From NCBI GenBank assembly GCA_963924555.1, contig OZ004595.1, positions 5,078,599 through 5,142,598 on the forward strand: 64,000 nucleotides of DNA, in the 5' to 3' direction. The notes beneath the pieces were generated by a model. That model saw nothing but the letters and a program-made list of their open reading frames with translations, was not told the origin of the DNA and made no database searches. This stretch comes from Crambe crambe (taxonomy: Eukaryota > Porifera > Demospongiae > Poecilosclerida > Crambeidae). Both the position numbers and the translations under genes were made by a program. This document shows positions 1 to 64,000 of the stretch, one piece after another. Positions within the stretch are counted from its first letter, which is position 1. Each line of letters opens with the position of its first letter.

Positions 1-263
1 GAAGAAGTTTCCTCATTTACACCACACTTGATAATGTTGGCAGGAAAAAGACCAAACTTGCACTCTTCGTCACAGAAGAGGCCCTGGGGACAGGTATCCT
101 TTGAAATATTAGTGGAGCACGAATAGATTTCAACATCATCTGCTGTAGCCCGTTTGTTGTTGTCCAATACTGTAAAGTTTTGACTGTTGTTAATGAAAGA
201 AACTTCAGCACTATGAATGCAAGTCACCAATACTAGCAATACAATCATCAATGACTTAAACAT
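1..263 (-). CDS. Gene A: N-terminus of a K-type Cys-rich multi-membrane protein (continues off the left edge)
   Basis: The minus strand is open from an ATG at 263 to the window edge, about 87 codons. The product starts with a hydrophobic signal peptide ending near Ala-Glu-Val-Ser, then a Cys-containing ectodomain with Asn-Gly sites and the spacing Cys-Pro-Gln-Gly-Leu-Phe-Cys. It matches the first part of gene K (35902-37725) almost residue for residue, so the unseen remainder is presumably the same kind of multi-membrane protein. Its 5' flank is also duplicated upstream of K. The function is unknown. Whether the remainder is intact cannot be judged here. Confidence 0.8.
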   Translation of the reverse strand, partial: MFKSLMIVLLVLVTCIHSAEVSFINNSQNFTVLDNNKRATADDVEIYSCSTNISKDTCPQGLFCDEECKFGLFPANIIKCGVNEETS

Positions 264-1016
264 CTTCTAAAATTTACTCCAAGGTCTGAAGAAGGAAGAA
301 TATCAATTTTTGGGACTCTGTATGTTTGATATACAAAGACTACAGTTTGTTGCTAAAATCATAGCTAAACATTGCTTAAAGTCTTAGTCTGAAGAGTTTA
401 CAGAGCCAAATCCTTTTCTCTTATTCCAAATATTGCTTAACTGAATGTATTACACTGTAAAAACAGAAGCGTTATATGTACACTAAATTGTCCCTATACA
501 CACACTATAAGTGTGCAGTGTACACTTTCATTCTTACAGTGTAGTATGTCTATAGCTGGAGAGTTTACAGAGCCAGCCTTATGGGACTTAATTTTTCCTT
601 GCTCCAAAATACAAACTTTTAAAGGCATGAATCATTAATAGCAAGTACATGCAGAGTGGCTTGAGGTCCTGATATGAAGTAACGATGGGTGTCTATATAA
701 AATATGGTAAGCTATCAATCTGGCCACACTGATAGAGGCGTAACCAGCTGAACACTTATTGCATATGATAATTAAGAATGATATTGCACACATAAAATAC
801 GTAGATCAATGATGGATAAGCGAATACATGAAATCGAGTAGTTACTGCGCACTCCAACTAGAACTAGACACTAGGTATGTCTATATGACATCATATGACA
901 TACAAATTACATAATTGATAATGACATCATATATGTATGCATGACCACAAAGTACAGAGTACATGAACATTTTTTCAGTTCCAACTATCATCACTATCAT
1001 TCCTTAATATTATATA
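264..1016. other. Spacer between gene A and pseudogene B
   Basis: No gene is visible. Positions 264 to about 770 duplicate the region upstream of gene K (37726-38120). From about 810 the sequence instead resembles the region downstream of pseudogene L (about 57313-57465). This spacer therefore gives the ancestral A-B type junction with which the repeat island between K and L can be compared. Confidence 0.6.
452..542. mobile_element. Small MITE with TA target duplication
   Basis: The element is about 90 bp with inverted ends beginning CACTGTAA and is flanked by TA on both sides. The paralogous spacer next to gene K has an uninterrupted site at about 37878-37879, which supports a real insertion with TA duplication, as in Tc1/mariner-type elements. 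Related copies lie near 11640-11754 and 22753-22850. No coding capacity is present. Confidence 0.65.
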
Positions 1017-2775
1017 CTAATCCTCTCTATTTGATATCAGAGGAGAACATTCATTACAATCATCATATGGAGGTAAAGAATACTCTAAACGCATCACTTT
1101 CTTCTTTAATGAAAACAATTTCTTTTTAGCCTCTGGGCATCCGCAATCAGGTAGGCCGATCCTTAAAAGTGACACAACTCGACAAATCAATAAACATAGC
1201 CCATACAGAGGAAGTATGGTCATTACTGGAGTAACAATTATCCGTATCAATCTCTTATATTCTTCAAAAGAACTCGGTGCAGAGTATTGCACTTCGATAG
1301 TCGGTGAAAAAATAAAATACACAATGATTGCTATGAAGAATATAACGATGTCGATAGTGTTACGTTTAAATTGCTTGTAGGGCTTTAAAATGGCCACTAG
1401 AACCAATGCAATCAGATCTAAGCACAAATGCTGCCAACGAAAAGTATGTCAGATTTTTTGAGACTGAGTACATTATCAGATTGATGCATCTAAGAAACAG
1501 ATAAAAACCAGCGAAATATCTGCAGTCCCTTGGTGTTTCCTTGTAACAACCTTGGGATATGTCCATGAAGACATGAAGAGTCCGATACTGACATTTAGTG
1601 CAATTGAGGCACTTTTGAAAGCAGCGAGAAGGGTACACACAAAGAAGAACCAGCGGAAGGAAGTTGAAGGTCAAGAACATGAAAATGGCCAATATAGCAT
1701 AAGGAATGTGTTCCTTACTGAAAGGAGTCATGGAGCCATTGATAAATAAAAACTTTACTCCTGCTTTATTACCAAACTCATCATAATAAGCATTACTAAG
1801 TGTCAGTATATCAAATGAAACATTCATTATCTTCACATAGGACAGGATGAAAAATGTGGTAAAAGCATTCACCAGTGACTCTCTGATACTCCACTTTCTC
1901 CTAAATGTAGAGCAGCATCTGTACACTGGCAACCACAGTCTGGAAAAGACTATGTAGCGGTCATGCAGTCGAACTAGACAATATGTGATTGAAATCAACA
2001 CTAAAGGATACACTGCAACTGCATAGTCCAGAGAAATGGTTTGGAGGATAGACATGTCAGGATGCAAGCAAAATGGCTCATATGCACCACGCCAGAAGTC
2101 AAGATTCCATACAGAATAAAATGATATCATTAAGTGAAATTTCATATCATGATGATGTAGTGCATTAAAAAAAATCTGTACTCCTTGGGTGGAAAACATT
2201 TGGCTAACAGTAACATACACGACCATAGGACCAGAATTAACTGATACTCTCAGTACAATCATTAGTATGTAAAATGCAGTCAGTGGTAGATATGCTACAG
2301 CAATATACTTCAACCAGTTATACTTGTAGTCCTTACACTCCACACAAGCTAAGTCATACGAGTACACAGATGGAGCATGTTCTGCTATACACTCACCACA
2401 CATTAGACCAGTCCTGTTGAAGGATCCACACACCTCTTCATTCAGTTCAGATGTATTTTTGGTGAATATTTGATGGTATTCATGAAAATGTGATTTATTA
2501 GAGCACCTGTACAAACAATTGCTCACGAACGTTCCATTTAACTTCTCACTATAAGTCATGCAGTAACAAGCCTTCACAGACACTTCAAGAGTTTCACTGT
2601 TGCATTGTATAATCCCATCAAGGTCACTCCCACACTCACAGTTGTTAGACGTCTCATTCAGTATGGTCCATGGAGGACAGTCCACATCATTCAACTTGCT
2701 CTCATTTCCACATTTCATAGGCACAAAATTAGCACTAAGTGCCAGCAGAATTGTGATAAGCAGTTTATCAGTCAT
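1017..2775 (-). pseudogene. Gene B: Cys-rich multi-membrane protein with one frameshift
   Basis: Translation starts at the ATG at 2775 with a signal peptide, followed by a Cys-rich ectodomain with a CPPW motif near residue 35 and the hallmark CGEC. The membrane segments then follow. Frame is lost near 1417-1420, where four extra bases (TCTA) sit between membrane segments 7 and 8 relative to paralogues at 57.69 kb and 16.58 kb. The second frame (1017-1427) resumes the family sequence and reaches the conserved C-terminal motif ECSPLI. Apart from this indel the gene looks intact, so it may be a young pseudogene, a null allele or a sequencing error. The TM2-TM3 segment (about 2100-2210) differs strongly from that of C. 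Confidence 0.85.
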
Positions 2776-3832
2776 GATTTTACAGAACACTTGAGTCTAA
2801 TAAAGTTCTGTATTTCACTCACTATAAATAGCTACAGTAGAAATGAAAGTGAAAATAACCTGAAAACTTATAGCCACAATAACCCAAATGACCTGCATTC
2901 TATCTAGACATGTATATAGTATGGGCTATTATTGATTACTTAGTTACATGTTTGCATAACTAATGAGGTTTCAAAGGAATCCTGTGGTTTACTCACGCAT
3001 CTGCATGAGTATACTATTGAAGCCAAGAGGAGAAAGCTCTTTATCAAGTCTTCTGAGAAAGAGCTTTAAAAATGTGTCGGCTTCTATAGTAAACTGTATG
3101 CATCGATAGCTACAGTCATATTCATGTGTGAGTGACACAGTAAGATCAAATACATCACCATCATAATGCATGGATCATCATCGCTCACATGCATATAAAA
3201 TAGATCACACCACACTGATCTAGTTAAATTTCCACTAAAATGGCTAATAATTACTTAGCTATATAAATGTTTGCATAGTTTCAATGGAATCTTGCAAACT
3301 GACACAAGCTAATGACAAGTGTACATAGCTACATTTTGCATGCATATAAAATACATCACATCATACTGTATATTATTCATGTAACCTTCCTTGGATTACT
3401 GGCTAGAAAAAAGAAACACAATTATATCAATGAAGGATATATAGTTCCGCACCAGATTACTATGCACTGCTAAAGAAGAAGAAGAAGAAGAAGAAGAAGA
3501 AAAACAGATCTCAAAACATAGATCCTTAAAACTTAAAACTCGAACATCTTGATCCCAAATAATGCACAAATGAAAAATTAATACATAAGCAAGAACAAGC
3601 AACATATGTAACTACCTAACTACTCAGCTCATACACTATCTACTAGCTATATCATATTAATTAAGACATATGCAGTAATGATGTCATAAATAAACACTAT
3701 CAGGTAGCTATGTAAGTATGCAGCCAGCTATGCCACATATCAATTAGACTAAGTGAAGCTATCAATTCTGATTACATCATGACACTAATAGAAGTAACCA
3801 AATCTACTTGCTCTGTGTATATAATAGTTGTA
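2776..3832. other. Spacer between B and C, duplicated between D and E
   Basis: No convincing gene is present. Most of the stretch recurs at 8535-9579. A TATA-like octamer (TATTTATA on the minus strand, 2823-2830) lies about 50 bases upstream of the B start and is kept in the D copy near 8580; a promoter role is only a guess. A (GAA)n microsatellite lies at about 3474-3500. Confidence 0.5.
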
Positions 3833-5575
3833 CTAGTTGATAAGAGGAGAACACTCGTTGATATGATCATCAGTTGAAGGAACTTGATCCTCTAAGGACA
3901 TCCCTTTTTTCTTTGTGAATTTAAGGACCTTCCTTTTCATTTCCTGGCATCCACATTTAGGCATGCCGATCTTTAAAAGTGAATATATTCGATAAACCAA
4001 TAAGCTGAATCCATACAAAGGAAGTACGACCAAATTGGAACATAAAACGATATTGAGTACTGTTTTATATTCAGTAATATATTGTACTAAAATAAATTGA
4101 GCTTCAAAAAATTGTGAAGCAGTAGCACATCCACTGACAGCTATGATAAATATCACAATGTCGATGGTGTTTCGTATTTGGTGTTTGTAAGGCTTACAGA
4201 TAGCCACTAGAAGTAATGCTATCATAAATATGTAGACCATAAATGTAAAATATAGTGGATTCTTTGTCACTGAGTACACCATCAGGTTAATGAACCTGAG
4301 AAGAAGGTAAAAACCAGCGAAATATCTGCAGTCCCTTGGTGTTTCCTTGTAGCATCCTTGGAATGTGTCCATGAAGACATGAAGAGTCCGATACTGACAT
4401 TTAGTGCAATTGAGGCACTTTTGAAAGCAGCGAGAAGGGTACACACAAAGAAGAACCAGTGGAAGGAAGTTGAAGATCAAGAACATGAAAATGGCCAATA
4501 CAGCATAAGGAGTGTGTTCCTTACTGAAAGGAGTCATGGAGCCATTGATAAATAAATAATTACTGCTATCTACATTACAACTCTCATTATAATAACTAGG
4601 ACTCAATGTCAGTATATCAAATGAAACATTCATTATCTTCACATAGGACAGGATGAAAAATGTGGCAAAAGCATTCACCAGTGACTCTCTGATATTCCAC
4701 TTTCTCCTGAATGTGGAGCAGCATCTGTACACTGGAAACCACAGTCTGGAAAAGACTATGTAACGATCATGCAGTCGAACTAGACAATATGTGATTGATA
4801 TCAACACTAAAGGATATACTGCAACTGCATAGTCCAGAGAAATGGTTTGAAGGATAGACATGTCAGGATGCAAGCAAAATGGCTCATATCCACCACGCCA
4901 GAAGTCAAGATTCCATACAGAATAAAATGACATCCATATCTGTGACCAAACATCTCTATATTTATAATGGTGTGTATTGATTAAAAGTCGAAATGTTCCT
5001 GGAGCAGCTATCATTTGGCTAACAGCAACATACACGACCATAGGACCAGAATTAACTGATACTCTCAGTACAATCATTAGTATGTAAAATGCAGTCAGTG
5101 GTAGATATGCTACAGCAATATACTTCAACCAGTTATACTTGTAGTCCTTACACTCCACACAAGCTAAGTCATACGAGTACACAGATGGAGCATGTTCTGC
5201 TATACACTCACCACACATTAGACCAGTCCTGTTGAAGGATCCACACACCTCTTCATTCAGTTTAGACACATTTTTGGTGAATATTTGATGGTATTGTTCA
5301 AAATGATTTGTATAAGAGCACCCATACCAACAATAGCTCACAAATGTTTCATTTAACTTTTCACTATAAGTCATGCAGTAACAAGCCATCACAGACACTT
5401 CAAGAGTCTTACTGTTGCATTGTACAATTCCATCAAGGTCACTCCCACACTCACAGTCGTTAGACTTCTCATTCAGTATGGTCCATGGAGGACAGTCCAT
5501 CTTGATCTCATTTCCACATCCTATTGTTACACTTCGTACCAGCAGAATTATGATAAGCAGTTCTCCTCCATTCAT
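3833..5575 (-). CDS. Gene C: intact Cys-rich multi-membrane protein, 580 aa
   Basis: This is an uninterrupted ORF from an ATG at 5575 with no intron. Residues 1-20 form a signal peptide. Residues to about 140 form an ectodomain with at least a dozen Cys, several Asn-glycosylation sites, the CPPW motif and CGEC. About ten hydrophobic segments follow, with the family motifs AYLPLT (TM1), WNLDFWRG (TM3), AVAVYPL (TM4) and GCYKETPRDCRYFA before TM7. The cytoplasmic-type tail is basic and then ends in ECSPLI, which fits the acidic dileucine pattern [DE]xxxL[LI]. I know no named function. The topology suggests a surface or endosomal receptor or transporter-like protein. Confidence 0.88.
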   Translation of the reverse strand: MNGGELLIIILLVRSVTIGCGNEIKMDCPPWTILNEKSNDCECGSDLDGIVQCNSKTLEVSVMACYCMTYSEKLNETFVSYCWYGCSYTNHFEQYHQIFTKNVSKLNEEVCGSFNRTGLMCGECIAEHAPSVYSYDLACVECKDYKYNWLKYIAVAYLPLTAFYILMIVLRVSVNSGPMVVYVAVSQMIAAPGTFRLLINTHHYKYRDVWSQIWMSFYSVWNLDFWRGGYEPFCLHPDMSILQTISLDYAVAVYPLVLISITYCLVRLHDRYIVFSRLWFPVYRCCSTFRRKWNIRESLVNAFATFFILSYVKIMNVSFDILTLSPSYYNESCNVDSSNYLFINGSMTPFSKEHTPYAVLAIFMFLIFNFLPLVLLCVYPSRCFQKCLNCTKCQYRTLHVFMDTFQGCYKETPRDCRYFAGFYLLLRFINLMVYSVTKNPLYFTFMVYIFMIALLLVAICKPYKHQIRNTIDIVIFIIAVSGCATASQFFEAQFILVQYITEYKTVLNIVLCSNLVVLPLYGFSLLVYRIYSLLKIGMPKCGCQEMKRKVLKFTKKKGMSLEDQVPSTDDHINECSPLIN

Positions 5576-6900
5576 GATTATAGAGCAATGGAGTCAGGAT
5601 ATCAGAAGCAATTTTCTGCACAGAACTCACTACAGCCACAGCTAGCCTAAAAATGAACGATGAAAGTGTGAAAACAAGATGTCCTTATAATTATGTATGC
5701 TATTATTGATTACTTTGTAGATTTCTAAGAAATCCAGTAGTTTACTCAGTGCACCTAATGCTTGATTTTGTGAGTGCACACTGTAAAAACAGGAGTGTGT
5801 ACTTTATACCACATGAATGTTCCTTGTAAACAGATAGGTATGTAGTTTATACCTTACTGTTTACAGAGAGCATTCCTTAGATATGCAATACACTTATTAT
5901 AAGCAGTTTTTTTGCAGCTAAAGTAAAGCTAAAGTAAAGCTAAACCAAGCAGAACATTTACACTGACATGAACAATTAAAGCAGCTTAGTGGGAGGCAGT
6001 AATGTAGGGATTATTATTGAAGGCAGCATAATTTTAATGTTTATTCACAGAAACTACTATAGGTAAAGTACAGACTTACCTTTTTATTTAGCATAAATCT
6101 TTTTCCTTTCTAATTGTACACTATCTGAAGTTTGAATGTCTCAAATGGACACTAGCTAATGACTGATTAAGTAAGTGTGCATGCATCTACATTCATGTAG
6201 CTATGAGTGTTCATGGAGTTAAGGAGGACAGAAATGCAAGAATCCCTCTGGATCCTCACTTCTTCTATACACAGCTAATACACCACACCATAACTATTGC
6301 AGTTGTACCATAACTATTGCAGTTGTACCATAACTATTGCAGTTGTACCATAACTATTGCAGTTGTACCATAACTATTGTAGTTGTACCATAACTATTGC
6401 AGTTGTACCATAACTATTGCAGTTGTACCATAACTATTGTAGTTGTATACACTTTCTTGGACCGCTGGTCTGGAGATGAAACCTCCTGAAACACTTTCAT
6501 CCTTGTATACTAGTAGCATCATTAATTTTTCTGCTGAAGCCTGAGACCCTGATGAAGTGCCAGATGATCAAGTCCTAATTAATTTCCCACTCACAGTTGG
6601 TTTAATAGAATATTTCAAGTGACACATGCCTAGTCATAGCTAATAATCACAGTTAGTAGTTACATAAACTGTGATCTTAAGCCAAAAGATGGATGTATTG
6701 CTTACGTAAATAGTTCCTATTTATACCGCTTTGCTTCCACTACCTATGACGATAGTAGCTACTACATAGTACGTGCATCCATGAGTTAGTCCAGCATCAC
6801 ATGAAACATAACATCATACATGATATATATGTATGTATGCATGATCACAAACTACACACTAGCAACTTCTGTGAATCCAATGATTAGTACTATTATTAAA
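5576..6900. other. Spacer between C and D
   Basis: No gene is seen. Around 5995-6110 lies a single arm of the foldback family found complete at 22060-22315 and 61620-61890, including its GTAGGGAT box at about 6004 and the T-rich tail. A 20-bp minisatellite sits at 6287-6446. From about 6830 the sequence again resembles the B downstream flank. Confidence 0.5.
6287..6446. repeat. 20-bp minisatellite, eight copies
   Basis: Eight head-to-tail copies of a 20-bp unit with core CCATAACTATTGCAGTTGTA are present. Two copies carry C to T at the same position, and otherwise the copies are identical. The period is exact and there are no spacers, so this is a minisatellite and not a CRISPR array. It lies between genes C and D. 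Confidence 0.95.
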
Positions 6901-8534
6901 CTAATCCTCTCCATTTGATATCAGAGGAGAACATTCATTATGATCATCATATGGAGGAAATGAATCCCCTAAAGTTATTCCTTTCTTCTTTAGCAATTTC
7001 CCTTTAGTCTTTGGGCATCCACAATCAGGTATGCCGATCTTTAAAAGTGACACAACTCGATAAATCAATAAACATAGCCCATACAGAGGAAGTATGGCCA
7101 CTACTGGAGTAAGAACTATCTGTATCACTCTATTATATTCTATAGCAGATCTTGGTGCAATGTACTGTACTTCTATCATTAGTGAACCAGTAACACACAT
7201 AGTGATTGCTATGAGGAATATAATGATGTCAATAGTATTACGTTTCAGTTGCTTGTAGGGCTTAAAAATGGCCACCAGAAGTGATGCAATCATGACCACA
7301 TATGCAGCCAATGAAAGGTATGTGGGATTCTTTGACACTGATAACATTATCAAATTGATGTGTCTGAGAAATAGGTAAAAGCTAGCAAAGTATCTGCAGT
7401 CCCTTGGTGTTTCCTTGTAGCATCCTTGGAACGTGTCCATGAAGGCATGAAGAGTCCGATACTGACATTTAGTGCGATTGAGGCACTTTTGAAAGCAGTG
7501 AGAAGGGTACACACAAAGAGGAACCAGTGGAAGGAAGTTGAAAATAAATAACATCACAATAGCAAGCATAGCATAAGGAGTGTGTTCTTTACTGAAGGGG
7601 ATCAGAGAACCATTGATAAATAAGTGAAATCCACTAGTTTTATCACCATGTTCATTATAGCAGCATCTGTACACTGGCAACCACAGTCTGGAAAAGACTA
7701 TGTAACGGTCATGCAGTCGAACTAGACAATATGTGATATATATCAACACTAAAGGATACACTGCAATCACACAGTCCAGAGAAATGGTTTGAAGGATAGA
7801 CATATCAGGATGCAAGCAAAATAGCTCATATCCACCATGCCAGAAGTCAAGATTCCATACAGCATAAAATGACATTGCTAACTGTGACCAAACATCTCTC
7901 TCTATATTTATAATGGTGTGTATTGATCATGAATCGAAGTATTCCTGGGGCAGCTATCATTTGGCTAACAGCAATATACACGACCATAGGACCAGAATTA
8001 ACTGATACTCTCAGTACGATCATTAGTATGTAAAATGCAGTCAGTGGTAGATATGCTACAGCAATATACTTCAACCAGTTATACTTGTAGTCCTTACACT
8101 CCACACAAGCTAAGTCATACGAGTACACAGATGGAGCATGTTCTGCTATACACTCACCACACATTATACCAGTCCTGTTGAAGGATCCACACACCTCTTC
8201 ATTCAGTTCAGATGTATTTTTGGTGAATATTTGATGGTATTCATGAAAATGACTTGTATAAGAGCACTTATACAAACAATATAGCTCACAAACGTTCCAT
8301 TTAACTTCTCACTATAAGTCATGCAGTAACAAGCCTTCACAGACACTTCAAGAGTTTTACTGTTGCATTGTACAATCCCATCAAGGTCACTCCCACACTC
8401 ACATTTGTCAGATGTCTCATTCAGTATGGTCCATGGAGGACACACATCCTTCAACTTGCTCTCATTTCCACATTTTATAAGTACAAAATTAGCAGTCAGT
8501 GCCAGCAGAATTACGATAAGCGGTTTTCAGTCAT
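6901..8534 (-). pseudogene. Pseudogene D: decayed copy of gene B
   Basis: Family sequence runs from an ATG at 8534 to the terminal ECSPLI motif, but several lesions are visible. One base is missing in the signal peptide near 8524. Two bases (AT) are inserted near 8281. A CTCT insertion near 7898-7902 shifts frame before TM3. About 125 bp, covering the segment before TM5, TM5 itself and part of the following loop, is missing near 7662. The remaining blocks are still highly similar to B and C. D is the tandem-duplicate counterpart of B. Confidence 0.85.
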
Positions 8535-9579
8535 GATTTAAAGAACACTTGAGTCTAATAAAGTTCTGTATTTCACTCACTATAAATAGCTACAGTAGAA
8601 ATGAAAGTGAAAATAACCTGAAAACTTATAGCCACAATAGCCCAAATGACCTACACTCTATCTAGACATGTACATAGTATGGGCTATTCTTGATTACTTA
8701 GTTACATGTTTGCATAACTAATGAGATTTCAAAGGAATCCTGTGGTTTACTCACGCATCTGCATGAGTATACTATCAAAACCAAGAGGAGAAAGCTCTTA
8801 TCAAGTCTTCTGCAACTGAAGAAAGAGCATTAAAAATCTGCCCCTCTTGGCTTCCCCATAGTAAACTGTATGCTAAATTCATATTCATGTGTGAGTGACA
8901 CGGTATGAGATCAAATACATCACCATCATAATAATGCATGGATCATCATCACACACATAGCTACACATAAAATAGATCACACATGCAGTACTGATCTAGT
9001 TACGTAGATATCCACTAAATGGCTAATGCATAGTTTCAAAGGAATCTTGCAAACTGACACAAGCTAATGACAAGTGTACATACATAACTACACAAACTTG
9101 CATTTTACATGCAAATAAAATACATCACATATATTATTCATGTAACCTTAAACACAATTATATCAATGAATGTGTGCTCTAACACTAGAATAATAGCACC
9201 CAGACCAGCAGTGATGTATAGTTCTGCACCAGATTACTATGCACTGCATACTAAAGAAGAAAAAGAAGAAAAAAAACAAAACAAAACAAAAAGCTGCAAG
9301 CACTGCATTTGGCCACATACCATAGATCCTTGACCTTGAACATCTTGATCCCAAATAATGCACAAATGAAAAATTAATACATAAGCAAGAACAAGCAACA
9401 TATGTAACTACCTAACTACTCAGTTCATACACTATCTACTAGCTATATAATATTGATTAAGACATATGCAGTAATGATGTCATAAATAAACAGATCTCGA
9501 CTAGCTAAGTGAAGCTATCAATTCTGGTTACATCATGAAACTAAATCTACTTGCTCTGTATATATAAAGCTCTACTAAA
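8535..9579. other. Spacer between D and E (duplicate of the B-C spacer)
   Basis: No gene is seen. The sequence repeats 2776-3832 with indels. The (GAA)n tract of the first copy is represented here by an A-rich tract near 9255-9290. Confidence 0.5.
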
Positions 9580-11290
9580 TTAATTGATAAGAGGAGAACA
9601 CTCATTTATATGATCATCAGTTGAAGGAACTTGATCCTCTAAGGACATCCCTTTCTTCTTTGTGAATTTAAGGACCTTCCTTTTCATTTCCTGGCATCCA
9701 CATTTAGGCATGCCGATCTTTAAAAGTGGGGATATTCGATAAACCAATAAGCTGAATTCATACAAAGGAAGTATGGAAAACCAAATGATTTTGAATACTG
9801 TAATATATTCGATAATATATTTTTGTATAAAAAATTGAGCTTCAAAAATTTGCGAAGCAGTAGCTAGCATATCCACTGACAGCTATGATAAATATCACAA
9901 TGTCAATAGTATTTCGTATTTAGTGTTTGTAAGGCTTACAGATGCCACTAGAAGTAATGTTATCATAAATATGTAGACCATCAATGTAAAATATAGAGGA
10001 TTTTTTGTCACTGGGTACACCATCAGATTGATGAACCTGAGAAGAAGGTAAAAACCAGCGAAATATCTACAGTCCCATGGAGTTTCCTTGTAGCATCCTT
10101 GGAACGTGTCCATGAAGACATGAAGAGTCCGATACTGACATTTAGTGCAATTGAGGCACTTTTGAAAGCAGCGAGAAGGGTACACACAAAGAAGAACCAG
10201 TGGAAGGAAATTGAAGATAATCAACATCACGATAGCAAGAATAGCATAAGGCATGTGTTCTTTAGTGAAAGGAGTCATGGAGCCATTGATAACTCCTATC
10301 TTTATTACCACTCTCATTATAATAACTATGACTCAATGTCAGTATATCAAATGAAACATTCATTATCTTCACATGAAAAATGTGGCAAAAGCATTCACCA
10401 GTGATTCTCTGATATTCCACTTTCTCCTGAATGTGGAGCAGCATCTGTACACTGGCGACCACAGTTTGGAAAAGACTATGTAACGGTCATGCAGTCGAAC
10501 TAGACAATACGTGATTGATATCAACACTAGAGGATATACTGGAACTGTATAGTCCAGAGAAATGGTTTGAAGGATAGACATGTCAGGATGCAAGCAAAAT
10601 GGCTCATATGCACCACGCCAGAATTTAAGATTCCATACAGAATAAAATGACATCCATATCTGTGAGAAAACATCTCTATATTTATAATGGTGTGTATTGA
10701 CCAAGAATCGAAATATTCCTGGGGCAGCAACCATTTGGTTAATAGTTACATGCACGACCATAGGACCAGAATTAACTGATACTCTCAGCACAATTATTAG
10801 TATGTAAAATGCAGTCAGTGGTAGATATGCTACAGCAATATACTTCAACCAGTTATACTTGTAGTCCTTACACTCCACACAAGCTAAGTCATACGAGTAC
10901 ACAGATGGAGCATGTTCTGCTATACACTCGCCACACATTAGACCAGTCCTGTTGAAGGATCTACACACCTCTTCATTCAGTTCAGATGTATTTTTGGTGA
11001 ATATTTGATGATATCCATGAAAATGTATTTTACAAGAGCACCTGTACAAACAATAGCTCACAAATGTTCCATTCAACTTCTCACTATAAGTCATGCAGTA
11101 ACAAGCCTTCACAGACACTTTAAAAGTCTTACTGTTGCATTGTACGATTCCATCAAGGTCATGCACTCCCACACTCACAGTTATTAGATGTCTCATTCAG
11201 TATGGTCCATGGAGGACAGTCCATATCCTTCAACTTGCTCTCATTCCTGCATTCAGTGATCACAGCTCACAATACAAAAAAGATGCTAAT
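9580..11290 (-). pseudogene. Pseudogene E: decayed copy of gene C type
   Basis: Family blocks run from a Cys-rich N-terminus (near 11230) to the terminal ECSPLI motif at 9590, but they lie in several frames. Frame changes occur near 10370-10390 (before TM5), near 10290-10317 and near 9876-9900. An in-frame stop also lies in the signal-peptide region near 11268, by comparison with fragment M at 62.6 kb, which shares this alternative leader. The 3' half resembles gene C, whereas the leader resembles M. E is therefore mosaic or was assembled by gene conversion. Confidence 0.82.
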
Positions 11291-12449
11291 AACAAAAGTG
11301 AGTCTCTCACACATCGTCAGATGTAGCTATGTACTTCAGTTATTCATATCAAACTATATTCTATGAAAATGGGGACAGTATAGCTATATTTAGCCACTCA
11401 ATTTATACTTTCCCAGAACTGTGACATGTTGACAAGGAGCTAACCTGTAGTGATTTATGTTATGATAAGCAACATTAGCTGCTACAACATATTCTGGCCT
11501 CTGTAAAGTAAGTGATCCTGTGTACTGTACATCATGCAAACTGTAAGTTCATGTAAAGGGTTTGTGTAATACTTATCAATGCAGTATCTTTTATTGTAGC
11601 CTGAACAAGTGCATGATATTAAGTGCACATTTTTATCACTACACTGTAAAAACGAAAGTGTGTACTGCACTCTAAATTGTACCAATACACACACTGAAAA
11701 CAGTGTGTGCATTGGGATAAAATGGTGTGCAGTAAACACTTTAATTTTTACAGCATATGATGTCATGATTTATCACTTGTGGGAATGCTGCATGCTTATT
11801 ATTATTAGAAAAAATGCATTCAGATTCAACATGTCATGGTATCTATCATATATGCATCCACAATCAGGTATGCCAAAAGTGACACAACTTGATTGATGAG
11901 CAAACATAACCTGTACAAAGGAACATTGGAAGAATGATAGCTTGCATCTGTAAACTGGAAACCACAGTCTGGAAAAGACCAATTTTTCAGACAATACATG
12001 ATTGATATCAACACTAGAGGATACACTGCAACCACAGCAACCATATTGTCCAGAGAAATGGTTTAATTGGAGGATAGACAAGCAAAATGGATGATAAAAA
12101 CCACGAGCAGAAGCATAGTGATGAGAAATATTATGACAATAAATTATCAATCATAAATACGATGTTTACAGAGTGCCACCAGAAGTACATAGCCTATGAA
12201 AAGTGTAAGGGATTCTTCGTTTCATAATAGGTAAGACACTCTCTAGCTACATGAATTAAAGACCGAGGGTGATGTAAGTGATTACTGATGCGAAGCCAAG
12301 GTGATTCTTTACATCATTCTGAGGAATTTGATTCCATGAGGAACCCCATTGAGAGTGTCTTACTTGTTCAGAAAGCAATGCTTTCTCTAAGGAAATGGTG
12401 TCTTATTCTGTTCTTATTGAGACCTATAGCCACACTACTAGAACAGGTG
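11291..12449. other. Spacer with a MITE and gene-family debris
   Basis: No intact gene is present. A MITE of about 115 bp (11640-11754), related to the one at 452-542, has CACTGTAA-type ends. It is followed by family fragment F. The rest of the stretch is AT-rich with nothing I recognise. Confidence 0.45.
11860..12225 (-). pseudogene. Pseudogene fragment F of the Cys-rich multi-membrane family
   Basis: Short blocks match the family in the wrong relative order of completeness: the C-terminal CGC motif (about 11865-11880), a block for TM10, then TM4 and TM3 sequence (about 11940-12100), with the region between them missing. A further scrap near 12165-12225 resembles the TM7-TM8 region. No useful frame survives. 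Confidence 0.65.
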
Positions 12450-12840
12450 GCTGAGCACCAGATTAAGGACTAAAGATCAAAGCATACTATGCAAATTGGT
12501 TTGGTAATCCAGGTAAGATTCTTGATTGTGATCTGGGTTGAAGTGGAACCAACCTTGGGTTCTAATCCAGGTCAGATTAAGGTCTTGTGTAAACATGCTA
12601 TTAGAGATAGCAATATATTGCTATTGTGAACACTTGAAGAACCAGTGCACAGATGACTATAACTATAGCTATGGGAAAACCACAATTGATTGTTATGATG
12701 ACTTAAAATGTTTGCATAAGAAATCCAATTATGTCACAAAGTAAACATTCTGAAGGTCATGTATCTGAAAGAATTAGAGGAGTAACTACCATTAGGGCAA
12801 CAAAGGCACTTCATCTCCATGGAAAAACTGAGCTGTTTAG
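12450..12840. repeat. Duplicated non-coding block (matches 35371-35703)
   Basis: About 390 bp here matches about 333 bp at 35371-35703 in the same orientation with many small indels. No stable reading frame is shared, so the small ORFs in it are not convincing. The second copy lies just downstream of gene K. This suggests that the neighbourhood of pseudogene F and that of K share ancestry. Confidence 0.7.
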
Positions 12841-13096
12841 TTCAGTTAGCTTATGAGTATACTAATGAGAGGTTTAACATCTGTGCAGGGTCATCCAACT
12901 AGCTAACTATTCTCCTTAACTCGCTATGAGACAGAGAAGGATTGGTAATTTACGAGGGCCACTCTCCCAGGTTGGCTAAAAGCAATGGCCGCATGGCTAT
13001 GGTACCAGGCCCGGTCACTCTCAACACCCGCCCCACATCAGCTCTGACCTGGGGCGCTAATGACTGTTGGCTTGCAAAGGGATGTTTGCCAGACAT

Positions 13097-13136
13097 CCCC
13101 GCCCCCCCGCCCCCCCCCCCCCCCCCCCCCCCCCCC
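13097..13136. repeat. Poly-C tract
   Basis: A run of about 40 bases is C apart from two G. It creates artificial proline-rich and glycine-rich ORFs on the two strands, which should be ignored. Confidence 0.95.
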
Positions 13137-13301
13137 GCAGAAAGGGGGGGCGCTAAGGCGAGAGAGTGACCTCCTGCTGGGCCCAGTACTGAGTATAGGA
13201 GTATGGGGAGTGTATGTCTGCTCAGACATCCTCCAGTGGCACAAAGGCACTTTGTGCCACACTCCCCACTCAGTAGAGTCCTTCACCTGTACTCCCAGTA
13301 A

Positions 13302-13303
<2 letters not shown>

Positions 13304-13335
<32 letters not shown>
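13304..13335. repeat. (CT)n microsatellite
   Basis: About sixteen CT dinucleotides lie at the 3' side of the Ngaro-like element. Confidence 0.95.
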
Positions 13336-13337
<2 letters not shown>

Positions 13338-13408
13338 ATCCCTTGTTTGGTTATTGTAATGAATATATTAATAGGATGAATAGAATGAATATTGTGACAA
13401 ACAGAGGG

Positions 13409-14446
13409 TCAGGTTTGTTCGGTGGATGGAGAAACCAATGCAGCAGTAGCTGTTGCAAGGAGTTTCCCTGGTGTGCGTATGTACAGCGAGAAAGCAGAAG
13501 ATCGCCATTGGCCCAATGTCTGTATAAGGGAGTCACTCAGACCTGCCATTGCTGCAGTTGTGGCAGCACCAATACAGAAGCTATGGCCACTATAACCCAA
13601 GTCGTCCACTCCGATGGCCCTAAGTGCAGTGCGGAGGGAACTAATCAGCCTGGACCTTGAGAGTGGGGAGCCATCTTGGAACAGAAACAAAGGGCCTGGT
13701 ATAGCTGGACGATGGGCCAAGTACCCCAGCATGGATGTGATGGGACATAATGGGGAACCCGTGGCACCTAAGTGGAGAGTAGTTCCAACATCAAAGGAAT
13801 CATTCTTGCTGCGTTTAAGTAAGACTGTGATGCAAGATGGGGACGTGTGGGAGTCGACAGTGATATCATTGGGTGAGAGCATATCCGAGGAAAAAGCAGG
13901 TAAGGAGATACATGTGAATTCTCCAGAGCGCATGAACCCAAAGAAACCCAGGCAGAATGCAGCCCAAAGCACAACTCTGTCAAAGGTCAATGGCTCTCGT
14001 GACCACATCTTGTAGATGCTCTTCAACAGTTCTGGCGTAATGGGAAGACGTGTACGTTTCGGTCTGTATGGGCCTTGCCTCCTGATACCTTTCAGAGCAT
14101 AGTTCAAGCGAGGGTAGGGAACTTGGGCTGGGTCTGGAAGGCCTTGGAGGATCTGGAGGTGTCGGATAGCACTAAGGTAAGAGCGAATGGATTGGTAGCT
14201 GAGTGAAGATTCGAACAAGGATGCGACAAAACGAAGGAGGCAGGGTTCATCTACTGGTAGTGGGGTGAGGTTGTGTGTGGCACAAAAGGAAAGATAATGT
14301 CGTTTTCCTGACTCATAAGATGTTAATGTTGCTGTTGAAACGCCTCGGTTAATGAGGACGTGAACAATCTGGTCCAATTCAGTGAGCCCCAGTCTGCATG
14401 GCCTGGTGGCTATCAGCAACTCTGAGAGGGCAGGGGAAGTGTCCAC
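13409..14446 (-). pseudogene. Tyrosine recombinase of the Ngaro-like element, catalytic Arg lost
   Basis: The open frame of about 345 codons has no ATG at its 5' end; the listed start is a GTG. An N-terminal SAM-like core-binding region (residues about 25-120) precedes the catalytic domain. Expected residues are Arg173 in FMRSGEF, Lys214 in KRSKND, His288 in GHSF, Trp314 in GQWRS and Tyr322 in LYIRTP. The second catalytic Arg of the HxxR box is Cys291 here (codon at 13574-13576), most simply a CGT to TGT change. Loss of that Arg would normally abolish strand cleavage. The role in such elements is integration of a circular cDNA. It lies 60 bases downstream of the RT/RNase H frame. Confidence 0.85.
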
Positions 14447-14507
14447 TGCTGCATCTGTGGAGAGATGAGGGGTAGGTTATTTCTAGATAGTGCATCAGCA
14501 GCTGTAT

Positions 14508-16092
14508 TCAGCAACCCAGGTACATGCTCAGCTTGGAATCGGAAATAGGCGCTATGAAAGAGAAGCACCGCAGCAGATGCATGAGTGGTGGGGATTTGGC
14601 TGTCCTGGTATTAAGCACTGCTACCACTGTCCTATTGTCGGAGTGAAAGCGGATGTGCTGGCTCGCCCACCTCTTCCCCCACAAGGCTGCTGCAGCTACT
14701 ACTGGAACTAGCTCCTTCACAGAAATATCTATGTCCTCCCACTCTGTCGGCCATTGAGCTTGGAACCAGCCCAGCTGGTTAGACACCCGCCCCGCAGCCA
14801 AAGGTTCCTGAGGCATCTGAGTACACATGAACTGTAGCGGGAAGAACGACGAACCATTCCAATGTTGGAGGAAACACCTCCACCATGCCAGATCAGCTCT
14901 AGCGCCTGCAGTGAGACGAACAAAGTGGCTTGGAGCTCGCACTACATGGAGCAAGTTGAAGAGGGAACGAAGGAAGATGCGACCAGGGCGTATAATGGAT
15001 GCAGCATGTGATAAGTGGCCTAGTAGAGATTCCAGTTCCTTCTTTTTGCATGCCCTCTTGTCTAGCCAGGCTGTGACTAATGCTTGCAGGCGCTGTAGCT
15101 TCTCCATAGATAGTCGTAGCTCAAATGACTGAGTATCTATCAAGATCCCCAGGAATGTAACCACAGTTGCTGGTCCCTCAGTTTTGTGGAATGCCACTGG
15201 GACTCCCAGATGTTGTAGGGTCCTTGATGCCAGATCGAGTAATTGCTGCCCTTCTTGCATGTCTGGGGCTGCCATGAAGAGGCAGTCATCCAGGTAGTGG
15301 AGCTGGTATTGGACCCCGGCACAATGCAGAGCCCATGCTATCATATCTGTTACCGCCGAGAAAATCTTTGGCGCAGAGCACAAACCAAAAAGCAGGGCAC
15401 AATCTACATAAGTCTCTGCCAGCAGGTGTTGGTCATGTGGGTGTATCGGGACATTTCTCAGGTCTATCTTTACCAACTGTGTCCCCCTGCCGAGCTGGAT
15501 TATAGTTCCCACTGCCTCATCCACTGAAGCATAGGTGAGGGAGGATAAATCTGTAGAAATGCCATCATTAACACTAGCCCCTGGGAAAAGACAAGTCCAC
15601 AATCATGCGAAACTTATCAATTTGGTGGCCTTTTGGGACAAGGCCTACAGGGCTAATGTGAACAGAGGAAATGAGCTGCCCATCTATGGGCCCGATCAGT
15701 CTACCTGCTGCTTTCTCAGTCCTGATGAATTCCCACACGGCCGAATTATTTGTTGCAGCTGAGGGGTGATTCCGAAAGGTTGCCCTCAAGGATTGACCCT
15801 CTCAATTGAACCCTATGCAAAAACCTTGGGAGAAACCGGCATGAATGTATGCTGCAAATTGGCGGTCATGGTGTGCCAGCAAGGGTCCCATCCAGTTATC
15901 CAAGCAGATCGGTGAGGGGGCAGGTGGCCACCCGATTGGGCAGGAAGTATCAACGCATTCCTCGAACCCCAATAGGTCATCGATGTAGGCATATTTCCCA
16001 GACGTGATGTTGACGGCCCGTAAGGAGATGTGGCTTGTGGGTGCTGTGGAGTGGCCTAAACCTAAGGAAAAATGTGATATACATGGCACCAA
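14508..16092 (-). pseudogene. Reverse transcriptase / RNase H of the Ngaro-like element, broken
   Basis: Three consecutive minus-strand pieces belong to one polyprotein. The first, 16092-15802, ends in GFSQGFCIGFN at a TGA; after the stop, 15789-15574 carries SPVGLVPKG and IVDLSFPRG. A frameshift near 15580-15600 then leads into 15602-14508. This last piece starts with the SVNDGI block and contains the motif A Asp in KIDLRN, the YLDD polymerase box and an RNase H-like region with SVKE and HSDN. The stop in the first piece could come from CGA to TGA, again a CpG-type change. Function is reverse transcription of the element RNA; this copy cannot make it. Confidence 0.85.
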
Positions 16093-16254
16093 AGCTAAAC
16101 ACCATTCAGGGGGTATGGTTATGCTGGCAGTGCATCAAGATAATAATATAGCAAGTAGCTAAGCAAGCAATGCATTATAGAGAGCAAAATCAAATGAATC
16201 ATAAGTTAAGAATCAGTATACAGCTACTAATTGTTGGGCAGGCAGAAACATTAT

Positions 16255-16478
16255 TTCTGTGATAAGTAAGGAAACAATCTATATCCAGCCAACAATCCCT
16301 ACATATACATATACGTCAGGTAGCTTCAGATTATAATGCAGTAATGTACGTATATGTAGGGATTGTTGGCTGGATATAGATTGATCCCATTTACAGCCTT
16401 CTTGTTTCCTTACTTTTTTGAGCAGTGGTCATCCCTACATCTTTTTTCATTTCACGAAATGCTTTTTCCCTTATGTAC
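16255..16478. mobile_element. Foldback element (GTAGGGAT family), truncating pseudogene G
   Basis: Inverted arms (about 16275-16315 and 16346-16382) end at the loop in ATCCCTAC / GTAGGGAT. The right tail has a further TCATCCCTACAT box (about 16429-16440), then a 6-bp mini-hairpin CATTTC/GAAATG and a T-rich end like those of the other foldbacks. The tail joins directly to family sequence at about 16477, where the last part of pseudogene G is missing. Confidence 0.7.
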
Positions 16479-16786
16479 TTCTATTAGTGAACCAGTAACA
16501 CATTATAGGAATTGCTATGAAGAATATAATGATGTCAATAGTATTACATTTAAGTTGCTTGTAGGGCTTTAAAATGACCACTAGAACCAATGCAATCAGA
16601 ACCACAGATGCTGCCAATGAAAAGATGTGGGATTCTTTGACACTGAGTACATTATCAGATTGATGCATCTGAGAAATAGGTAAAAGCCAGCAAAATATCT
16701 GCAGTCCCTTGGTGTTTCCTTGTAGCATCCTTGGAGCATGTCCATGAAGTCATAAAGAATCCGATACTGACATTTAATGCAATTGA

Positions 16787-18542
16787 CAGTGGCGGATCTA
16801 GTATGGTTCGACGTAGTTCCCCCTTTTTTCCCCTCGACGCATGCGCATAAGAATTATTCTATATTGCTCATCGAAGTTCGGCTCAGTTCTTGGGTCAGTT
16901 CTTGTTCGTTTCAATTCAGTTACCAGTTTTTTTTCGAAGGTCTAGCACGGTTGATTCAGTGATTCTGATTCAAGGTCAGGATGACTCAGAGAAAGCTAGG
17001 ATCTTTTTTCCCGAAGTCTTCTTCAACTCCCACGTAAGCGGTTTTATCAACCTTTGGTGGGAACCAACAAGATAGCTAGCTGCTACTGCACCTAGTTGGG
17101 AAGTAAGAAACATGCTCTAGCTACTATTACTACTATAGCAAGCTTGTGCACTATGCCACTCTATTGATTGCACTTTTTACTCTATAGGAAAAGACCCAGA
17201 GTGGAGGTTGAAGGTGATCATTCTGCCTCTTCAACATCTCAAGGCCCTAGCTTCCCTTGATGCTAATGAATCTTTAGCATCTCTGTCTCCCGCACCATTC
17301 TTGCATGATTCTTTGGATGTTTTTGATCTTCCCTCAGCTAGTCACTTAGCGGATTTTGATACTCCAGCCTCTCCTGGCCCATCATCTATGCATATGAGCA
17401 CTTCCAGTGAGTCTTGCAGCGTATCTTGCTATGACATTGGTTTATTGTTGAAATCAACACCTCATGCAGTCTCATGTACGTGGTTCGTGTACAGCAAGGA
17501 AGAAGATGGCTTATTTTGTTTACCATGTGTCCTCTTTGCTAGTAAAGAGATGTTGGGCCAGTTGGTTACTGAAAAGTTCAATCATTGGACAAAGAAAACC
17601 TCTAAGTATAATTCTAATCAGTACCATAAATTGGCTGTCACTCAGGCTGAAGCTTTAAAATCTTCATATAATAGGCTTGAATTAGCAATAGATAATCAAC
17701 TTAAAGATATTGGAGAAGATAAGATAGCTAAAAATAGGACTATATAATAAAACATATTGCTTCTGCTATTCATCTCTGTGGCACACAATCTATAGCTCTC
17801 CGTGGGCACAGAATGACAGCACTTCTGATTCTGACAATAAAGGGAATTTTTTGGCAATACTTAATTATAGCATAAAGTGTGGGAATACTATGCTTGCTCA
17901 CTTCAAAGATGCTTCCAAGAATGCTATGTACACTAGTAAAACCATACAAAATCAGATCATTGATATAATAGGTAATCATTAGAGATAAAATACTAAAAGA
18001 AGCAAAATATTACTCCATTTTATGTGATGAAGTGAGTGATGTATCTAATAAAGAACAAGTTTCAATAGTAATAAGATTTGTAGATAGTAATTGCATACGT
18101 GAAGACTTCATCTTAACTGAAAGGGTAACAGGAGAAGTTTTGGCTTGTAATATTAAAGATACTCTAACTAAATATGGTTTGGACTTCAAAAATTGTAGAG
18201 GCCAGGGATATGACGGGGCCTCTAACATGTCAGCTCAGAGTTGCCCAATTAATATGTATGTATTGTTATGCGTGATACTTTTTAATTCCCGAGTATCTTC
18301 CACCTCATTCAACATGCTCTGATTCCTTCACACTGTTATCATATTTTTTGCCAGTTCATCAGTCAAGCATTATCATCCATCATTAGATAGTTACCTATTC
18401 ATATTATTATCAGGCTCATTTAAAAAAAAGTAATTAAAAGTGGGTGTGGCTTGGGAATGGGCGTGGTTTTCAAAAATTTTCCCGCGCTTACGCGCGGATA
18501 GATAAAAGAACCCTCCTTTAAAAAATCCTAGATCCGTCCCTG
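16787..18542 (+). mobile_element. hAT-type DNA transposon, internally truncated
   Basis: The ends are imperfect inverted repeats, CAGTGGCGGATCTAG at the left and the reverse of CAGGGACGGATCTAGG at the right. The target ATTGA is duplicated on both sides (16782-16786 and 18543-18547). A 5-bp duplication fits the hAT5-like subset. Paralogues at 57.87 kb and elsewhere show the uninterrupted site. Inside is a decayed transposase gene lacking its C-terminal part. Confidence 0.88.
17188..18240 (+). pseudogene. hAT transposase-like gene (TTF-type zinc finger plus DUF4371), broken
   Basis: A possible splice acceptor (TTTTTACTCTATAG) ends at about 17188, and the frame then opens to 17747. It includes a TTF-type zinc finger with W-F-V-Y, GLFCLPCVLF and a later NHWTKK / H pair. 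Continuing family blocks lie in other frames: LCGTQSIALRGHR at about 17780, then the Asn-rich segment, then DEVSDVSNKEQ, GEVLACNI and GQGYDGASNMS (about 18025-18235), typical of DUF4371 in ZMYM/ZBED-like hAT proteins. The hAT dimerisation domain is absent. There are at least two frameshifts. Confidence 0.85.
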
Positions 18543-18790
18543 ATTGAGGCACTTTTGAAAGCAGCAAGAAGGGTACACACAAAGAAGAATCAGTGGAAGA
18601 TCAAGAACATGAAAATTGCCAATACAGCATAAGGAGTGTGTTCCTTACTGAAAGGAGTCATGGAGCCATTGATAAATAAAAACTTTACTCCTGCTTTATT
18701 ACCAGACTCATCACATAGGACAGGATGTGGAGCAGCATCTGTACACTAGCAACCACAGTCTGGAAAAGACTATGTAACAGTCATGCAGTA

Positions 18791-20164
18791 CTAGAAGAAT
18801 CAATTCCTTCATATAATCATCAGCTATTAGGAGAGAGAGAGAGAGAAAAAAATGTTGGTATGACCAGTTTCACTTGGTTGGTGATTGATACGTATTCTCT
18901 GTTTAGTTTCCAATCTATAAACAAGATATTGGCTACATATTTCGGCTGAAATGCCTCAGCCATCATCAGAGCTTACATAAATCAGTTTCAAAATACAATG
19001 TTTAGCCTTGGGGTATTTTAGAGTTGCCTTCTGGCTGTATAATGAGTAACTGGGGGACTTTGTCCCTGTTCATGATAAACTTTTGGGGGCGCTATGTAAC
19101 TAAACAGAGAATATGACCATTGTTTAAAAAGTAAGCAAACAGAAAGGAAGGAAATGGGCCAATCTTTGTTCTTTATCCAGCCAACAATCCCGTACTTACT
19201 GCATTATATCTGAAGTTTATGTTGCTTATCTGGCTTAAATGTGACATGTAGGGATAATGATAGAGAACAACCTAATTTCCTTCCTTCTTGTTTGCTTACT
19301 TTTTAATGGTTCATCCCTATCTTTTTCCATTTCACACAGAAATATTTTCCCCCTCACTTTTATCATATGTATCTTGAGAAAAATAGGCTCTGGAATCTAA
19401 GAATCTTTCTGGAATAGGGAGACTTTTGGGACTCATAGCACTTAATGTCAGACATGATTGATGAATCAAAGAAAAGGACTCACAGCTATATAATTTGGCA
19501 CACCTGTGACACATCCCAATATGATGCTGTGCCCTGATGGAGATAGGTAAAGAACTAGTTTACTTAAAAATGGCCACAAAAGTGACTAATTACAAAATGA
19601 TAAAATAGATAGTAATATTAAAGTATAGACAGGTACCATTCAGACTGGACTATGGTGAATAAGACACAAAGGGTATTACTCAGTTCTATCACTCTTTTAT
19701 AGGATGACCATTCCCGAGTGGATAACTTATTTCATTTTCCTAAGTGTACTATGATATACATACACTGACAATCAACAAAATAAATTTCTTTTCTCAAGTA
19801 TACTATTAGTAAAATAATCCCCCCAAATGTATACTATCTCCTTTTCCCATGAACTTGCTTTTATAAGAGAATTATTTAAACTTTTAGAGCATAATCTGCA
19901 AGAACCTGTGTACTTATTATTGCATTCAGTTTCGTTATAATTACGTCACAGGAAAAAAGAAATGGTCTACAGCTGTAGCTCTGTTACAAGTTGAATTTAA
20001 ATCTGATCAGCAACAGCTGCATCCCTCAGTGAAAGACATAATCCAGACTTGTCATTACTATAAAATAATCATAAACAGCATAATATGCCATTTAGAGTTA
20101 GTAGTGAACTAGCTATCAAAGGAATTAGCTAATGGAATTTTTAAAAAAAGAAAAGAAGTTTGCC
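18791..20164. other. Spacer between G and H, duplicated at 58241-59719
   Basis: No gene is seen. The stretch contains the foldback at 19125-19340 and an (AG)n tract at about 18830-18846. It matches the L-I spacer along its length, with small indels. Confidence 0.6.
19125..19340. mobile_element. Foldback element, GTAGGGAT family
   Basis: The inverted arms include AAGTAAGCAAACAG and its complement CTTGTTTGCTTACTTT at 19272-19301. A GTAGGGAT box lies near 19250. A TCATCCCTAT box and a T/C-rich tail follow the right arm. The paralogous copy is at 58587-58779. Confidence 0.65.
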
Positions 20165-21910
20165 TCAACTAATATTATTGAAGAGAGGTGAATGTTCATT
20201 AGGCCTACTTTGATCATTTTGTGAGCCTTCTGAAAACAAAGCTTTATATATTTTCCTCATTAGCGCGTGGCATCCACAATCAGGTATGCCAATCTTCAAA
20301 AGCGACACTACTTGATAGATAAGCAAAAATAACCCGTATGAAGGAAGTATGAACAATATTGGTAGAATAATGGCTTGTAGATATTTATAGTATTCAAAAA
20401 CATATGTTGGTGCTACATATGGAGCATATATGAACAATGAAGCAGTGGCATACATGGCGATAGCAATAAGAAATATGATAATATCAATCGTATTACGGAT
20501 ATGGTGTTTGTAGGGCTTACAGACTGCCACCAGAAGTAGTGCAAACATCATCATAAACATTGCCAATGAAGCATATAAGGGATTCTTAGTTGCTACATAT
20601 AATAACTGATTTAAACTCCTCAGAAGAAGATAAAAGCCAGCGAAATATCTGCAGTCTCTTGGAGTTTCCTTGTAACATCCTTGGAATGTGTCCATGAAGA
20701 CATGAAGAGTCCGATACTGACATTTAGTGCAATTGAGAAACTTTTGAAAGCAGCGAAAAGGGTATACACAAAGAAGAACAAGTGGAAGAAAGTTGAAGAT
20801 AATCAACATCACAATAGCAAGAATAGCATAAGGAGTGTGTTCTTTAGTTAAGGGAATCATGGAGCCATTGATAAACAAGTGAGAATAACTATCTTTATTA
20901 CCACTCTCATTATAATAACTAGGACTCAATGTCAGTATATCAACTGAAACATTCATTACCTTCACATAGGACAGGATGAAAAATGTGGCAAAAGCATTCA
21001 CCAGTGATTCTCTGATATTCCACTTTCTCCTGAATGTGGAGCAGCATCTGTACACTGGCAACCACAGTTTGGAAAAGACTATGCAATGGTCATGCAGTTG
21101 AACTAGACAATATGTGATTGATATCAACATTAAAGGATACACTGCAATCACATAGTCCAGAGAAATGGTTTGAAGGATAGACATGTCAGGATGCAAGCAA
21201 AATGGATGGTAAAAGCCGCGAAAAAAATCAAGGTTCCAAACAGCATAAAGAGATATTGCCAGCACAGAAATAATATTGGATATTGGATATGCATTGAAAA
21301 TAAATCGAAGTATTCCTGGGGCAGCAAACATTTGGCTAACAGTAACATACACAACCATAGGACCAGAATTAACTGATACTCTCAGTACAATCATTAGTAT
21401 GTAAAATCCAGTCAGTGGTAGATATGCTACAGCAATATACTTCAACCAGTTATACTTGTAGTCCTTACACTCCACACAAGCTAAGTCATACGAGTACACA
21501 GATGGAGCATGTTCTGCTATACACTCACCACACATTAGACCAGTCCTGTTGAAGGATCCACACACCTCTTCATTCAGATCTGATGTATTTTTGGTGAATA
21601 TTTGATGGTATTCATGAAAATGTAATTTATAAAAGCACTTGTATAAACAATAGCTCACGAATGTTTCATTTAACTTCTCACTATAAGTCATGCAGTAACA
21701 AGCCTTCACAGACACTTCAAGAGTTTTACTGTTGCATTGTACAATCCCTTTAAGGTCACTCCCACACTCACAGTTGTTAGACGTCTCATTCAGTATGGTC
21801 CATGGAGGACAGTCCATGATATCGTTCAACTTGATCTCATTTCCACATTCTATGATTATAAAATCAGCACTCAGTGCCAGCAAAATTATGGTAAGCAATT
21901 TTTCAGTCAT
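20165..21910 (-). CDS. Gene H: intact Cys-rich multi-membrane protein, 581 aa
   Basis: This is an uninterrupted frame from an ATG at 21910. The signal peptide (about residues 1-22) precedes the CPPW/CGEC ectodomain and about ten membrane segments. TM3 reads WNLDFFRGFYHPF, unlike the WRG version of B and C, and the TM2-TM3 loop is of the I type. The tail ends EHSPLF, so the last position of the dileucine-like motif is Phe rather than Leu or Ile. It lies in the large segmental duplicate whose other copy contains gene I. The role is unknown; a receptor-like membrane protein is the best description. Confidence 0.88.
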   Translation of the reverse strand: MTEKLLTIILLALSADFIIIECGNEIKLNDIMDCPPWTILNETSNNCECGSDLKGIVQCNSKTLEVSVKACYCMTYSEKLNETFVSYCLYKCFYKLHFHEYHQIFTKNTSDLNEEVCGSFNRTGLMCGECIAEHAPSVYSYDLACVECKDYKYNWLKYIAVAYLPLTGFYILMIVLRVSVNSGPMVVYVTVSQMFAAPGILRFIFNAYPISNIISVLAISLYAVWNLDFFRGFYHPFCLHPDMSILQTISLDYVIAVYPLMLISITYCLVQLHDHCIVFSKLWLPVYRCCSTFRRKWNIRESLVNAFATFFILSYVKVMNVSVDILTLSPSYYNESGNKDSYSHLFINGSMIPLTKEHTPYAILAIVMLIIFNFLPLVLLCVYPFRCFQKFLNCTKCQYRTLHVFMDTFQGCYKETPRDCRYFAGFYLLLRSLNQLLYVATKNPLYASLAMFMMMFALLLVAVCKPYKHHIRNTIDIIIFLIAIAMYATASLFIYAPYVAPTYVFEYYKYLQAIILPILFILPSYGLFLLIYQVVSLLKIGIPDCGCHALMRKIYKALFSEGSQNDQSRPNEHSPLFNNIS

Positions 21911-22847
21911 GCCTGAGTCTAATTTTATTGCTGGATATCATAAGCAGTTCTGTAGCTATTTAACTCACTATAGCTGCTGCACTTATACTCAAAAAATAAA
22001 ACCTGAAACTGAAAGTGTTTGTTTAACTCTACATACAACTTAATGCTTCAAATAATACCCTATATTCCTTTACCTATAGCAGTTTCTGTGAACAAACATC
22101 AATATTATGCTGCCTTCAACAATAATCACTGCCTCCCAGGATCACCAAGCTGCTCATGTCAGTGTAAAAGTGTTCTGCTTGGTTTAGGCAGTGATGTAGG
22201 GATTATTATTGAAGGCAGCATAATTTTGATGTTTGTTCACAGAAACTGCTATAGGTACATGGCCTTTTTTATTTAGCATATTTTTTTCCCCTTCACTTTT
22301 TTGTTTACTTTTTATATGACCTTCACTTACTGTATATCATCCACTCATGTTTTAGTTAGTAATGACCTTTAGTTTACTTACTGTATCGTTTTAGCTGATA
22401 GCTCACTTAGCCTCGTCACTGTACTGGGCTTTAGAGGCAGACAAAAGAGCCGCGCCAAAATTTTACTGAATCAGCACTGCAGCAGACATGCTTTAAAAAA
22501 GATTGTTGAGTGCAGAAATCTCCACTGGACTCTAAAGCTATCGAAAGAGTCTATAAAGTGAATGCAGAAGCCTCTTCTTGCTCTTCACAACATGAAACTA
22601 CTGCTATAAGGTGCCATTTCAGATACACACACATATTATATATACACACAGACACAAAGCCCGATCACTTTACCCCTTGCTGCACATGCGTGTGCAGGGT
22701 AATTAGGAGGATCAAAATGCCTTGAAAATTATTCCTGGGATTCCAATCACACACTGTACAATGGATGAAGTGTGTATTGCACATAAATTGTCCCAATACA
22801 CACTAAATCGAAACAGTGTGTGTGTGTGTGTGTATTGGAAACACGGA
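21911..22847. other. Upstream flank of H, duplicated upstream of I
   Basis: No gene is seen. The flank matches 61469-62445 nearly throughout. It contains the foldback at 22060-22315, a GCCGCGCCAAAATTTTACT segment that occurs once here and nearly twice in the I copy, and a CACTGT-type MITE remnant around 22753-22830 followed by (GT)n. Confidence 0.6.
22060..22315. mobile_element. Foldback element, GTAGGGAT family
   Basis: Arms at about 22067-22137 and 22193-22256 are complementary through CTATAGCAGTTTCTGTGAAC. The right arm begins at a GTAGGGATT box (about 22196). The tail is TTTTTTATTTAGCATA followed by CCCCTTCACTTT. A near-identical copy lies at 61620-61890, and a single arm lies at 5995-6110. 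Confidence 0.75.
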
Positions 22848-22985
22848 GCATGTACACAATCATAGGATCAGTTAATAGTATCATTATTATGTAAAATGCT
22901 GTCTATATATTCTCAACCAGTTGCTTAAGTCCAGTCATTACACTCCGTTACACACACAGATGGAGCATGTCCTTCAATATACTTG
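22848..22985 (-). pseudogene. Short fragment of the multi-membrane family (TM1 region)
   Basis: Degenerate sequence matches the family from the CVEC region through TM1 to the start of TM2. It has lost frame. It adjoins the MITE/(GT)n tract. Confidence 0.5.
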
Positions 22986-23509
22986 CTAGCTACTTCAGTA
23001 ATTCTGTCTACTGTGAAATTGAAGAAATCATTTGAAACTGGCTGCATAATATTGTCAGGATCAGTTAGCTATTAAACTATACCATGGATTTTATCAAATA
23101 ATTATGTTCAATTAATATGGCCGCTCTGCCATATCCCAATTAGTTACAGGTTTCACTGTATGCTTTTAATGTACTTTAAAGAAACTTTTGTCATACATTC
23201 ATATCAGTGATAATATCTTCCCTTGGTTTGGTAGCTAAAGAGAAATCAGTACAGCTTTCATTGTGCACATTTCGCTTGGTATCATGTAGCTTCACTACAT
23301 GCAGTCTATATAGGATTGCAATGCCTGCATGCTACAGAGTTGATATGTAGTTATGCAGTGGAACCTCCAATAAAAGGATACTCTGAAAGAGGACAAACTT
23401 CTCAACAATAAAAGAGACATTCTAAAAGTACCTTTATACATAATCTCCAAAAGAGGACGACCTCTCCACAAAGGACAAAAAGCAGGGTACCAAGTAAGTC
23501 CTTCATGTT
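22986..23509. other. Non-coding stretch with a Tigger-like repeat fragment
   Basis: From 23355 the sequence CAGTGGAACCTCCAATAAAA resembles the terminal repeat of pogo/Tigger elements, and similar strings occur near 53430 and 63305. The short ORF over this region continues from pseudogene J into the repeat and is not a gene. Confidence 0.4.
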
Positions 23510-24599
23510 GGTGTTTCCTTGTAACATCCTTGGAATGTGTCCATGAAGACATAAAGAGTCCGATAGTGCAATTGAGGCACTTTTGAAAGCAGTGAGAAGG
23601 GTACACACAAAGAAGAACCAGTGGCAAGAAGTTGAAGATGAATGACATCACAATAGCAGGAATAGCATAAGGAATGTGTTATTTACTGTAAGAAGTCATG
23701 GAGCCATCAATGAATAAATAATCACTCCTATCTTTATTACCACTTTCATTATAATAACTAGGACTCAATGTCAGTATATCAAATGAAACATTCATTATCT
23801 TCACATAGGACAGGATGAAAAATGTGGCAAAAGCATTCACCAGTGACTCTCTGATATTCCACTTTCTCCTGAATGTGGAGCAGCATCTGTACACTGGAAA
23901 CCACAGTCTGGAAAAGACTATGTAACGGTCGTGCAGTCTAACTAGACAATATGTGATTGATATCAAGGATATACTGCAACTGCATAGTCCAGAGAAATGG
24001 TTTGGAGGATAGACATGTCAGGATGCAAGCAAAGCTTACATACACCACACAAGAAGTCAAGATTCCATACAGAATAAAATGATATCATTAAGTGAAATTT
24101 CATATCATAATGATGTAGTGCATTAAAAAAAATCTGGGTGGACAACATTTGGCTAACAGTAACATACATGACCATAGGGCCAGAATTAACTGATACTCTC
24201 AGCACAATTGTTAGTATGTAAAATGCAGTCAGTGGTAGATATGCTACAGCAATATACTTCAACCAGTTATACTTGTAGTCCTTACACTCCACACAAGCTA
24301 AGTCATACGAGTACACAGATGGAGCATGTTCTGCTATACACTCACCATACATTAGACCAATCCTGTTGAAGGATCCACACACTTCTTCATTCAGTTCAGA
24401 TGTGAATCTTCGATGGTACTGCTCAAAATGATTTTTGTCGTGCAAGAGTTTCACTGTTGCATTCTACAATCCCATCAAGGTCACTCCCACACTCACAATT
24501 AATTGTTAGACATCTCATCCATGGAGGCCAGTCCACATAATTATTTGTTTAACTTGCTATGGTAGCACTTTGTACCATTATAAGCAATTTTCTATTCAT
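23510..24599 (-). pseudogene. Pseudogene J of the multi-membrane family
   Basis: The sequence starts at an ATG near 24599 and has a shortened leader. The ectodomain has lost the segment between the VQCNSK-type motif and the loop before the SELNEEVCGSF block, and CGEC has become YGEC. Frame changes occur near 23965 (TM4) and 23650-23680 (TM6). The gene stops abruptly near 23510 in the GCYKET motif; everything from TM7 on is missing. The TM2-TM3 segment is of the B type, which again shows shuffled variable segments. Confidence 0.82.
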
Positions 24600-25251
24600 G
24601 TTTTTCATGGAACAGATCAATGCCGAGTTCTCTATAGCTATTTAGTTAAGGAACACATTTAATATGAAACTTAGTGTTCTTGTGGCTATAACTACATTCA
24701 AAAATAGCTTGCATTCGATCTATTACGTGGTTTTTTGTTGTCTAATTTTGCTAATGACAGATTTTTGTTGAGTGTGCATGTATGTATGAGTCTATCTTTG
24801 GAATTGAAGATAACAGAATGATGTCAAATGCAAGAATCCCGGTGACTAGAATCCTTAAATCATGTAATCCCTGGATCTTAGCTGTCCCCTTCGGTGGGAT
24901 ATTGCATTGATCATCCATCAATCAAATATAGACCACACCATAGTGATAAGAACTATCTATAAAAATGTTTGATACACACAAGATCATAAATTTTAGAAGC
25001 CTGCAGCTTATTCAATGTGGATTTGACTGATTATTGTAAACATGCTCTCAGACTTCTTATTGACATATTATAATAGCCAACAGGAATATCATAGTAGATA
25101 ACTCCATTACAAGTTGAATTGAAACTGGCCAGTTATGAGTTATGAATTACAACACCTGCAAGTTATAAAGATAACACAGCTAACTTTTTCTGCATTTTTA
25201 AACTTTAATTTTAGAAGCCTGCAGTTTATTCAATGTGGAATTTGACAGATA
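24600..25251. other. Non-coding stretch upstream of J
   Basis: No gene is seen. A block at about 25100-25165 is repeated directly at about 26605-26665, bracketing the palindrome and Crypton fragment. Another short direct duplication pairs about 24985-25040 with 25205-25245. Confidence 0.45.
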
Positions 25252-25404
25252 TAGTTAGACACCGAACTCGCGAGACCGAGGGATCTACGGTCTATAGAAA
25301 CCCGAGGCCCTTGGGCTGTAGTGACCCGAGCGCAGCGAGGGCGCTACCAAGGGCCTGAGGGTTTCTATAGACCGTAGATCCCGTTGGTCGAGGTATCTAA
25401 CTAA
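25252..25404. repeat. Palindromic element with GTTAGAC ends
   Basis: A near-perfect palindrome of about 150 bp runs from GTTAGACACC to its complement. It contains GGGATCTACGGTCTAT on each side and a GCGCAGCGAGGGCGC centre. The same palindrome forms one end of the 455-bp elements at 40763-41216, 55884-56336 and 56570-57018. Confidence 0.85.
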
Positions 25405-25457
25405 TTTAGAAAATAGCATATACATGTATATCAACCTTTTCAAAAAATTTTCAAGCA

Positions 25458-26245
25458 ATGCTGCGCTTCTATGACAAGGAAAAGAGAGATATTACGGATG
25501 AACTCGATAGCCCCTCCCTCTTCTGCGGCAACCCTGCCTGCCTCGGCGAACCCTGGTGCAGTGCTTGGGGCATATGTAAGGACATAGCAGTTGAACCAAA
25601 AAATAGTGCCGCTGCAATGGAGGAGGAGGAAGTTAGTGGTGTTGAACAAGAATATACCAGCTTATTCTTGGAACTCAGCCAACAGCTAGAATCCAGTTCC
25701 ACCCCTCTGAACTCAGCCCCGCCCAAGCTTCTTCTTTGGCCAGTTCCACCCTTCTACAACCCAGTACCAGCTCAATTGTCAGCTCCATTCATTTTCCAGT
25801 TAAGAATGAGCCATCCAGTTCCTCCACCAAGTCTATACCAGTTGTGGTATACAAGAAAACCTCTTGGACATAACACATTGATGAAAACCATCTCAGGTTA
25901 TGTACAGCTGCTGAGATAGAAGGATTTAAGACTAATCATTCATTGCGTGCCACAACAGCAACAAGACTATATCAGCATGGAGTAGATGAGCAGCTTGTGA
26001 TGGAAAGGACTTGTCACAGGAGTATTGAAGGGGTTAGAAGCTACAAGAGAACTTCAGTTGAGCAGCAGGAAGTACTATCAGACATTCTTAATAACAAAGA
26101 TAAAATGCCTAAATTGTGCAATTTTGAAGTTATCGCTAATCAAGAAAACAACTCAGTAGCAGCCTATTTTCCACACCAACAGGAACATCTTTCCTCTCAG
26201 CTTGCTACATGCAGTACAAATATTCAGACAAACACAAAAAAATAG
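25458..26245 (+). pseudogene. Crypton-type tyrosine recombinase, C-terminal fragment
   Basis: The first frame (25458-25919) ends with YTRKPLGHNTLMKTIS. After a one-base shift near 25893 the sequence continues as LCTAAEIEGFKTNHSLRATT, then the recombinase signature TCHRS and the likely nucleophile Tyr in GVRSYKR. NHSLR supplies the HxxR box. This matches the DUF3504/Crypton-derived recombinase family related to the ZMYM and KCTD1 domestications. In those proteins the second box usually reads TGHRS; Cys replaces Gly here. The N-terminal part of the recombinase is not recognisable, and the upstream acidic region could be unrelated. Confidence 0.75.
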
Positions 26246-26685
26246 TTTACCAGGAACATTTATCTTCAACTCTTCATCTGTTACATTCAATATTAATACT
26301 AAAGACTAGCTTGCCAGAAACATTATCTTCAAACTCCAACTCTTGTTCATCTTTATTAGCTTGATATAAACACCAAAGGCCAAAATAATATTGAATTACT
26401 ATGACAACGCTATGCCCTGAGAGGCAGGGCACTATATATAGATGCCCTATGCCCTGAGAGGCAGGGCATCTATATGTAGTGCCCTCCTTTGAGTCACTAC
26501 TGGATATAGTGCCCTGCAAGTGACCAATCAGATTGTTCAATTCTACCTAGCTATTTTCTAAGCTCTCAGAGAAAAATAAAGACATGTCACAGGCAACAGT
26601 GATATCACTCCATTACAAGTTGAATTTGAAACTGGCCAGTTATGAATTACAACAGCTGCAAGCATCAAAAATGGAAGATAATATA
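26246..26685. other. Non-coding stretch with a palindrome
   Basis: A GCCCT-rich palindrome lies at about 26405-26500 (TGCCCTGAGAGGCAGGGCA occurs twice). The block at about 26605-26665 repeats 25100-25165. No gene is seen. Confidence 0.5.
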
Positions 26686-26894
26686 TCAGAGAGTGCGGTA
26701 GCACTCTCTAAGTAGGGATGGCAGGTCAAAGTCCATAGGACAGTATAAACTAAAAACTCTTCTTTCTCTTCTACCCTTACTCTACAGGTTCTCAGAAGGC
26801 TACAGTGAATTATTATATCTACAAAGAAGAGAGGAGAATGTTCAAAAGCCAAAAATTCATTCGCCAACATAAGAAAAAAACGAGTTCTAAAATT
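26686..26894 (+). mobile_element. Solo Helitron 5'-end element
   Basis: The sequence begins TCAGAGAGTGCGG within a terminal hairpin (AGAGAGTGC / GCACTCTCT), followed by the AAGTAGGGATGGC box. It is nearly identical to the first two units of the tandem array at 28546-29710. Similarity stops at about 26894, where unrelated sequence encoding a zinc-binding exon begins on the other strand. Confidence 0.8.
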
Positions 26895-27173
26895 ATTGGT
26901 GTTGGTGGCTGTGCATTGTGGAATGATGCAGTGATATATCATTTTGCTCTTCCAACGTGGGACATAATCATCTTTATTTATATTTCTTTTTATATTTCTT
27001 TCACATGGCTTGCAGACACAACTTGCCTCATCCACATCCTCCTCTAACTGAACGAGCTTCTCTTTAATGGAGGTACTCCATGAAGATGGATGGGAATAAT
27101 AGTTGGACTCTTGTTTACAGAGAGAACATGGACCACAAGGATGTTGAGGGTGGCGAGGATGAACTTTAGACAT
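26895..27173 (-). CDS. Exon of an unrecognised Cys-rich (zinc-binding?) protein, partial
   Basis: An ATG at 27173 opens about 93 codons of plausible coding sequence. Pairs of Cys occur as CGPCSLC, CVCKPC and CIIPQC around a Trp/Pro-rich core (HPSSWS, YVPRWKSK), a pattern that suggests metal binding. The open frame continues into the Helitron 5'-end repeat at 26894, so the natural end is unknown; a splice site or a truncation may lie at the junction. I do not recognise the family. It may be a captured gene fragment. Confidence 0.5.
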
Positions 27174-27616
27174 GATGACTAATTTGGGAATAAAATGGTT
27201 TTAATGTTCTCATATTGCTCAATAAATGAAGCATGCATAACTACTTGTATAATACTTTTGCAGTTACAGTTTTTGGATATTTGGTGCATCTATCATTAAG
27301 CTACTTAGTGAAGGGGGTAACTAATACTGTTCTGCTTGCGGAATGATTTGTGCCAAAAGTCTACAGACCTACATGCTTACCTTACAGTTGTGGTTAATTG
27401 CTTCCTACACGGAAATTAATGAATATTTCAAACACGATGGGATAGAACACTTCTTCCTTGTTATTTATGCAGCTGCACTTGTAACTAACCGCTTTTTTGC
27501 GGCCTGTGTACAATTTTATATGTAGCTAACATTTATTGATAAATTCGCGGAATTAAAAAGTGCTTCGAAATAGGAAATGTATTATTCCAATGTCACTTCC
27601 GGTCGGGTGGCTACGC
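27174..27616. other. Non-coding stretch upstream of the zinc-binding exon
   Basis: AT-rich sequence without a recognisable gene or repeat. It ends where the 0.9-kb repeat array begins. Confidence 0.4.
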
Positions 27617-28545
27617 GACTGAACTTACTGGCTATAGTCATCAAAATTCTGCTTTGGCCATCTGTTAGAGCGGCACCTAGAGGCTGATCTTTTGCTATTA
27701 GTTTTGACTAAAGCGCTACTTCATAAATCAGTGATATCGATAGCACTCGGCTAATCTTTCTACGCCATTTTGAAGCGCACGTCAATAGGGGGCGGAGCGT
27801 ATGGGCGGGGCCACGTATAAGTCCACATGTGGCTACAGTGCAGCCTAATCAGTTCAGTTTAGGTCTTCAGTTTAATCGTTTAGCTAGCTATTTATTCTTA
27901 TCTGATGATCTTCCTGACACTCCTTTCTGCATTGCAGTACAGCCTATAGTAGTATTATAGCCAGTACTTGGCTGTAGTGTAGTCAGCTCACTTTACCATG
28001 CCATGCATTTACATTGCTGTTGCTGTAAAGTTTTATATTAAATAATAGACAAAACTTAAATAGCTAAATAAATTCTTCCAGAGACTGTGTATGTGCCTAC
28101 AAAAGAAATGTAGAGCTGGCTTTGTATAGACTATAGTACTGTACTGTGGCCTCATGTCAAATAATTATTAATAATCACTGTATACTCTCAGTTCAAGTGA
28201 CGATCAATACTGCCACCCTCAATTCTTTACTTACACAAACTTACTTTCAACTTCAAGCACTAAAAAAAAAGGATAGAAACAAGTGAGCGCAAAAAATTTC
28301 TTCTAAATAAAAAGTTAAGTAGGGATAGCCTAAAATCTAACTGGGCTGTATAATGTACTGCAGCCTCGTATGAAAACAATCCCTACTACTTTTACAACGG
28401 CCCATAGCTAGCTGTAGGCAGTGGATGTAAATGTAGGGATTGTTTTCATACGAGGCTGTAGTACATTATACAGCCCAGTTAGATTTTAGGCTATCCCTAC
28501 TTAACTTTTTATTTAGAAGAAATTTTTTGCGCTCACTTGTAATAA
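27617..28545. repeat. First unit of the 0.9-kb tandem repeat
   Basis: The unit begins at CTTACTGGCTATAGTCATCA and ends with the hairpin at 28279-28540. It lacks the (AAT)n/ATCGACG leader of the later units and is more diverged from them. It is separated from the other units by the Helitron 5'-end array at 28546-29710. Confidence 0.85.
28279..28540. mobile_element. Foldback hairpin 1, GTAGGGAT family
   Basis: Arms of about 108 bp are nearly perfect complements around a loop of about 45 bases. Outer ends read ACAAGTGAGCG / CGCTCACTTGT. Each arm has AAGTAGGGATAGCC on the outer side and CAATCCCTAC at the loop, giving four boxes in alternating orientation. The right end abuts AATAA and then the TC of the next Helitron 5'-end unit. 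Confidence 0.9.
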
Positions 28546-29710
28546 TCAGAGAGTGCGGTAGCACTCTCTAAGTAGGGATGGCAGGTCAAAGTCCATAGGA
28601 CAGTATAAACAAAAAACTCTTCTTTCTCTTCTACCCTTACTCTACAGGTTCTCAGAAGGCTACAGTGAATTATTATATCTACAAAGAAGAGAGGAGAATG
28701 TTCAAAAGCCAAAAATTCATTCGCCAACATAAGAAAAAAACGAGTTCTAAAATTGACTTTTCGTTCTTTTTCTTTATCAGAGAGTGCGGTAGCACTCTCT
28801 AAGTAGGGATGGCAGGTCAAAGTCCATAGGACAGTATAAACTAAAAACTCTTCTTTCTCTTCTACCCTTACTCTACAGGTTCTCAGAAGGCTACAGTGAA
28901 TTATTATATCTACAAAGAAGAGAGGAGAATGTTCAAAAGCCAAAAATTCATTCGCCAACATAAGAAAAAAACGAGTTCTAAAATTGACTTTTCGTTCTTT
29001 TTCTTTATAATAATCAGAGAGTGCGCTAGCACTCTCTAAGTAGGGATGGCGGGTCAAAGGTCATAAGACTGTATAAACTAAAAACTCTTCTTTCTCTTCT
29101 ACCCTTGCTCTACAGGTTCTCAGAAGGCTACAGTGAGATACTACTTCTACAAAGAAGAGAGGAGAGTGTTCAAAAACCAAAAATTCATTCGCTAACATAA
29201 GAAAAAAACGAGTTCTAAAATTGACTTTTGTTCATTTTCTTTATAATAATCAGAGAGTGCGCTAGCACTCTCTAAGTAGGGATGGCGGGTCAAAGGTCAT
29301 AAGACTGTATAAACTAAAAACTCTTCTTTCTCTTCTACCCTTGCTCTACAGGTTCTCAGAAGGCTACAGTGAGATACTACTTCTACAAAGAAGAGAGGAG
29401 AGTGTTCAAAAACCAAAAATTCATTCGCTAACATAAGAAAAAAACGAGTTCTAAAATTGACTTTTGTTCATTTTCTTTATCAGAGAGTGCGCTAGCACTC
29501 TCTAAGTAGGGATGGCGGGTCAAAGGTCATAAGACTGTATAAACTAAAAACTCTTCTTTCTCTTCTACCCTTGCTCTACAGGTTCTCAGAAGGCTACAGT
29601 GAGATACTACTTCTACAAAGAAGAGAGGAGAGTGTTCAAAAACCAAAAATTCATTCGCTAACATAAGAAAAAAACGAGTTCTAAAATTGACTTTTGTTCT
29701 GTTTCTTTAT
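28546..29710 (+). mobile_element. Tandem array of five Helitron 5'-end units
   Basis: Unit starts (TC) are at 28546, 28777, 29014, 29250 and 29480; units are 230-237 bp and end in TTCTTTAT, with or without an extra AATAA. Each begins with a hairpin formed by AGAGAGTGC and GCACTCTCT, then TAAGTAGGGATGGC. Units 1-2 share GTGCGGTAGCAC and other differences, while units 3-5 share GTGCGCTAGCAC, so there are two subtypes. The repeated open frames in the array follow from the repeat and are not a gene. Confidence 0.88.
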
Positions 29711-30335
29711 AATAATAATAATAATAATAATAATAAGGATAATAAATATAAGATCGACGCCCCGACTTACTGGCTATAGTCATCAAAATTCTGCTTTGGC
29801 CATCTGTTAGAGCGGCACCTAGAGGCTGATCTTTTGCTCTTAGTTTTGACTAAGGCTCTACTTCACTATTCGATAGCACTCGGCACTAGCTAATCTTTCT
29901 ACGCCATTTTGAAGCGCACGTCGTTAGGGGGCGGGGCTTATGGGCGGAGCCACGTAAGCTTAGCTAGGTCTTCAGTACAGTTTAATCGTTTATTCTTATC
30001 TGATGATGTTTAATACAGTCACTCCTTGCTGAACTTATAGTAGTGTTATAGCCAGTACTTGGCTGTAGTGTAGTCAGCTCACTTCACCATGCCATGCACA
30101 TGTCATTTAGCTACATTGCTGTTGCTGTAAAGTAAATAATAGACAAAACTTAAATAGCTAAACAAATTCTTCAACCAGAGACTGTGTATGTACCTACAAA
30201 ATAAAGAGATACTCATGTCAAATTAATAATCACTGCATGCATACTCTCAGTTGAAGTGACAGTCAATACTGCTACTCAATTCTTTACATACACAAACTTA
30301 CATTCAACTTCAAGCACTATGAAAAAAGGATAGAA

Positions 30336-30600
30336 ACAAGTAAGCGCAAAAAATTTCTTCTAAATAAAAAGGTTAAGTAGGGATAGCTTAAAATCTAGCT
30401 GGGCTATAATATAATGTACTGCAGCCTCGTATGAAAATAATCCCTACTTTTACAACTGCCATAGCTAGTATAGGTAGTGGATGTAAATGTAGGGATTGTT
30501 TTCATACGAGGCTGCAGTACATTATATTATAGCCCAGCTAGATTTTAAGCTATCCCTACTTAACCTTTTTATTTAGAAGAAATTTTTTGCGCTTACTTGT
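30336..30600. mobile_element. Foldback hairpin 2 in the 0.9-kb array
   Basis: Ends are ACAAGTAAGCGC and its complement. The outer box is AAGTAGGGATAGC. The loop boxes are AATCCCTAC and GTAGGGATT. Arms are almost exactly complementary. Confidence 0.9.
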
Positions 30601-31256
30601 AATAATAATAATAATAATAATAAGGATAATAAATATAAGATCGACGCCCCGACTTACTGGCTATAGTCATCAAAATTCTACTTTGGCCATCTGTTAGAGC
30701 GGCACCTAGAGGCTGATCTTTTGCTCTTAGTTTTGACTAAGGCTCTACTTCACTATTCGATAGCACTCGGCACTAGCTAATCTTTCTACGCCATTTTGAA
30801 GCGCACGTCGTTAGGGGGCGGGGCTTATGGGCGGAGCCACGTAAGCTTCTTAAGCTAGCTAAGCTCGGCTATAGGTCTTCAGTTTAATCGCTATTTATTC
30901 TTATCTGATGATGTTACAGTCACTCCTTGCTGAATTACAGTACAGATGCTCATCTTATAGTAGTGTTTATAGCTAGTACTTGGCTGTAGTGTAGTCAGCT
31001 CACTTCACCATGCCATGCACATGTCATTTACATTGCTGTTGCTGTAAAGTAAATAATAGACAAAACTTAAATAGCTAAACAAATTCTTCAACCATGCAGA
31101 GACTGTGTAGCTATGTACCTACAAAAGAAAGAGATACTCATGTCAAATTAATAATCACTGCATACTCTCAGTTGAAGTGACAGTCAATACTGCCACTCAA
31201 TTCTTTACATACACAAACTTATATTCAACTTCAAGCACTATGAAAAAAGGATAGAA

Positions 31257-31519
31257 ACAAGTAAGCGCAAAAAATTTCTTCTAAATAAAAAGATTAAGTA
31301 GGGATAGCTTAAAATCTAGCTGGGCTATATAATGTACTGCAGCCTTGTATGAAAATAATCCCTACTTTTACAACTGCCATAGCTAGCTATAGGTAGTGGA
31401 TATAAATGTAGGGATTATTTTCATACAAGGCTGCAGTACATTATATTATAGCCCAGCTAGATTTTAAGCTATCCCTACTTAATCTTTTTATTTAGAAGAA
31501 ATTTTTTGCGCTTACTTGT
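31257..31519. mobile_element. Foldback hairpin 3 in the 0.9-kb array
   Basis: The layout matches hairpin 2. Paired changes appear on both arms (CCTTGTATG with CATACAAGG in place of CCTCGTATG with CATACGAGG), so complementarity is kept where the sequence has changed. Confidence 0.9.
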
Positions 31520-32112
31520 AATAATAATAATAATAATAATAAGGATAATAAATATAAGATCAACGCCCCGACTTACTGGCTATAGTCATCAAAATTCTGC
31601 TTTGGCCATCTGTTAGAGCGGCACCTAGAGGCTGATCTTTTGCTATTAATTTTGACTAAGGCTCTACTTCACTATTCGATAGCACTCGGCACTAACTAAT
31701 TCTTTCTACGCCATTTTGAAGCGCACGTCGGTAGGGGGCGGGGTTATGGGCGGAGCCACGTAAGCTTCTTAAGTTTAGCTAGCTAAGCTTAGCTAGGTCT
31801 TCAGTTTAATCGTTTAGCTAGCTATTTATTCTTATCTGATGATGTTCCAGTCACTCCTTGCTGAATTACAGTAATTATAGTAGTATTATATAGCCAATAC
31901 TTGGCTGTAGTGTAGCTAGTCACCATGCTCATTTAGATATTAAATAGCTAACAGACAAAACTGAATAGCTAAACAAATTCTTCAACCAGTGACCCTACAA
32001 AAGAAAAAGATAAGGTTTATGTAGAGCTGGCTTTGTACTGTACTGTAGCTTCATCACTGCATACTCTCAGTTGAAGTGACGGTCAATGCAAGCACTAAGA
32101 AAAAGGATGGAA

Positions 32113-32378
32113 ACAAGTGAGCACAAAAAATTTCTTCTAAATAAAAGGTTAAGTAGGGATAGCCTAAAATCTAGCTGGGCTATATAATATACTGCAGCCT
32201 AGCTCATATGAAAACAATCCCTACTTTTACAACTGCCGTAGCTAGCTATAGGTAGTGGATGTAAATGTAGGGATTGTTTTCATATGAGCTAGGCTGCAGT
32301 ATATTATATAGCCCAGCTAGATTTTAGGCTATCCCTACTTAACCTTTTATTTAGAAGAAATTTTTTGTGCTCACTTGT
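32113..32378. mobile_element. Foldback hairpin 4 in the 0.9-kb array
   Basis: The layout matches hairpin 2. A six-base difference (TAGCTC before ATATGAAAAC) is mirrored in the opposite arm (GTTTTCATATGAGCTA), again as a paired change. Confidence 0.9.
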
Positions 32379-33000
32379 AATAATAATAATAATAAGGATA
32401 ATAAATATAAGATCGACGCCCCGACTTACTGGCTATAGTCATCATAATTCTGCTTTGGCCATCTGTTAGAGCGGCACCTAGAGGCTGATCTTTTGCTCTT
32501 AGTTTTGACTAAGGCTCTACTTCACTATTCGATAGCACTCGGCACTAGCTAATCTTTCTACGCCATTTTGAAGCGCACGTCGTTAGGGGGCGGGACTTAT
32601 GGGCGGAGCCACGTATGCTAAGCTCGGCTAGGTCTTCAGTTTAATCGCTATTTATTCTTATCTGATGATGTTACAGTCACTCCTTGCTGAATTACAGTAC
32701 AGATGCTCATCTTATAGTAGTGTTTATAGCCAGTACTTGGCTGTAGTGTAGTCAGCTCACTTCACCATGCCATGCACATGTCATTTACATTGCTGTTGCT
32801 GTAAAGTAAATAATAGACAAAACTTAAATAGCTAAACAAATTCTTCAACCATGCAGAGACTGTGTATGTACCTACAAAAGAAAGAGATACTCATGTCAAA
32901 TTAATAATCACTGCATACTCTCAGTTGAAGTGACAGTCAATACTGCCACTCAATTCTTTACATACACAAACTTATATTCAACTATGAAAAAAGGATAGAA

Positions 33001-33266
33001 ACAAGTAAGCACAAAAAATTTCTTCTAAATAAAAAGGTTAAGTAGGGATAGCTTAAAATCTAGCTGGGCTATAATATAATGTACTGCAGCCTTGTATGAA
33101 AATAATCCCTACTTTTACAACTGCCATAGCTAGCTATAGGTAGTGGATATAAATGTAGGGATTATTTTCATACAAGGCTGCAGTACATTATATTATAGCC
33201 CAGCTAGATTTTAAGCTATCCCTACTTAACCTTTTTATTTAGAAGAAATTTTTTGTGCTTACTTGT
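33001..33266. mobile_element. Foldback hairpin 5 in the 0.9-kb array
   Basis: The layout matches hairpin 3 and it shares the CCTTGTATG/CATACAAGG pair. Confidence 0.9.
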
Positions 33267-33829
33267 AATAATAATAATAAGGATAATAATAATAATAAGA
33301 TCGACGTACCGACTTACTGGCTATAGTCATCAAAATTCTGCTTTGGCCATCTGTTAGAGCGGCACCTAGAGGCTGATCTTTTGCTATTAGTTTTGACTAA
33401 GGCTCTACTTCACTATTCGATAGCACTCGGAACACAGCTGCTAATCTTTCTACGCCATTTTGAAGGGGGCGGGGCTTATGGGCGGAGCCACGTAAGCTTA
33501 AGTTTAGCTATAGCCAAGGTCTTCATTCATTATCTGATGATGTTCCAGTCACTCCTTGCTGAATTACAGTACAGATGCTCATCCTATAGTAGCATTATAG
33601 CCAGTACTTGGCTGTAGTGTAGTCAGCTCACTTCACCATGCCGTGTACATATCATTTACATTGCTGTTGCTGTAAAGTTTTACATCAACAAAACTTAAAT
33701 AGCTAAACAAATTCTTCAACCAGAGACACTGTATGTACCTACAAAAGAGGTTTATGTAGAGCTGGCTTTGTATAGTACTGTACTGTAGCCTCCCTCATTC
33801 AACTTCAAGCACTAAGAAAAAGGATAGAA

Positions 33830-33921
33830 ACAAGTGAGCGTAAAAAATAAAAAGGTTAAGTAGGGATAGCCTAAAATCTAGCTGGGCTATCTATAATGTG
33901 CTGCAGCCTCGTATGAAAAAA
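33830..33921. repeat. Half hairpin at the end of the array
   Basis: Only the left arm is present, with one internal deletion of the AAATTTCTTCT segment. The array is truncated here and unrelated sequence follows. Confidence 0.8.
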
Positions 33922-33930
33922 ATCTTCGCG

Positions 33931-34296
33931 ATATTACCAAATAAAAGGGGTGGGGCAATTAATAGCAGTTCTCCTCATATAACACCTGCACAGGATGTGG
34001 CCATTTGATGGCATCCACTATTATGATCACTACACCAAATGCATAAACTCCCCATACTCCTCCCTCAAGCAAGACATACGTACCATCTCAATAATTATTT
34101 CAGTGATCACATATGTAACAATTAGCTAATGCTGTTCACTTTTTTAAATGTTCACTCCTTTCAGTACTCCATTACACTGCAGATGATCATCCTTCAAACT
34201 CTCCTCCCTGAACAGAATGAAATACTGATCATTAGTTCAATCAAGGAAGCCTTTAGTGTCTATCAATTTTCATAATCACAAAGAAAAAGAATGCAA
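33931..34296. other. Non-coding stretch
   Basis: No gene or repeat is recognised between the truncated array and the long hairpin. Confidence 0.4.
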
Positions 34297-34741
34297 ACAA
34301 GTGAATGCAAAAAATTTCTTCGAAATAAAAATGTGAAGTAGGGATGCTATTATAACTGCAGCTTCATTATGAAAACCAAGTACTGCAGCATCGAAGCAGT
34401 ATGGCCCAAAAATCTAGCTGGAATATGTATTATAACTGCATGCAAGAGAGTGAACTTAGTGAAGTGACCCTTACCCATCATCAAGTACAAGATACTATTC
34501 CTACTTCACTCCCATGATCAAGGGCCAAGGGAGTGAAGTAGGAATAGTATCTCGTACTTGATGATGGGTAAGGGTCACTTCACTAAGTTCACTCTCTTGC
34601 ATGCAGTTATAATACATATTCCAGCTAGATTTTTGGGCCATACTGCTTCGATGCTGCAGTACTTGGTTTTCATAATGAAGCTGCAGTTATAATAGCATCC
34701 CTACTTCACATTTTTATTTCGAAGAAATTTTTTGCATTCAT
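34297..34741. mobile_element. Long foldback with arms of about 205 bp
   Basis: The left arm begins ACAAGTGAATGCAAAAAATT, and the right arm is its complement but lacks the last few bases. The outer box is GAAGTAGGGATGC. The loop-side box is degenerate (TTCCTACTTC / GAAGTAGGAA). The loop is only about 15 bases. It would fold into a nearly perfect hairpin of more than 200 bp. Confidence 0.9.
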
Positions 34742-35901
34742 AATGCTAACAATGCATTTGAATCTCCATCCATTGCATTTTCCCCCATTCTCTATACTCT
34801 CTCTGGCTAATCTCTCCAGAAAAGTTACCCCAACAAACCAAATTGCATGGAACCCAATCATGTTACTCATCAGGAATTGCCCAGGCCACATTAAATCTCA
34901 GGCATGCACAGGTAGTCAAAATTATTACATAATAATATGCAGTCAGCAGAATACCTAAAATAACTACTAGCAGTCATGCATGATTAGGATCAAGATACTT
35001 CAGATAGCTATTTCTTGAAATTCTCAGTAAAACCCTCTACACCAGTTATCTGTGTATGTTAGTTTGTTATTTTTCTAAGCATCTAAAGTGCATGCTGTTG
35101 TCAAAACATACTAGCCATCTCCTTCAAGGAGATGTTACATCATAATGTATACATTGGCTTCTGTGGATGCATTACCATGCATATAATAATTATAGGCTTG
35201 TTGAAGAAACTTAGCTTTTCAGTTTGAACACACCCAGTAAACACATCCTTTATGCTGAGTTATGGGACTGTTCCATTGTTTGGTACATATTATGGTTTAG
35301 TGTTAGGAGTGATCACATAATTATTTGAAATTATCTGACATCGAGTGAATGGTGCATGGATTCATGAGACTGAGCACCTGATTAAGGACTAAAGATCAAA
35401 GCATACTATGCATACCATTGATTTTGGCAATCCAACCTTGGGTTCTAATAAGGTCTTGTGTAAACATGCTATAGAGATAGCAATATTGCTACAGTACACA
35501 CTTGAAGAACCAATGCACAGATGACTATAATTATGGGAAAACCACAATTGATTGTTATAATGACTTCTTCTATAAGACAAAAGGTTTGCATAAGAAAATC
35601 CAATTACGCCACAAGGTAAACACTCTGAAGGTCATGTGTCTGAGGAGTAACTCAACAAAGGCACTTGCCCCTCATGGAAAAACTGCATGAGCTGTTTAGC
35701 TCGAATGCGGCCCCACCAAATCTTAGATCCTAACTTATTATTGGTGCAGCAGGAAATGACAATGAAATACGTACATGAAAACATAATCTTATGTACTACT
35801 GCTAGGAAAGTTATAAGGAAATCTGAAGTTATAATATTATGATATCGATCTTCTCCAAGTGCTACATTGTTCAGCTAAAGGTATACGTAATGATTATGAC
35901 T
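34742..35901. other. Region downstream of gene K
   Basis: No gene is seen. It contains the duplicated block 35371-35703. The rest is AT-rich sequence without recognised features. Confidence 0.5.
35371..35703. repeat. Duplicated non-coding block (matches 12450-12840)
   Basis: This is the shorter, same-orientation copy of the 12.45-kb block, starting at GAGCACCTGATTAAGGACTA. Confidence 0.7.
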
Positions 35902-37725
35902 TCACATCAATGATGCCAGTTTATCACTGGAATGAGATTCATGACAATATTCAAACGAGTCCTCTTCACTGTCATGCAAGAAGTGGTAGTCATTTCTCCA
36001 GAACTTTACTTTTCTTGCAAATCTTAAAGCAAATCTTCGACGTGAAAAGAACCAGTAAATAATAACTGCTAGTGTATAAAGATGCGGAAAAATTGCTGTT
36101 AGAGCAGCAAGCACATAAAAAATGGAAATGTATTGATGAACTTTGATGGTGGCCATATCAATACCACTTAGAGAAATGTAGAATAGAGCAAGGAGTGTGA
36201 AGAATGCGGCACTGATCTTTGAATAATGAACAAGTGGAGGTTTGAACGGCTGCACTATAATGATCAGTAAGACTAGGAGCAAGAGAGAGATGGCAGCAAG
36301 GGGAAAGTAAATACTTGTATGCGCAAAAGCATAAATGATAAAACCCAAAACACGTATCACGATGAAGACAACTGCAAACCATCGGCAATCTCTAGTGCCT
36401 GGTTCTGTCCCGTCTTTATAGCAGCCATTGAAGGAGTCTATAAAGGTGTGCAAGATGTGTTGTCGAACAGGAAGACGATTCAAGATCTTCTGGAAGAAAG
36501 CAAAAGGATAGAGAGCAAGAACAGTGATGGGGAAAAGAATAAATATGATGAACATCAGAAGAGCCAGGATGGCATAAGGTCGATGTTTTTCACCGAAATA
36601 CTTGACATCACCAGCATAGTACAGCACAGTAGATGTCGTATTATTAAAGCCGTCTCGGTTGAGTTCGTATAATTGTGTTGGAATGAGGAGGTCAAAGGTC
36701 GCACTAAAAAGCTTTGTGCTTGACAAAAAGTAGAATGTGACACATGAGTCTATCACTGATGACTTTACGTTCCAATTCTTCCTGAAGAAAACAAAGAAGA
36801 CTCGAAATGGCCTCCACATAAAAACAATGACTCGATAGTTCCTATCGTACAGTTTCATTAAGAGATGAATGACAATCATTAGAAGAAGAGGGTACACAGC
36901 AATGGCATAGTCCAATGCTAGGGTGGGGAGAGGACCTATTCCAAGACAAATGTCAGAGTAAAATGGTCTAAAAAAATCTAAGTTCCATATTCCATAAAAG
37001 GAGAATACAATCTTTATGAAGAGCAGATACTTAGGATGAGTGCTTGTCATTAGGAGCAACACACGCAAGAAAGCTGGCATTGACATGAATTGGCCACACA
37101 AGATCACTGAATGCAAGTGGCTAGTGACAGCATTTAATCGAAAGAAGAAGATAAAGAAACAGAACAGAGTTAGTGGGAGATAAGCTGCAATGATGTACCT
37201 GCCCAAGTTCCTGCCAATATGTGAACAGTTAACACAAGATAAATTGTAGGAGTAAGCCAAGGGGTAGTATTCAGGCAGACACTCCCCACAAAGTGCTCCA
37301 GCTCTGTTGAATAATGCACATATGTTACGAGAACTATCCAGAGATCGATACATGCTATCTACTGACATTTCCTCTCCAAAATACCACCCACAATTATAAA
37401 TGCATGCACCAACTTGCAGCACATTCCTACTCTCGTTGTATGTAACACAATAGCAGTCCACGACTGAAGAAGTTTCCTCATCTTCACCACACTTGATAAT
37501 GTTGGCAGGAAAAAGACCAAACTTGCACTCTTCGTCACAGAAGAGGCCATGGGGACAGGTATCCTTTGAAATATTAGTGGAGCATGAATAGATTTCAACA
37601 TCATCTGCTGTAGCCCGTTTGTTGTTGTCCGATACTGTAAAGTTTTGACTGTTGTTAATGAAAGGAACTTCAGCACTACGAATGCAAGTCACCAATACTA
37701 GCAACACAGACAATGACTTAAACAT
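35902..37725 (-). CDS. Gene K: divergent intact member of the Cys-rich multi-membrane family, 607 aa
   Basis: I place the start at the ATG at 37725; a TTG two codons upstream extends the frame but is unlikely to be used. The signal peptide ends near residue 18. The ectodomain has Cys pairs of a different pattern from C, H and I, but keeps LCGEC followed by YSYNLSCVNC. Shared family motifs are AYLPLT, WNLDFFR, LDYAIAVYPL and GCYKDG...TRDCRWFA, and there are about ten membrane segments. The C-tail ends in an acidic/Ser/His-rich stretch without the dileucine motif. It is probably an anciently separated subtype; its N-terminal half is duplicated as gene A. Confidence 0.88.
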   Translation of the reverse strand: MFKSLSVLLVLVTCIRSAEVPFINNSQNFTVSDNNKRATADDVEIYSCSTNISKDTCPHGLFCDEECKFGLFPANIIKCGEDEETSSVVDCYCVTYNESRNVLQVGACIYNCGWYFGEEMSVDSMYRSLDSSRNICALFNRAGALCGECLPEYYPLAYSYNLSCVNCSHIGRNLGRYIIAAYLPLTLFCFFIFFFRLNAVTSHLHSVILCGQFMSMPAFLRVLLLMTSTHPKYLLFIKIVFSFYGIWNLDFFRPFYSDICLGIGPLPTLALDYAIAVYPLLLMIVIHLLMKLYDRNYRVIVFMWRPFRVFFVFFRKNWNVKSSVIDSCVTFYFLSSTKLFSATFDLLIPTQLYELNRDGFNNTTSTVLYYAGDVKYFGEKHRPYAILALLMFIIFILFPITVLALYPFAFFQKILNRLPVRQHILHTFIDSFNGCYKDGTEPGTRDCRWFAVVFIVIRVLGFIIYAFAHTSIYFPLAAISLLLLVLLIIIVQPFKPPLVHYSKISAAFFTLLALFYISLSGIDMATIKVHQYISIFYVLAALTAIFPHLYTLAVIIYWFFSRRRFALRFARKVKFWRNDYHFLHDSEEDSFEYCHESHSSDKLASLM

Positions 37726-38118
37726 CTTCAAAAATTCACTCCAAGGTCTGAAGAAGGAAGAATATCAATATGAATTTTTGGGATTCTGTATGTTTGATAT
37801 ACAAAGACTACAGTTTAGTCTGAAGAGTTTACAGAGATCCTTTTCTCTTATTCCAAACATTGCTTAACTGAATGTCTTAGTATGTCTATAGCTGGAGAGT
37901 TTACAGAGCCAGATCCTTTTCTCGTATACCTTATGGGACTTAATTTTCCCTTGATCAAACTTATAAAGGCATGAATCATTAATAGCAAGTACAGAGTGGC
38001 TTGAGGTCCTGATATGAAGTAACAATGGGTGTCTAGATAAAATATGCTAAGCTATCAATACTGGTCACATGACACTGATAGAGGCGTAACCAGCTGAACA
38101 CTTATTGCATATGATAAT
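37726..38118. other. Upstream flank of gene K
   Basis: The flank duplicates the upstream flank of gene A. It contains the empty site of the 452-542 MITE at about 37878. Similarity to the A flank ends at about 38118, where the repeat island begins. Confidence 0.6.
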
Positions 38119-38973
38119 TTGCAGTGAGCGAGCTGACTCTCAGGTCATGACTCATTGAAATATATCTAGGTCTACACTCCAAAATCCCCCAGGCGTACGT
38201 ACGTACGTGTCCCGAAATAGTAGAGCTGTGCGTGTGCATAATGCGCATGCTCCAATTAATCAAGCTACATGTTACAGCCTTTTGTCAGCGCTAGGCTTAT
38301 CTAAGTGGATTGTAGGCGCTTGTTATCTAAGTGCTTGTGGTAAGTATTTACAGCTTTCTATGTATGGAGCTTCCTGGTTGGAACCACAACTTACATGACT
38401 CTTGTCTCTGACAGCAATAAGCTTATCAAGCTTGCAAGTATTGGAGCCTATCAGCTGCTCACAGTCACTTGCTCACTGTCAAATGCTGCATATTACTATA
38501 GTAGTAGTTGTAGAGGCTCTAGCCTGGCTTGGCTTATTTAATTACATATAAACTCAACAGCAAATCTTCTGAAACAGTTGTAGCACTAACTTGCTTGCTT
38601 GCTCACTGTCAAAATTAGCTAATGTATCAAAGTGAATTATAGGTGCTTGGCTAAGTGCTTGTGGTAAGTATTCACAGCTTTTGATGTGTGGAGTTTTCTG
38701 GTTGGAACCACCACTTACATGACTCTTATCTCTGACACAATATCAAACACTGAAGCCTATCATGCTCACTTGCTCACTGTCTAAATCTAAAGTAGTAGTT
38801 GTAGCTTATCTGATACATATGAACTAAACAAAATCTTCTAAAGAGTTGTAGCACTAAAGAATACTTGCTTGCTCGCTCGCTGTCAACTGAATGTTGAACA
38901 TTGCCCTAGTTGCAGCGAGCGAGCTGACTCTCAGGTCATGACTCATTGAAATTGTAAAATATATATATTTATT
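38119..38973. repeat. Start of the repeat island: diverged units of the TAAGTGGATTGTAGGCGC repeat
   Basis: Two diverged units (about 38200-38420 and 38610-38720) share the core TAAGTGGATTGTAGGCGC and CTAAGTGCTTGTGGTAAG with the tandem array at 42.7-43.5 kb. A flanking string AGCGAGCTGACTCTCAGGTC occurs at 38126 and 38927. At 38173 lies the empty site of the 57.03-kb MITE. Confidence 0.65.
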
Positions 38974-39564
38974 ATGTAGTTACTGAGCATGTCCCATAGA
39001 GAATAGTAGTATCACAACTAGGGTGATATTTTACCATATCGCGTAGTCATATCACGTAGTCATATTACGTCCCCCTAGGCAATCTTTGCATAATGATTTA
39101 TTTTATAGCCATGATAATAAAAGTGAAAAACTAGACTATATTTCCTTTTCAAGAGTTTAAAAAATAATTATGCTGAACTCCTAGCAAAAAAAATCCAGTA
39201 GCTAATTATACTATGGCAATGTGCAACATTTGACAACAAGTAGTAAAAATATTTGACAGCAAGTGAAGCAAGTACAGCTATACCTTTTAGATGTGCCTAA
39301 ACTCCTTAACTAGCTGCTGTAGTAAGTGGCAGTTCAGCCTGGCAGCGCGGTTGGTAAAGGGTCTGGCCCACGAGACTAGCTGCATACATACAGAGCTAGA
39401 GGAAGCTGTAATGCTAGCCACAAAGCACTTAGCGATTACAATAGACACTTATAAGCCTAGTGTCTACAATCAGAAACGCTGTAGAAATCAATTACAACTT
39501 AGCTCACTCACCCGAATCCAACGGCCTGAAGGCACCACGCATGCTCAGTAGTTACATAATAAAT
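38974..39564. mobile_element. MITE of about 590 bp with TTATTATGTAGTTACTGAGC ends
   Basis: Inverted ends of about 23 bp lie at 38976-38998 and 39540-39563. A second copy sits inverted at 53809-54391. No protein is coded. An internal segment near 39335-39375 resembles a tRNA A-box region, so a tRNA-derived origin of part of the sequence is possible but weak. Confidence 0.75.
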
Positions 39565-39577
39565 TGATTATTACGTA

Positions 39578-39680
39578 GATACCGTGAAATATCACTCGTC
39601 TGATTGGCTGGTATTCTCACTCGTGCCTGCGGCACTCGTGTGAATACTAGCCAACAGACTCGTGATATTTCACGGTATCA
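39578..39680. repeat. Palindrome GATACCGTGAAATATCAC
   Basis: A palindrome of about 100 bp, with arms including GATACCGTGAAATATCAC and its complement. The same palindrome occurs in inverted position at 53688-53792, in each case next to the 590-bp MITE. Confidence 0.85.
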
Positions 39681-39694
39681 ATGTAATTTGGCGA

Positions 39695-39856
39695 GCGAAG
39701 CGAGCCTCTCTCTGGTCATGTCAACGGGAGCTCGAGATATATATATATTTATATATACGTAAGTAAATAGCTAGGGGCATAGTTAATAATTGGCGAGCGA
39801 AGCGAGCCACTCTCTGGTCATGTCAACGGGAGCTCGAGATATATATGTAATAGTTA
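39695..39856. repeat. Two GGCGAGCGAAGCGAGCC junction units
   Basis: Two short units begin GGCGAGCGAAGCGAGCC, run through CATGTCAACGGGAGCTCGAG and end in (AT)n. They are the terminal pieces of the tandem repeat seen complete at 42.7-43.5 kb. Confidence 0.75.
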
Positions 39857-39975
39857 GAACACGGTAGTCTGGTGATTATGGCCAATAAACAACCGAATCC
39901 GAAGGCGCAGCCCGAGGATAAGGTTGTTTATTTGGCCATAATCACCAGGACTACCGTGTTATAACTGTTATATAT
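39857..39975. repeat. Palindrome GAACACGGTAGTCTGGTGAT
   Basis: Inverted arms of about 45 bp, with GGTGATTATGGCCAATAAAC in the left arm and its complement in the right, around a GC-rich loop. Confidence 0.75.
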
Positions 39976-40762
39976 CCCCAGGGCGCACGATTTCATTGGT
40001 CGGTCTGTAGCTAGAGCGTAGCTACCCCTTAGTTACGAAACAAAACGAAAACTCCTGCCATGGCTTGTCCTTGGCCCTGTCCTGGGATGTGCCGTTGTTC
40101 AGACTCGAACTCACAGTACAGAGCCTCGTGCTCTCAAGCAAGACTACGAACTACGAGGCTCCTCCCATGCCCACCACACCCGGTACCCAGCTATTAACGA
40201 GTTCTTCCACCCACGTTTTGGCGAAGCTAGCGGAAGGTATGACGCCAAAAAATACCAATGGGCCTTAGAAATAATTTCTTCTTGTGTGAAAATTGCAAAA
40301 AAAAAAAAAAAAAAAAAAGCTATGAAGTTTCCTTGTGACCCAGCACCAGATGACTTCTTCATTTTCCAACAATCAGCTATAAACTACCCAGAGACAGAAA
40401 TAGATTAATGACAATGTTATAGACTGATCGTTAACTTCTTCTTCCAACAGTCAGCTATAAACTACCAATATAATACAGAGACAGAAATAAACTCTTTAGT
40501 AATAGCTAATTAATGACAATGTTATCTGATCATTATCTCATGCATAGATTATCTTCATTATCTTATATCATTATCATTATCATTATAGGTTATCTTCATT
40601 ATCATCTTCTTCCAACAGTCAGCTTCAGAAAACCTGTTATTCATAGCCTGGGGAACAGTGCGTTATGAGTCATAACGCACTTTACCCTAAGGGAGGGAAT
40701 TTATGACAGTAAGAGCACTTTTCTCTATGGGAGTAAATGTATTAGGTGGGATATATATATAA
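39976..40762. other. Non-coding stretch with poly-A
   Basis: A poly-A run lies at about 40299-40318. On the minus strand, 40095-40165 resembles the 3' half of a tRNA (a GAGTTCGAGTC T-arm-like string), but no complete cloverleaf is convincing. Short ATTATC-rich direct repeats follow (40530-40610). Confidence 0.35.
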
Positions 40763-41216
40763 TAGTTAGACAACGAGACCAAGGGATCTACGGTCTATTT
40801 AGAAACCTGAGAGCCCTGGGCTGTAGCGACCCGAGCGCAGCGAGGGCGCTACTAAGGGCCCGAAGGTTTCTAACCAGACCGTAGATCCCGTTGGTCGAGG
40901 TGTCTAACTTATTTAGACTATAGCCAATCACTGGAGTTGTTTAACTTACCTCAACACACACTTGGAAACAATAACCATGGTTTTTAAATGCAACAAATAT
41001 GAATCAGAGCGCACCTAGAAACAATAACCGTGGCCACCGCGATGCGTTGCTAGAATTGGACCAATTGGAATGACCATCTTTACCGGGTTTACCTAGGGCA
41101 AGTGAATTCTAAGTGCTATAAGGCGTGATTCTAAGTGCCATAAGGCGTGATTCTAAGTGAATAGAATTCACCAAATGGACCAATCAGATTCCTTGATTGT
41201 GACTAGCTATAGTCTA
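40763..41216 (-). mobile_element. 455-bp element, copy 1 (inverted)
   Basis: Non-coding element with the GTTAGAC palindrome at one end and TGACTAGCTATAGTCTA at the other. Copies in the opposite orientation lie at 55884-56336 and 56570-57018. It contains short internal repeats around GCGTGATTCTAAGTG. Confidence 0.8.
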
Positions 41217-41510
41217 AATATATATACGTACGTCATAGCTAGCGGGCATAGCTTATAATACGCATGCGCACGTTCGTTTGACCTTTGACCCCACAAATGA
41301 AACGTGCCCATAGCACTTAGAACAAAATTAGCTAGAGCTTATTGCTTTCTACAGCATTTTGTCATAGAGGCGCTAAGTGGATTGTAGGCGCATGGCTTTC
41401 TAAGTGCTTGTGGTAAGCATTATACAGCCTCCTGTCAGTGTGTATGCAGCTGCCACACTGCCACAACCACTGCAATATCTTAGGCTTAGTCCAATAAGTC
41501 TGACTTTCAC
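41217..41510. repeat. Partial unit of the TAAGTGGATTGTAGGCGC repeat
   Basis: The unit contains CGCATGCGCACGTTCGTTTG, the TAAGTGGATTGTAGGCGC core and the tail to GACTTTCAC, where it is interrupted by the element 41511-42619. It resumes at 42620. Confidence 0.75.
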
Positions 41511-42619
41511 CATAGATATAAGAGGTTTACGGGATTGGAAACGGATCACGTGCTCTCGTTAGCAACTAACAACCGAGGCGCGTTGACAGCTGAATGACAT
41601 AGCACTTTTGTCAAAGTTGCTGTTCTGACAAGATCCATGAGGTAAGACTTATGCCAATGATACTATAATACACTAGGGCATAGATTTACCGTATGAAATA
41701 AATTTTAACTCAGATTTTCAAGTTTAATCCTACAAATACTACTGTAGTGGTTAATGGGACTATAATCCCTCTCACGCTTGATAGAATCAATTGCTGTTGC
41801 CCATTTTCTGATCAAAAGGCATGTAAACTTTAGCTACATGGAATAGTAATGTTAGTTTTTGTATTAGCTGACATATATTGTCTCTAGCATTTGCAAGTGG
41901 TGTTAAAACTGTAATCCCTCTCCCAAGAAATAGATTAACAATATTGCAACTGTATTAGTTATTTCAGGGAAAGGATAGAACAGTAAATGGAATTGGTGCA
42001 TTCGTTTTCTATACAATAGTCATCCTATGGAGATGGCAAGCTTACTATATTTCCCCCCTAATATCCATAGGGTCCACAGGACAGCTGACTGAGCCGAATT
42101 CTTGAGGTGGATGGTGTCAAAATCCAACAGCCAAAAGCTGGAAGTATTGCAATAATGCTGATGAGGGAGAACTGAGCAGAAACTGGCGGATAACTTTGGG
42201 GAAAAATTATCTAGCTATAATAATGATGAATTTATGTCTAATTTTAATACCAAAAGTCATTCTGGCCTTTCTTTCAAATCAATCACATAAAATTAATGTA
42301 TAATGAGCAATGATAGGTACTCATAGTTATAATTACAAGGAAAAAAGTTATGAATAATTAATAACTTCCTTCCTCAGACTCTCCAACTTCAACTCTCTGA
42401 CTCTTCACTTCTTTAATACCTTCCCCTTAGCTTACTTGTACTATTCTGTGAGCTGTAGGGGCAGAACATCACTTTAACTGCCTTGAAAGGAGTGAATATT
42501 GATCTCCTTTCACGGCCATTAATATAATTAATGCTGCATGCGCGTGCGCATCTGTCAACGCGCCTCGGTTGTGCAGTTCATTGGGCGTTTCCAATCCCGT
42601 AAAACCTCTTATATCTATG
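41511..42619. mobile_element. 1.1-kb non-autonomous transposon with 7-bp target duplication
   Basis: Ends CATAGATATAAGAGG are inverted, and similarity extends about 80 bp inwards, including ACGGGATTGGAAACG and CAACCGAGGCGCGTTGACAG. The target CTTTCAC is duplicated at 41504-41510 and 42620-42626. The uninterrupted host repeat is visible at about 43445-43475 (GACTTTCACCAACTGCTTCG). There is no transposase ORF. A 7-bp duplication with CA-starting ends hints at P-like or hAT-like origin. Confidence 0.88.
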
Positions 42620-42719
42620 CTTTCACCAACTGTTTCGCTCGCCGATTGAATATGTTACACGAACATACTCTAGTACGCATGCGCGCATGTTCGTTTGACC
42701 TTTGACCCCACAAATGAAA

Positions 42720-43562
42720 TAATTGGCGAGCGAAGCGAGCCTCTCTCTGGTCATGTCAACGGGAGCTCGAGATATATATTTATATGTATACGTACGTCAT
42801 AGCTAGCGGGCATAGTTAAAAATACGCATGCGCACGTTTGCTTGACCTTTGACCCCACAAATGAAACGTGCCCATAGCACTTAGAACAAATAGCTAGAGC
42901 TTGTTGCTTTCTACAGCATTTTGTTATACAGGCGCTAAGTGGATTGTAGGTGCATGGCTTTCTAAGTGCTTGTGGTAAACATTATACAGCCTCCTGTGTA
43001 TGCAGCTGTGTATGCAGCTGCCACAACCACTGCAATATCTTAGCCCAATGAGTCAAATGCAAAGTACAAATGACTTTCATCAACTGCTTCGCTCGCCAAT
43101 TGAATATGTTACACGAACATACCCTAGTTGGCGAGCGAAGCGAGCCACTCTCTGGTCATGTCAACGGGAGCTCGAGATATATATTTGTATATATATATAC
43201 GTACGTCAATAGCTAGCGGGCATAATTAATAATACGCATGCGCACGTTCGTTTGACCTTTGACCCCACAAATGAAACATGCCCATAGCACTTAGAACAAA
43301 CACCTTGAGCTTATTGTTTTCTACAGCATTTTGTCATAGAGGTGCTAAGTGGATTGTAGGCGCTTGGCTTTCTAAGTGCTTGTGGTAAGCATTACACAGC
43401 CTCCTATGTATGCAGCTGCAATATCTTAGTAAGTCAAAGTACAAATGACTTTCACCAACTGCTTCGCTCGCCGATTGAATATGTTACACGAACATACCCT
43501 AGTTGGCGAGCGAAGCGAGCCACTCTCTGGTCATGTCAACGGGAGCTCGAGATATATATATA
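42720..43562 (+). repeat. Tandem repeat, two units of about 375-410 bp
   Basis: Units start TTGGCGAGCGAAGCGAGCC at about 42722, 43128 and 43503. Each runs through (AT)n, ACGCATGCGCACGTT, GACCTTTGACCCCACAAATG, the TAAGTGGATTGTAGG core and ends CAACTGCTTCGCTCGCC, so start and end are short inverted repeats. The third unit is interrupted after its (AT)n by the Helitron at 43563. Confidence 0.88.
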
Positions 43563-43586
43563 TCAGAGAGCGCGGTAGCGCTCTCT

Positions 43587-43599
43587 ATGTAGGGATGAC
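43587..43599 (+). promoter_or_regulatory. Left asymmetrical terminal inverted repeat (GTAGGGAT box)
   Basis: ATGTAGGGATGAC directly follows the 5' terminal hairpin. It pairs with GTCATCCCTACAT at 53622-53634. It is probably a Rep recognition or processing site (inference from Helitron2 structure). Confidence 0.6.
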
Positions 43600-44480
43600 C
43601 TATGACCCTCCATAGGACTAATACAAAATGAAGTTGGATTTTCTCAGAAAACAGTAAGTTGTAGCTGCTATAACTGCTCACCCTGTCTCTTATGCACATT
43701 CTTATCATGCAGGAGAATTTTGGAGGCTGAAATACTCAACACGGAGAAACAGTAGTAGCGCACTTTTTCATGATTTCTTATTCTTCAGGTTCTTAATCAT
43801 CATCATATTCTTCATAATGGCACGATCTGGAGTAAAATTGGGCCGCGCTTTGGCCATCTTCTATATATGAATTTGTACCATTTTACTCGGACCAGGTCCA
43901 CATCCCATCAGTTTAGCCTCTAGTTCACTCAGAAAAAAAAGCCGCTTCCTTAGTACAGTTATACAGCTAATCAGCCATTAAACTTAAATAGATTGCGCAT
44001 GCGTACATACAGTTACCATGACTAAAATCTACCGTCCGGATCGATACCGTCTGAGCTAAACTAGCTACTTGCTATTCTTCAAAGTCCTCGAGATAAGTTA
44101 TTGTTATTCTTTTATTAGCTATTGTTATAGCTATTTTTGCTAGCTAACTAACTAGCTAGCTAAATACCTAGGTAAATCTTACCAAAATTCAAGTTGGTTA
44201 AAAGTCAACTTTATACTGAGCTAGCCAACTACTTAGTGTTAACCAGCTACCTTTGTAGCTCTTATCACTTAGCTGAATAGTTAGCTACAGCAAATTGCTA
44301 GCTCTGTAAACTTGTATTTAATGCTAGCTGTAGTGTAATACTCAGCTACAGTATACAGCATATTATTATTATTAATTATTATTTTATTGGCATATTAATT
44401 TTATCTACTACTCTATATATATTGGATAAATAACATAATAGAAAAAAAAACCTATACATCTGTCTACACTAATAATTACT
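43600..44480 (+). other. 5' untranslated leader of the Helitron
   Basis: No ORF is convincing. The first 130 bases form one arm of an inverted repeat with 52238-52360. The remainder is AT-rich, with GCTAGCTA repeats (44140-44170). The promoter of the Rep gene presumably lies here, but no motif stands out. Confidence 0.45.
43603..43733 (+). repeat. Sub-terminal inverted repeat, left arm
   Basis: About 125 bases from GACCCTCCATAGGACTAATA onwards are complementary, with indels, to 52238-52360. The similarity does not include the terminal hairpin or the GTAGGGAT box. Confidence 0.8.
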
Positions 44481-46889
44481 ATGGCTTCAGCAAAAAAAAA
44501 GAGGGCACAGCGAAAAAATAGGTATGAAATGAATAAAGCTGCAGAAAAGTCCACAATGAAACAGTACCATGATAAACACAGGGATACCATGAAATCAAAA
44601 TCTAAACACAATTATGAAAAGAACAAAGATGCCATAAAATCTAAGTCTAAACAAAATTATGAAAAGAACAAAGATGCTGCAAAATCTAGATCTAAGCAAA
44701 ATTATGAAAAAAACAAAGACGCCATGAAATCTAAATTTAAACTACATTATGAAAAGAACAAAGATGCTAGGAAATCTGAATTCAACAAATATTATGAAAA
44801 GAACAAAGATGACATCAAATTAAAATCTAAACAGTATTATGAAAAGAATCAGGATGCCCTCAAATATAAAATCAAAGAATACAACCAAAAGCATGAAATT
44901 TCCATTAAATCTAAACTGAATGCTCATTATCAAAAAAATAAAGACCGTCTCTGCTCTCTGAAGAGAAAAAGATACCAACAAAACAGTGACAAAATCAAAG
45001 CAGCTAATCATGCCTACTATAGATCCAACTCTGAATCAAGGAAAGTTGCTGCTCAAGCTGGATATTCAAAGAAGGCAAAAGCTGTTATTAAAAGAGCAAG
45101 GCAATACTATGCTAAGAACAGGGGCTACATTTGTGCTAATGAGAGACGGAAGTATGAATTAGCAGAACCAAAGCCACTGACTAAACTCTTTTATGTGCAC
45201 AAGATAAAGAAAAATCTGATGCGCAATACTGGATTGTTGTCTAACCTAATAGACACTTTTGAAAAGGAGCATACCTGTGCATGCAATAAGATTTCAAAAG
45301 GCAATCGCAAGACTGCAATTTCTAATCTGGCAGCGCAGAGAGTAGTATGCAAAGCTATACAGATACGCAAGCAATATGTTGGTGCCTTGCTCAAAGCTGT
45401 CAGATATATAAATGGACTTAAGATCAAAGGAAGGGCAGACTTTGGTGAGGGTTTGCACTCGGCTCACAGTGAGCCCTACTTCTATCATTCTGCATACCTC
45501 TTTGCAAAAAGACCTGATATTTTGACTATAGACCAAAGTGGGATATGTAGGCAAGAAGAGAATGTTTCTGAGAGTAAGGTTAGTAGTGATATCCCACATG
45601 CACATACATGGAAATGTAGTTCAAAGTGCAAACCTCTCACTGAGTCAGAAGTGAGCAGTATACTTGATCTTAAGTCAGAGTTTGAGAACCCGATTCATGA
45701 ACTGTCACGAGTTTTGGACAATATTGATGGTAGTTGTCCAAACTACCATTATAGTAAGGCTGTAAGTGGTCAATCTAGAGAACTTAAAGGGCACAGCTTG
45801 CTTTGTTACATGGGTACAGAATGCAAAAGCAGACTTAGGATTTTGAGATCAGCTGCCACCCATTATCCTATTTTGCATTCTTTAATACGTGCTGTGTATG
45901 TAGCTATTAATAGCCTGCGCAGCGTATCTAAGCTTGATGAAGCACTCAAGTCTGGTGACTTTGCCTTTCTAATGAACAATTTAGATGGTGATTTTGACTC
46001 TCTTTTGAGTAATGACGTGGAAACAACTCATGAGCTTACTGAAACAGCACACTCAGTCCTGAGAAGGAGAGATCTAGAATTGCATCTTCAGATCACTCAT
46101 GCTGGGCTAATAGCTGAGTATCAAAAGGCAGTTGAGGACTATCCTCAAAATCCATGCTGTAGTTGTCAGCAGCTACATCAGCGCAGAAATGTAACCAAAA
46201 TTAATTTCTCAAATAGATTGGGAGACACTGTGTGGCCTGCGCTGAAACAGTTCATGCTAAGAGACAACAAACAAGCTGCAGATGAGACACATTTCATGTG
46301 CAACTACTGTAAATCTAGTATGAAACATGATAAAATGCCACCACGCTGTGTGCTCAATGGTTTAGAGGTGATTCCCATTCCAGAAGAGCTGAAAAATTTG
46401 GATTGCTTGAGTAAGCAGTTCATTCAACGTGCCAAAAGTTATCAAACTGTTGTTAGGTTAGGCACTTACACAAATAAAGTACCCACATACAACTCATTAC
46501 AGGCATGCAAGGGTACAATGTTCTTCCTTCCTTTGCCTCTGGGAAAGACCCTAGAGACTTTAGATCAGGTTAACCATCCAGTTACATCTCTAGCCAGTCC
46601 TGAACTCTATATCATAGTCAATGGTAAGCCTACCACCAACAAAATGGTGTGGCGCAGCCTTGTGAATGTCAAAGATATCAAGGGAGCTGTAGAGAAGCTC
46701 AGACAAATCAACTGGCTTTACAAAGACGTAGATGACAGTTCTCTAGACACAACACTCAAGGAAGTCGTAGAAGTAGTAAGTAACGCTTCTAGCACTATGC
46801 TTGAGAAAGCTTCAGATAATGACATAATTATTATTATCTGGATTGCAATGTTACACGATAAGAAATTTGAACAACAAGCTGAATACTGA
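44481..46889 (+). CDS. Helitron Rep/helicase polyprotein, N-terminal part (802 aa)
   Basis: An ATG at 44481 opens a frame to a TGA at 46887. Residues about 35-185 contain ten degenerate 15-residue repeats of the type YEKNKDAxKSKSKQN, strongly basic, perhaps DNA- or RNA-binding. Several Cys pairs follow (HTCAC, WKCSSKC, CCSC, FMCNYCKS). The segment from about residue 600 matches the DUF6570-like region found before Helitron_like_N in animal Helitrons, ending with VWRSLVNVKDIKGAVEKL. The Helitron_like_N, Rep and helicase domains lie in the next frame, so this is the first half of a normally single polyprotein. Confidence 0.85.
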   Translation: MASAKKKRAQRKNRYEMNKAAEKSTMKQYHDKHRDTMKSKSKHNYEKNKDAIKSKSKQNYEKNKDAAKSRSKQNYEKNKDAMKSKFKLHYEKNKDARKSEFNKYYEKNKDDIKLKSKQYYEKNQDALKYKIKEYNQKHEISIKSKLNAHYQKNKDRLCSLKRKRYQQNSDKIKAANHAYYRSNSESRKVAAQAGYSKKAKAVIKRARQYYAKNRGYICANERRKYELAEPKPLTKLFYVHKIKKNLMRNTGLLSNLIDTFEKEHTCACNKISKGNRKTAISNLAAQRVVCKAIQIRKQYVGALLKAVRYINGLKIKGRADFGEGLHSAHSEPYFYHSAYLFAKRPDILTIDQSGICRQEENVSESKVSSDIPHAHTWKCSSKCKPLTESEVSSILDLKSEFENPIHELSRVLDNIDGSCPNYHYSKAVSGQSRELKGHSLLCYMGTECKSRLRILRSAATHYPILHSLIRAVYVAINSLRSVSKLDEALKSGDFAFLMNNLDGDFDSLLSNDVETTHELTETAHSVLRRRDLELHLQITHAGLIAEYQKAVEDYPQNPCCSCQQLHQRRNVTKINFSNRLGDTVWPALKQFMLRDNKQAADETHFMCNYCKSSMKHDKMPPRCVLNGLEVIPIPEELKNLDCLSKQFIQRAKSYQTVVRLGTYTNKVPTYNSLQACKGTMFFLPLPLGKTLETLDQVNHPVTSLASPELYIIVNGKPTTNKMVWRSLVNVKDIKGAVEKLRQINWLYKDVDDSSLDTTLKEVVEVVSNASSTMLEKASDNDIIIIIWIAMLHDKKFEQQAEY

Positions 46890-49800
46890 TTCTGACATAG
46901 AACAGTATAAGCTTTTGCACGTTGAGGAGGAACCTTTAGACAATCGTCAAAAGTTCCTTGATGTTATGTGTTTTCCAACACTTTTCCCAGATGGAAAGTT
47001 TGGAAAGTATCACCCTCGCAGTGTGAAAATTTCCCACAGCGAATATATAAAGTCCCGCCTCTTTAATAAAGACCCTCGATTCAGAAAGGAGCCTCGCTAC
47101 ATATTTTACTTGCTTTGGCAGAAAGAAATGAGGGAAATTTCAGCAGGTGTTTACAACATACTGAAATCTTCAAAATCACACTCAATGACCGTTGGCAACT
47201 TATTGGACAAGGTGGGAGCAAATGACGAACACCTGGAATCCAATTTATCCACTATGCTTCAGTCAGTCCGTGGCACAAAGCAGTATTGGTATGTGCGGCA
47301 GAGTGATCTGAGGTGTATGGTACGCGAATACGGTTCACCAACTCTCTTCCTCACATTCAGCTGTGCCGAGTATGAATCTTATGACATTGTAAGCTATCTC
47401 AGGTCTTTGAATGATGTGTCTGATAGTTACAATATAGGAAAGCTATGCACAGAGGACCCTGTTTCTGTCTCTAGGCAGTTTTCGCACAAATTTCATGCTT
47501 TCTTCCAAAAAGTGTTGATCAAAGGTGAGGTTTTGGGCTGTGTAGACCATTACTTTTGGAAAAAAGAGTACCAAGCACGTGGTGCTCCCCATTTCCACGT
47601 ACTTTTGTGGATACGTGATGCACCTGTGATTGGTAAGGACGATCCAGACAAAATCCTGGCCTGGATTCAGGAAAGAATTACTTGCCACATCCCAGAAAAG
47701 GAAAGTAATCCTGAACTGAATTCACTGGTCACGAGATACCAAATGCACAAGTGCAGTGCTTATTGCAGACGACGAGTCAAGCGTGGTTCTATCTATACAA
47801 CCACTTGCAAATTCAATTTTCCTCGTGAGCCCTGTGAAAATGCAGTGCTACATTGTGTGGAAGAAAAGCTCAAAAAGCGCCAAAAAATTTATCAGCTCCC
47901 ACGGACAGAGTCCGAGACAAGGGTGAATGATTATAATCCCCTTCTTTTGTTGCTGTGGAAGGCTAACATTGACATACAGTTTGTGGCCGAGTCCTCCTTG
48001 GCTCTCAGCTATTATGTCACTGCCTATGTTACCAAAGCTGAAAGAAGCACCTTGCAGGAAGTATGGAATGAGGTAAGTGATAACAAGAGTGTCTACAGTC
48101 GTTTGTGGAGCTTTGGTGTGAGAGCCCTCCGCTCTCGAGAATGTGGCTTATATGAAGCCAGCGATTTATTAATAGGTGATCACCTATGTGAAAAATCGAC
48201 CACTGTGAAGTGGATCTGTGTCAAGATGCCTCACAAGAGAAGTCGCAGGTTGAAAAACCATAGTGTGTTGCAGGAAATTGCAGACGAGAATCCAGAGAGT
48301 GAGGACATCTTTGAGGATGACCTCTTCAATACCCACTATCCCAAAAGACCAGCTGATCTGGAGGACGTCTGCCTGCATGACTTTGTAGCCAATTATGATT
48401 GGTACAGCAAGGATCGTAATGGCGATAGGATTTACAGGAGGCTGACAAAACCTAGACTTGTGAATCACAAGCTCTATGATCCAAACAAAGAAGAGGAGAG
48501 GGAAGACTTCTATTATTCCCTCGTACTTCTTTTCGTTCCCTTTAGAAATGAGGCTTCCTTGCTCCAGGAGAATGAAAAACCAGAGGAAGCATTCAACCGC
48601 CTCTTACCTTCCAATGAGAGCTGCTCAGAGTATCACTCTAGATTGCAGAAGATATTGAAAGCACGGGAGGCTCTGAAGAAAATCAATGATGCAAGAGAGG
48701 CAAATAATGATAATGAGGGAACCAACAAGGAAGATCATGACGAACCAGAGTTGCTAGGTCAGGCAAAGTCAGCAATGCTGGATGCATTGCACATGAACGC
48801 CAAAAAGCCTGATAAACTCACCTTACAAGAAAGAGTCATGATGTTGAATTCTGATCAGAGGAGGATCTTTGAACGTGTAAAGGACCACCTCCTTCATCAA
48901 GTACAGCATGAAGCTGACGAATGTAATTGTGAATTTGAACCACTTTGCATGTTCATAAGTGGTGTCGGAGGAACTGGCAAATCGTTTCTCATTGAAGCTC
49001 TGAAACAGCTCATAGATGGCATTTGGACGTCTGATGATTTGACGTGTGCAGTTGCTGCACCTACTGGTTTGGCTGCCTTCAATGTTGGTGGAGTAACCAT
49101 CCATAGGCTCTTTCAATTGCCTATAGAACATGAAGGCAAAGAGGCTGGTTACTGGTCTCTTTCAAAAGCCTCACAGAAAATAATGAAGACCGTGCTTCGT
49201 GGTCTCAAAATGATTATTGTAGATGAAGTGTCCATGGTTTCCAGTCTCAACCTTGCATACATGCACCTGAGACTTGAGGAACTATTTGGTGGACACAGTT
49301 GGTTCGGTGGGAAAAATGTTATATTTGTAGGTGATTTGCTTCAGTTGCAGCCTGTTAACGGTAGTCCTGTGTTTGAAATGATATCCAAAAAATCACTATG
49401 TCACAAACTTGGCTGTACAACATCAGTGAACATATGGAAAAGTTCCATCAAATACGATGAGCTCACCATCAATGAGAGACAAAAGAAAGACAGGGAGTTC
49501 TCACAAATGCTGGACAGTGTGAGGCGAGGTTCTCCAACTGAGGAAACACTATGCACACTCCAAGAACGTGTTACTGACCGTTCTGTACCTGAACTCTTTC
49601 GTGATCTTAAGAACTCAGACATGAATCCTGTCTGTCTTTTCCCCACCAGAGAGCAGTGCGACCAAGTCAACAATGAAATGCTTGGAAGCCTGGACTCAGA
49701 AATATATAAAATATCGTGCACTGACGAAGTTGATGAAACAAAGAGCAAAAGCAAGTGGAACAAGAAAGCAGCTGAGAAGCTAGAGAAACTAAACAAAGAC

Positions 49801-51639
49801 TGCAATAACACTGCAGGATTAGAAGCAGTGCTGAAACTAGCTGTTGGTGCACGTGTCATGCTGAGACGTAACATTGATATAGAAACAGGTTTGGTCAATG
49901 GAGCCATTGGCACAGTTATAGCAATCTCAGCAAGATGTATCTCTGTTCAATTTGACCACATCAATGATCCATGTGATATTGAAAAGGTAAAAACAAAGTT
50001 CATGGTGATGAAAAATTACTTTGTCTACCGTGAGCAATTTCCCCTTATCCTTGCCTATGCAGTTACAATTCACAAATGCCAAGGTTTATCCTTGGATTGT
50101 GCTATCATAGACTTATCAAGCAAGGTATTTGCTGATGGCATGGCTTACGTAGCACTCTCAAGGGTGAAATCGCTTCTTGGGTTGCACCTAATTTCTCTGG
50201 ACAAAGACTCAATCAGGGTCAATAGGAAAAGCATCATGGAAATCAATAGACTGAGGGAAATGTATAGAAAAGACCTTCCTCTGTATGATGTGCCAGCACC
50301 AAGAACTCGCTCCAAGCGCAAGCTTACTGGTACTTCTGAACAAATTGAGCCCAATGCTAAGAAGAGAAGGGTTGACAACCCTATCAAAGCCAATCCTATC
50401 AACTCTCAGCTGGAACAAAGGGTATGGCCTTTCAAATTTCATTCAGTCGATGAGCAATGGCAGCGCAATGCTTGTGCCTCCCTTGGTCTCCAGTTTGAGA
50501 GAAGCAATGGAGCGAGTCCAGGTAGTGGCAGTTTGCCTCTCACTTGTCCAGACAAGAATAAAATTAAGACAATAGTTGGAGACGGAAATTGCATGTTTCG
50601 ATCTCTGTCTTATATTATCACGGGTTCACAAGCCCAACATGGGAGGCTACGTACAAAAATTATTCAGCACATGCATGATATCGCTCCCCTTATTATAGGA
50701 CATATCAGGGGCCGTTCTCAAGATAGATACACCACTGTTGGGGAATACATACAGGGCAGTGGAATGGACAAAACTGGTGTGTGGGGCACTGATATAGAAT
50801 TACTAACCCTTGCCCACTTACTAAAAACATGCATATTCTCTTATGACACACAAAGGGACACCTGGGATAGGTTCAAACCTAGCAGCATAGACAAGACAGT
50901 GAAAACAGACTTAGCATCAAGTTCCCTGTATCTAAGACACCCACAAGCTCATTATGAGGTTGTTCTTGCTGTTGAACCTTTGATAAATTCAAACCCACCT
51001 CAATCCAATGAACCAGATGAAAAGAAAGCAGACCATAGCAGTGGTAACAGCATTCCCACAAGCAATCACATAGATGGAAACATAATATTACAGGAAGAGT
51101 GGCCAGAGTGTAGATTCCATTCAGTGGACGAAGAGTGGCAAAAAGTTGCATGTGGTGTACTAAATATTCCATATCATTGCAAAAATGGATTAAGTCGGGG
51201 TGGTGCCAATGTAATTCTGACACGTCCAGATAAGATGCAAAAAATTATAGCAGATGGCAATTGTCTGTTTCGGTGTCTTTCCCACATAGTAACGGGAACT
51301 CAAAGACATCATGTAGCTGTACGTTTGGCCATAATAGAACACTTGCAAAGAATTCCTGGGTTCTTGGGCACCTATGGCAGTGTTAATGACTACTTGAATA
51401 GAACCAATATGGACAAAATAAACACTTGGGGTACTGATATCGAAATGTTTGCTTTTGCACATTTGCTAAATACTCCAATATATTCATTTGTTAAAAATTT
51501 AAATGATTGGCATAAATATCCCCCCTCCCGGATAAATCTAACCATGTATGATGATGTCACATGTGATGATGTCACACAAAAGGCAATGTACATAAGATTT
51601 CATTCTGAACACTTTGAAGTCGTATGCTCAGTCTTATAA
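46828..51639 (+). CDS. Helitron Rep/helicase/OTU polyprotein, C-terminal part (about 1600 aa)
   Basis: The frame is open from 46828, with no ATG near the start, and overlaps the upstream frame by 62 bases. Numbered from the TTG at 46843: Helitron_like_N with FPTLFPDGKFG near residue 43; HUH motif HFH at 250-252 in RGAPHFHVLLW; catalytic Tyr candidates at 390/391 and 395 in YYVTAYVTK; Pif1-like helicase with GVGGTGKS (707-714), DEVSM (794), GDLLQLQPV and HKCQG (1077). Two OTU-type cysteine protease domains follow: Asp1247, Cys1250, His1370 and Asp1471, Cys1474, His1590. Functions are rolling-circle nicking and unwinding; the OTU role is unknown. All catalytic residues I can identify are present. 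Confidence 0.9.
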   Translation, partial: LLLSGLQCYTIRNLNNKLNTDSDIEQYKLLHVEEEPLDNRQKFLDVMCFPTLFPDGKFGKYHPRSVKISHSEYIKSRLFNKDPRFRKEPRYIFYLLWQKEMREISAGVYNILKSSKSHSMTVGNLLDKVGANDEHLESNLSTMLQSVRGTKQYWYVRQSDLRCMVREYGSPTLFLTFSCAEYESYDIVSYLRSLNDVSDSYNIGKLCTEDPVSVSRQFSHKFHAFFQKVLIKGEVLGCVDHYFWKKEYQARGAPHFHVLLWIRDAPVIGKDDPDKILAWIQERITCHIPEKESNPELNSLVTRYQMHKCSAYCRRRVKRGSIYTTTCKFNFPREPCENAVLHCVEEKLKKRQKIYQLPRTESETRVNDYNPLLLLLWKANIDIQFVAESSLALSYYVTAYVTKAERSTLQEVWNEVSDNKSVYSRLWSFGVRALRSRECGLYEASDLLIGDHLCEKSTTVKWICVKMPHKRSRRLKNHSVLQEIADENPESEDIFEDDLFNTHYPKRPADLEDVCLHDFVANYDWYSKDRNGDRIYRRLTKPRLVNHKLYDPNKEEEREDFYYSLVLLFVPFRNEASLLQENEKPEEAFNRLLPSNESCSEYHSRLQKILKAREALKKINDAREANNDNEGTNKEDHDEPELLGQAKSAMLDALHMNAKKPDKLTLQERVMMLNSDQRRIFERVKDHLLHQVQHEADECNCEFEPLCMFISGVGGTGKSFLIEALKQLIDGIWTSDDLTCAVAAPTGLAAFNVGGVTIHRLFQLPIEHEGKEAGYWSLSKASQKIMKTVLRGLKMIIVDEVSMVSSLNLAYMHLRLEELFGGHSWFGGKNVIFVGDLLQLQPVNGSPVFEMISKKSLCHKLGCTTSVNIWKSSIKYDELTINERQKKDREFSQMLDSVRRGSPTEETLCTLQERVTDRSVPELFRDLKNSDMNPVCLFPTREQCDQVNNEMLGSLDSEIYKISCTDEVDETKSKSKWNKKAAEKLEKLNKDCNNTAGLEAVLKLAVGARVMLRRNIDIETGLVNGAIGTVIAISARCISVQFDHINDPCDIEKVKTKFMVMKNYFVYREQFPLILAYAVTIHKCQGLSLDCAIIDLSSKVFADGMAYVALSRVKSLLGLHLISLDKDSIRVNRKSIMEINRLREMYRKDLPLYDVPAPRTRSKRKLTGTSEQIEPNAKKRRVDNPIKANPINSQLEQRVWPFKFHSVDEQWQRNACASLGLQFERSNGASPGSGSLPLTCPDKNKIKTIVGDGNCMFRSLSYIITGSQAQHGRLRTKIIQHMHDIAPLIIGHIRGRSQDRYTTVGEYIQGSGMDKTGVWGTDIELLTLAHLLKTCIFSYDTQRDTWDRFKPSSIDKTVKTDLASSSLYLRHPQAHYEVVLAVEPLINSNPPQSNEPDEKKADHSSGNSIPTSNHIDGNIILQEEWPECRFHSVDEEWQKVACGVLNIPYHCKNGLSRGGANVILTRPDKMQKIIADGNCLFRCLSHIVTGTQRHHVAVRLAIIEHLQRIPGFLGTYGSVNDYLNRTNMDKINTWGTDIEMFAFAHLLNTPIYSFVKNLNDWHKYPPSRINLTMYDDVTCDDVTQKAMYIRFHSEHFEVVCSVL

Positions 51640-52899
51640 TTACTTGAATACCTTCACTATGATGATTGTGTCAGTGCTACTTATTGCACATCACAAAGTA
51701 TACTTGGCAATTATGCCAGTTGTTATACAGCATCATCATGTATAGCCTGCTGTGTATAAGCACCAGGAGCAACACCACTATGGCACTTCCCAGCTTATTT
51801 ATATGATTGAAGGAAGAAGTACTGTAGAGAAGGATAATGATTACAACAGTGCAGGGGGGTGCCACTTGAAACGTTGGGACACAGCTGGAAGTAAAAAGGT
51901 GGTGTTGCATAAAGAATGGCATCATTATAGTGTACTGGCGCACATTAACACATAGGCCAGATGTCATTCACTTCCAGTTTAACTGTATATGTATGGATAT
52001 GGATATATGTAAAAGTCCCAACGAGCACTGATCCTTTCTCTGTATAGGCAACAGTACTTAACACAGACTCACAGGCTAAAAAACTTGGTGCCACTGTATG
52101 GTAACATACAGTACAAGTTAAAATCAAACCATTCGTGCAAAATTTATTTCGCATTTAACGTTTGTGCTCATGCACATCAAGTAACTCGGGTTTACAGCTA
52201 TAGCTAATGCATTTTTACTGTTCTTCAGTGTTTAATCTTTCAGGCTCCAAAATTATATTTTATAAGAATACGGGGTAAGCAGTCATAGCAGCTACATCTT
52301 ACTGTTTCCTGAGAAAATCCAACTACTTCATTTTATAGCTATTAGTCCTATGGAGGGTCATGCATGTCAAGGTTTGCAGCTGGCTATTCATGCAAAAATG
52401 CAAGGCATTATTATGTCAGATTCAGTTATTCTATCAAAAATGAAATTTAATTGTGCGAACATTTTGATTTTAACTTGTACATATGAATTAAAGCAGAGGG
52501 CAGAGAACTTGACTGCTCTGACAGTGATTAGAAGAGTACTGAGACAATTTTATAAACCTGAATGTGTTCTATGTACTTGGTTGCACCATGCTGAAGAGCT
52601 CCAAATAGAGCGAAACAGTCGAATTGCCACTTTCCTCTTTAACAGAGGGGCAATCAATCACACCATGCTTATAATGCATGCTGTGTGGTCGATTGTCCAT
52701 GGTTACCAAGTACAAAATTTATATTTCATACCCCACATGAGCTGCATGTGGGGAAGGAGCAATTTGTCATAATAATAGCTATGTCTCCTCAAAGTTTCAT
52801 GATCTTATAAATGTAGCTAGTCCACCCTTTGACATGTAGCTACCAAGGACTTAAGCAGGGGAGCTAATGCTAAAAATTTAATTTAAAAAAAGAGAGAAA
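51640..52899 (+). other. Helitron 3' non-coding region
   Basis: No convincing gene is seen; the ORF at 52350-52772 overlaps inverted repeats and shows no domain. The region holds the right arm of the sub-terminal inverted repeat (52238-52360), nested inside another inverted repeat (52107-52146 with 52441-52480), and hairpins near 52565-52725 (TGTACTTGGT with ACCAAGTACA) and 52734-52754 (CCCCACATGAGCTGCATGTG). Confidence 0.55.
52238..52360 (-). repeat. Sub-terminal inverted repeat, right arm
   Basis: Complement of 43603-43733; ends in GGAGGGTCA. It might be a nested 5'-end derivative in reverse orientation that lost its terminal hairpin, or a true structural repeat of the element. Confidence 0.75.
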
Positions 52900-53673
52900 A
52901 CAAGTAAGGGAAAAAACATTTTAAAAAAATGAAAGGTGATGTAGGGATGACAAAAAACAGTGTACAAAAAAATAAAGGAACAAGGGAAGAAATTGTGGAA
53001 AGAAAAAGGCTTGACTTATTATCATCCCTACATCAAGCCTATGAATGGAATTATTGTAGCTAGCTAGCTAGCTACTTTGACTATTCAAGCTATAATTATA
53101 CTCTTCCCCTACCTTGTACTCTTCCTCCACCTTCTCTTCCTGTACAATAATGTCCTATCTATACTCTGATTACATGGAGTATATGTACAGTCATCACACC
53201 TTCCCATCAATTCATTCAATTTTTTCCACTAAATTGATTTCATTACCAAAAAGGCTGCATAACTATGGACAATTGCATAATTCATGATTCATTTAACTCA
53301 CTGGTACAATTGAATGTATACACACTCATTTCACTGCATGTACTTGGTGCTCACAATTCAACCTCTGATAAAGGTACTGAAAGGACAGTCTCAACAACCT
53401 GAAACGTGGAGTGACTGCTAATAGATTTTCACCTCTGAAAGAGGAGAGCCTCTATTAGGAGGTTTCAATATTATAGTCAGATGCCAGTAGCTATTATGGT
53501 AGATGTCAATTAGCTACAATAATTCCATTCATAGGCTTGATGTAGGGATGATAATAAGTCAAGCCTTTTTCTTTCCACAATTTCTTCCCTTGTTCCTTTA
53601 TTTTTTTGTACACTGTTTTTTGTCATCCCTACATCACCTTTCATTTTTTTTAAATGTTTTTTCCCTTACTTGT
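52900..53673. mobile_element. Foldback with 161-bp arms at the Helitron 3' end
   Basis: Arms 52900-53060 and 53513-53673 are nearly perfect complements around a 450-bp loop. Each arm carries GATGTAGGGATGACA outside and ATCATCCCTACATCA inside, so four boxes alternate in orientation. Outer ends are ACAAGTAAGGG / CCCTTACTTGT, as in the array hairpins. The loop has no gene; a Tigger-like scrap lies near 53430. Confidence 0.9.
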
Positions 53674-53687
53674 AGATTATTACATTG

Positions 53688-53792
53688 ATACCGTGAAATA
53701 TCACGAGTCTGTTGGCTAGTATTCACACGAGTGCCGCAGGCACGAGTGAGAATACCAGCCAATCAGACGAGTGATATTTCACGGTATCTACG
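53688..53792. repeat. Palindrome GATACCGTGAAATATCAC, second copy
   Basis: Inverted counterpart of 39578-39680, again adjoining the 590-bp MITE. Confidence 0.85.
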
Positions 53793-53808
53793 TAATAATC
53801 AATTTATT

Positions 53809-54391
53809 ATGTAACTACTGAGCATGCGTGGTGCCTTCAGGCCGTTGGATTCGTTTTGTTTATTCGGTGAGTGAACTTGACTTGTTACAGTTGTAATTGA
53901 TTTCTACAGCATTTCGTTTCTGATTGTAGACACTAGGCTTATAAGTGTCTATTATAAGCGCTAAGTGCTTTGTGGCTAGCATTACAGCTTGTCTCGTGGG
54001 CCAGACCCTTTACCAACCGCACTGCCAGGCTGAACTACCACTTACTACAGCAGCTAGCTAAGGAGTTTAGGCACATCTAAAAGGTATAGCTGTACTTGCT
54101 TCACTTGCTGTCAAATGTTTTTACTACTTGTTGTCAAATTGCACATTGCCATAGTATAATTAGCTACTGGATTTTTTTCCCTAGAAGTTCAGCAGAATTA
54201 TTTTTTTAACTCTTGAAAAGGAAGTATAGTCTAGTTTTCACTTATATATATTATCATGGCTATAAAATAAATCATTATGCAAAGATTGCCCAGGGGGACG
54301 TAATATGACTACGCGATATGGTAAAATATCACCCTAGTTGTGATACTACTATTCTCTATGGGACATGCTCAGTAACTACATAATAAATATA
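53809..54391 (-). mobile_element. 590-bp MITE, second copy (inverted)
   Basis: Reverse complement of 38974-39564, with ends TTTATTATGTAACTACTGAG and the complement. Together with the palindrome it makes inverted repeats of about 700 bp that flank 14 kb containing the Helitron. Confidence 0.78.
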
Positions 54392-54972
54392 TGTATATAT
54401 GTATACGTACGTCAATAGCTAGCGGGCATAGTTAATAATACGCATGCGCACGTTCGTTTGACCTTTGACCCCACAAATGAAACGTGCCCGTTGTACTTAG
54501 AACAAATAGTTAAGGCTTATTGCTTTCTACAGTATTTTATCATAGAGGCGCTAAGTGGATTGTAGGCGCATGGCTTTCTAAGTGATTGTGGTAAGCATTA
54601 TACAGCCTCCTGTGTATGCAGCTGCCACAACCACTGCAATATCTTAGGCTTAGTCCAATAAATCAAAGTACAAATGACTTTCACCAACTGCTTCGCTCGC
54701 CGATTGAATATGTTACACGAACATACCCTAGTTATGCCCATAGCACTTAGAACAAACAGCTAGAGCTTATTGCTTTCTACAGCATTTTGTCAAAGAGGCG
54801 CTAAGTGGATTGTAGGCGCTTGGCTTTCTAAGTGCTTGTGGTAAGCATTATACAGCCCCCTATGTATGCAGCTACAATATCTTAGTAAGTCAAAGTACAA
54901 ATGACTTTCACCAACTGCTTCGCTCGCCAATTGAATATGTCACACGAACGTTCATACCCTAGTAATCTAGAC
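54392..54972 (+). repeat. Two units of the TAAGTGGATTGTAGGCGC tandem repeat
   Basis: Units at about 54400-54730 and 54735-54960 share the core and the CAACTGCTTCGCTCGCC end with 42.7-43.5 kb. The second lacks the beginning. The array is then interrupted by the element at 54973. Confidence 0.8.
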
Positions 54973-56557
54973 CATAGATATACTAGACTACGTACACAGG
55001 ATTGGAAACAGCTCACGTGCGCCCATAACGACAATACTGACAATCCGTGTAGGCAGCTGTTCGTGCTAAATTGCCCCAAACAAACAGGGGAGGAGAAGTA
55101 GTGTGCCGAATTTCTGCTAAACTATAGCCAATTGGTAAGTTCAAAGAATGCAAAGAGTGGGCTGGTATAGTGCTAAACAAGCATAGTTCTTAAAAAGGCT
55201 GGTTTCTCAAGTGTTAGAGGGTATAATTGCGAGTAACAATGGTAGTTCGACTTTGTGGACCTCTGGAGCTTGGATATTAAAAGTATAGTCTCTTTTTTTC
55301 CACTAATCTGTTAGGTAGTGATCATTCATATGTACATATGTACTTTTTAAAGGTGCCTGTAAATAAATCATGTCAATGTTACTGTTTCTTCAGATTACCC
55401 ATGGCTGGCTGTCAAGAAAAGCTATAGTAAAGAAGGATACTATAATGTAGCAACTAATACTGTCACTTTACACATATTTCCTTTCATGTTATAATAAGAA
55501 AATGATAATAACAAGTACTGATAGTGCACTGCTGAACATCCAATTCATCGAACGATTTGTTGTGATATACTTGTTTTGGGGGATCAAGATGAAGAGTAAA
55601 GCTGCCCCAGTGTATCCTTTCCTACCCCGATACAAGAATGTATCTCATCTCCTCACATAAAGAACAACAACATAGTGAAATGGCTTCTTACACCATCAAT
55701 GGCAAATGGCATGCCATCTCCAGCCCTGCACAAAATTAAAACTACTTGAGTACATTTAGTCAACTAGTATCTTTCATTTTATACCAAAAGTAAGGCACCT
55801 AGACTTCTATTTTAGTAGTAGGAGTGCCACAAAACTTTTCAGTCACCTGTTTCCATGTTTTTCTTCCATAGCAACAGTAATTAGACTATAGCTAGTCACA
55901 ATCAAGGAATCTGATTGGTCCATTTGGTGAATTCTATTCACTTAGAATCACGCCTTATGGCACTTAGAATCACGCCTTATAGCACTTAGAATTCACTTGC
56001 CCTAGGTAAACCCGGTAAAGATGGTCATTCCAATTGGTCCAATTCTAGCAACGCATCGCGGTGGCCACGGTTATTGTTTCTAGGTGCGCTCTGATTCATG
56101 TTTGTTGCATTTAAAAACCATGGTTATTGTTTCCAAGTGCGTGTTGAAGTAAGTTAAACAACTCCAGTGATTGGCTATAGTCTAAATAAGTTAGACACCT
56201 CGACCAACGGGATCTACGGTCTGTTTAGAAACCTTCGGGCCCTTAGTAGCGCCCTCGCTGCGCTCGGGACGCTACAGCCCAGGGCTCTCAGGTTTCTAAA
56301 TAGACCGTAGATCCCTTGGTCTCGTTATCTAACTATTATATAGACTAAACTGACATGATAAACTACTACAGCTATAGGTCATTGAGTTTTTTCACTTATA
56401 ATCATAATTATTGCTGCACTAAATACCTTGCCTTTCACCCTCTTTCTTATTTTGTATAAGATTTCTCTGTTCGCCAGGTACCTACACGGATGGTCTATAA
56501 ATTCTACGCGCGCATGCCCTGTTTCCAATCCTGTGTACGTAGTCTAGTATATCTATG
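54973..56557. mobile_element. 1.6-kb non-autonomous transposon with 7-bp target duplication
   Basis: The ends CATAGATATACTAGACTACG are inverted over about 40 bp, including CACAGGATTGGAAACAG. They resemble the ends of 41511-42619. The target TCTAGAC is duplicated at 54966-54972 and 56558-56564. The interior has no transposase ORF and carries a nested copy of the 455-bp element at 55884-56336. Confidence 0.85.
55884..56336 (+). mobile_element. 455-bp element, copy 2 (nested)
   Basis: It runs from AGACTATAGCTAGTCAC to the GTTAGAC palindrome. It is nearly identical to copy 3 at 56570-57018 and inverted relative to copy 1 at 40763-41216. Confidence 0.85.
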
Positions 56558-56569
56558 TCTAGACTATAG

Positions 56570-57018
56570 CTAGTCACAATCAAGGAATCTGATTGGTCCA
56601 TTTGGTGAATTCTATTCACTTAGAATCACGCTTTATGGCACTTAGAATCACGCCTTATAGCACTTAGAATTCACTTGCCCTAGGTAAACCCGGCAAAGAT
56701 GGTCATTCCAATTGGTCCAATTCTAGCAACGCATCGCGGTGGCCACGGTTATTGTTTCTAGGTGCGCTCTGATTCATGTTTGTTGCATTTAAAAACCATG
56801 GTTATTGTTTCCAAGTGCGTGTTGAAGTAAGTTAAACAACTCCAGTGATTGGCTATAGTCTAAATAAGTTAGACACCTCGACCAACGGGATCTACGGTCT
56901 GTTTAGAAACCTTCGGGCCCTTAGTAGCGCCCTCGCTGCGCTCGGGACACTACAGCCCAGGGCTCTCAGGTTTCTAAATAGACCGTAGATCCCTTGGTCT
57001 CGTTGTCTAACTATTATC
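56570..57018 (+). mobile_element. 455-bp element, copy 3
   Basis: Direct repeat of copy 2 at a distance of about 690 bp, with only a few base differences (for example GGGACACTAC for GGGACGCTAC). Confidence 0.85.
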
Positions 57019-57026
57019 TAGGTCTA

Positions 57027-57282
57027 CACAGCGAAAAATCTACAACTTGTAACAGGTCTGGACTGCCCCACGTACCAGTTATGACCTGTACACAGGTCTG
57101 TAACGGGTCAGAAAAATCTACAAGTCTGTAACAGGTCCGTATTTTCGGACTGTATCAGACCTGCTGCCCCACCAACTGCCTACAGATCAAAAATTAGTAC
57201 TTCCGGTGCCTAGGGTTTATAGATTTTTGTTCTGTTACATACCTGTTACAGATTGCTTACAAGTTGTAGATTTTTCGCTGTG
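57027..57282. mobile_element. MITE of 256 bp with CACAGCGAAAAATCTACAAC ends
   Basis: Perfect inverted ends of about 22 bp are flanked by TA (57025-57026 and 57283-57284). The empty site is seen at 38173-38174 in the otherwise matching string GGTCTACACTCCAAAAT. This supports a Tc1/mariner-type insertion. The interior has several diverged copies of CTGTAACAGGTC. Confidence 0.9.
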
Positions 57283-57312
57283 TACACTCCAAAATGCCCC
57301 AGGCGTACGTAC

Positions 57313-57459
57313 GGATAAGCGAATACATGAAATCGAGTAGTTACTGTGCACTCCAACTAATACAATAGAACTAGACACTAGGTGGTATGTCCATATGACA
57401 TCATATGACATAATTGATAATGACATCATATTATATGTATGCATGCATGAACACAAAGT
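57313..57459. other. Right border of the repeat island
   Basis: From about 57313 the sequence matches the A-B spacer (about 820-960), so the island between K and L ends here. Confidence 0.6.
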
Positions 57460-58240
57460 ACAGCCCATACAGAGGAAGCATGGCCATTTACTGGAGTAAG
57501 AATTACTGGAGTAAGAATTATCCATATCAATCTTCTTTGAATGAACTCGGTGCAGAGTATTGTACTTCTACCATTAGTGAACCAGTAGCTAACACATATA
57601 GCAATTGCTATGAGGAATACAATGATGTCAATAGTATTACGCTTAAGTTGCTTGTAGGGCTTTAAAGTGGCCACCAGAACCAATACAATCAGAAGCACAA
57701 ATGCTGCCAATGAAAAGTATGTGGGATTCTTTGACACTGAGTACATTATCAGATTGATGCATCTGAGAAACAGATAAAAATATCTGCAGTCCCTTGGTGT
57801 TTCCTTGTAGCATCCTTGGAACGTGTCTGTGAAGATATATTATGAAGAGTCCAATACTGACATTTAGTGCAATTGAGGAACTTTTGAAAGCAGCGAGAAA
57901 GGTACACACAAAGAAGAACCAGAGGAAAGAGGTTGAAGATCAAGAACATGAAAATGGCCAATGCAGCGTAAGGAGTGTGTTCCTTACTGAAAGGAGTCAT
58001 GGAGCCATTGATAAATAGAAACTTTACTTCTGCTTTATTACCAGACTCATAATAAGCATTACTAAGTGTCAGTATATCAAATGAAACATTCATTATCTTC
58101 ACATAGGACAGGATGAAAAATGTGGCAAAAGCATTCACCAGTGACTCTCTGATATTCCACTTTCTCCTGAACATGGAGCAGTATCTGTACACTGGCAACC
58201 ACAGTCTGGAAAAGACTATGTAATGATCATGCAGTTCATC
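57460..58240 (-). pseudogene. Pseudogene L of the multi-membrane family
   Basis: Two frames (58198-57749 and 57746-57460) cover TM5 to TM9, with a frame change near 57747-57780 and an extra indel near 57830. The N-terminal two-thirds is absent; the break at 58200-58250 is the same as in G. The last 60 or so residues, including the dileucine motif, are also missing. At 57869 it shows the intact site where G carries the hAT insertion. Confidence 0.85.
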
Positions 58241-59719
58241 AGATGTACTAGAAGAATCAATTCCTTCATAAAACCATCAACTATTAAGAGAGAGAGAGAG
58301 GGAGTGAAAGAAATGTTGGTATGACCAGTTTCACTTGGTTGGTCGTTAATACGTATTCTCTGTTTAGTTTCCAATCTTTATTGATAAACAAGCTACATGT
58401 TTCAGCTGAAATGTCTCAGCCATCATCAGAGCTTACATAAATCAAGTTTCAAAATACAATGTTTAGCCTTGGGTTGCCTTCTGGCTGTATAATGAGCAAC
58501 TTTGGGGACTTCTAATCCTATGTCCCTGTTCATGATAAACTTTTGGGGGCATTGGAGAAAGAAGCTGAGAATATGACCATTGTTTAAAAAGTACTAAGCA
58601 AACAGGAAGGAAGGAAATGGGGCCAATCTTTGTTCTATATATCTGAAGCTCACGTAGCTTATCTGGCTTAAGTGTGACATGTAGGGATAATGATAGAGAA
58701 CAAAGATTGACCCAATTTCCTTCCTTCTTGTTTGCTTACTTTTTAACGGTTCATCCCTATTTTTTTTCATTTCACACAGGCTAAGAATCTTTCTGGAATA
58801 GGGAGACTTTTGAGACTCATAGCACTTAATTAGGTCAGACATGATTGATGAATCAAAGAAAAGGACTCACAGCTCTATAATTTGGCACACCTGTGACACA
58901 TCCCAATATACCCCACAGCTTGATGCTGTGCCCTGATGGAGATAGGTAAAGAACTAGTTTACTTAAAAATGGCCACAAAAGTGACTAATTACAAAATGAT
59001 AAAATAGATAGTAATATTAAAGTATAGACAGGTACTATGCAGACTAGACTATGGTGAATAAGACACAAAGGGTATTACTCAGTTCTATTTCTTTTATAGG
59101 ATGACCATTCCCAAGTGGATAACTTATTTCATTTTCCCAAGTGTACTATAAGCAATATACATACACAGACAATCAGCAAAATAAATTCCTTTTTCTCAAG
59201 TATACTATTAGTAAGTAAAATAATTCCCCCCAAATGTATACCATATCTTTTTCCCATTAACTTGCTTTTATAAGAGAATATTTGGAATGACAAACTTTTA
59301 GAGCATAACCTGACAATCAGCAAAATAAATTTCTTTTCTCAAGTATATTATCAATAAAATAATCCCCCCCCCAAATGTATACTATATCTTTTTCCCATGA
59401 ACTTGCTTTTATAAGAGAATTACTTAAACTTTAGAGCATAATCTGCAAGAACCTGTATACTTATTACTACATTCAGTTTCAACATGATAATTATGTCACA
59501 GGAAAATAGAAATTGTCTACAGCTGTAGCTCCATTACAAGTTGAATTTAAATCTGATCAGCAATAGCTGCATCCCTCAGTGAAAGAAAGTTGATCATAAT
59601 CCAGACTTGGTTAGCTACTATAAAAATAATCATGAACTACATGATATGCTGTTTAGAGTTAGCAGTGAACTAGCTATCAAAGGAATTAGCTAGCTAATGG
59701 AGTTTTAAAAAAAGTTGCC
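58241..59719. other. Spacer between L and I, duplicate of 18791-20164
   Basis: No gene is seen. It contains the foldback at 58587-58779 and an internal direct duplication near 59165-59250 and 59310-59400 (a TAAACTTTTAGAGCATAA-type block) absent from the other copy. Confidence 0.6.
58587..58779. mobile_element. Foldback element, GTAGGGAT family
   Basis: Paralogue of 19125-19340, with arms meeting around ACATGTAGGGATAATG and a TCATCCCTAT tail. Its arms are better conserved than in the other copy (AGAACAAAGATTG is retained). Confidence 0.7.
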
Positions 59720-61468
59720 TCAACTAATACTATTGAGGAGAGGTGAATGTTCATCAGGCCTACTTCGATCATTCTGTAAAATAAGTGAGCCTTCTGAAAA
59801 CAAAGCTTTACATATTTTCCTCATTAGCTCGTGGCATCCACAATCAGGTATGCCAATCTTCAAAAGCGACACAACTTGATAGATGAACAAAAATAACCCG
59901 TACAAAGGAAGTATGAACAATATTGGTAAAGCAATAGCTTGTAGATGTTTAGAGTGCTTAAAAAGATACGTTGGTGATGTAAATGGAGCATCTATTATCG
60001 ATGAAGCAGCAGCATACATGGCAATAGCACTGAGAAATATGACAATATCAATCGTATTACGGATATGGTGTTTGTAGGGCTTACAGACTGCCACTAGAAG
60101 TAGTGCAAACATCATCATAAACATTGCTGATGAAGCATATAAGGGATTCTTTGTTGCTGCATATAATAACTGATTCAAACTCCTCAGAAGTAGATAAAAG
60201 CCAGCGAAATATCTACAGTCTCTTGGAGTTTCCTTGTAACATCCTTGGAATGTGTCCATAAAAACATGAAGAGTCCGATACTGACATTTAGTGCAATTGA
60301 GACACTTTTGAAAGCAGCAAGAAGGGTACACACAAAGAAGAACCAGTGGAAGGAAGTTGAAGATCAAGAACATGAAAATGGCCAATACAGCATAAGGAAT
60401 GTGTTCCTTACTGAAAGGAGTCATGGAGCCATTGATAAATAAATAATCACTGCTATCTACATTACCACTCTCATTATAATAACTAGGACTCAATGTCAGT
60501 ATATCAAATGAAACATTCATTATCTTCACATAGGACAGGATGAAAAATGTGGCAAAAGCATTCACCAGTGATTCTCTGATATTCCACTTTCTCCTGAATG
60601 TGGAGCAGCATCTGTACACTGGCAACCACAGTTTAGAAAAGACTATGTAACGGTCATGCAGTCGAACTAGACAATACGTGATTGATATCAACACTAAAGG
60701 ATACACTGCAACTGCATAGTCCAGAGAAATGGTTTGGAGGATAGACATGTCAGGATGCAAGCAAAATGGATGGTAAAAGCCACGGAAAAAATCAAGATTC
60801 CAAACAGCATAAAGAGATATTGCTAGCACAGAATATTTCTTTAGTGGATATGCATTGAAAATAAATCGAAGTATTCCTGGGGCAGCAACCATTTGGCTAA
60901 CAGTAACATACACGACCATAGGACCAGAATTAACTGAAATTTTCAGTACAATCATTAGTATGTAAAATGCAGTCAGTGGTAGATATGCTACAGCAATATA
61001 CTTCAACCAGTTATACTTGTAGTCCTTACACTCCACACAAGCTAAGTCATACGAGTACACAGATGGAGCATGTTCTGCTATACACTCACCACACATTAGA
61101 CCAGTCCTGTCAAAAGATCCACACACCTCTTCATTCAGTTCTGATATATTTTTAGCATATATGTGATGGTAGTCTTGAAAGTTATAGTATGAACATGCAT
61201 ATAGGCAATAGCTTACAAATGTTCCACTTAACTTCTCACTATAAGTCATGCAGTAACAATTCTTCACAGACACTTCAAGAGTTTTACTGTTGCATTGTAC
61301 AATCCCTTTAAGGTCACTCCCGCACTCACAGTTGTTAGACGTCTCATTCAGTATGGTCCATGGAGGACAGTCCATGATATCATTCAACTTGATCTCATTT
61401 CCACATTCTATGATTACAAAATTAGCACTCAGTGCCAGCAGAATTATGGTAAGCAATTTTTCAGTCAT
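59720..61468 (-). CDS. Gene I: intact Cys-rich multi-membrane protein, 582 aa
   Basis: An uninterrupted frame from an ATG at 61468, intronless. Signal peptide residues 1-21; ectodomain with CPPW at about 34 and CGEC at about 127; TM1 from about residue 143 (NWLKYIAVAYLPLT); about ten membrane segments in all; GCYKETPRDCRYFA before TM7. It is the duplicate partner of H, but the stretch from the end of TM5 to TM6 (SSDYLFINGSMTPFSKEH) is of the C type and its ectodomain loop is its own, so it is mosaic. The tail ends EHSPLL, a full acidic dileucine motif. Function unknown; a receptor-like or endosomal membrane protein is likely. Confidence 0.9.
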   Translation of the reverse strand: MTEKLLTIILLALSANFVIIECGNEIKLNDIMDCPPWTILNETSNNCECGSDLKGIVQCNSKTLEVSVKNCYCMTYSEKLSGTFVSYCLYACSYYNFQDYHHIYAKNISELNEEVCGSFDRTGLMCGECIAEHAPSVYSYDLACVECKDYKYNWLKYIAVAYLPLTAFYILMIVLKISVNSGPMVVYVTVSQMVAAPGILRFIFNAYPLKKYSVLAISLYAVWNLDFFRGFYHPFCLHPDMSILQTISLDYAVAVYPLVLISITYCLVRLHDRYIVFSKLWLPVYRCCSTFRRKWNIRESLVNAFATFFILSYVKIMNVSFDILTLSPSYYNESGNVDSSDYLFINGSMTPFSKEHIPYAVLAIFMFLIFNFLPLVLLCVYPSCCFQKCLNCTKCQYRTLHVFMDTFQGCYKETPRDCRYFAGFYLLLRSLNQLLYAATKNPLYASSAMFMMMFALLLVAVCKPYKHHIRNTIDIVIFLSAIAMYAAASSIIDAPFTSPTYLFKHSKHLQAIALPILFILPLYGLFLFIYQVVSLLKIGIPDCGCHELMRKICKALFSEGSLILQNDRSRPDEHSPLLNSIS

Positions 61469-62449
61469 GCCTGAGTCTAATTTTATTGCTGGATATCATA
61501 AGCAGTTCTGTAGCTATTTAACTCACTATAGCTGCTGCACTTATACTCAAAAAAAAACACCTGAAACTGAAAGTGTTTGTTTAACTCTACGTACAACTTA
61601 ACGCTTCAAATAATACCTTGTATTCCTTTACCTATAGCAGTTTCTGTGAACAAACATCAATATTATGCTGCCTTCAATAATAATCACTGCCTCCCAGGAA
61701 CACCAAGCTGCTCATGTCAGTGTAAGTGTTCTGCTTGGTTTAGGCAGTGATGTAGGGATTATTATTGAAGGCAGCATAATTTTGATGTTTGTTCACAGAA
61801 ACTGCTATAGGTAAAAGTACAGACTAACCCTACATGGCCTTTTTATTTAGCATAAATTTTTTTCCCCTTCACTTTTTTGTTTACTTTTTATATGACCTCC
61901 ACTTACTGTATATCATCAACTCATGTTTTAGTTAATAATGACCTTTAGTTTACTTACTGTATTGTTTTAGCTGATAGCTCACTTAGCCTCGTCACTGTAC
62001 TGTACTGGGCTTTAGAGGCAGACAAAAGAGCCGCGCCAAAATTTTACTCAAAATTTTGCCGCGCCAAAATTTTACTGAATCAGCACTGCAGCAGACATTG
62101 TTGAGTGCAGAAATCTCCACTGGACTCTAAAGCTATCGAAAGAGTCTATAAAGTGAATGCAGAAGCCTCTTCTTGTTCTTCACAACATGAATCTACTGCT
62201 ATAAGGTGCCAATCATAAGTTACTTTGCTATAAGGTGCCATTTCAGATACACACACACATAATATTATATATACACACAGACACAAAGCCCGATCACTTT
62301 ACCCCTTGCTGCACATGCGTGTGCAGGGTAATTAGGAGGATCAAAATGCCTTGAAAATTATTCCTGGGATTCCAATCACACACTGTACAATGGATGAAGT
62401 GTGTATTGCACATAAATTGTCCCAATACGCACTAAATCAAAACAGTGAT
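61469..62449. other. Upstream flank of I, duplicate of the H flank
   Basis: No gene is seen. It contains the foldback at 61620-61890 and a local duplication of GCCGCGCCAAAATTTTACT (62028-62078). Confidence 0.6.
61620..61890. mobile_element. Foldback element, GTAGGGAT family
   Basis: Near-identical to 22060-22315. Its tail CTTTTTATTTAGCATAAATT is closer to the family consensus. Confidence 0.75.
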
Positions 62450-62650
62450 TAGTGATTTACTGTTGCATTGTATAATTTCATTAAGGTCACTCCCACACTC
62501 ACAGTTGTTAGACGTCTCATTCAGTATGGTCCATGGAGGACAGTCCATATCATTCAACTTGCTCTCATTCCTGCATTCAGTGATCACAGCACACAGCAAA
62601 AAGATGCAAGCGACTCTCCCATACATCATTAGATGTAATACACTAGCCAC
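62450..62650 (-). pseudogene. Pseudogene fragment M: N-terminus only
   Basis: About 60 codons code a leader (CIFLLCAVITECRNES) and the first part of the ectodomain (CPPW, CECGSDL), then the frame runs into unrelated sequence at about 62455. The leader type matches pseudogene E, not genes B, C, H or I. The ATG is uncertain. Nothing of the membrane part follows, so it is not a functional gene. Confidence 0.7.
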
Positions 62651-63640
62651 AGCCAGTTGAATAATAAGATGGCTTCTTTAAGTAAAGATAGGAGCATAAG
62701 AGCAACAATCTCTGTGTGTCAGCAATTCTCAGAATAATTTTCCCCCATACACACAAGAGTTAGTCTGGCATAGTGGCAATATTTACGCCTGACTACATGA
62801 GAGTAGCTTATATATGTATGCATACAACAATTGACCTTATTGTTTAAAGTAATTCACACGACAGCAACAATATTTTTATCAGTGTCAATCGAAGCTGAAA
62901 CTGATAGTTGCATAGAAGAATTCTCAGAGATGTTGTATAACTAATGAATCCAAATCTGCCCTGCTATTGCAACATGTACATACACATACGAACTACTTAA
63001 TTTCCTATACTAGAACTATACATTGTACGTAGTGAATGTATAGTACAGAAGTGAATGATCGCTGGACACCAATTCCATAACTCTCCTCACTGACCTCAGT
63101 CATCTATACCGGCTCATTCACTGTGTAGCGAGTCAGTGCATTATTGAACAGAGCAATTGAGCAATTTATGTTTGTGTGTTTTGACTGCAAGTAGTTAGTG
63201 TGTAGCTATAATGTGTATAGTCCTTACACTCCACACGACCTAAGACCTATGAGTACACAGATGCTCCAAGCATGTTGTATACACTCACCATGTAGCTACA
63301 TAACAGTGAAACCTTTAATAAAGGTCACTCTGAAAGAAAACCAACTTCTCAAACAGGCTGGGTCCCAAGTGCTAGGTAGCTAGCTATGCTGTAGACCAGT
63401 CTTGTTAGAGTGCAAAGGATGAACCCAAAACAACAAATAAACAAACAAATTAACAAAAAACAAATGACAATGACAACAGCAACAACAACAACAAAAATTA
63501 ATGTAAATTAAACAAGCCATGTATGGCTTTAAATGGAAGGTTGTAAAAAATATGTCCCAAATCGAAAATTACAGCTATCTATGTGCTACCATCTCTAGCT
63601 AGAACTCTTTTTTAGTTACTATGAAATCTTGCCTGCCATT
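62651..63640. other. Spacer between M and N
   Basis: No gene is seen. It contains a family scrap at 63213-63300, a Tigger-like CAGTGAAACC string at 63305 and a CAA-rich tract near 63425-63500. Confidence 0.5.
63213..63300 (-). pseudogene. Scrap of the family ectodomain
   Basis: TAGTCCTTACACTCCACAC and the following bases match the CVECKDY to CGEC region of the family with small indels. Confidence 0.5.
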
Positions 63641-64000
63641 CTATTTGAGTAAAGGGGGACATTCAGTAGTACGATGAACAAGAAGAGAGGGTACATCCTC
63701 TACAAAAGCATCTTCATCTTTCATCAGACTAAGCAAACTCCTCTTAACCTCAAGGCATCCACATTCAGTCATGCCAACCTTGAGGAGTGAGTAAAGCCGG
63801 TATATTAGTAGAAATAACCCATAGAGAGGGAGTATGAACAGAATTACAATGATATAGGAATGATTTACACGAACCAGATGAGAAGCTTGCTTGGGATTAA
63901 CAAAAGGAGATTCGAATAGCAGCAGAGCAGCAACATAAACAGAAATTGCCAAGACAAATATCAAAATATCGATATTATTTCGTCTTGAATTTTTATATGG
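63641..64000 (-). CDS. Gene N: C-terminal part of a further family member (continues off the right edge)
   Basis: The frame is open from the window edge to a stop at 63641. It begins in the PYK/NNID motif between TM8 and TM9, contains TM9 and TM10 (LFILPLYGLFLLIYRLYSLL) and a CGC-containing tail that ends ECPPLLK, again an acidic dileucine motif. It is more diverged from C, H and I than those are from one another. The N-terminal part lies outside the window. Confidence 0.85.
   Translation of the reverse strand, partial: PYKNSRRNNIDILIFVLAISVYVAALLLFESPFVNPKQASHLVRVNHSYIIVILFILPLYGLFLLIYRLYSLLKVGMTECGCLEVKRSLLSLMKDEDAFVEDVPSLLVHRTTECPPLLK

Follow-up and report, generated by a model that had tools for sequence, protein, structure and literature searches.

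The window analysed here, a 64-kb stretch of the Crambe crambe genome, contains an autonomous Helitron with the following features.

43563..53672, + strand: autonomous Helitron, 5′-TC...CTTG-3′, between A and T
43565..43586, + strand: 5′ terminal hairpin, AGAGAGCGC-GGTA-GCGCTCTCT
43587..43599, + strand: 5′ box ATGTAGGGATGAC (5′ ATIR), after the 5′ hairpin
44481..46889, + strand: ORF with DUF6570 domain
46843..51639, + strand: RepHel ORF with HUH (HFH at residue 250), Y391 and Y395, PIF1 helicase and OTU
52901..53672, + strand: whole 3′ foldback, both ends intact, four exact boxes
52901..53062, + strand: left arm of the foldback, 162 bp, 99.4% complementary to the right arm, two boxes
53511..53672, + strand: right arm of the foldback
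53622..53634, − strand: 3′ box GTCATCCCTACAT (3′ ATIR), inverted copy of the 5′ box
53642..53656, + strand: small 3′ hairpin CATTT-TTTTT-AAATG, between box and 3′ end

The HUH motif, two catalytic tyrosines and PIF1-type helicase, together with the lack of a target site duplication, are those of the Helitron superfamily. The RepHel protein matched the Helraiser structure PDB 7lcc with an E value of 4e-38, the best stretch being the helicase part, and no endonuclease family was found in the autonomous Helitron among Pfam matches at E 0.001. As the initial annotation had proposed, the 13-mer after the 5′ hairpin recurs in inverted orientation near the 3′ end, which is placed at 53672; the distance is 38 bases, 39 if the target T is counted. 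All nine pairs of the 5′ hairpin are standard in 99 of 106 five-prime ends, and one pair varies among these ends as T-A (91), C-G (6) or A-T (5). The small 3′ hairpin of the autonomous copy folds at -2.1 kcal/mol (2 of 200 shuffles as good), and that of one AA end at -0.2 kcal/mol (138 of 200), which predicts an unstable structure.

The GTAGGGAT box has 42 occurrences in the window where 1.45 would be expected, and none of 100 shuffles reached 42, which bears out the earlier view of it as a real recurring motif; TCAGAGAG occurs 13 times (2.56 expected) and CTTACTTGT 10 times (1.07 expected). The 42 boxes divide into 7 within 5′ ends, 30 within foldbacks, remnants included, and 5 at other places. 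Among these five, the boxes at 6004 (the start of the span annotated initially), 22196 and 61752 adjoin a duplicated host gene family, and two are located within decayed foldback-like sequence. The genome-wide search that the initial annotation had called for, covering 143 Mb in 119 contigs, gave counts far above the controls for GTAGGGATGAC (4517 matches, control 88), the exact 5′-end pattern (1729, reversed control 0) and the exact 3′-end pattern (1604 three-prime ends or left arms, control 1); the 5′-end pattern had 0 matches in viral contigs. The box marks both ends of one Helitron group and would probably serve as the Rep recognition site.

The other elements, foldbacks and boxes of the window are as follows.

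6004, 19248, 22196, 58681 and 61752: boxes outside 5′ ends and foldbacks
16280..16482, + strand: truncated AT-type foldback, three boxes
near 19113 and near 58573: two decayed foldbacks
26686..28539, + strand: non-autonomous AA-type element, 1854 bp, with an intact foldback (28280-28539) at its 3′ end
28546..34740, + strand: five nested AA-type elements
28546, 28777, 29014, 29250 and 29480: 5′ ends of the nested elements
30599, 31518, 32377, 33265 and 34740 (last CTTG missing): closing foldback ends, innermost to outermost
30337..30599, + strand: intact 3′ foldback of the innermost nested element, four boxes
31258..31518, + strand: intact 3′ foldback, four boxes
32114..32377, + strand: intact 3′ foldback, four boxes
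33002..33265, + strand: intact 3′ foldback, four boxes
33831..33925, + strand: AA-type left-arm remnant inside an ATAGC subfamily element (truncated foldback)
34298..34740, + strand: ATAGC-type 3′ foldback, both arms, without the last CTTG

Each of the six intact foldbacks, that at 52901-53672 included, holds four exact boxes in alternating orientation, and the foldback tail is CTTACTTGT or CTCACTTGT; both the alternation and a common tail had been recognized earlier. The foldback at 34298-34740 has two exact and two one-mismatch boxes. The earlier count of at least ten box-bearing foldbacks holds only if remnants are included, because six are intact, one lacks CTTG, two are truncated and two are decayed. 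As a single strand, the foldback at 30337-30599 is predicted to fold at -135.3 kcal/mol (z -33).

In 40 of 41 foldbacks, inner sequence of the subfamily in question is found on exactly one side. The 5′-TC start and A|T target of canonical Helitrons are both present, with A preceding 105 of 106 five-prime ends and T following the outer end of 39 of 40 foldbacks, and T also follows CTTG on the inner side (40/40). Empty sites were found for an AA element in AT, an AT element in AA and an AA element in AA, the inserted unit being the 5′ end plus the foldback. Elements insert between A and T and leave no target duplication: direct repeats of 5, 7 and 8 bases were absent from the ends of 29 elements, and the three 6-base cases among them were all TAA/TTA repeats. 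The foldbacks almost certainly constitute the 3′ terminus of the Helitrons, built as an inverted duplication of that end, which agrees with their initial reading as duplicated 3′ ends; that annotation had overlooked that the foldback is a terminal part of the element with homogenized arms and a loop that flips. The end grammar is common to autonomous and short copies and runs A|TC, 5′ hairpin, box, body and an inverted repeat bounded on both sides by the 3′ terminus, CTTG|T.

Perfect terminal inverted repeats, and the location of several foldbacks in microsatellites, would suit independent TIR or foldback DNA transposons (MITEs) that came to share the box by chance or adjacent insertion. This is highly improbable and was rejected, given Helitron-family sequence on one side only, empty sites that bracket 5′ end and foldback as a single unit, and A|T flanks without duplication, the target duplications that the initial annotation had expected of DNA transposons having no constant-length counterpart in the 29 elements. 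The array at 28.5-34.7 kb, initially described as an array of 5′-end units, is well supported as five elements nested inside one another by self-insertion. Ordinary tandem duplication of 5′ units and 3′ units could also produce copies ~81-97% alike and head to tail, and might account for the 5′ end at 28776, whose subtype is commoner with ATAGC foldbacks and which pairs with the AAGCT foldback ending at 33265. Nevertheless, five 5′ ends balance five foldbacks, the subtypes of bracket pairs agree overall, mixed nests exist, e.g., AT(AA AA)AT at C1:4753500, and the junctions fall at A|T inside the element's own TAA tract. Bracket matching and subtype agreement disfavour duplication of 5′ units, so that for the window array this route is very improbable.

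Box type is the same at both ends of an element, a co-variation that the initial annotation had put forward as a test. By bracket matching, 61 of 106 five-prime ends could be assigned a foldback further downstream, and all 61 pairs had concordant box types, although the pairs, being related, are not independent. Within AA, the 5′ subtype further predicts the foldback subtype (7, 3, 0, 21; Fisher p 4.6e-5). One base separates the 3′ box AAGTAGGGATAGC from the 5′ box AAGTAGGGATGGC in most AA copies, so the co-variation is by type and not full identity. The initial idea that Rep tells the box variants apart is hypothetical. A second autonomous lineage (B), whose RepHel shows 59-60% identity, is marked at its two ends by a third box type, its RepHel being flanked by 5′ ends ATGTAGGGATGGC and foldbacks with the same box. 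For a further, 73% RepHel lineage (C11), the 3′ end was sought in two stretches (L085, L089) and not found there. The remaining 45 of 106 five-prime ends had no matched foldback in the sequence examined; some of them, but not all, belong to long elements or lie at cut loci. A search for long inverted repeats downstream of 24 of these 45 gave no further foldback with the family 3′ end. The regions downstream of unmatched ends contained a repeat-rich region (C1:5052700), two AT-type foldbacks face to face (C1:5210700), inverted 5′ ends (C1:5317600) and short repeats without a family end (C1:1116435, C1:1386187).

The two foldback arms evolve in concert, shared indels included, more weakly in AT. 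In 22 AA foldbacks, 99 two-arm changes stand against 8 one-arm changes (counted as cells), and divergence is 0.4% arm-to-arm versus 7.3% between elements. Indels of up to 14 bases occur on both arms together, and 21 of the 22 have no one-arm gap. Terminal segments are identical in 19 of 25 arm pairs against 2.7 when shuffled, although intact pairs are favoured by the choice of this set. Among 12 AT foldbacks the 20 one-arm cells, most of them from two diverged copies, outnumber the 11 two-arm cells. The loop is found both ways round in three of the four subfamilies, in ratios of 22 to 11 (AT), 6 to 3 (ATAGC) and 2 to 2 (B), and was inverted in 0 of 26 AA copies scored; the window foldback at 34298-34740 has the orientation of 3 of the 9 scored ATAGC copies. 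In two B copies (L080, L081) the 102-base arms are identical and the 29-base core is exactly inverted; these copies are separate insertions with unlike outer flanks, and segmental duplication was rejected as the origin of the pair, since the flanks do not match. On the AT tree the flips are clustered (5 changes, at least 2 forced), and this, with the never-inverted AA loop, indicates that flipping is occasional and not routine as in AAV. In two sets of junctions, the first 100 listed of each contained no inverted dimer with one common foldback.

We regard this as probably a Helitron2-like element in which the long 3′ palindrome goes through a hairpin stage, during which one arm is copied from the other. 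Against this reading stand the 45 unmatched five-prime ends, the AA loop never found inverted, the clustered AT flips, the one-arm excess in AT, the 3′ hairpin not predicted to be stable in an AA end, and the inverted dimers not found among the junctions above. To our knowledge, how a Helitron terminates its transfer and how the single-stranded intermediate becomes double-stranded are open questions. In the proposed scheme, the Rep/helicase would nick at A|TC and peel off one strand, stopping at CTTG|T, a site that the box and the 3′ structure might mark. The arms of the displaced strand could pair into a hairpin of ~100 bp or more, presenting the box as double strand, and the terminal 3′-OH, paired in this hairpin, could prime synthesis. 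Copying through the hairpin would make one arm from the other and might occasionally leave the loop inverted. The chance that such copying takes place in the transposition intermediate, not in the chromosome, is slightly short of even. The Rep of AAV belongs to the HUH class, and the fullest form of the scheme, a eukaryotic rolling-circle transposon with a parvovirus-like 3′ telomere that folds back, primes second-strand synthesis from its 3′-OH, rewrites its arms from each other and flips the loop, is offered as speculation and is rather unlikely. If true, Helitron transposition in this lineage would mix rolling-circle with rolling-hairpin replication, and the inner-side T after CTTG would preserve a second, inward-facing cleavage site resolving inverted dimers.

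That the arms were homogenized by copying, and not point by point under selection, is likely. Selection for compensatory point changes would explain near-perfect pairing in most copies, and the 5′ hairpin does show T-A, C-G and A-T states, but the same indels on both arms are beyond the reach of independent point changes, so that compensatory selection alone is disfavoured and improbable. A more serious contender, which we hold to be quite possible, accepts the foldback as 3′ terminus and places homogenization and loop inversion in the host chromosome, by polymerase strand switching at the palindrome in replication or by gene conversion between arms, with no special role of the palindrome in transposition. 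In bacteria, strand switching is established to perfect imperfect palindromes and invert their centre. The occasional, clustered flips point the same way, as do the few one-arm changes even on long end branches, 8 in AA, where the upper bound is 278 (or ~67 if two rows with unlike bodies are left out), and 17 in AT, where it is 96; the bounds take in time before insertion, and with sparse sampling the branch lengths are themselves upper limits. On the other side, one-arm changes persist in diverged AT copies, at 5 of 110 and 7 of 106 positions, the B pair with opposite loops represents separate insertions with unlike outer flanks, and the palindrome is present alike in AA, AT, ATAGC, B and the autonomous A element. 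By exact pattern the genome has 1729 five-prime ends, with 1604 three-prime ends or left arms, in which the 3′ signal is enlarged to a palindrome that varies naturally in its box, arms, loop and loop orientation. Swaps between the two Rep lineages of this genome could thus test the specificity of the box, the termination step and priming by the hairpin. For annotation, such foldbacks could pass for MITEs, and nested copies for satellites.

Helitron2 (Bao and Jurka 2013, PMC3627910) has RepHel, hairpins at both ends and short asymmetric inverted repeats of 8-15 bp, the 5′ repeat, set 0-2 bp from the terminus, belonging to the 5′ hairpin, and the 3′ repeat, some 20-30 bp from its terminus, immediately preceding the 3′ hairpin. 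The Crambe element shares asymmetric inverted repeats (13 bp), the RepHel protein and the 5′ hairpin, with a 3′ hairpin predicted in the autonomous copy and not stable in the one AA end folded, but its 5′ repeat lies after and outside the hairpin, 24 bases from the end, its 3′ repeat is 38 bases from the end, its target is A|T and not the TTTT|T/C of the Chlamydomonas family, and a long palindrome duplicates the entire 3′ end. FoHeli1 and FoHeli2 of Fusarium oxysporum (PMC5148889) are alike in the TCAG start, hairpins at both ends, a 12 bp ATIR 38-51 bp from the 3′ end, and self-insertion, proposed there as the source of several 5′ termini, whereas they end in ATTTT, and a long 3′ foldback is absent from the available part of their description. 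The proto-Helentron of Phytophthora infestans (PMC4067079) likewise has RepHel without endonuclease and A/T insertion without duplication, but begins with 5′-TT and ends with 3′-CTAG, a long palindrome being unmentioned in the portion of the paper at hand. Helentrons carry OTU protease ORFs according to the same paper, comparable to the OTU in the Crambe RepHel ORF, which differs from them in having no C-terminal endonuclease at E 0.001 and an A|T instead of a TT target. Helraiser/Helibat (PMC4778049) is similar in 5′-TC, the A|T target, RepHel with HUH and two tyrosines, and a 3′ hairpin, the terminator there; unlike canonical Helitrons (Helitron1), the Crambe element has CTTG, not 3′-CTRR, and the 13-bp box as an inverted repeat at both ends.

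Drosophila foldback elements, a separate class II family (PMC2955051, where the Helitron family AtREP21 appears without palindromic modules), also have long palindromic termini, but the Crambe foldbacks are not self-contained and lack target duplication. A Helitron with a 3′ foldback was not found in searches of the open-access literature. The ITRs of AAV and other parvoviruses (PMC11575299) are terminal palindromes with Rep nicking, flip/flop orientations and the hairpin as primer. The Crambe ends resemble them in the long terminal palindrome and two loop orientations, nicking and hairpin priming being only proposed here, and differ in having the palindrome at one end instead of both and in flipping occasionally; no homology is claimed. 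Concerted arm evolution and a two-way loop, known from parvovirus ends, are, as far as found, new for the 3′ end of a Helitron.

The element is a Helitron, with an A before its autonomous copy in the window and a T after it.

43563-53672, plus strand: autonomous Helitron, opening with TCAGAGAG and ending in CTTG
46843-51639: RepHel open reading frame, with Helitron_like_N, PIF1 and OTU domains

The Rep part of the protein carries an HFH motif (residue 250) and two tyrosines (391, 395); Helraiser (PDB 7lcc) is a match for the helicase part, and no endonuclease domain was found among the domain matches of the frame; the preceding ORF contains a DUF6570 domain. Two OTU-like stretches lie behind the helicase, at residues 1246-1363 and 1467-1549 (Pfam and PDB matches), and OTU ORFs have been reported in Helentrons (PMC4067079). 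The genome searched (143,139,886 bases, 119 contigs) holds at least 31 matches to this protein, a lower bound because 29 of 267 candidates were scored; many are 98-100% identical with open frames, and among those listed one stands at 73% and five at 59-60% identity. The 5' subterminal region (43602-43754) recurs inverted at 52216-52361 (76% over 160 columns), upstream of the 3' foldback, a long palindrome of two arms and a loop; this inverted copy stops near a box and is perhaps a decayed inverted 5' end. Elsewhere in the window, 13409-15602 is GC-rich (2-kb bins between 12 and 16 kb reach 46-51%, against 35-43% in most of the window) and gives a weak reverse transcriptase match, under the family's curated cut-off.

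The GTAGGGAT box, which the initial annotation took as uniting the Helitron, the 5'-end arrays and the foldback hairpins, does recur in the 64-kb window, with 42 copies against 1.45 expected (7 in 5' ends, 30 in foldbacks or their remnants and 5 elsewhere). The span assigned to it opens at a box (6004) that, like those at 22196 and 61752, adjoins a duplicated host gene family and lies outside the Helitron.

1366-2790, 3833-5575, 6901-7875, 10369-11196, 20165-21910 and 59720-61468, minus strand: repeated long-frame family

The frames of this family reach 582 aa and are about 77-92% alike in DNA; the five scanned of the six gave no Pfam match, and the one compared gave no PDB match. Each of the three stray boxes stands some 280-430 bases upstream of one such frame.

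Further 5' ends were sampled from the first 100 of 1729 genome matches listed, all on one contig (C1), of which 93 were examined (30 in automatic loci, 63 in 40 further regions) and seven places beyond 5.80 Mb were left out. A fuzzy search of 68 segments in all, including eight loci from a genome motif search, and of the window in addition, yielded 106 five-prime ends (the 93, seven in the window and six degenerate ones, two of these doubtful) and 41 foldbacks whose two ends could be recognised. The initial annotation had inferred that foldbacks are duplicated 3' ends; in these Helitrons they form the 3' terminus itself: the inner flank of the family stands on exactly one side in 40 of the 41, by a pattern derived from the same loci as those scored, and the remaining one has a related flank. 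When 5' ends were matched as brackets to foldback regions on one strand, with box type ignored, 61 of 106 were paired, 31 within the non-autonomous AA subfamily, 30 within AT and none mixed; the few pairs more than 3 kb apart may be wrong partners. The expected co-variation of box types at the two ends is thus found in 61 of 61 pairs, whose rows are related by descent, so that the counts show linkage rather than independent events. Within AA, the 5' subtype also tracks the foldback subtype (7, 3, 0, 21; p = 4.6e-5). The 45 unpaired 5' ends include some at a sequence end, some of long elements and some without explanation; when 24 of these were compared with themselves, no further type of foldback turned up.

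At the target, A precedes the 5' end in 105/106 and T follows the foldback in 39/40. Direct repeats of 2, 3, 4, 5, 6, 7 and 8 bases occurred at the ends of 13, 5, 1, 0, 3, 0 and 0 of 29 simple elements, all three 6-base cases being TAA/TTA repeats. Empty sites within sister elements give a junction without target duplication, one of them (an AT element in AA) also lacking four bases at the site; target duplications of the DNA-transposon kind, which would have spoken against a Helitron origin of the foldbacks, are missing at empty sites, as are 5-, 7- and 8-base repeats in the 29 elements. On contig C3 (5348790-5348910), two AT-type foldbacks stand tail to tail across a short TTA tract, the first without its last CTTG, and near C1:3448461 there is a comparable pair with 8 bases in between; insertions may favour places next to 3' ends already present. 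All nine pairs of the 5' hairpin are standard in 99/106 ends, one pair varying as T-A (91), C-G (6) and A-T (5). A small hairpin at the 3' end has a predicted fold of -2.1 kcal/mol in the autonomous copy; in the one AA end folded it reaches -0.2 kcal/mol, as good in 138/200 shuffles, and no stable fold is predicted.

Elements carry a TAA tract behind the 5' unit, and insertions often go into TAA at A|T, so that copies land inside one another; an array in the window reads as five nested AA-type elements.

28546-34740: outermost pair (5' end to foldback end)
28777-33265: second pair
29014-32377: third pair
29250-31518: fourth pair
29480-30599: innermost pair

The subtype agreement between AA ends supports the nesting, and the pair 28777 with 33265 combines subtypes not usually found together. 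For Helitrons of Fusarium, self-insertion has been put forward as a source of multiple 5' ends (PMC5148889). At C3:4820630-4825430, six AT-type inner junctions within 5 kb mirror one another, three on the plus strand followed by three on the minus strand; this is either a larger palindrome or a nest in inverted order.

ATGTAGGGATGAC stands at both ends in lineage A, the RepHel lineage of the window, and in the non-autonomous AT copies. In most AA copies the 5' box reads AAGTAGGGATGGC and the 3' box AAGTAGGGATAGC. On C1, the ATGTAGGGATGGC box of lineage B (RepHel at 59-60%) lies upstream of the protein match, at distances of 3574 and 3651 bases, and four foldbacks (L080, L081, L086, L087) have this box as well; two copies were read at both ends and two at the 3' end alone, and 5' ends of this type number 3/106. 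The fifth copy, on C5, is followed by a B-like foldback whose left junction, listed at 7322656, stands 2.6 kb downstream from the RepHel match. Given the same box at both ends of lineages A and B, box type follows Rep lineage, judged from sequence, in the two lineages readable. Locus L088 (C11:5909950-5910550) has a pair of AT-type 5' ends spaced by 243 bases. The 73% RepHel copy, a possible partner of the non-autonomous AT family, lies 3.3-3.6 kb downstream of them; the 3' end of that lineage was not found in two stretches of C11 (L085 and L089).

The two arms of a foldback change in concert. Across 22 AA foldbacks, arms differ by a mean of 0.4% within an element versus 7.3% between elements, departures from the majority are shared by the two arms in 99 cells and confined to a single arm in 8, 43 of 44 arms have no arm closer to them than their partner, and indels of up to 14 bases occur on both, with no one-arm gap in 21 of the 22. 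The contrast is weaker in 12 AT foldbacks (1.55% between partner arms versus 3.25% between elements; 11 two-arm versus 20 one-arm cells, two diverged copies supplying most of the latter; own partner nearest for 16/24). In a partly overlapping set, 19 of 25 arm pairs are identical versus a mean of 2.7 after shuffling, although this set, made of 50 of the first 100 listed 3'-pattern ends, favours intact pairs because the other 50, without an exact-pattern partner, were left out. As a DNA single strand, one foldback has a predicted fold of -135.3 kcal/mol (z -33). Foldback regions of 180 bp or more numbered 83; the loop could be scored in 70 of them (the remaining 13 had other loop types or damaged loops), and the two orientations stand at 22 vs 11 in AT, 6 vs 3 in the ATAGC subfamily and 26 vs 0 in AA. 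The remaining two, L081 and L080 of lineage B, are opposite, making 2 vs 2 once L086 and L087, read by eye, are added; L080 and L081 have identical 102-base arms and an exactly inverted 29-base core, and, since the sequences flanking them on the outside differ, are separate insertions. In a tree built from 27 AT foldbacks with the loop excluded, parsimony gives five orientation changes, at least two forced by supported branches, and orientation is more clustered than shuffled labels. These counts and the tree indicate that loop flipping is real and repeated, yet not frequent.

Arm copying together with loop inversion would be the trace expected of hairpin-templated synthesis, in which the hairpin would pair the 3'-OH of the terminal CTTG. 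The inner side of the foldback likewise reads CTTG then T (40/40), which shared descent may explain. Strand switching or conversion in the chromosome could also be the source of the arm homogenisation and the loop inversion, and we give it a real but somewhat less than even chance; inverted dimers, which would tie the flip to an intermediate, were not found among the first 100 junctions listed in each of two lists. For hairpin-templated synthesis, AAV offers a parallel: its Rep is of the HUH class, so that AAV and these elements both have an HUH-class Rep. In AAV, flip and flop arise via hairpin priming and Rep nicking (PMC11575299). The 3' hairpin of Helraiser acts as a terminator (PMC4778049), which makes it plausible that the palindrome here takes part in termination.

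Compared with known kinds, the element shares some defining placements of Helitron2 as described (PMC3627910) and departs from others, while A|T insertion and the absence of an endonuclease are common to it and the proto-Helentron (PMC4067079), and the plan of FoHeli1/2 is close to its own. A search of the open literature, in the portions accessible, found no Helitron with a 3' foldback. It is this long 3' foldback that separates the element from Helitron2, the proto-Helentron and FoHeli1/2, as far as their descriptions go.
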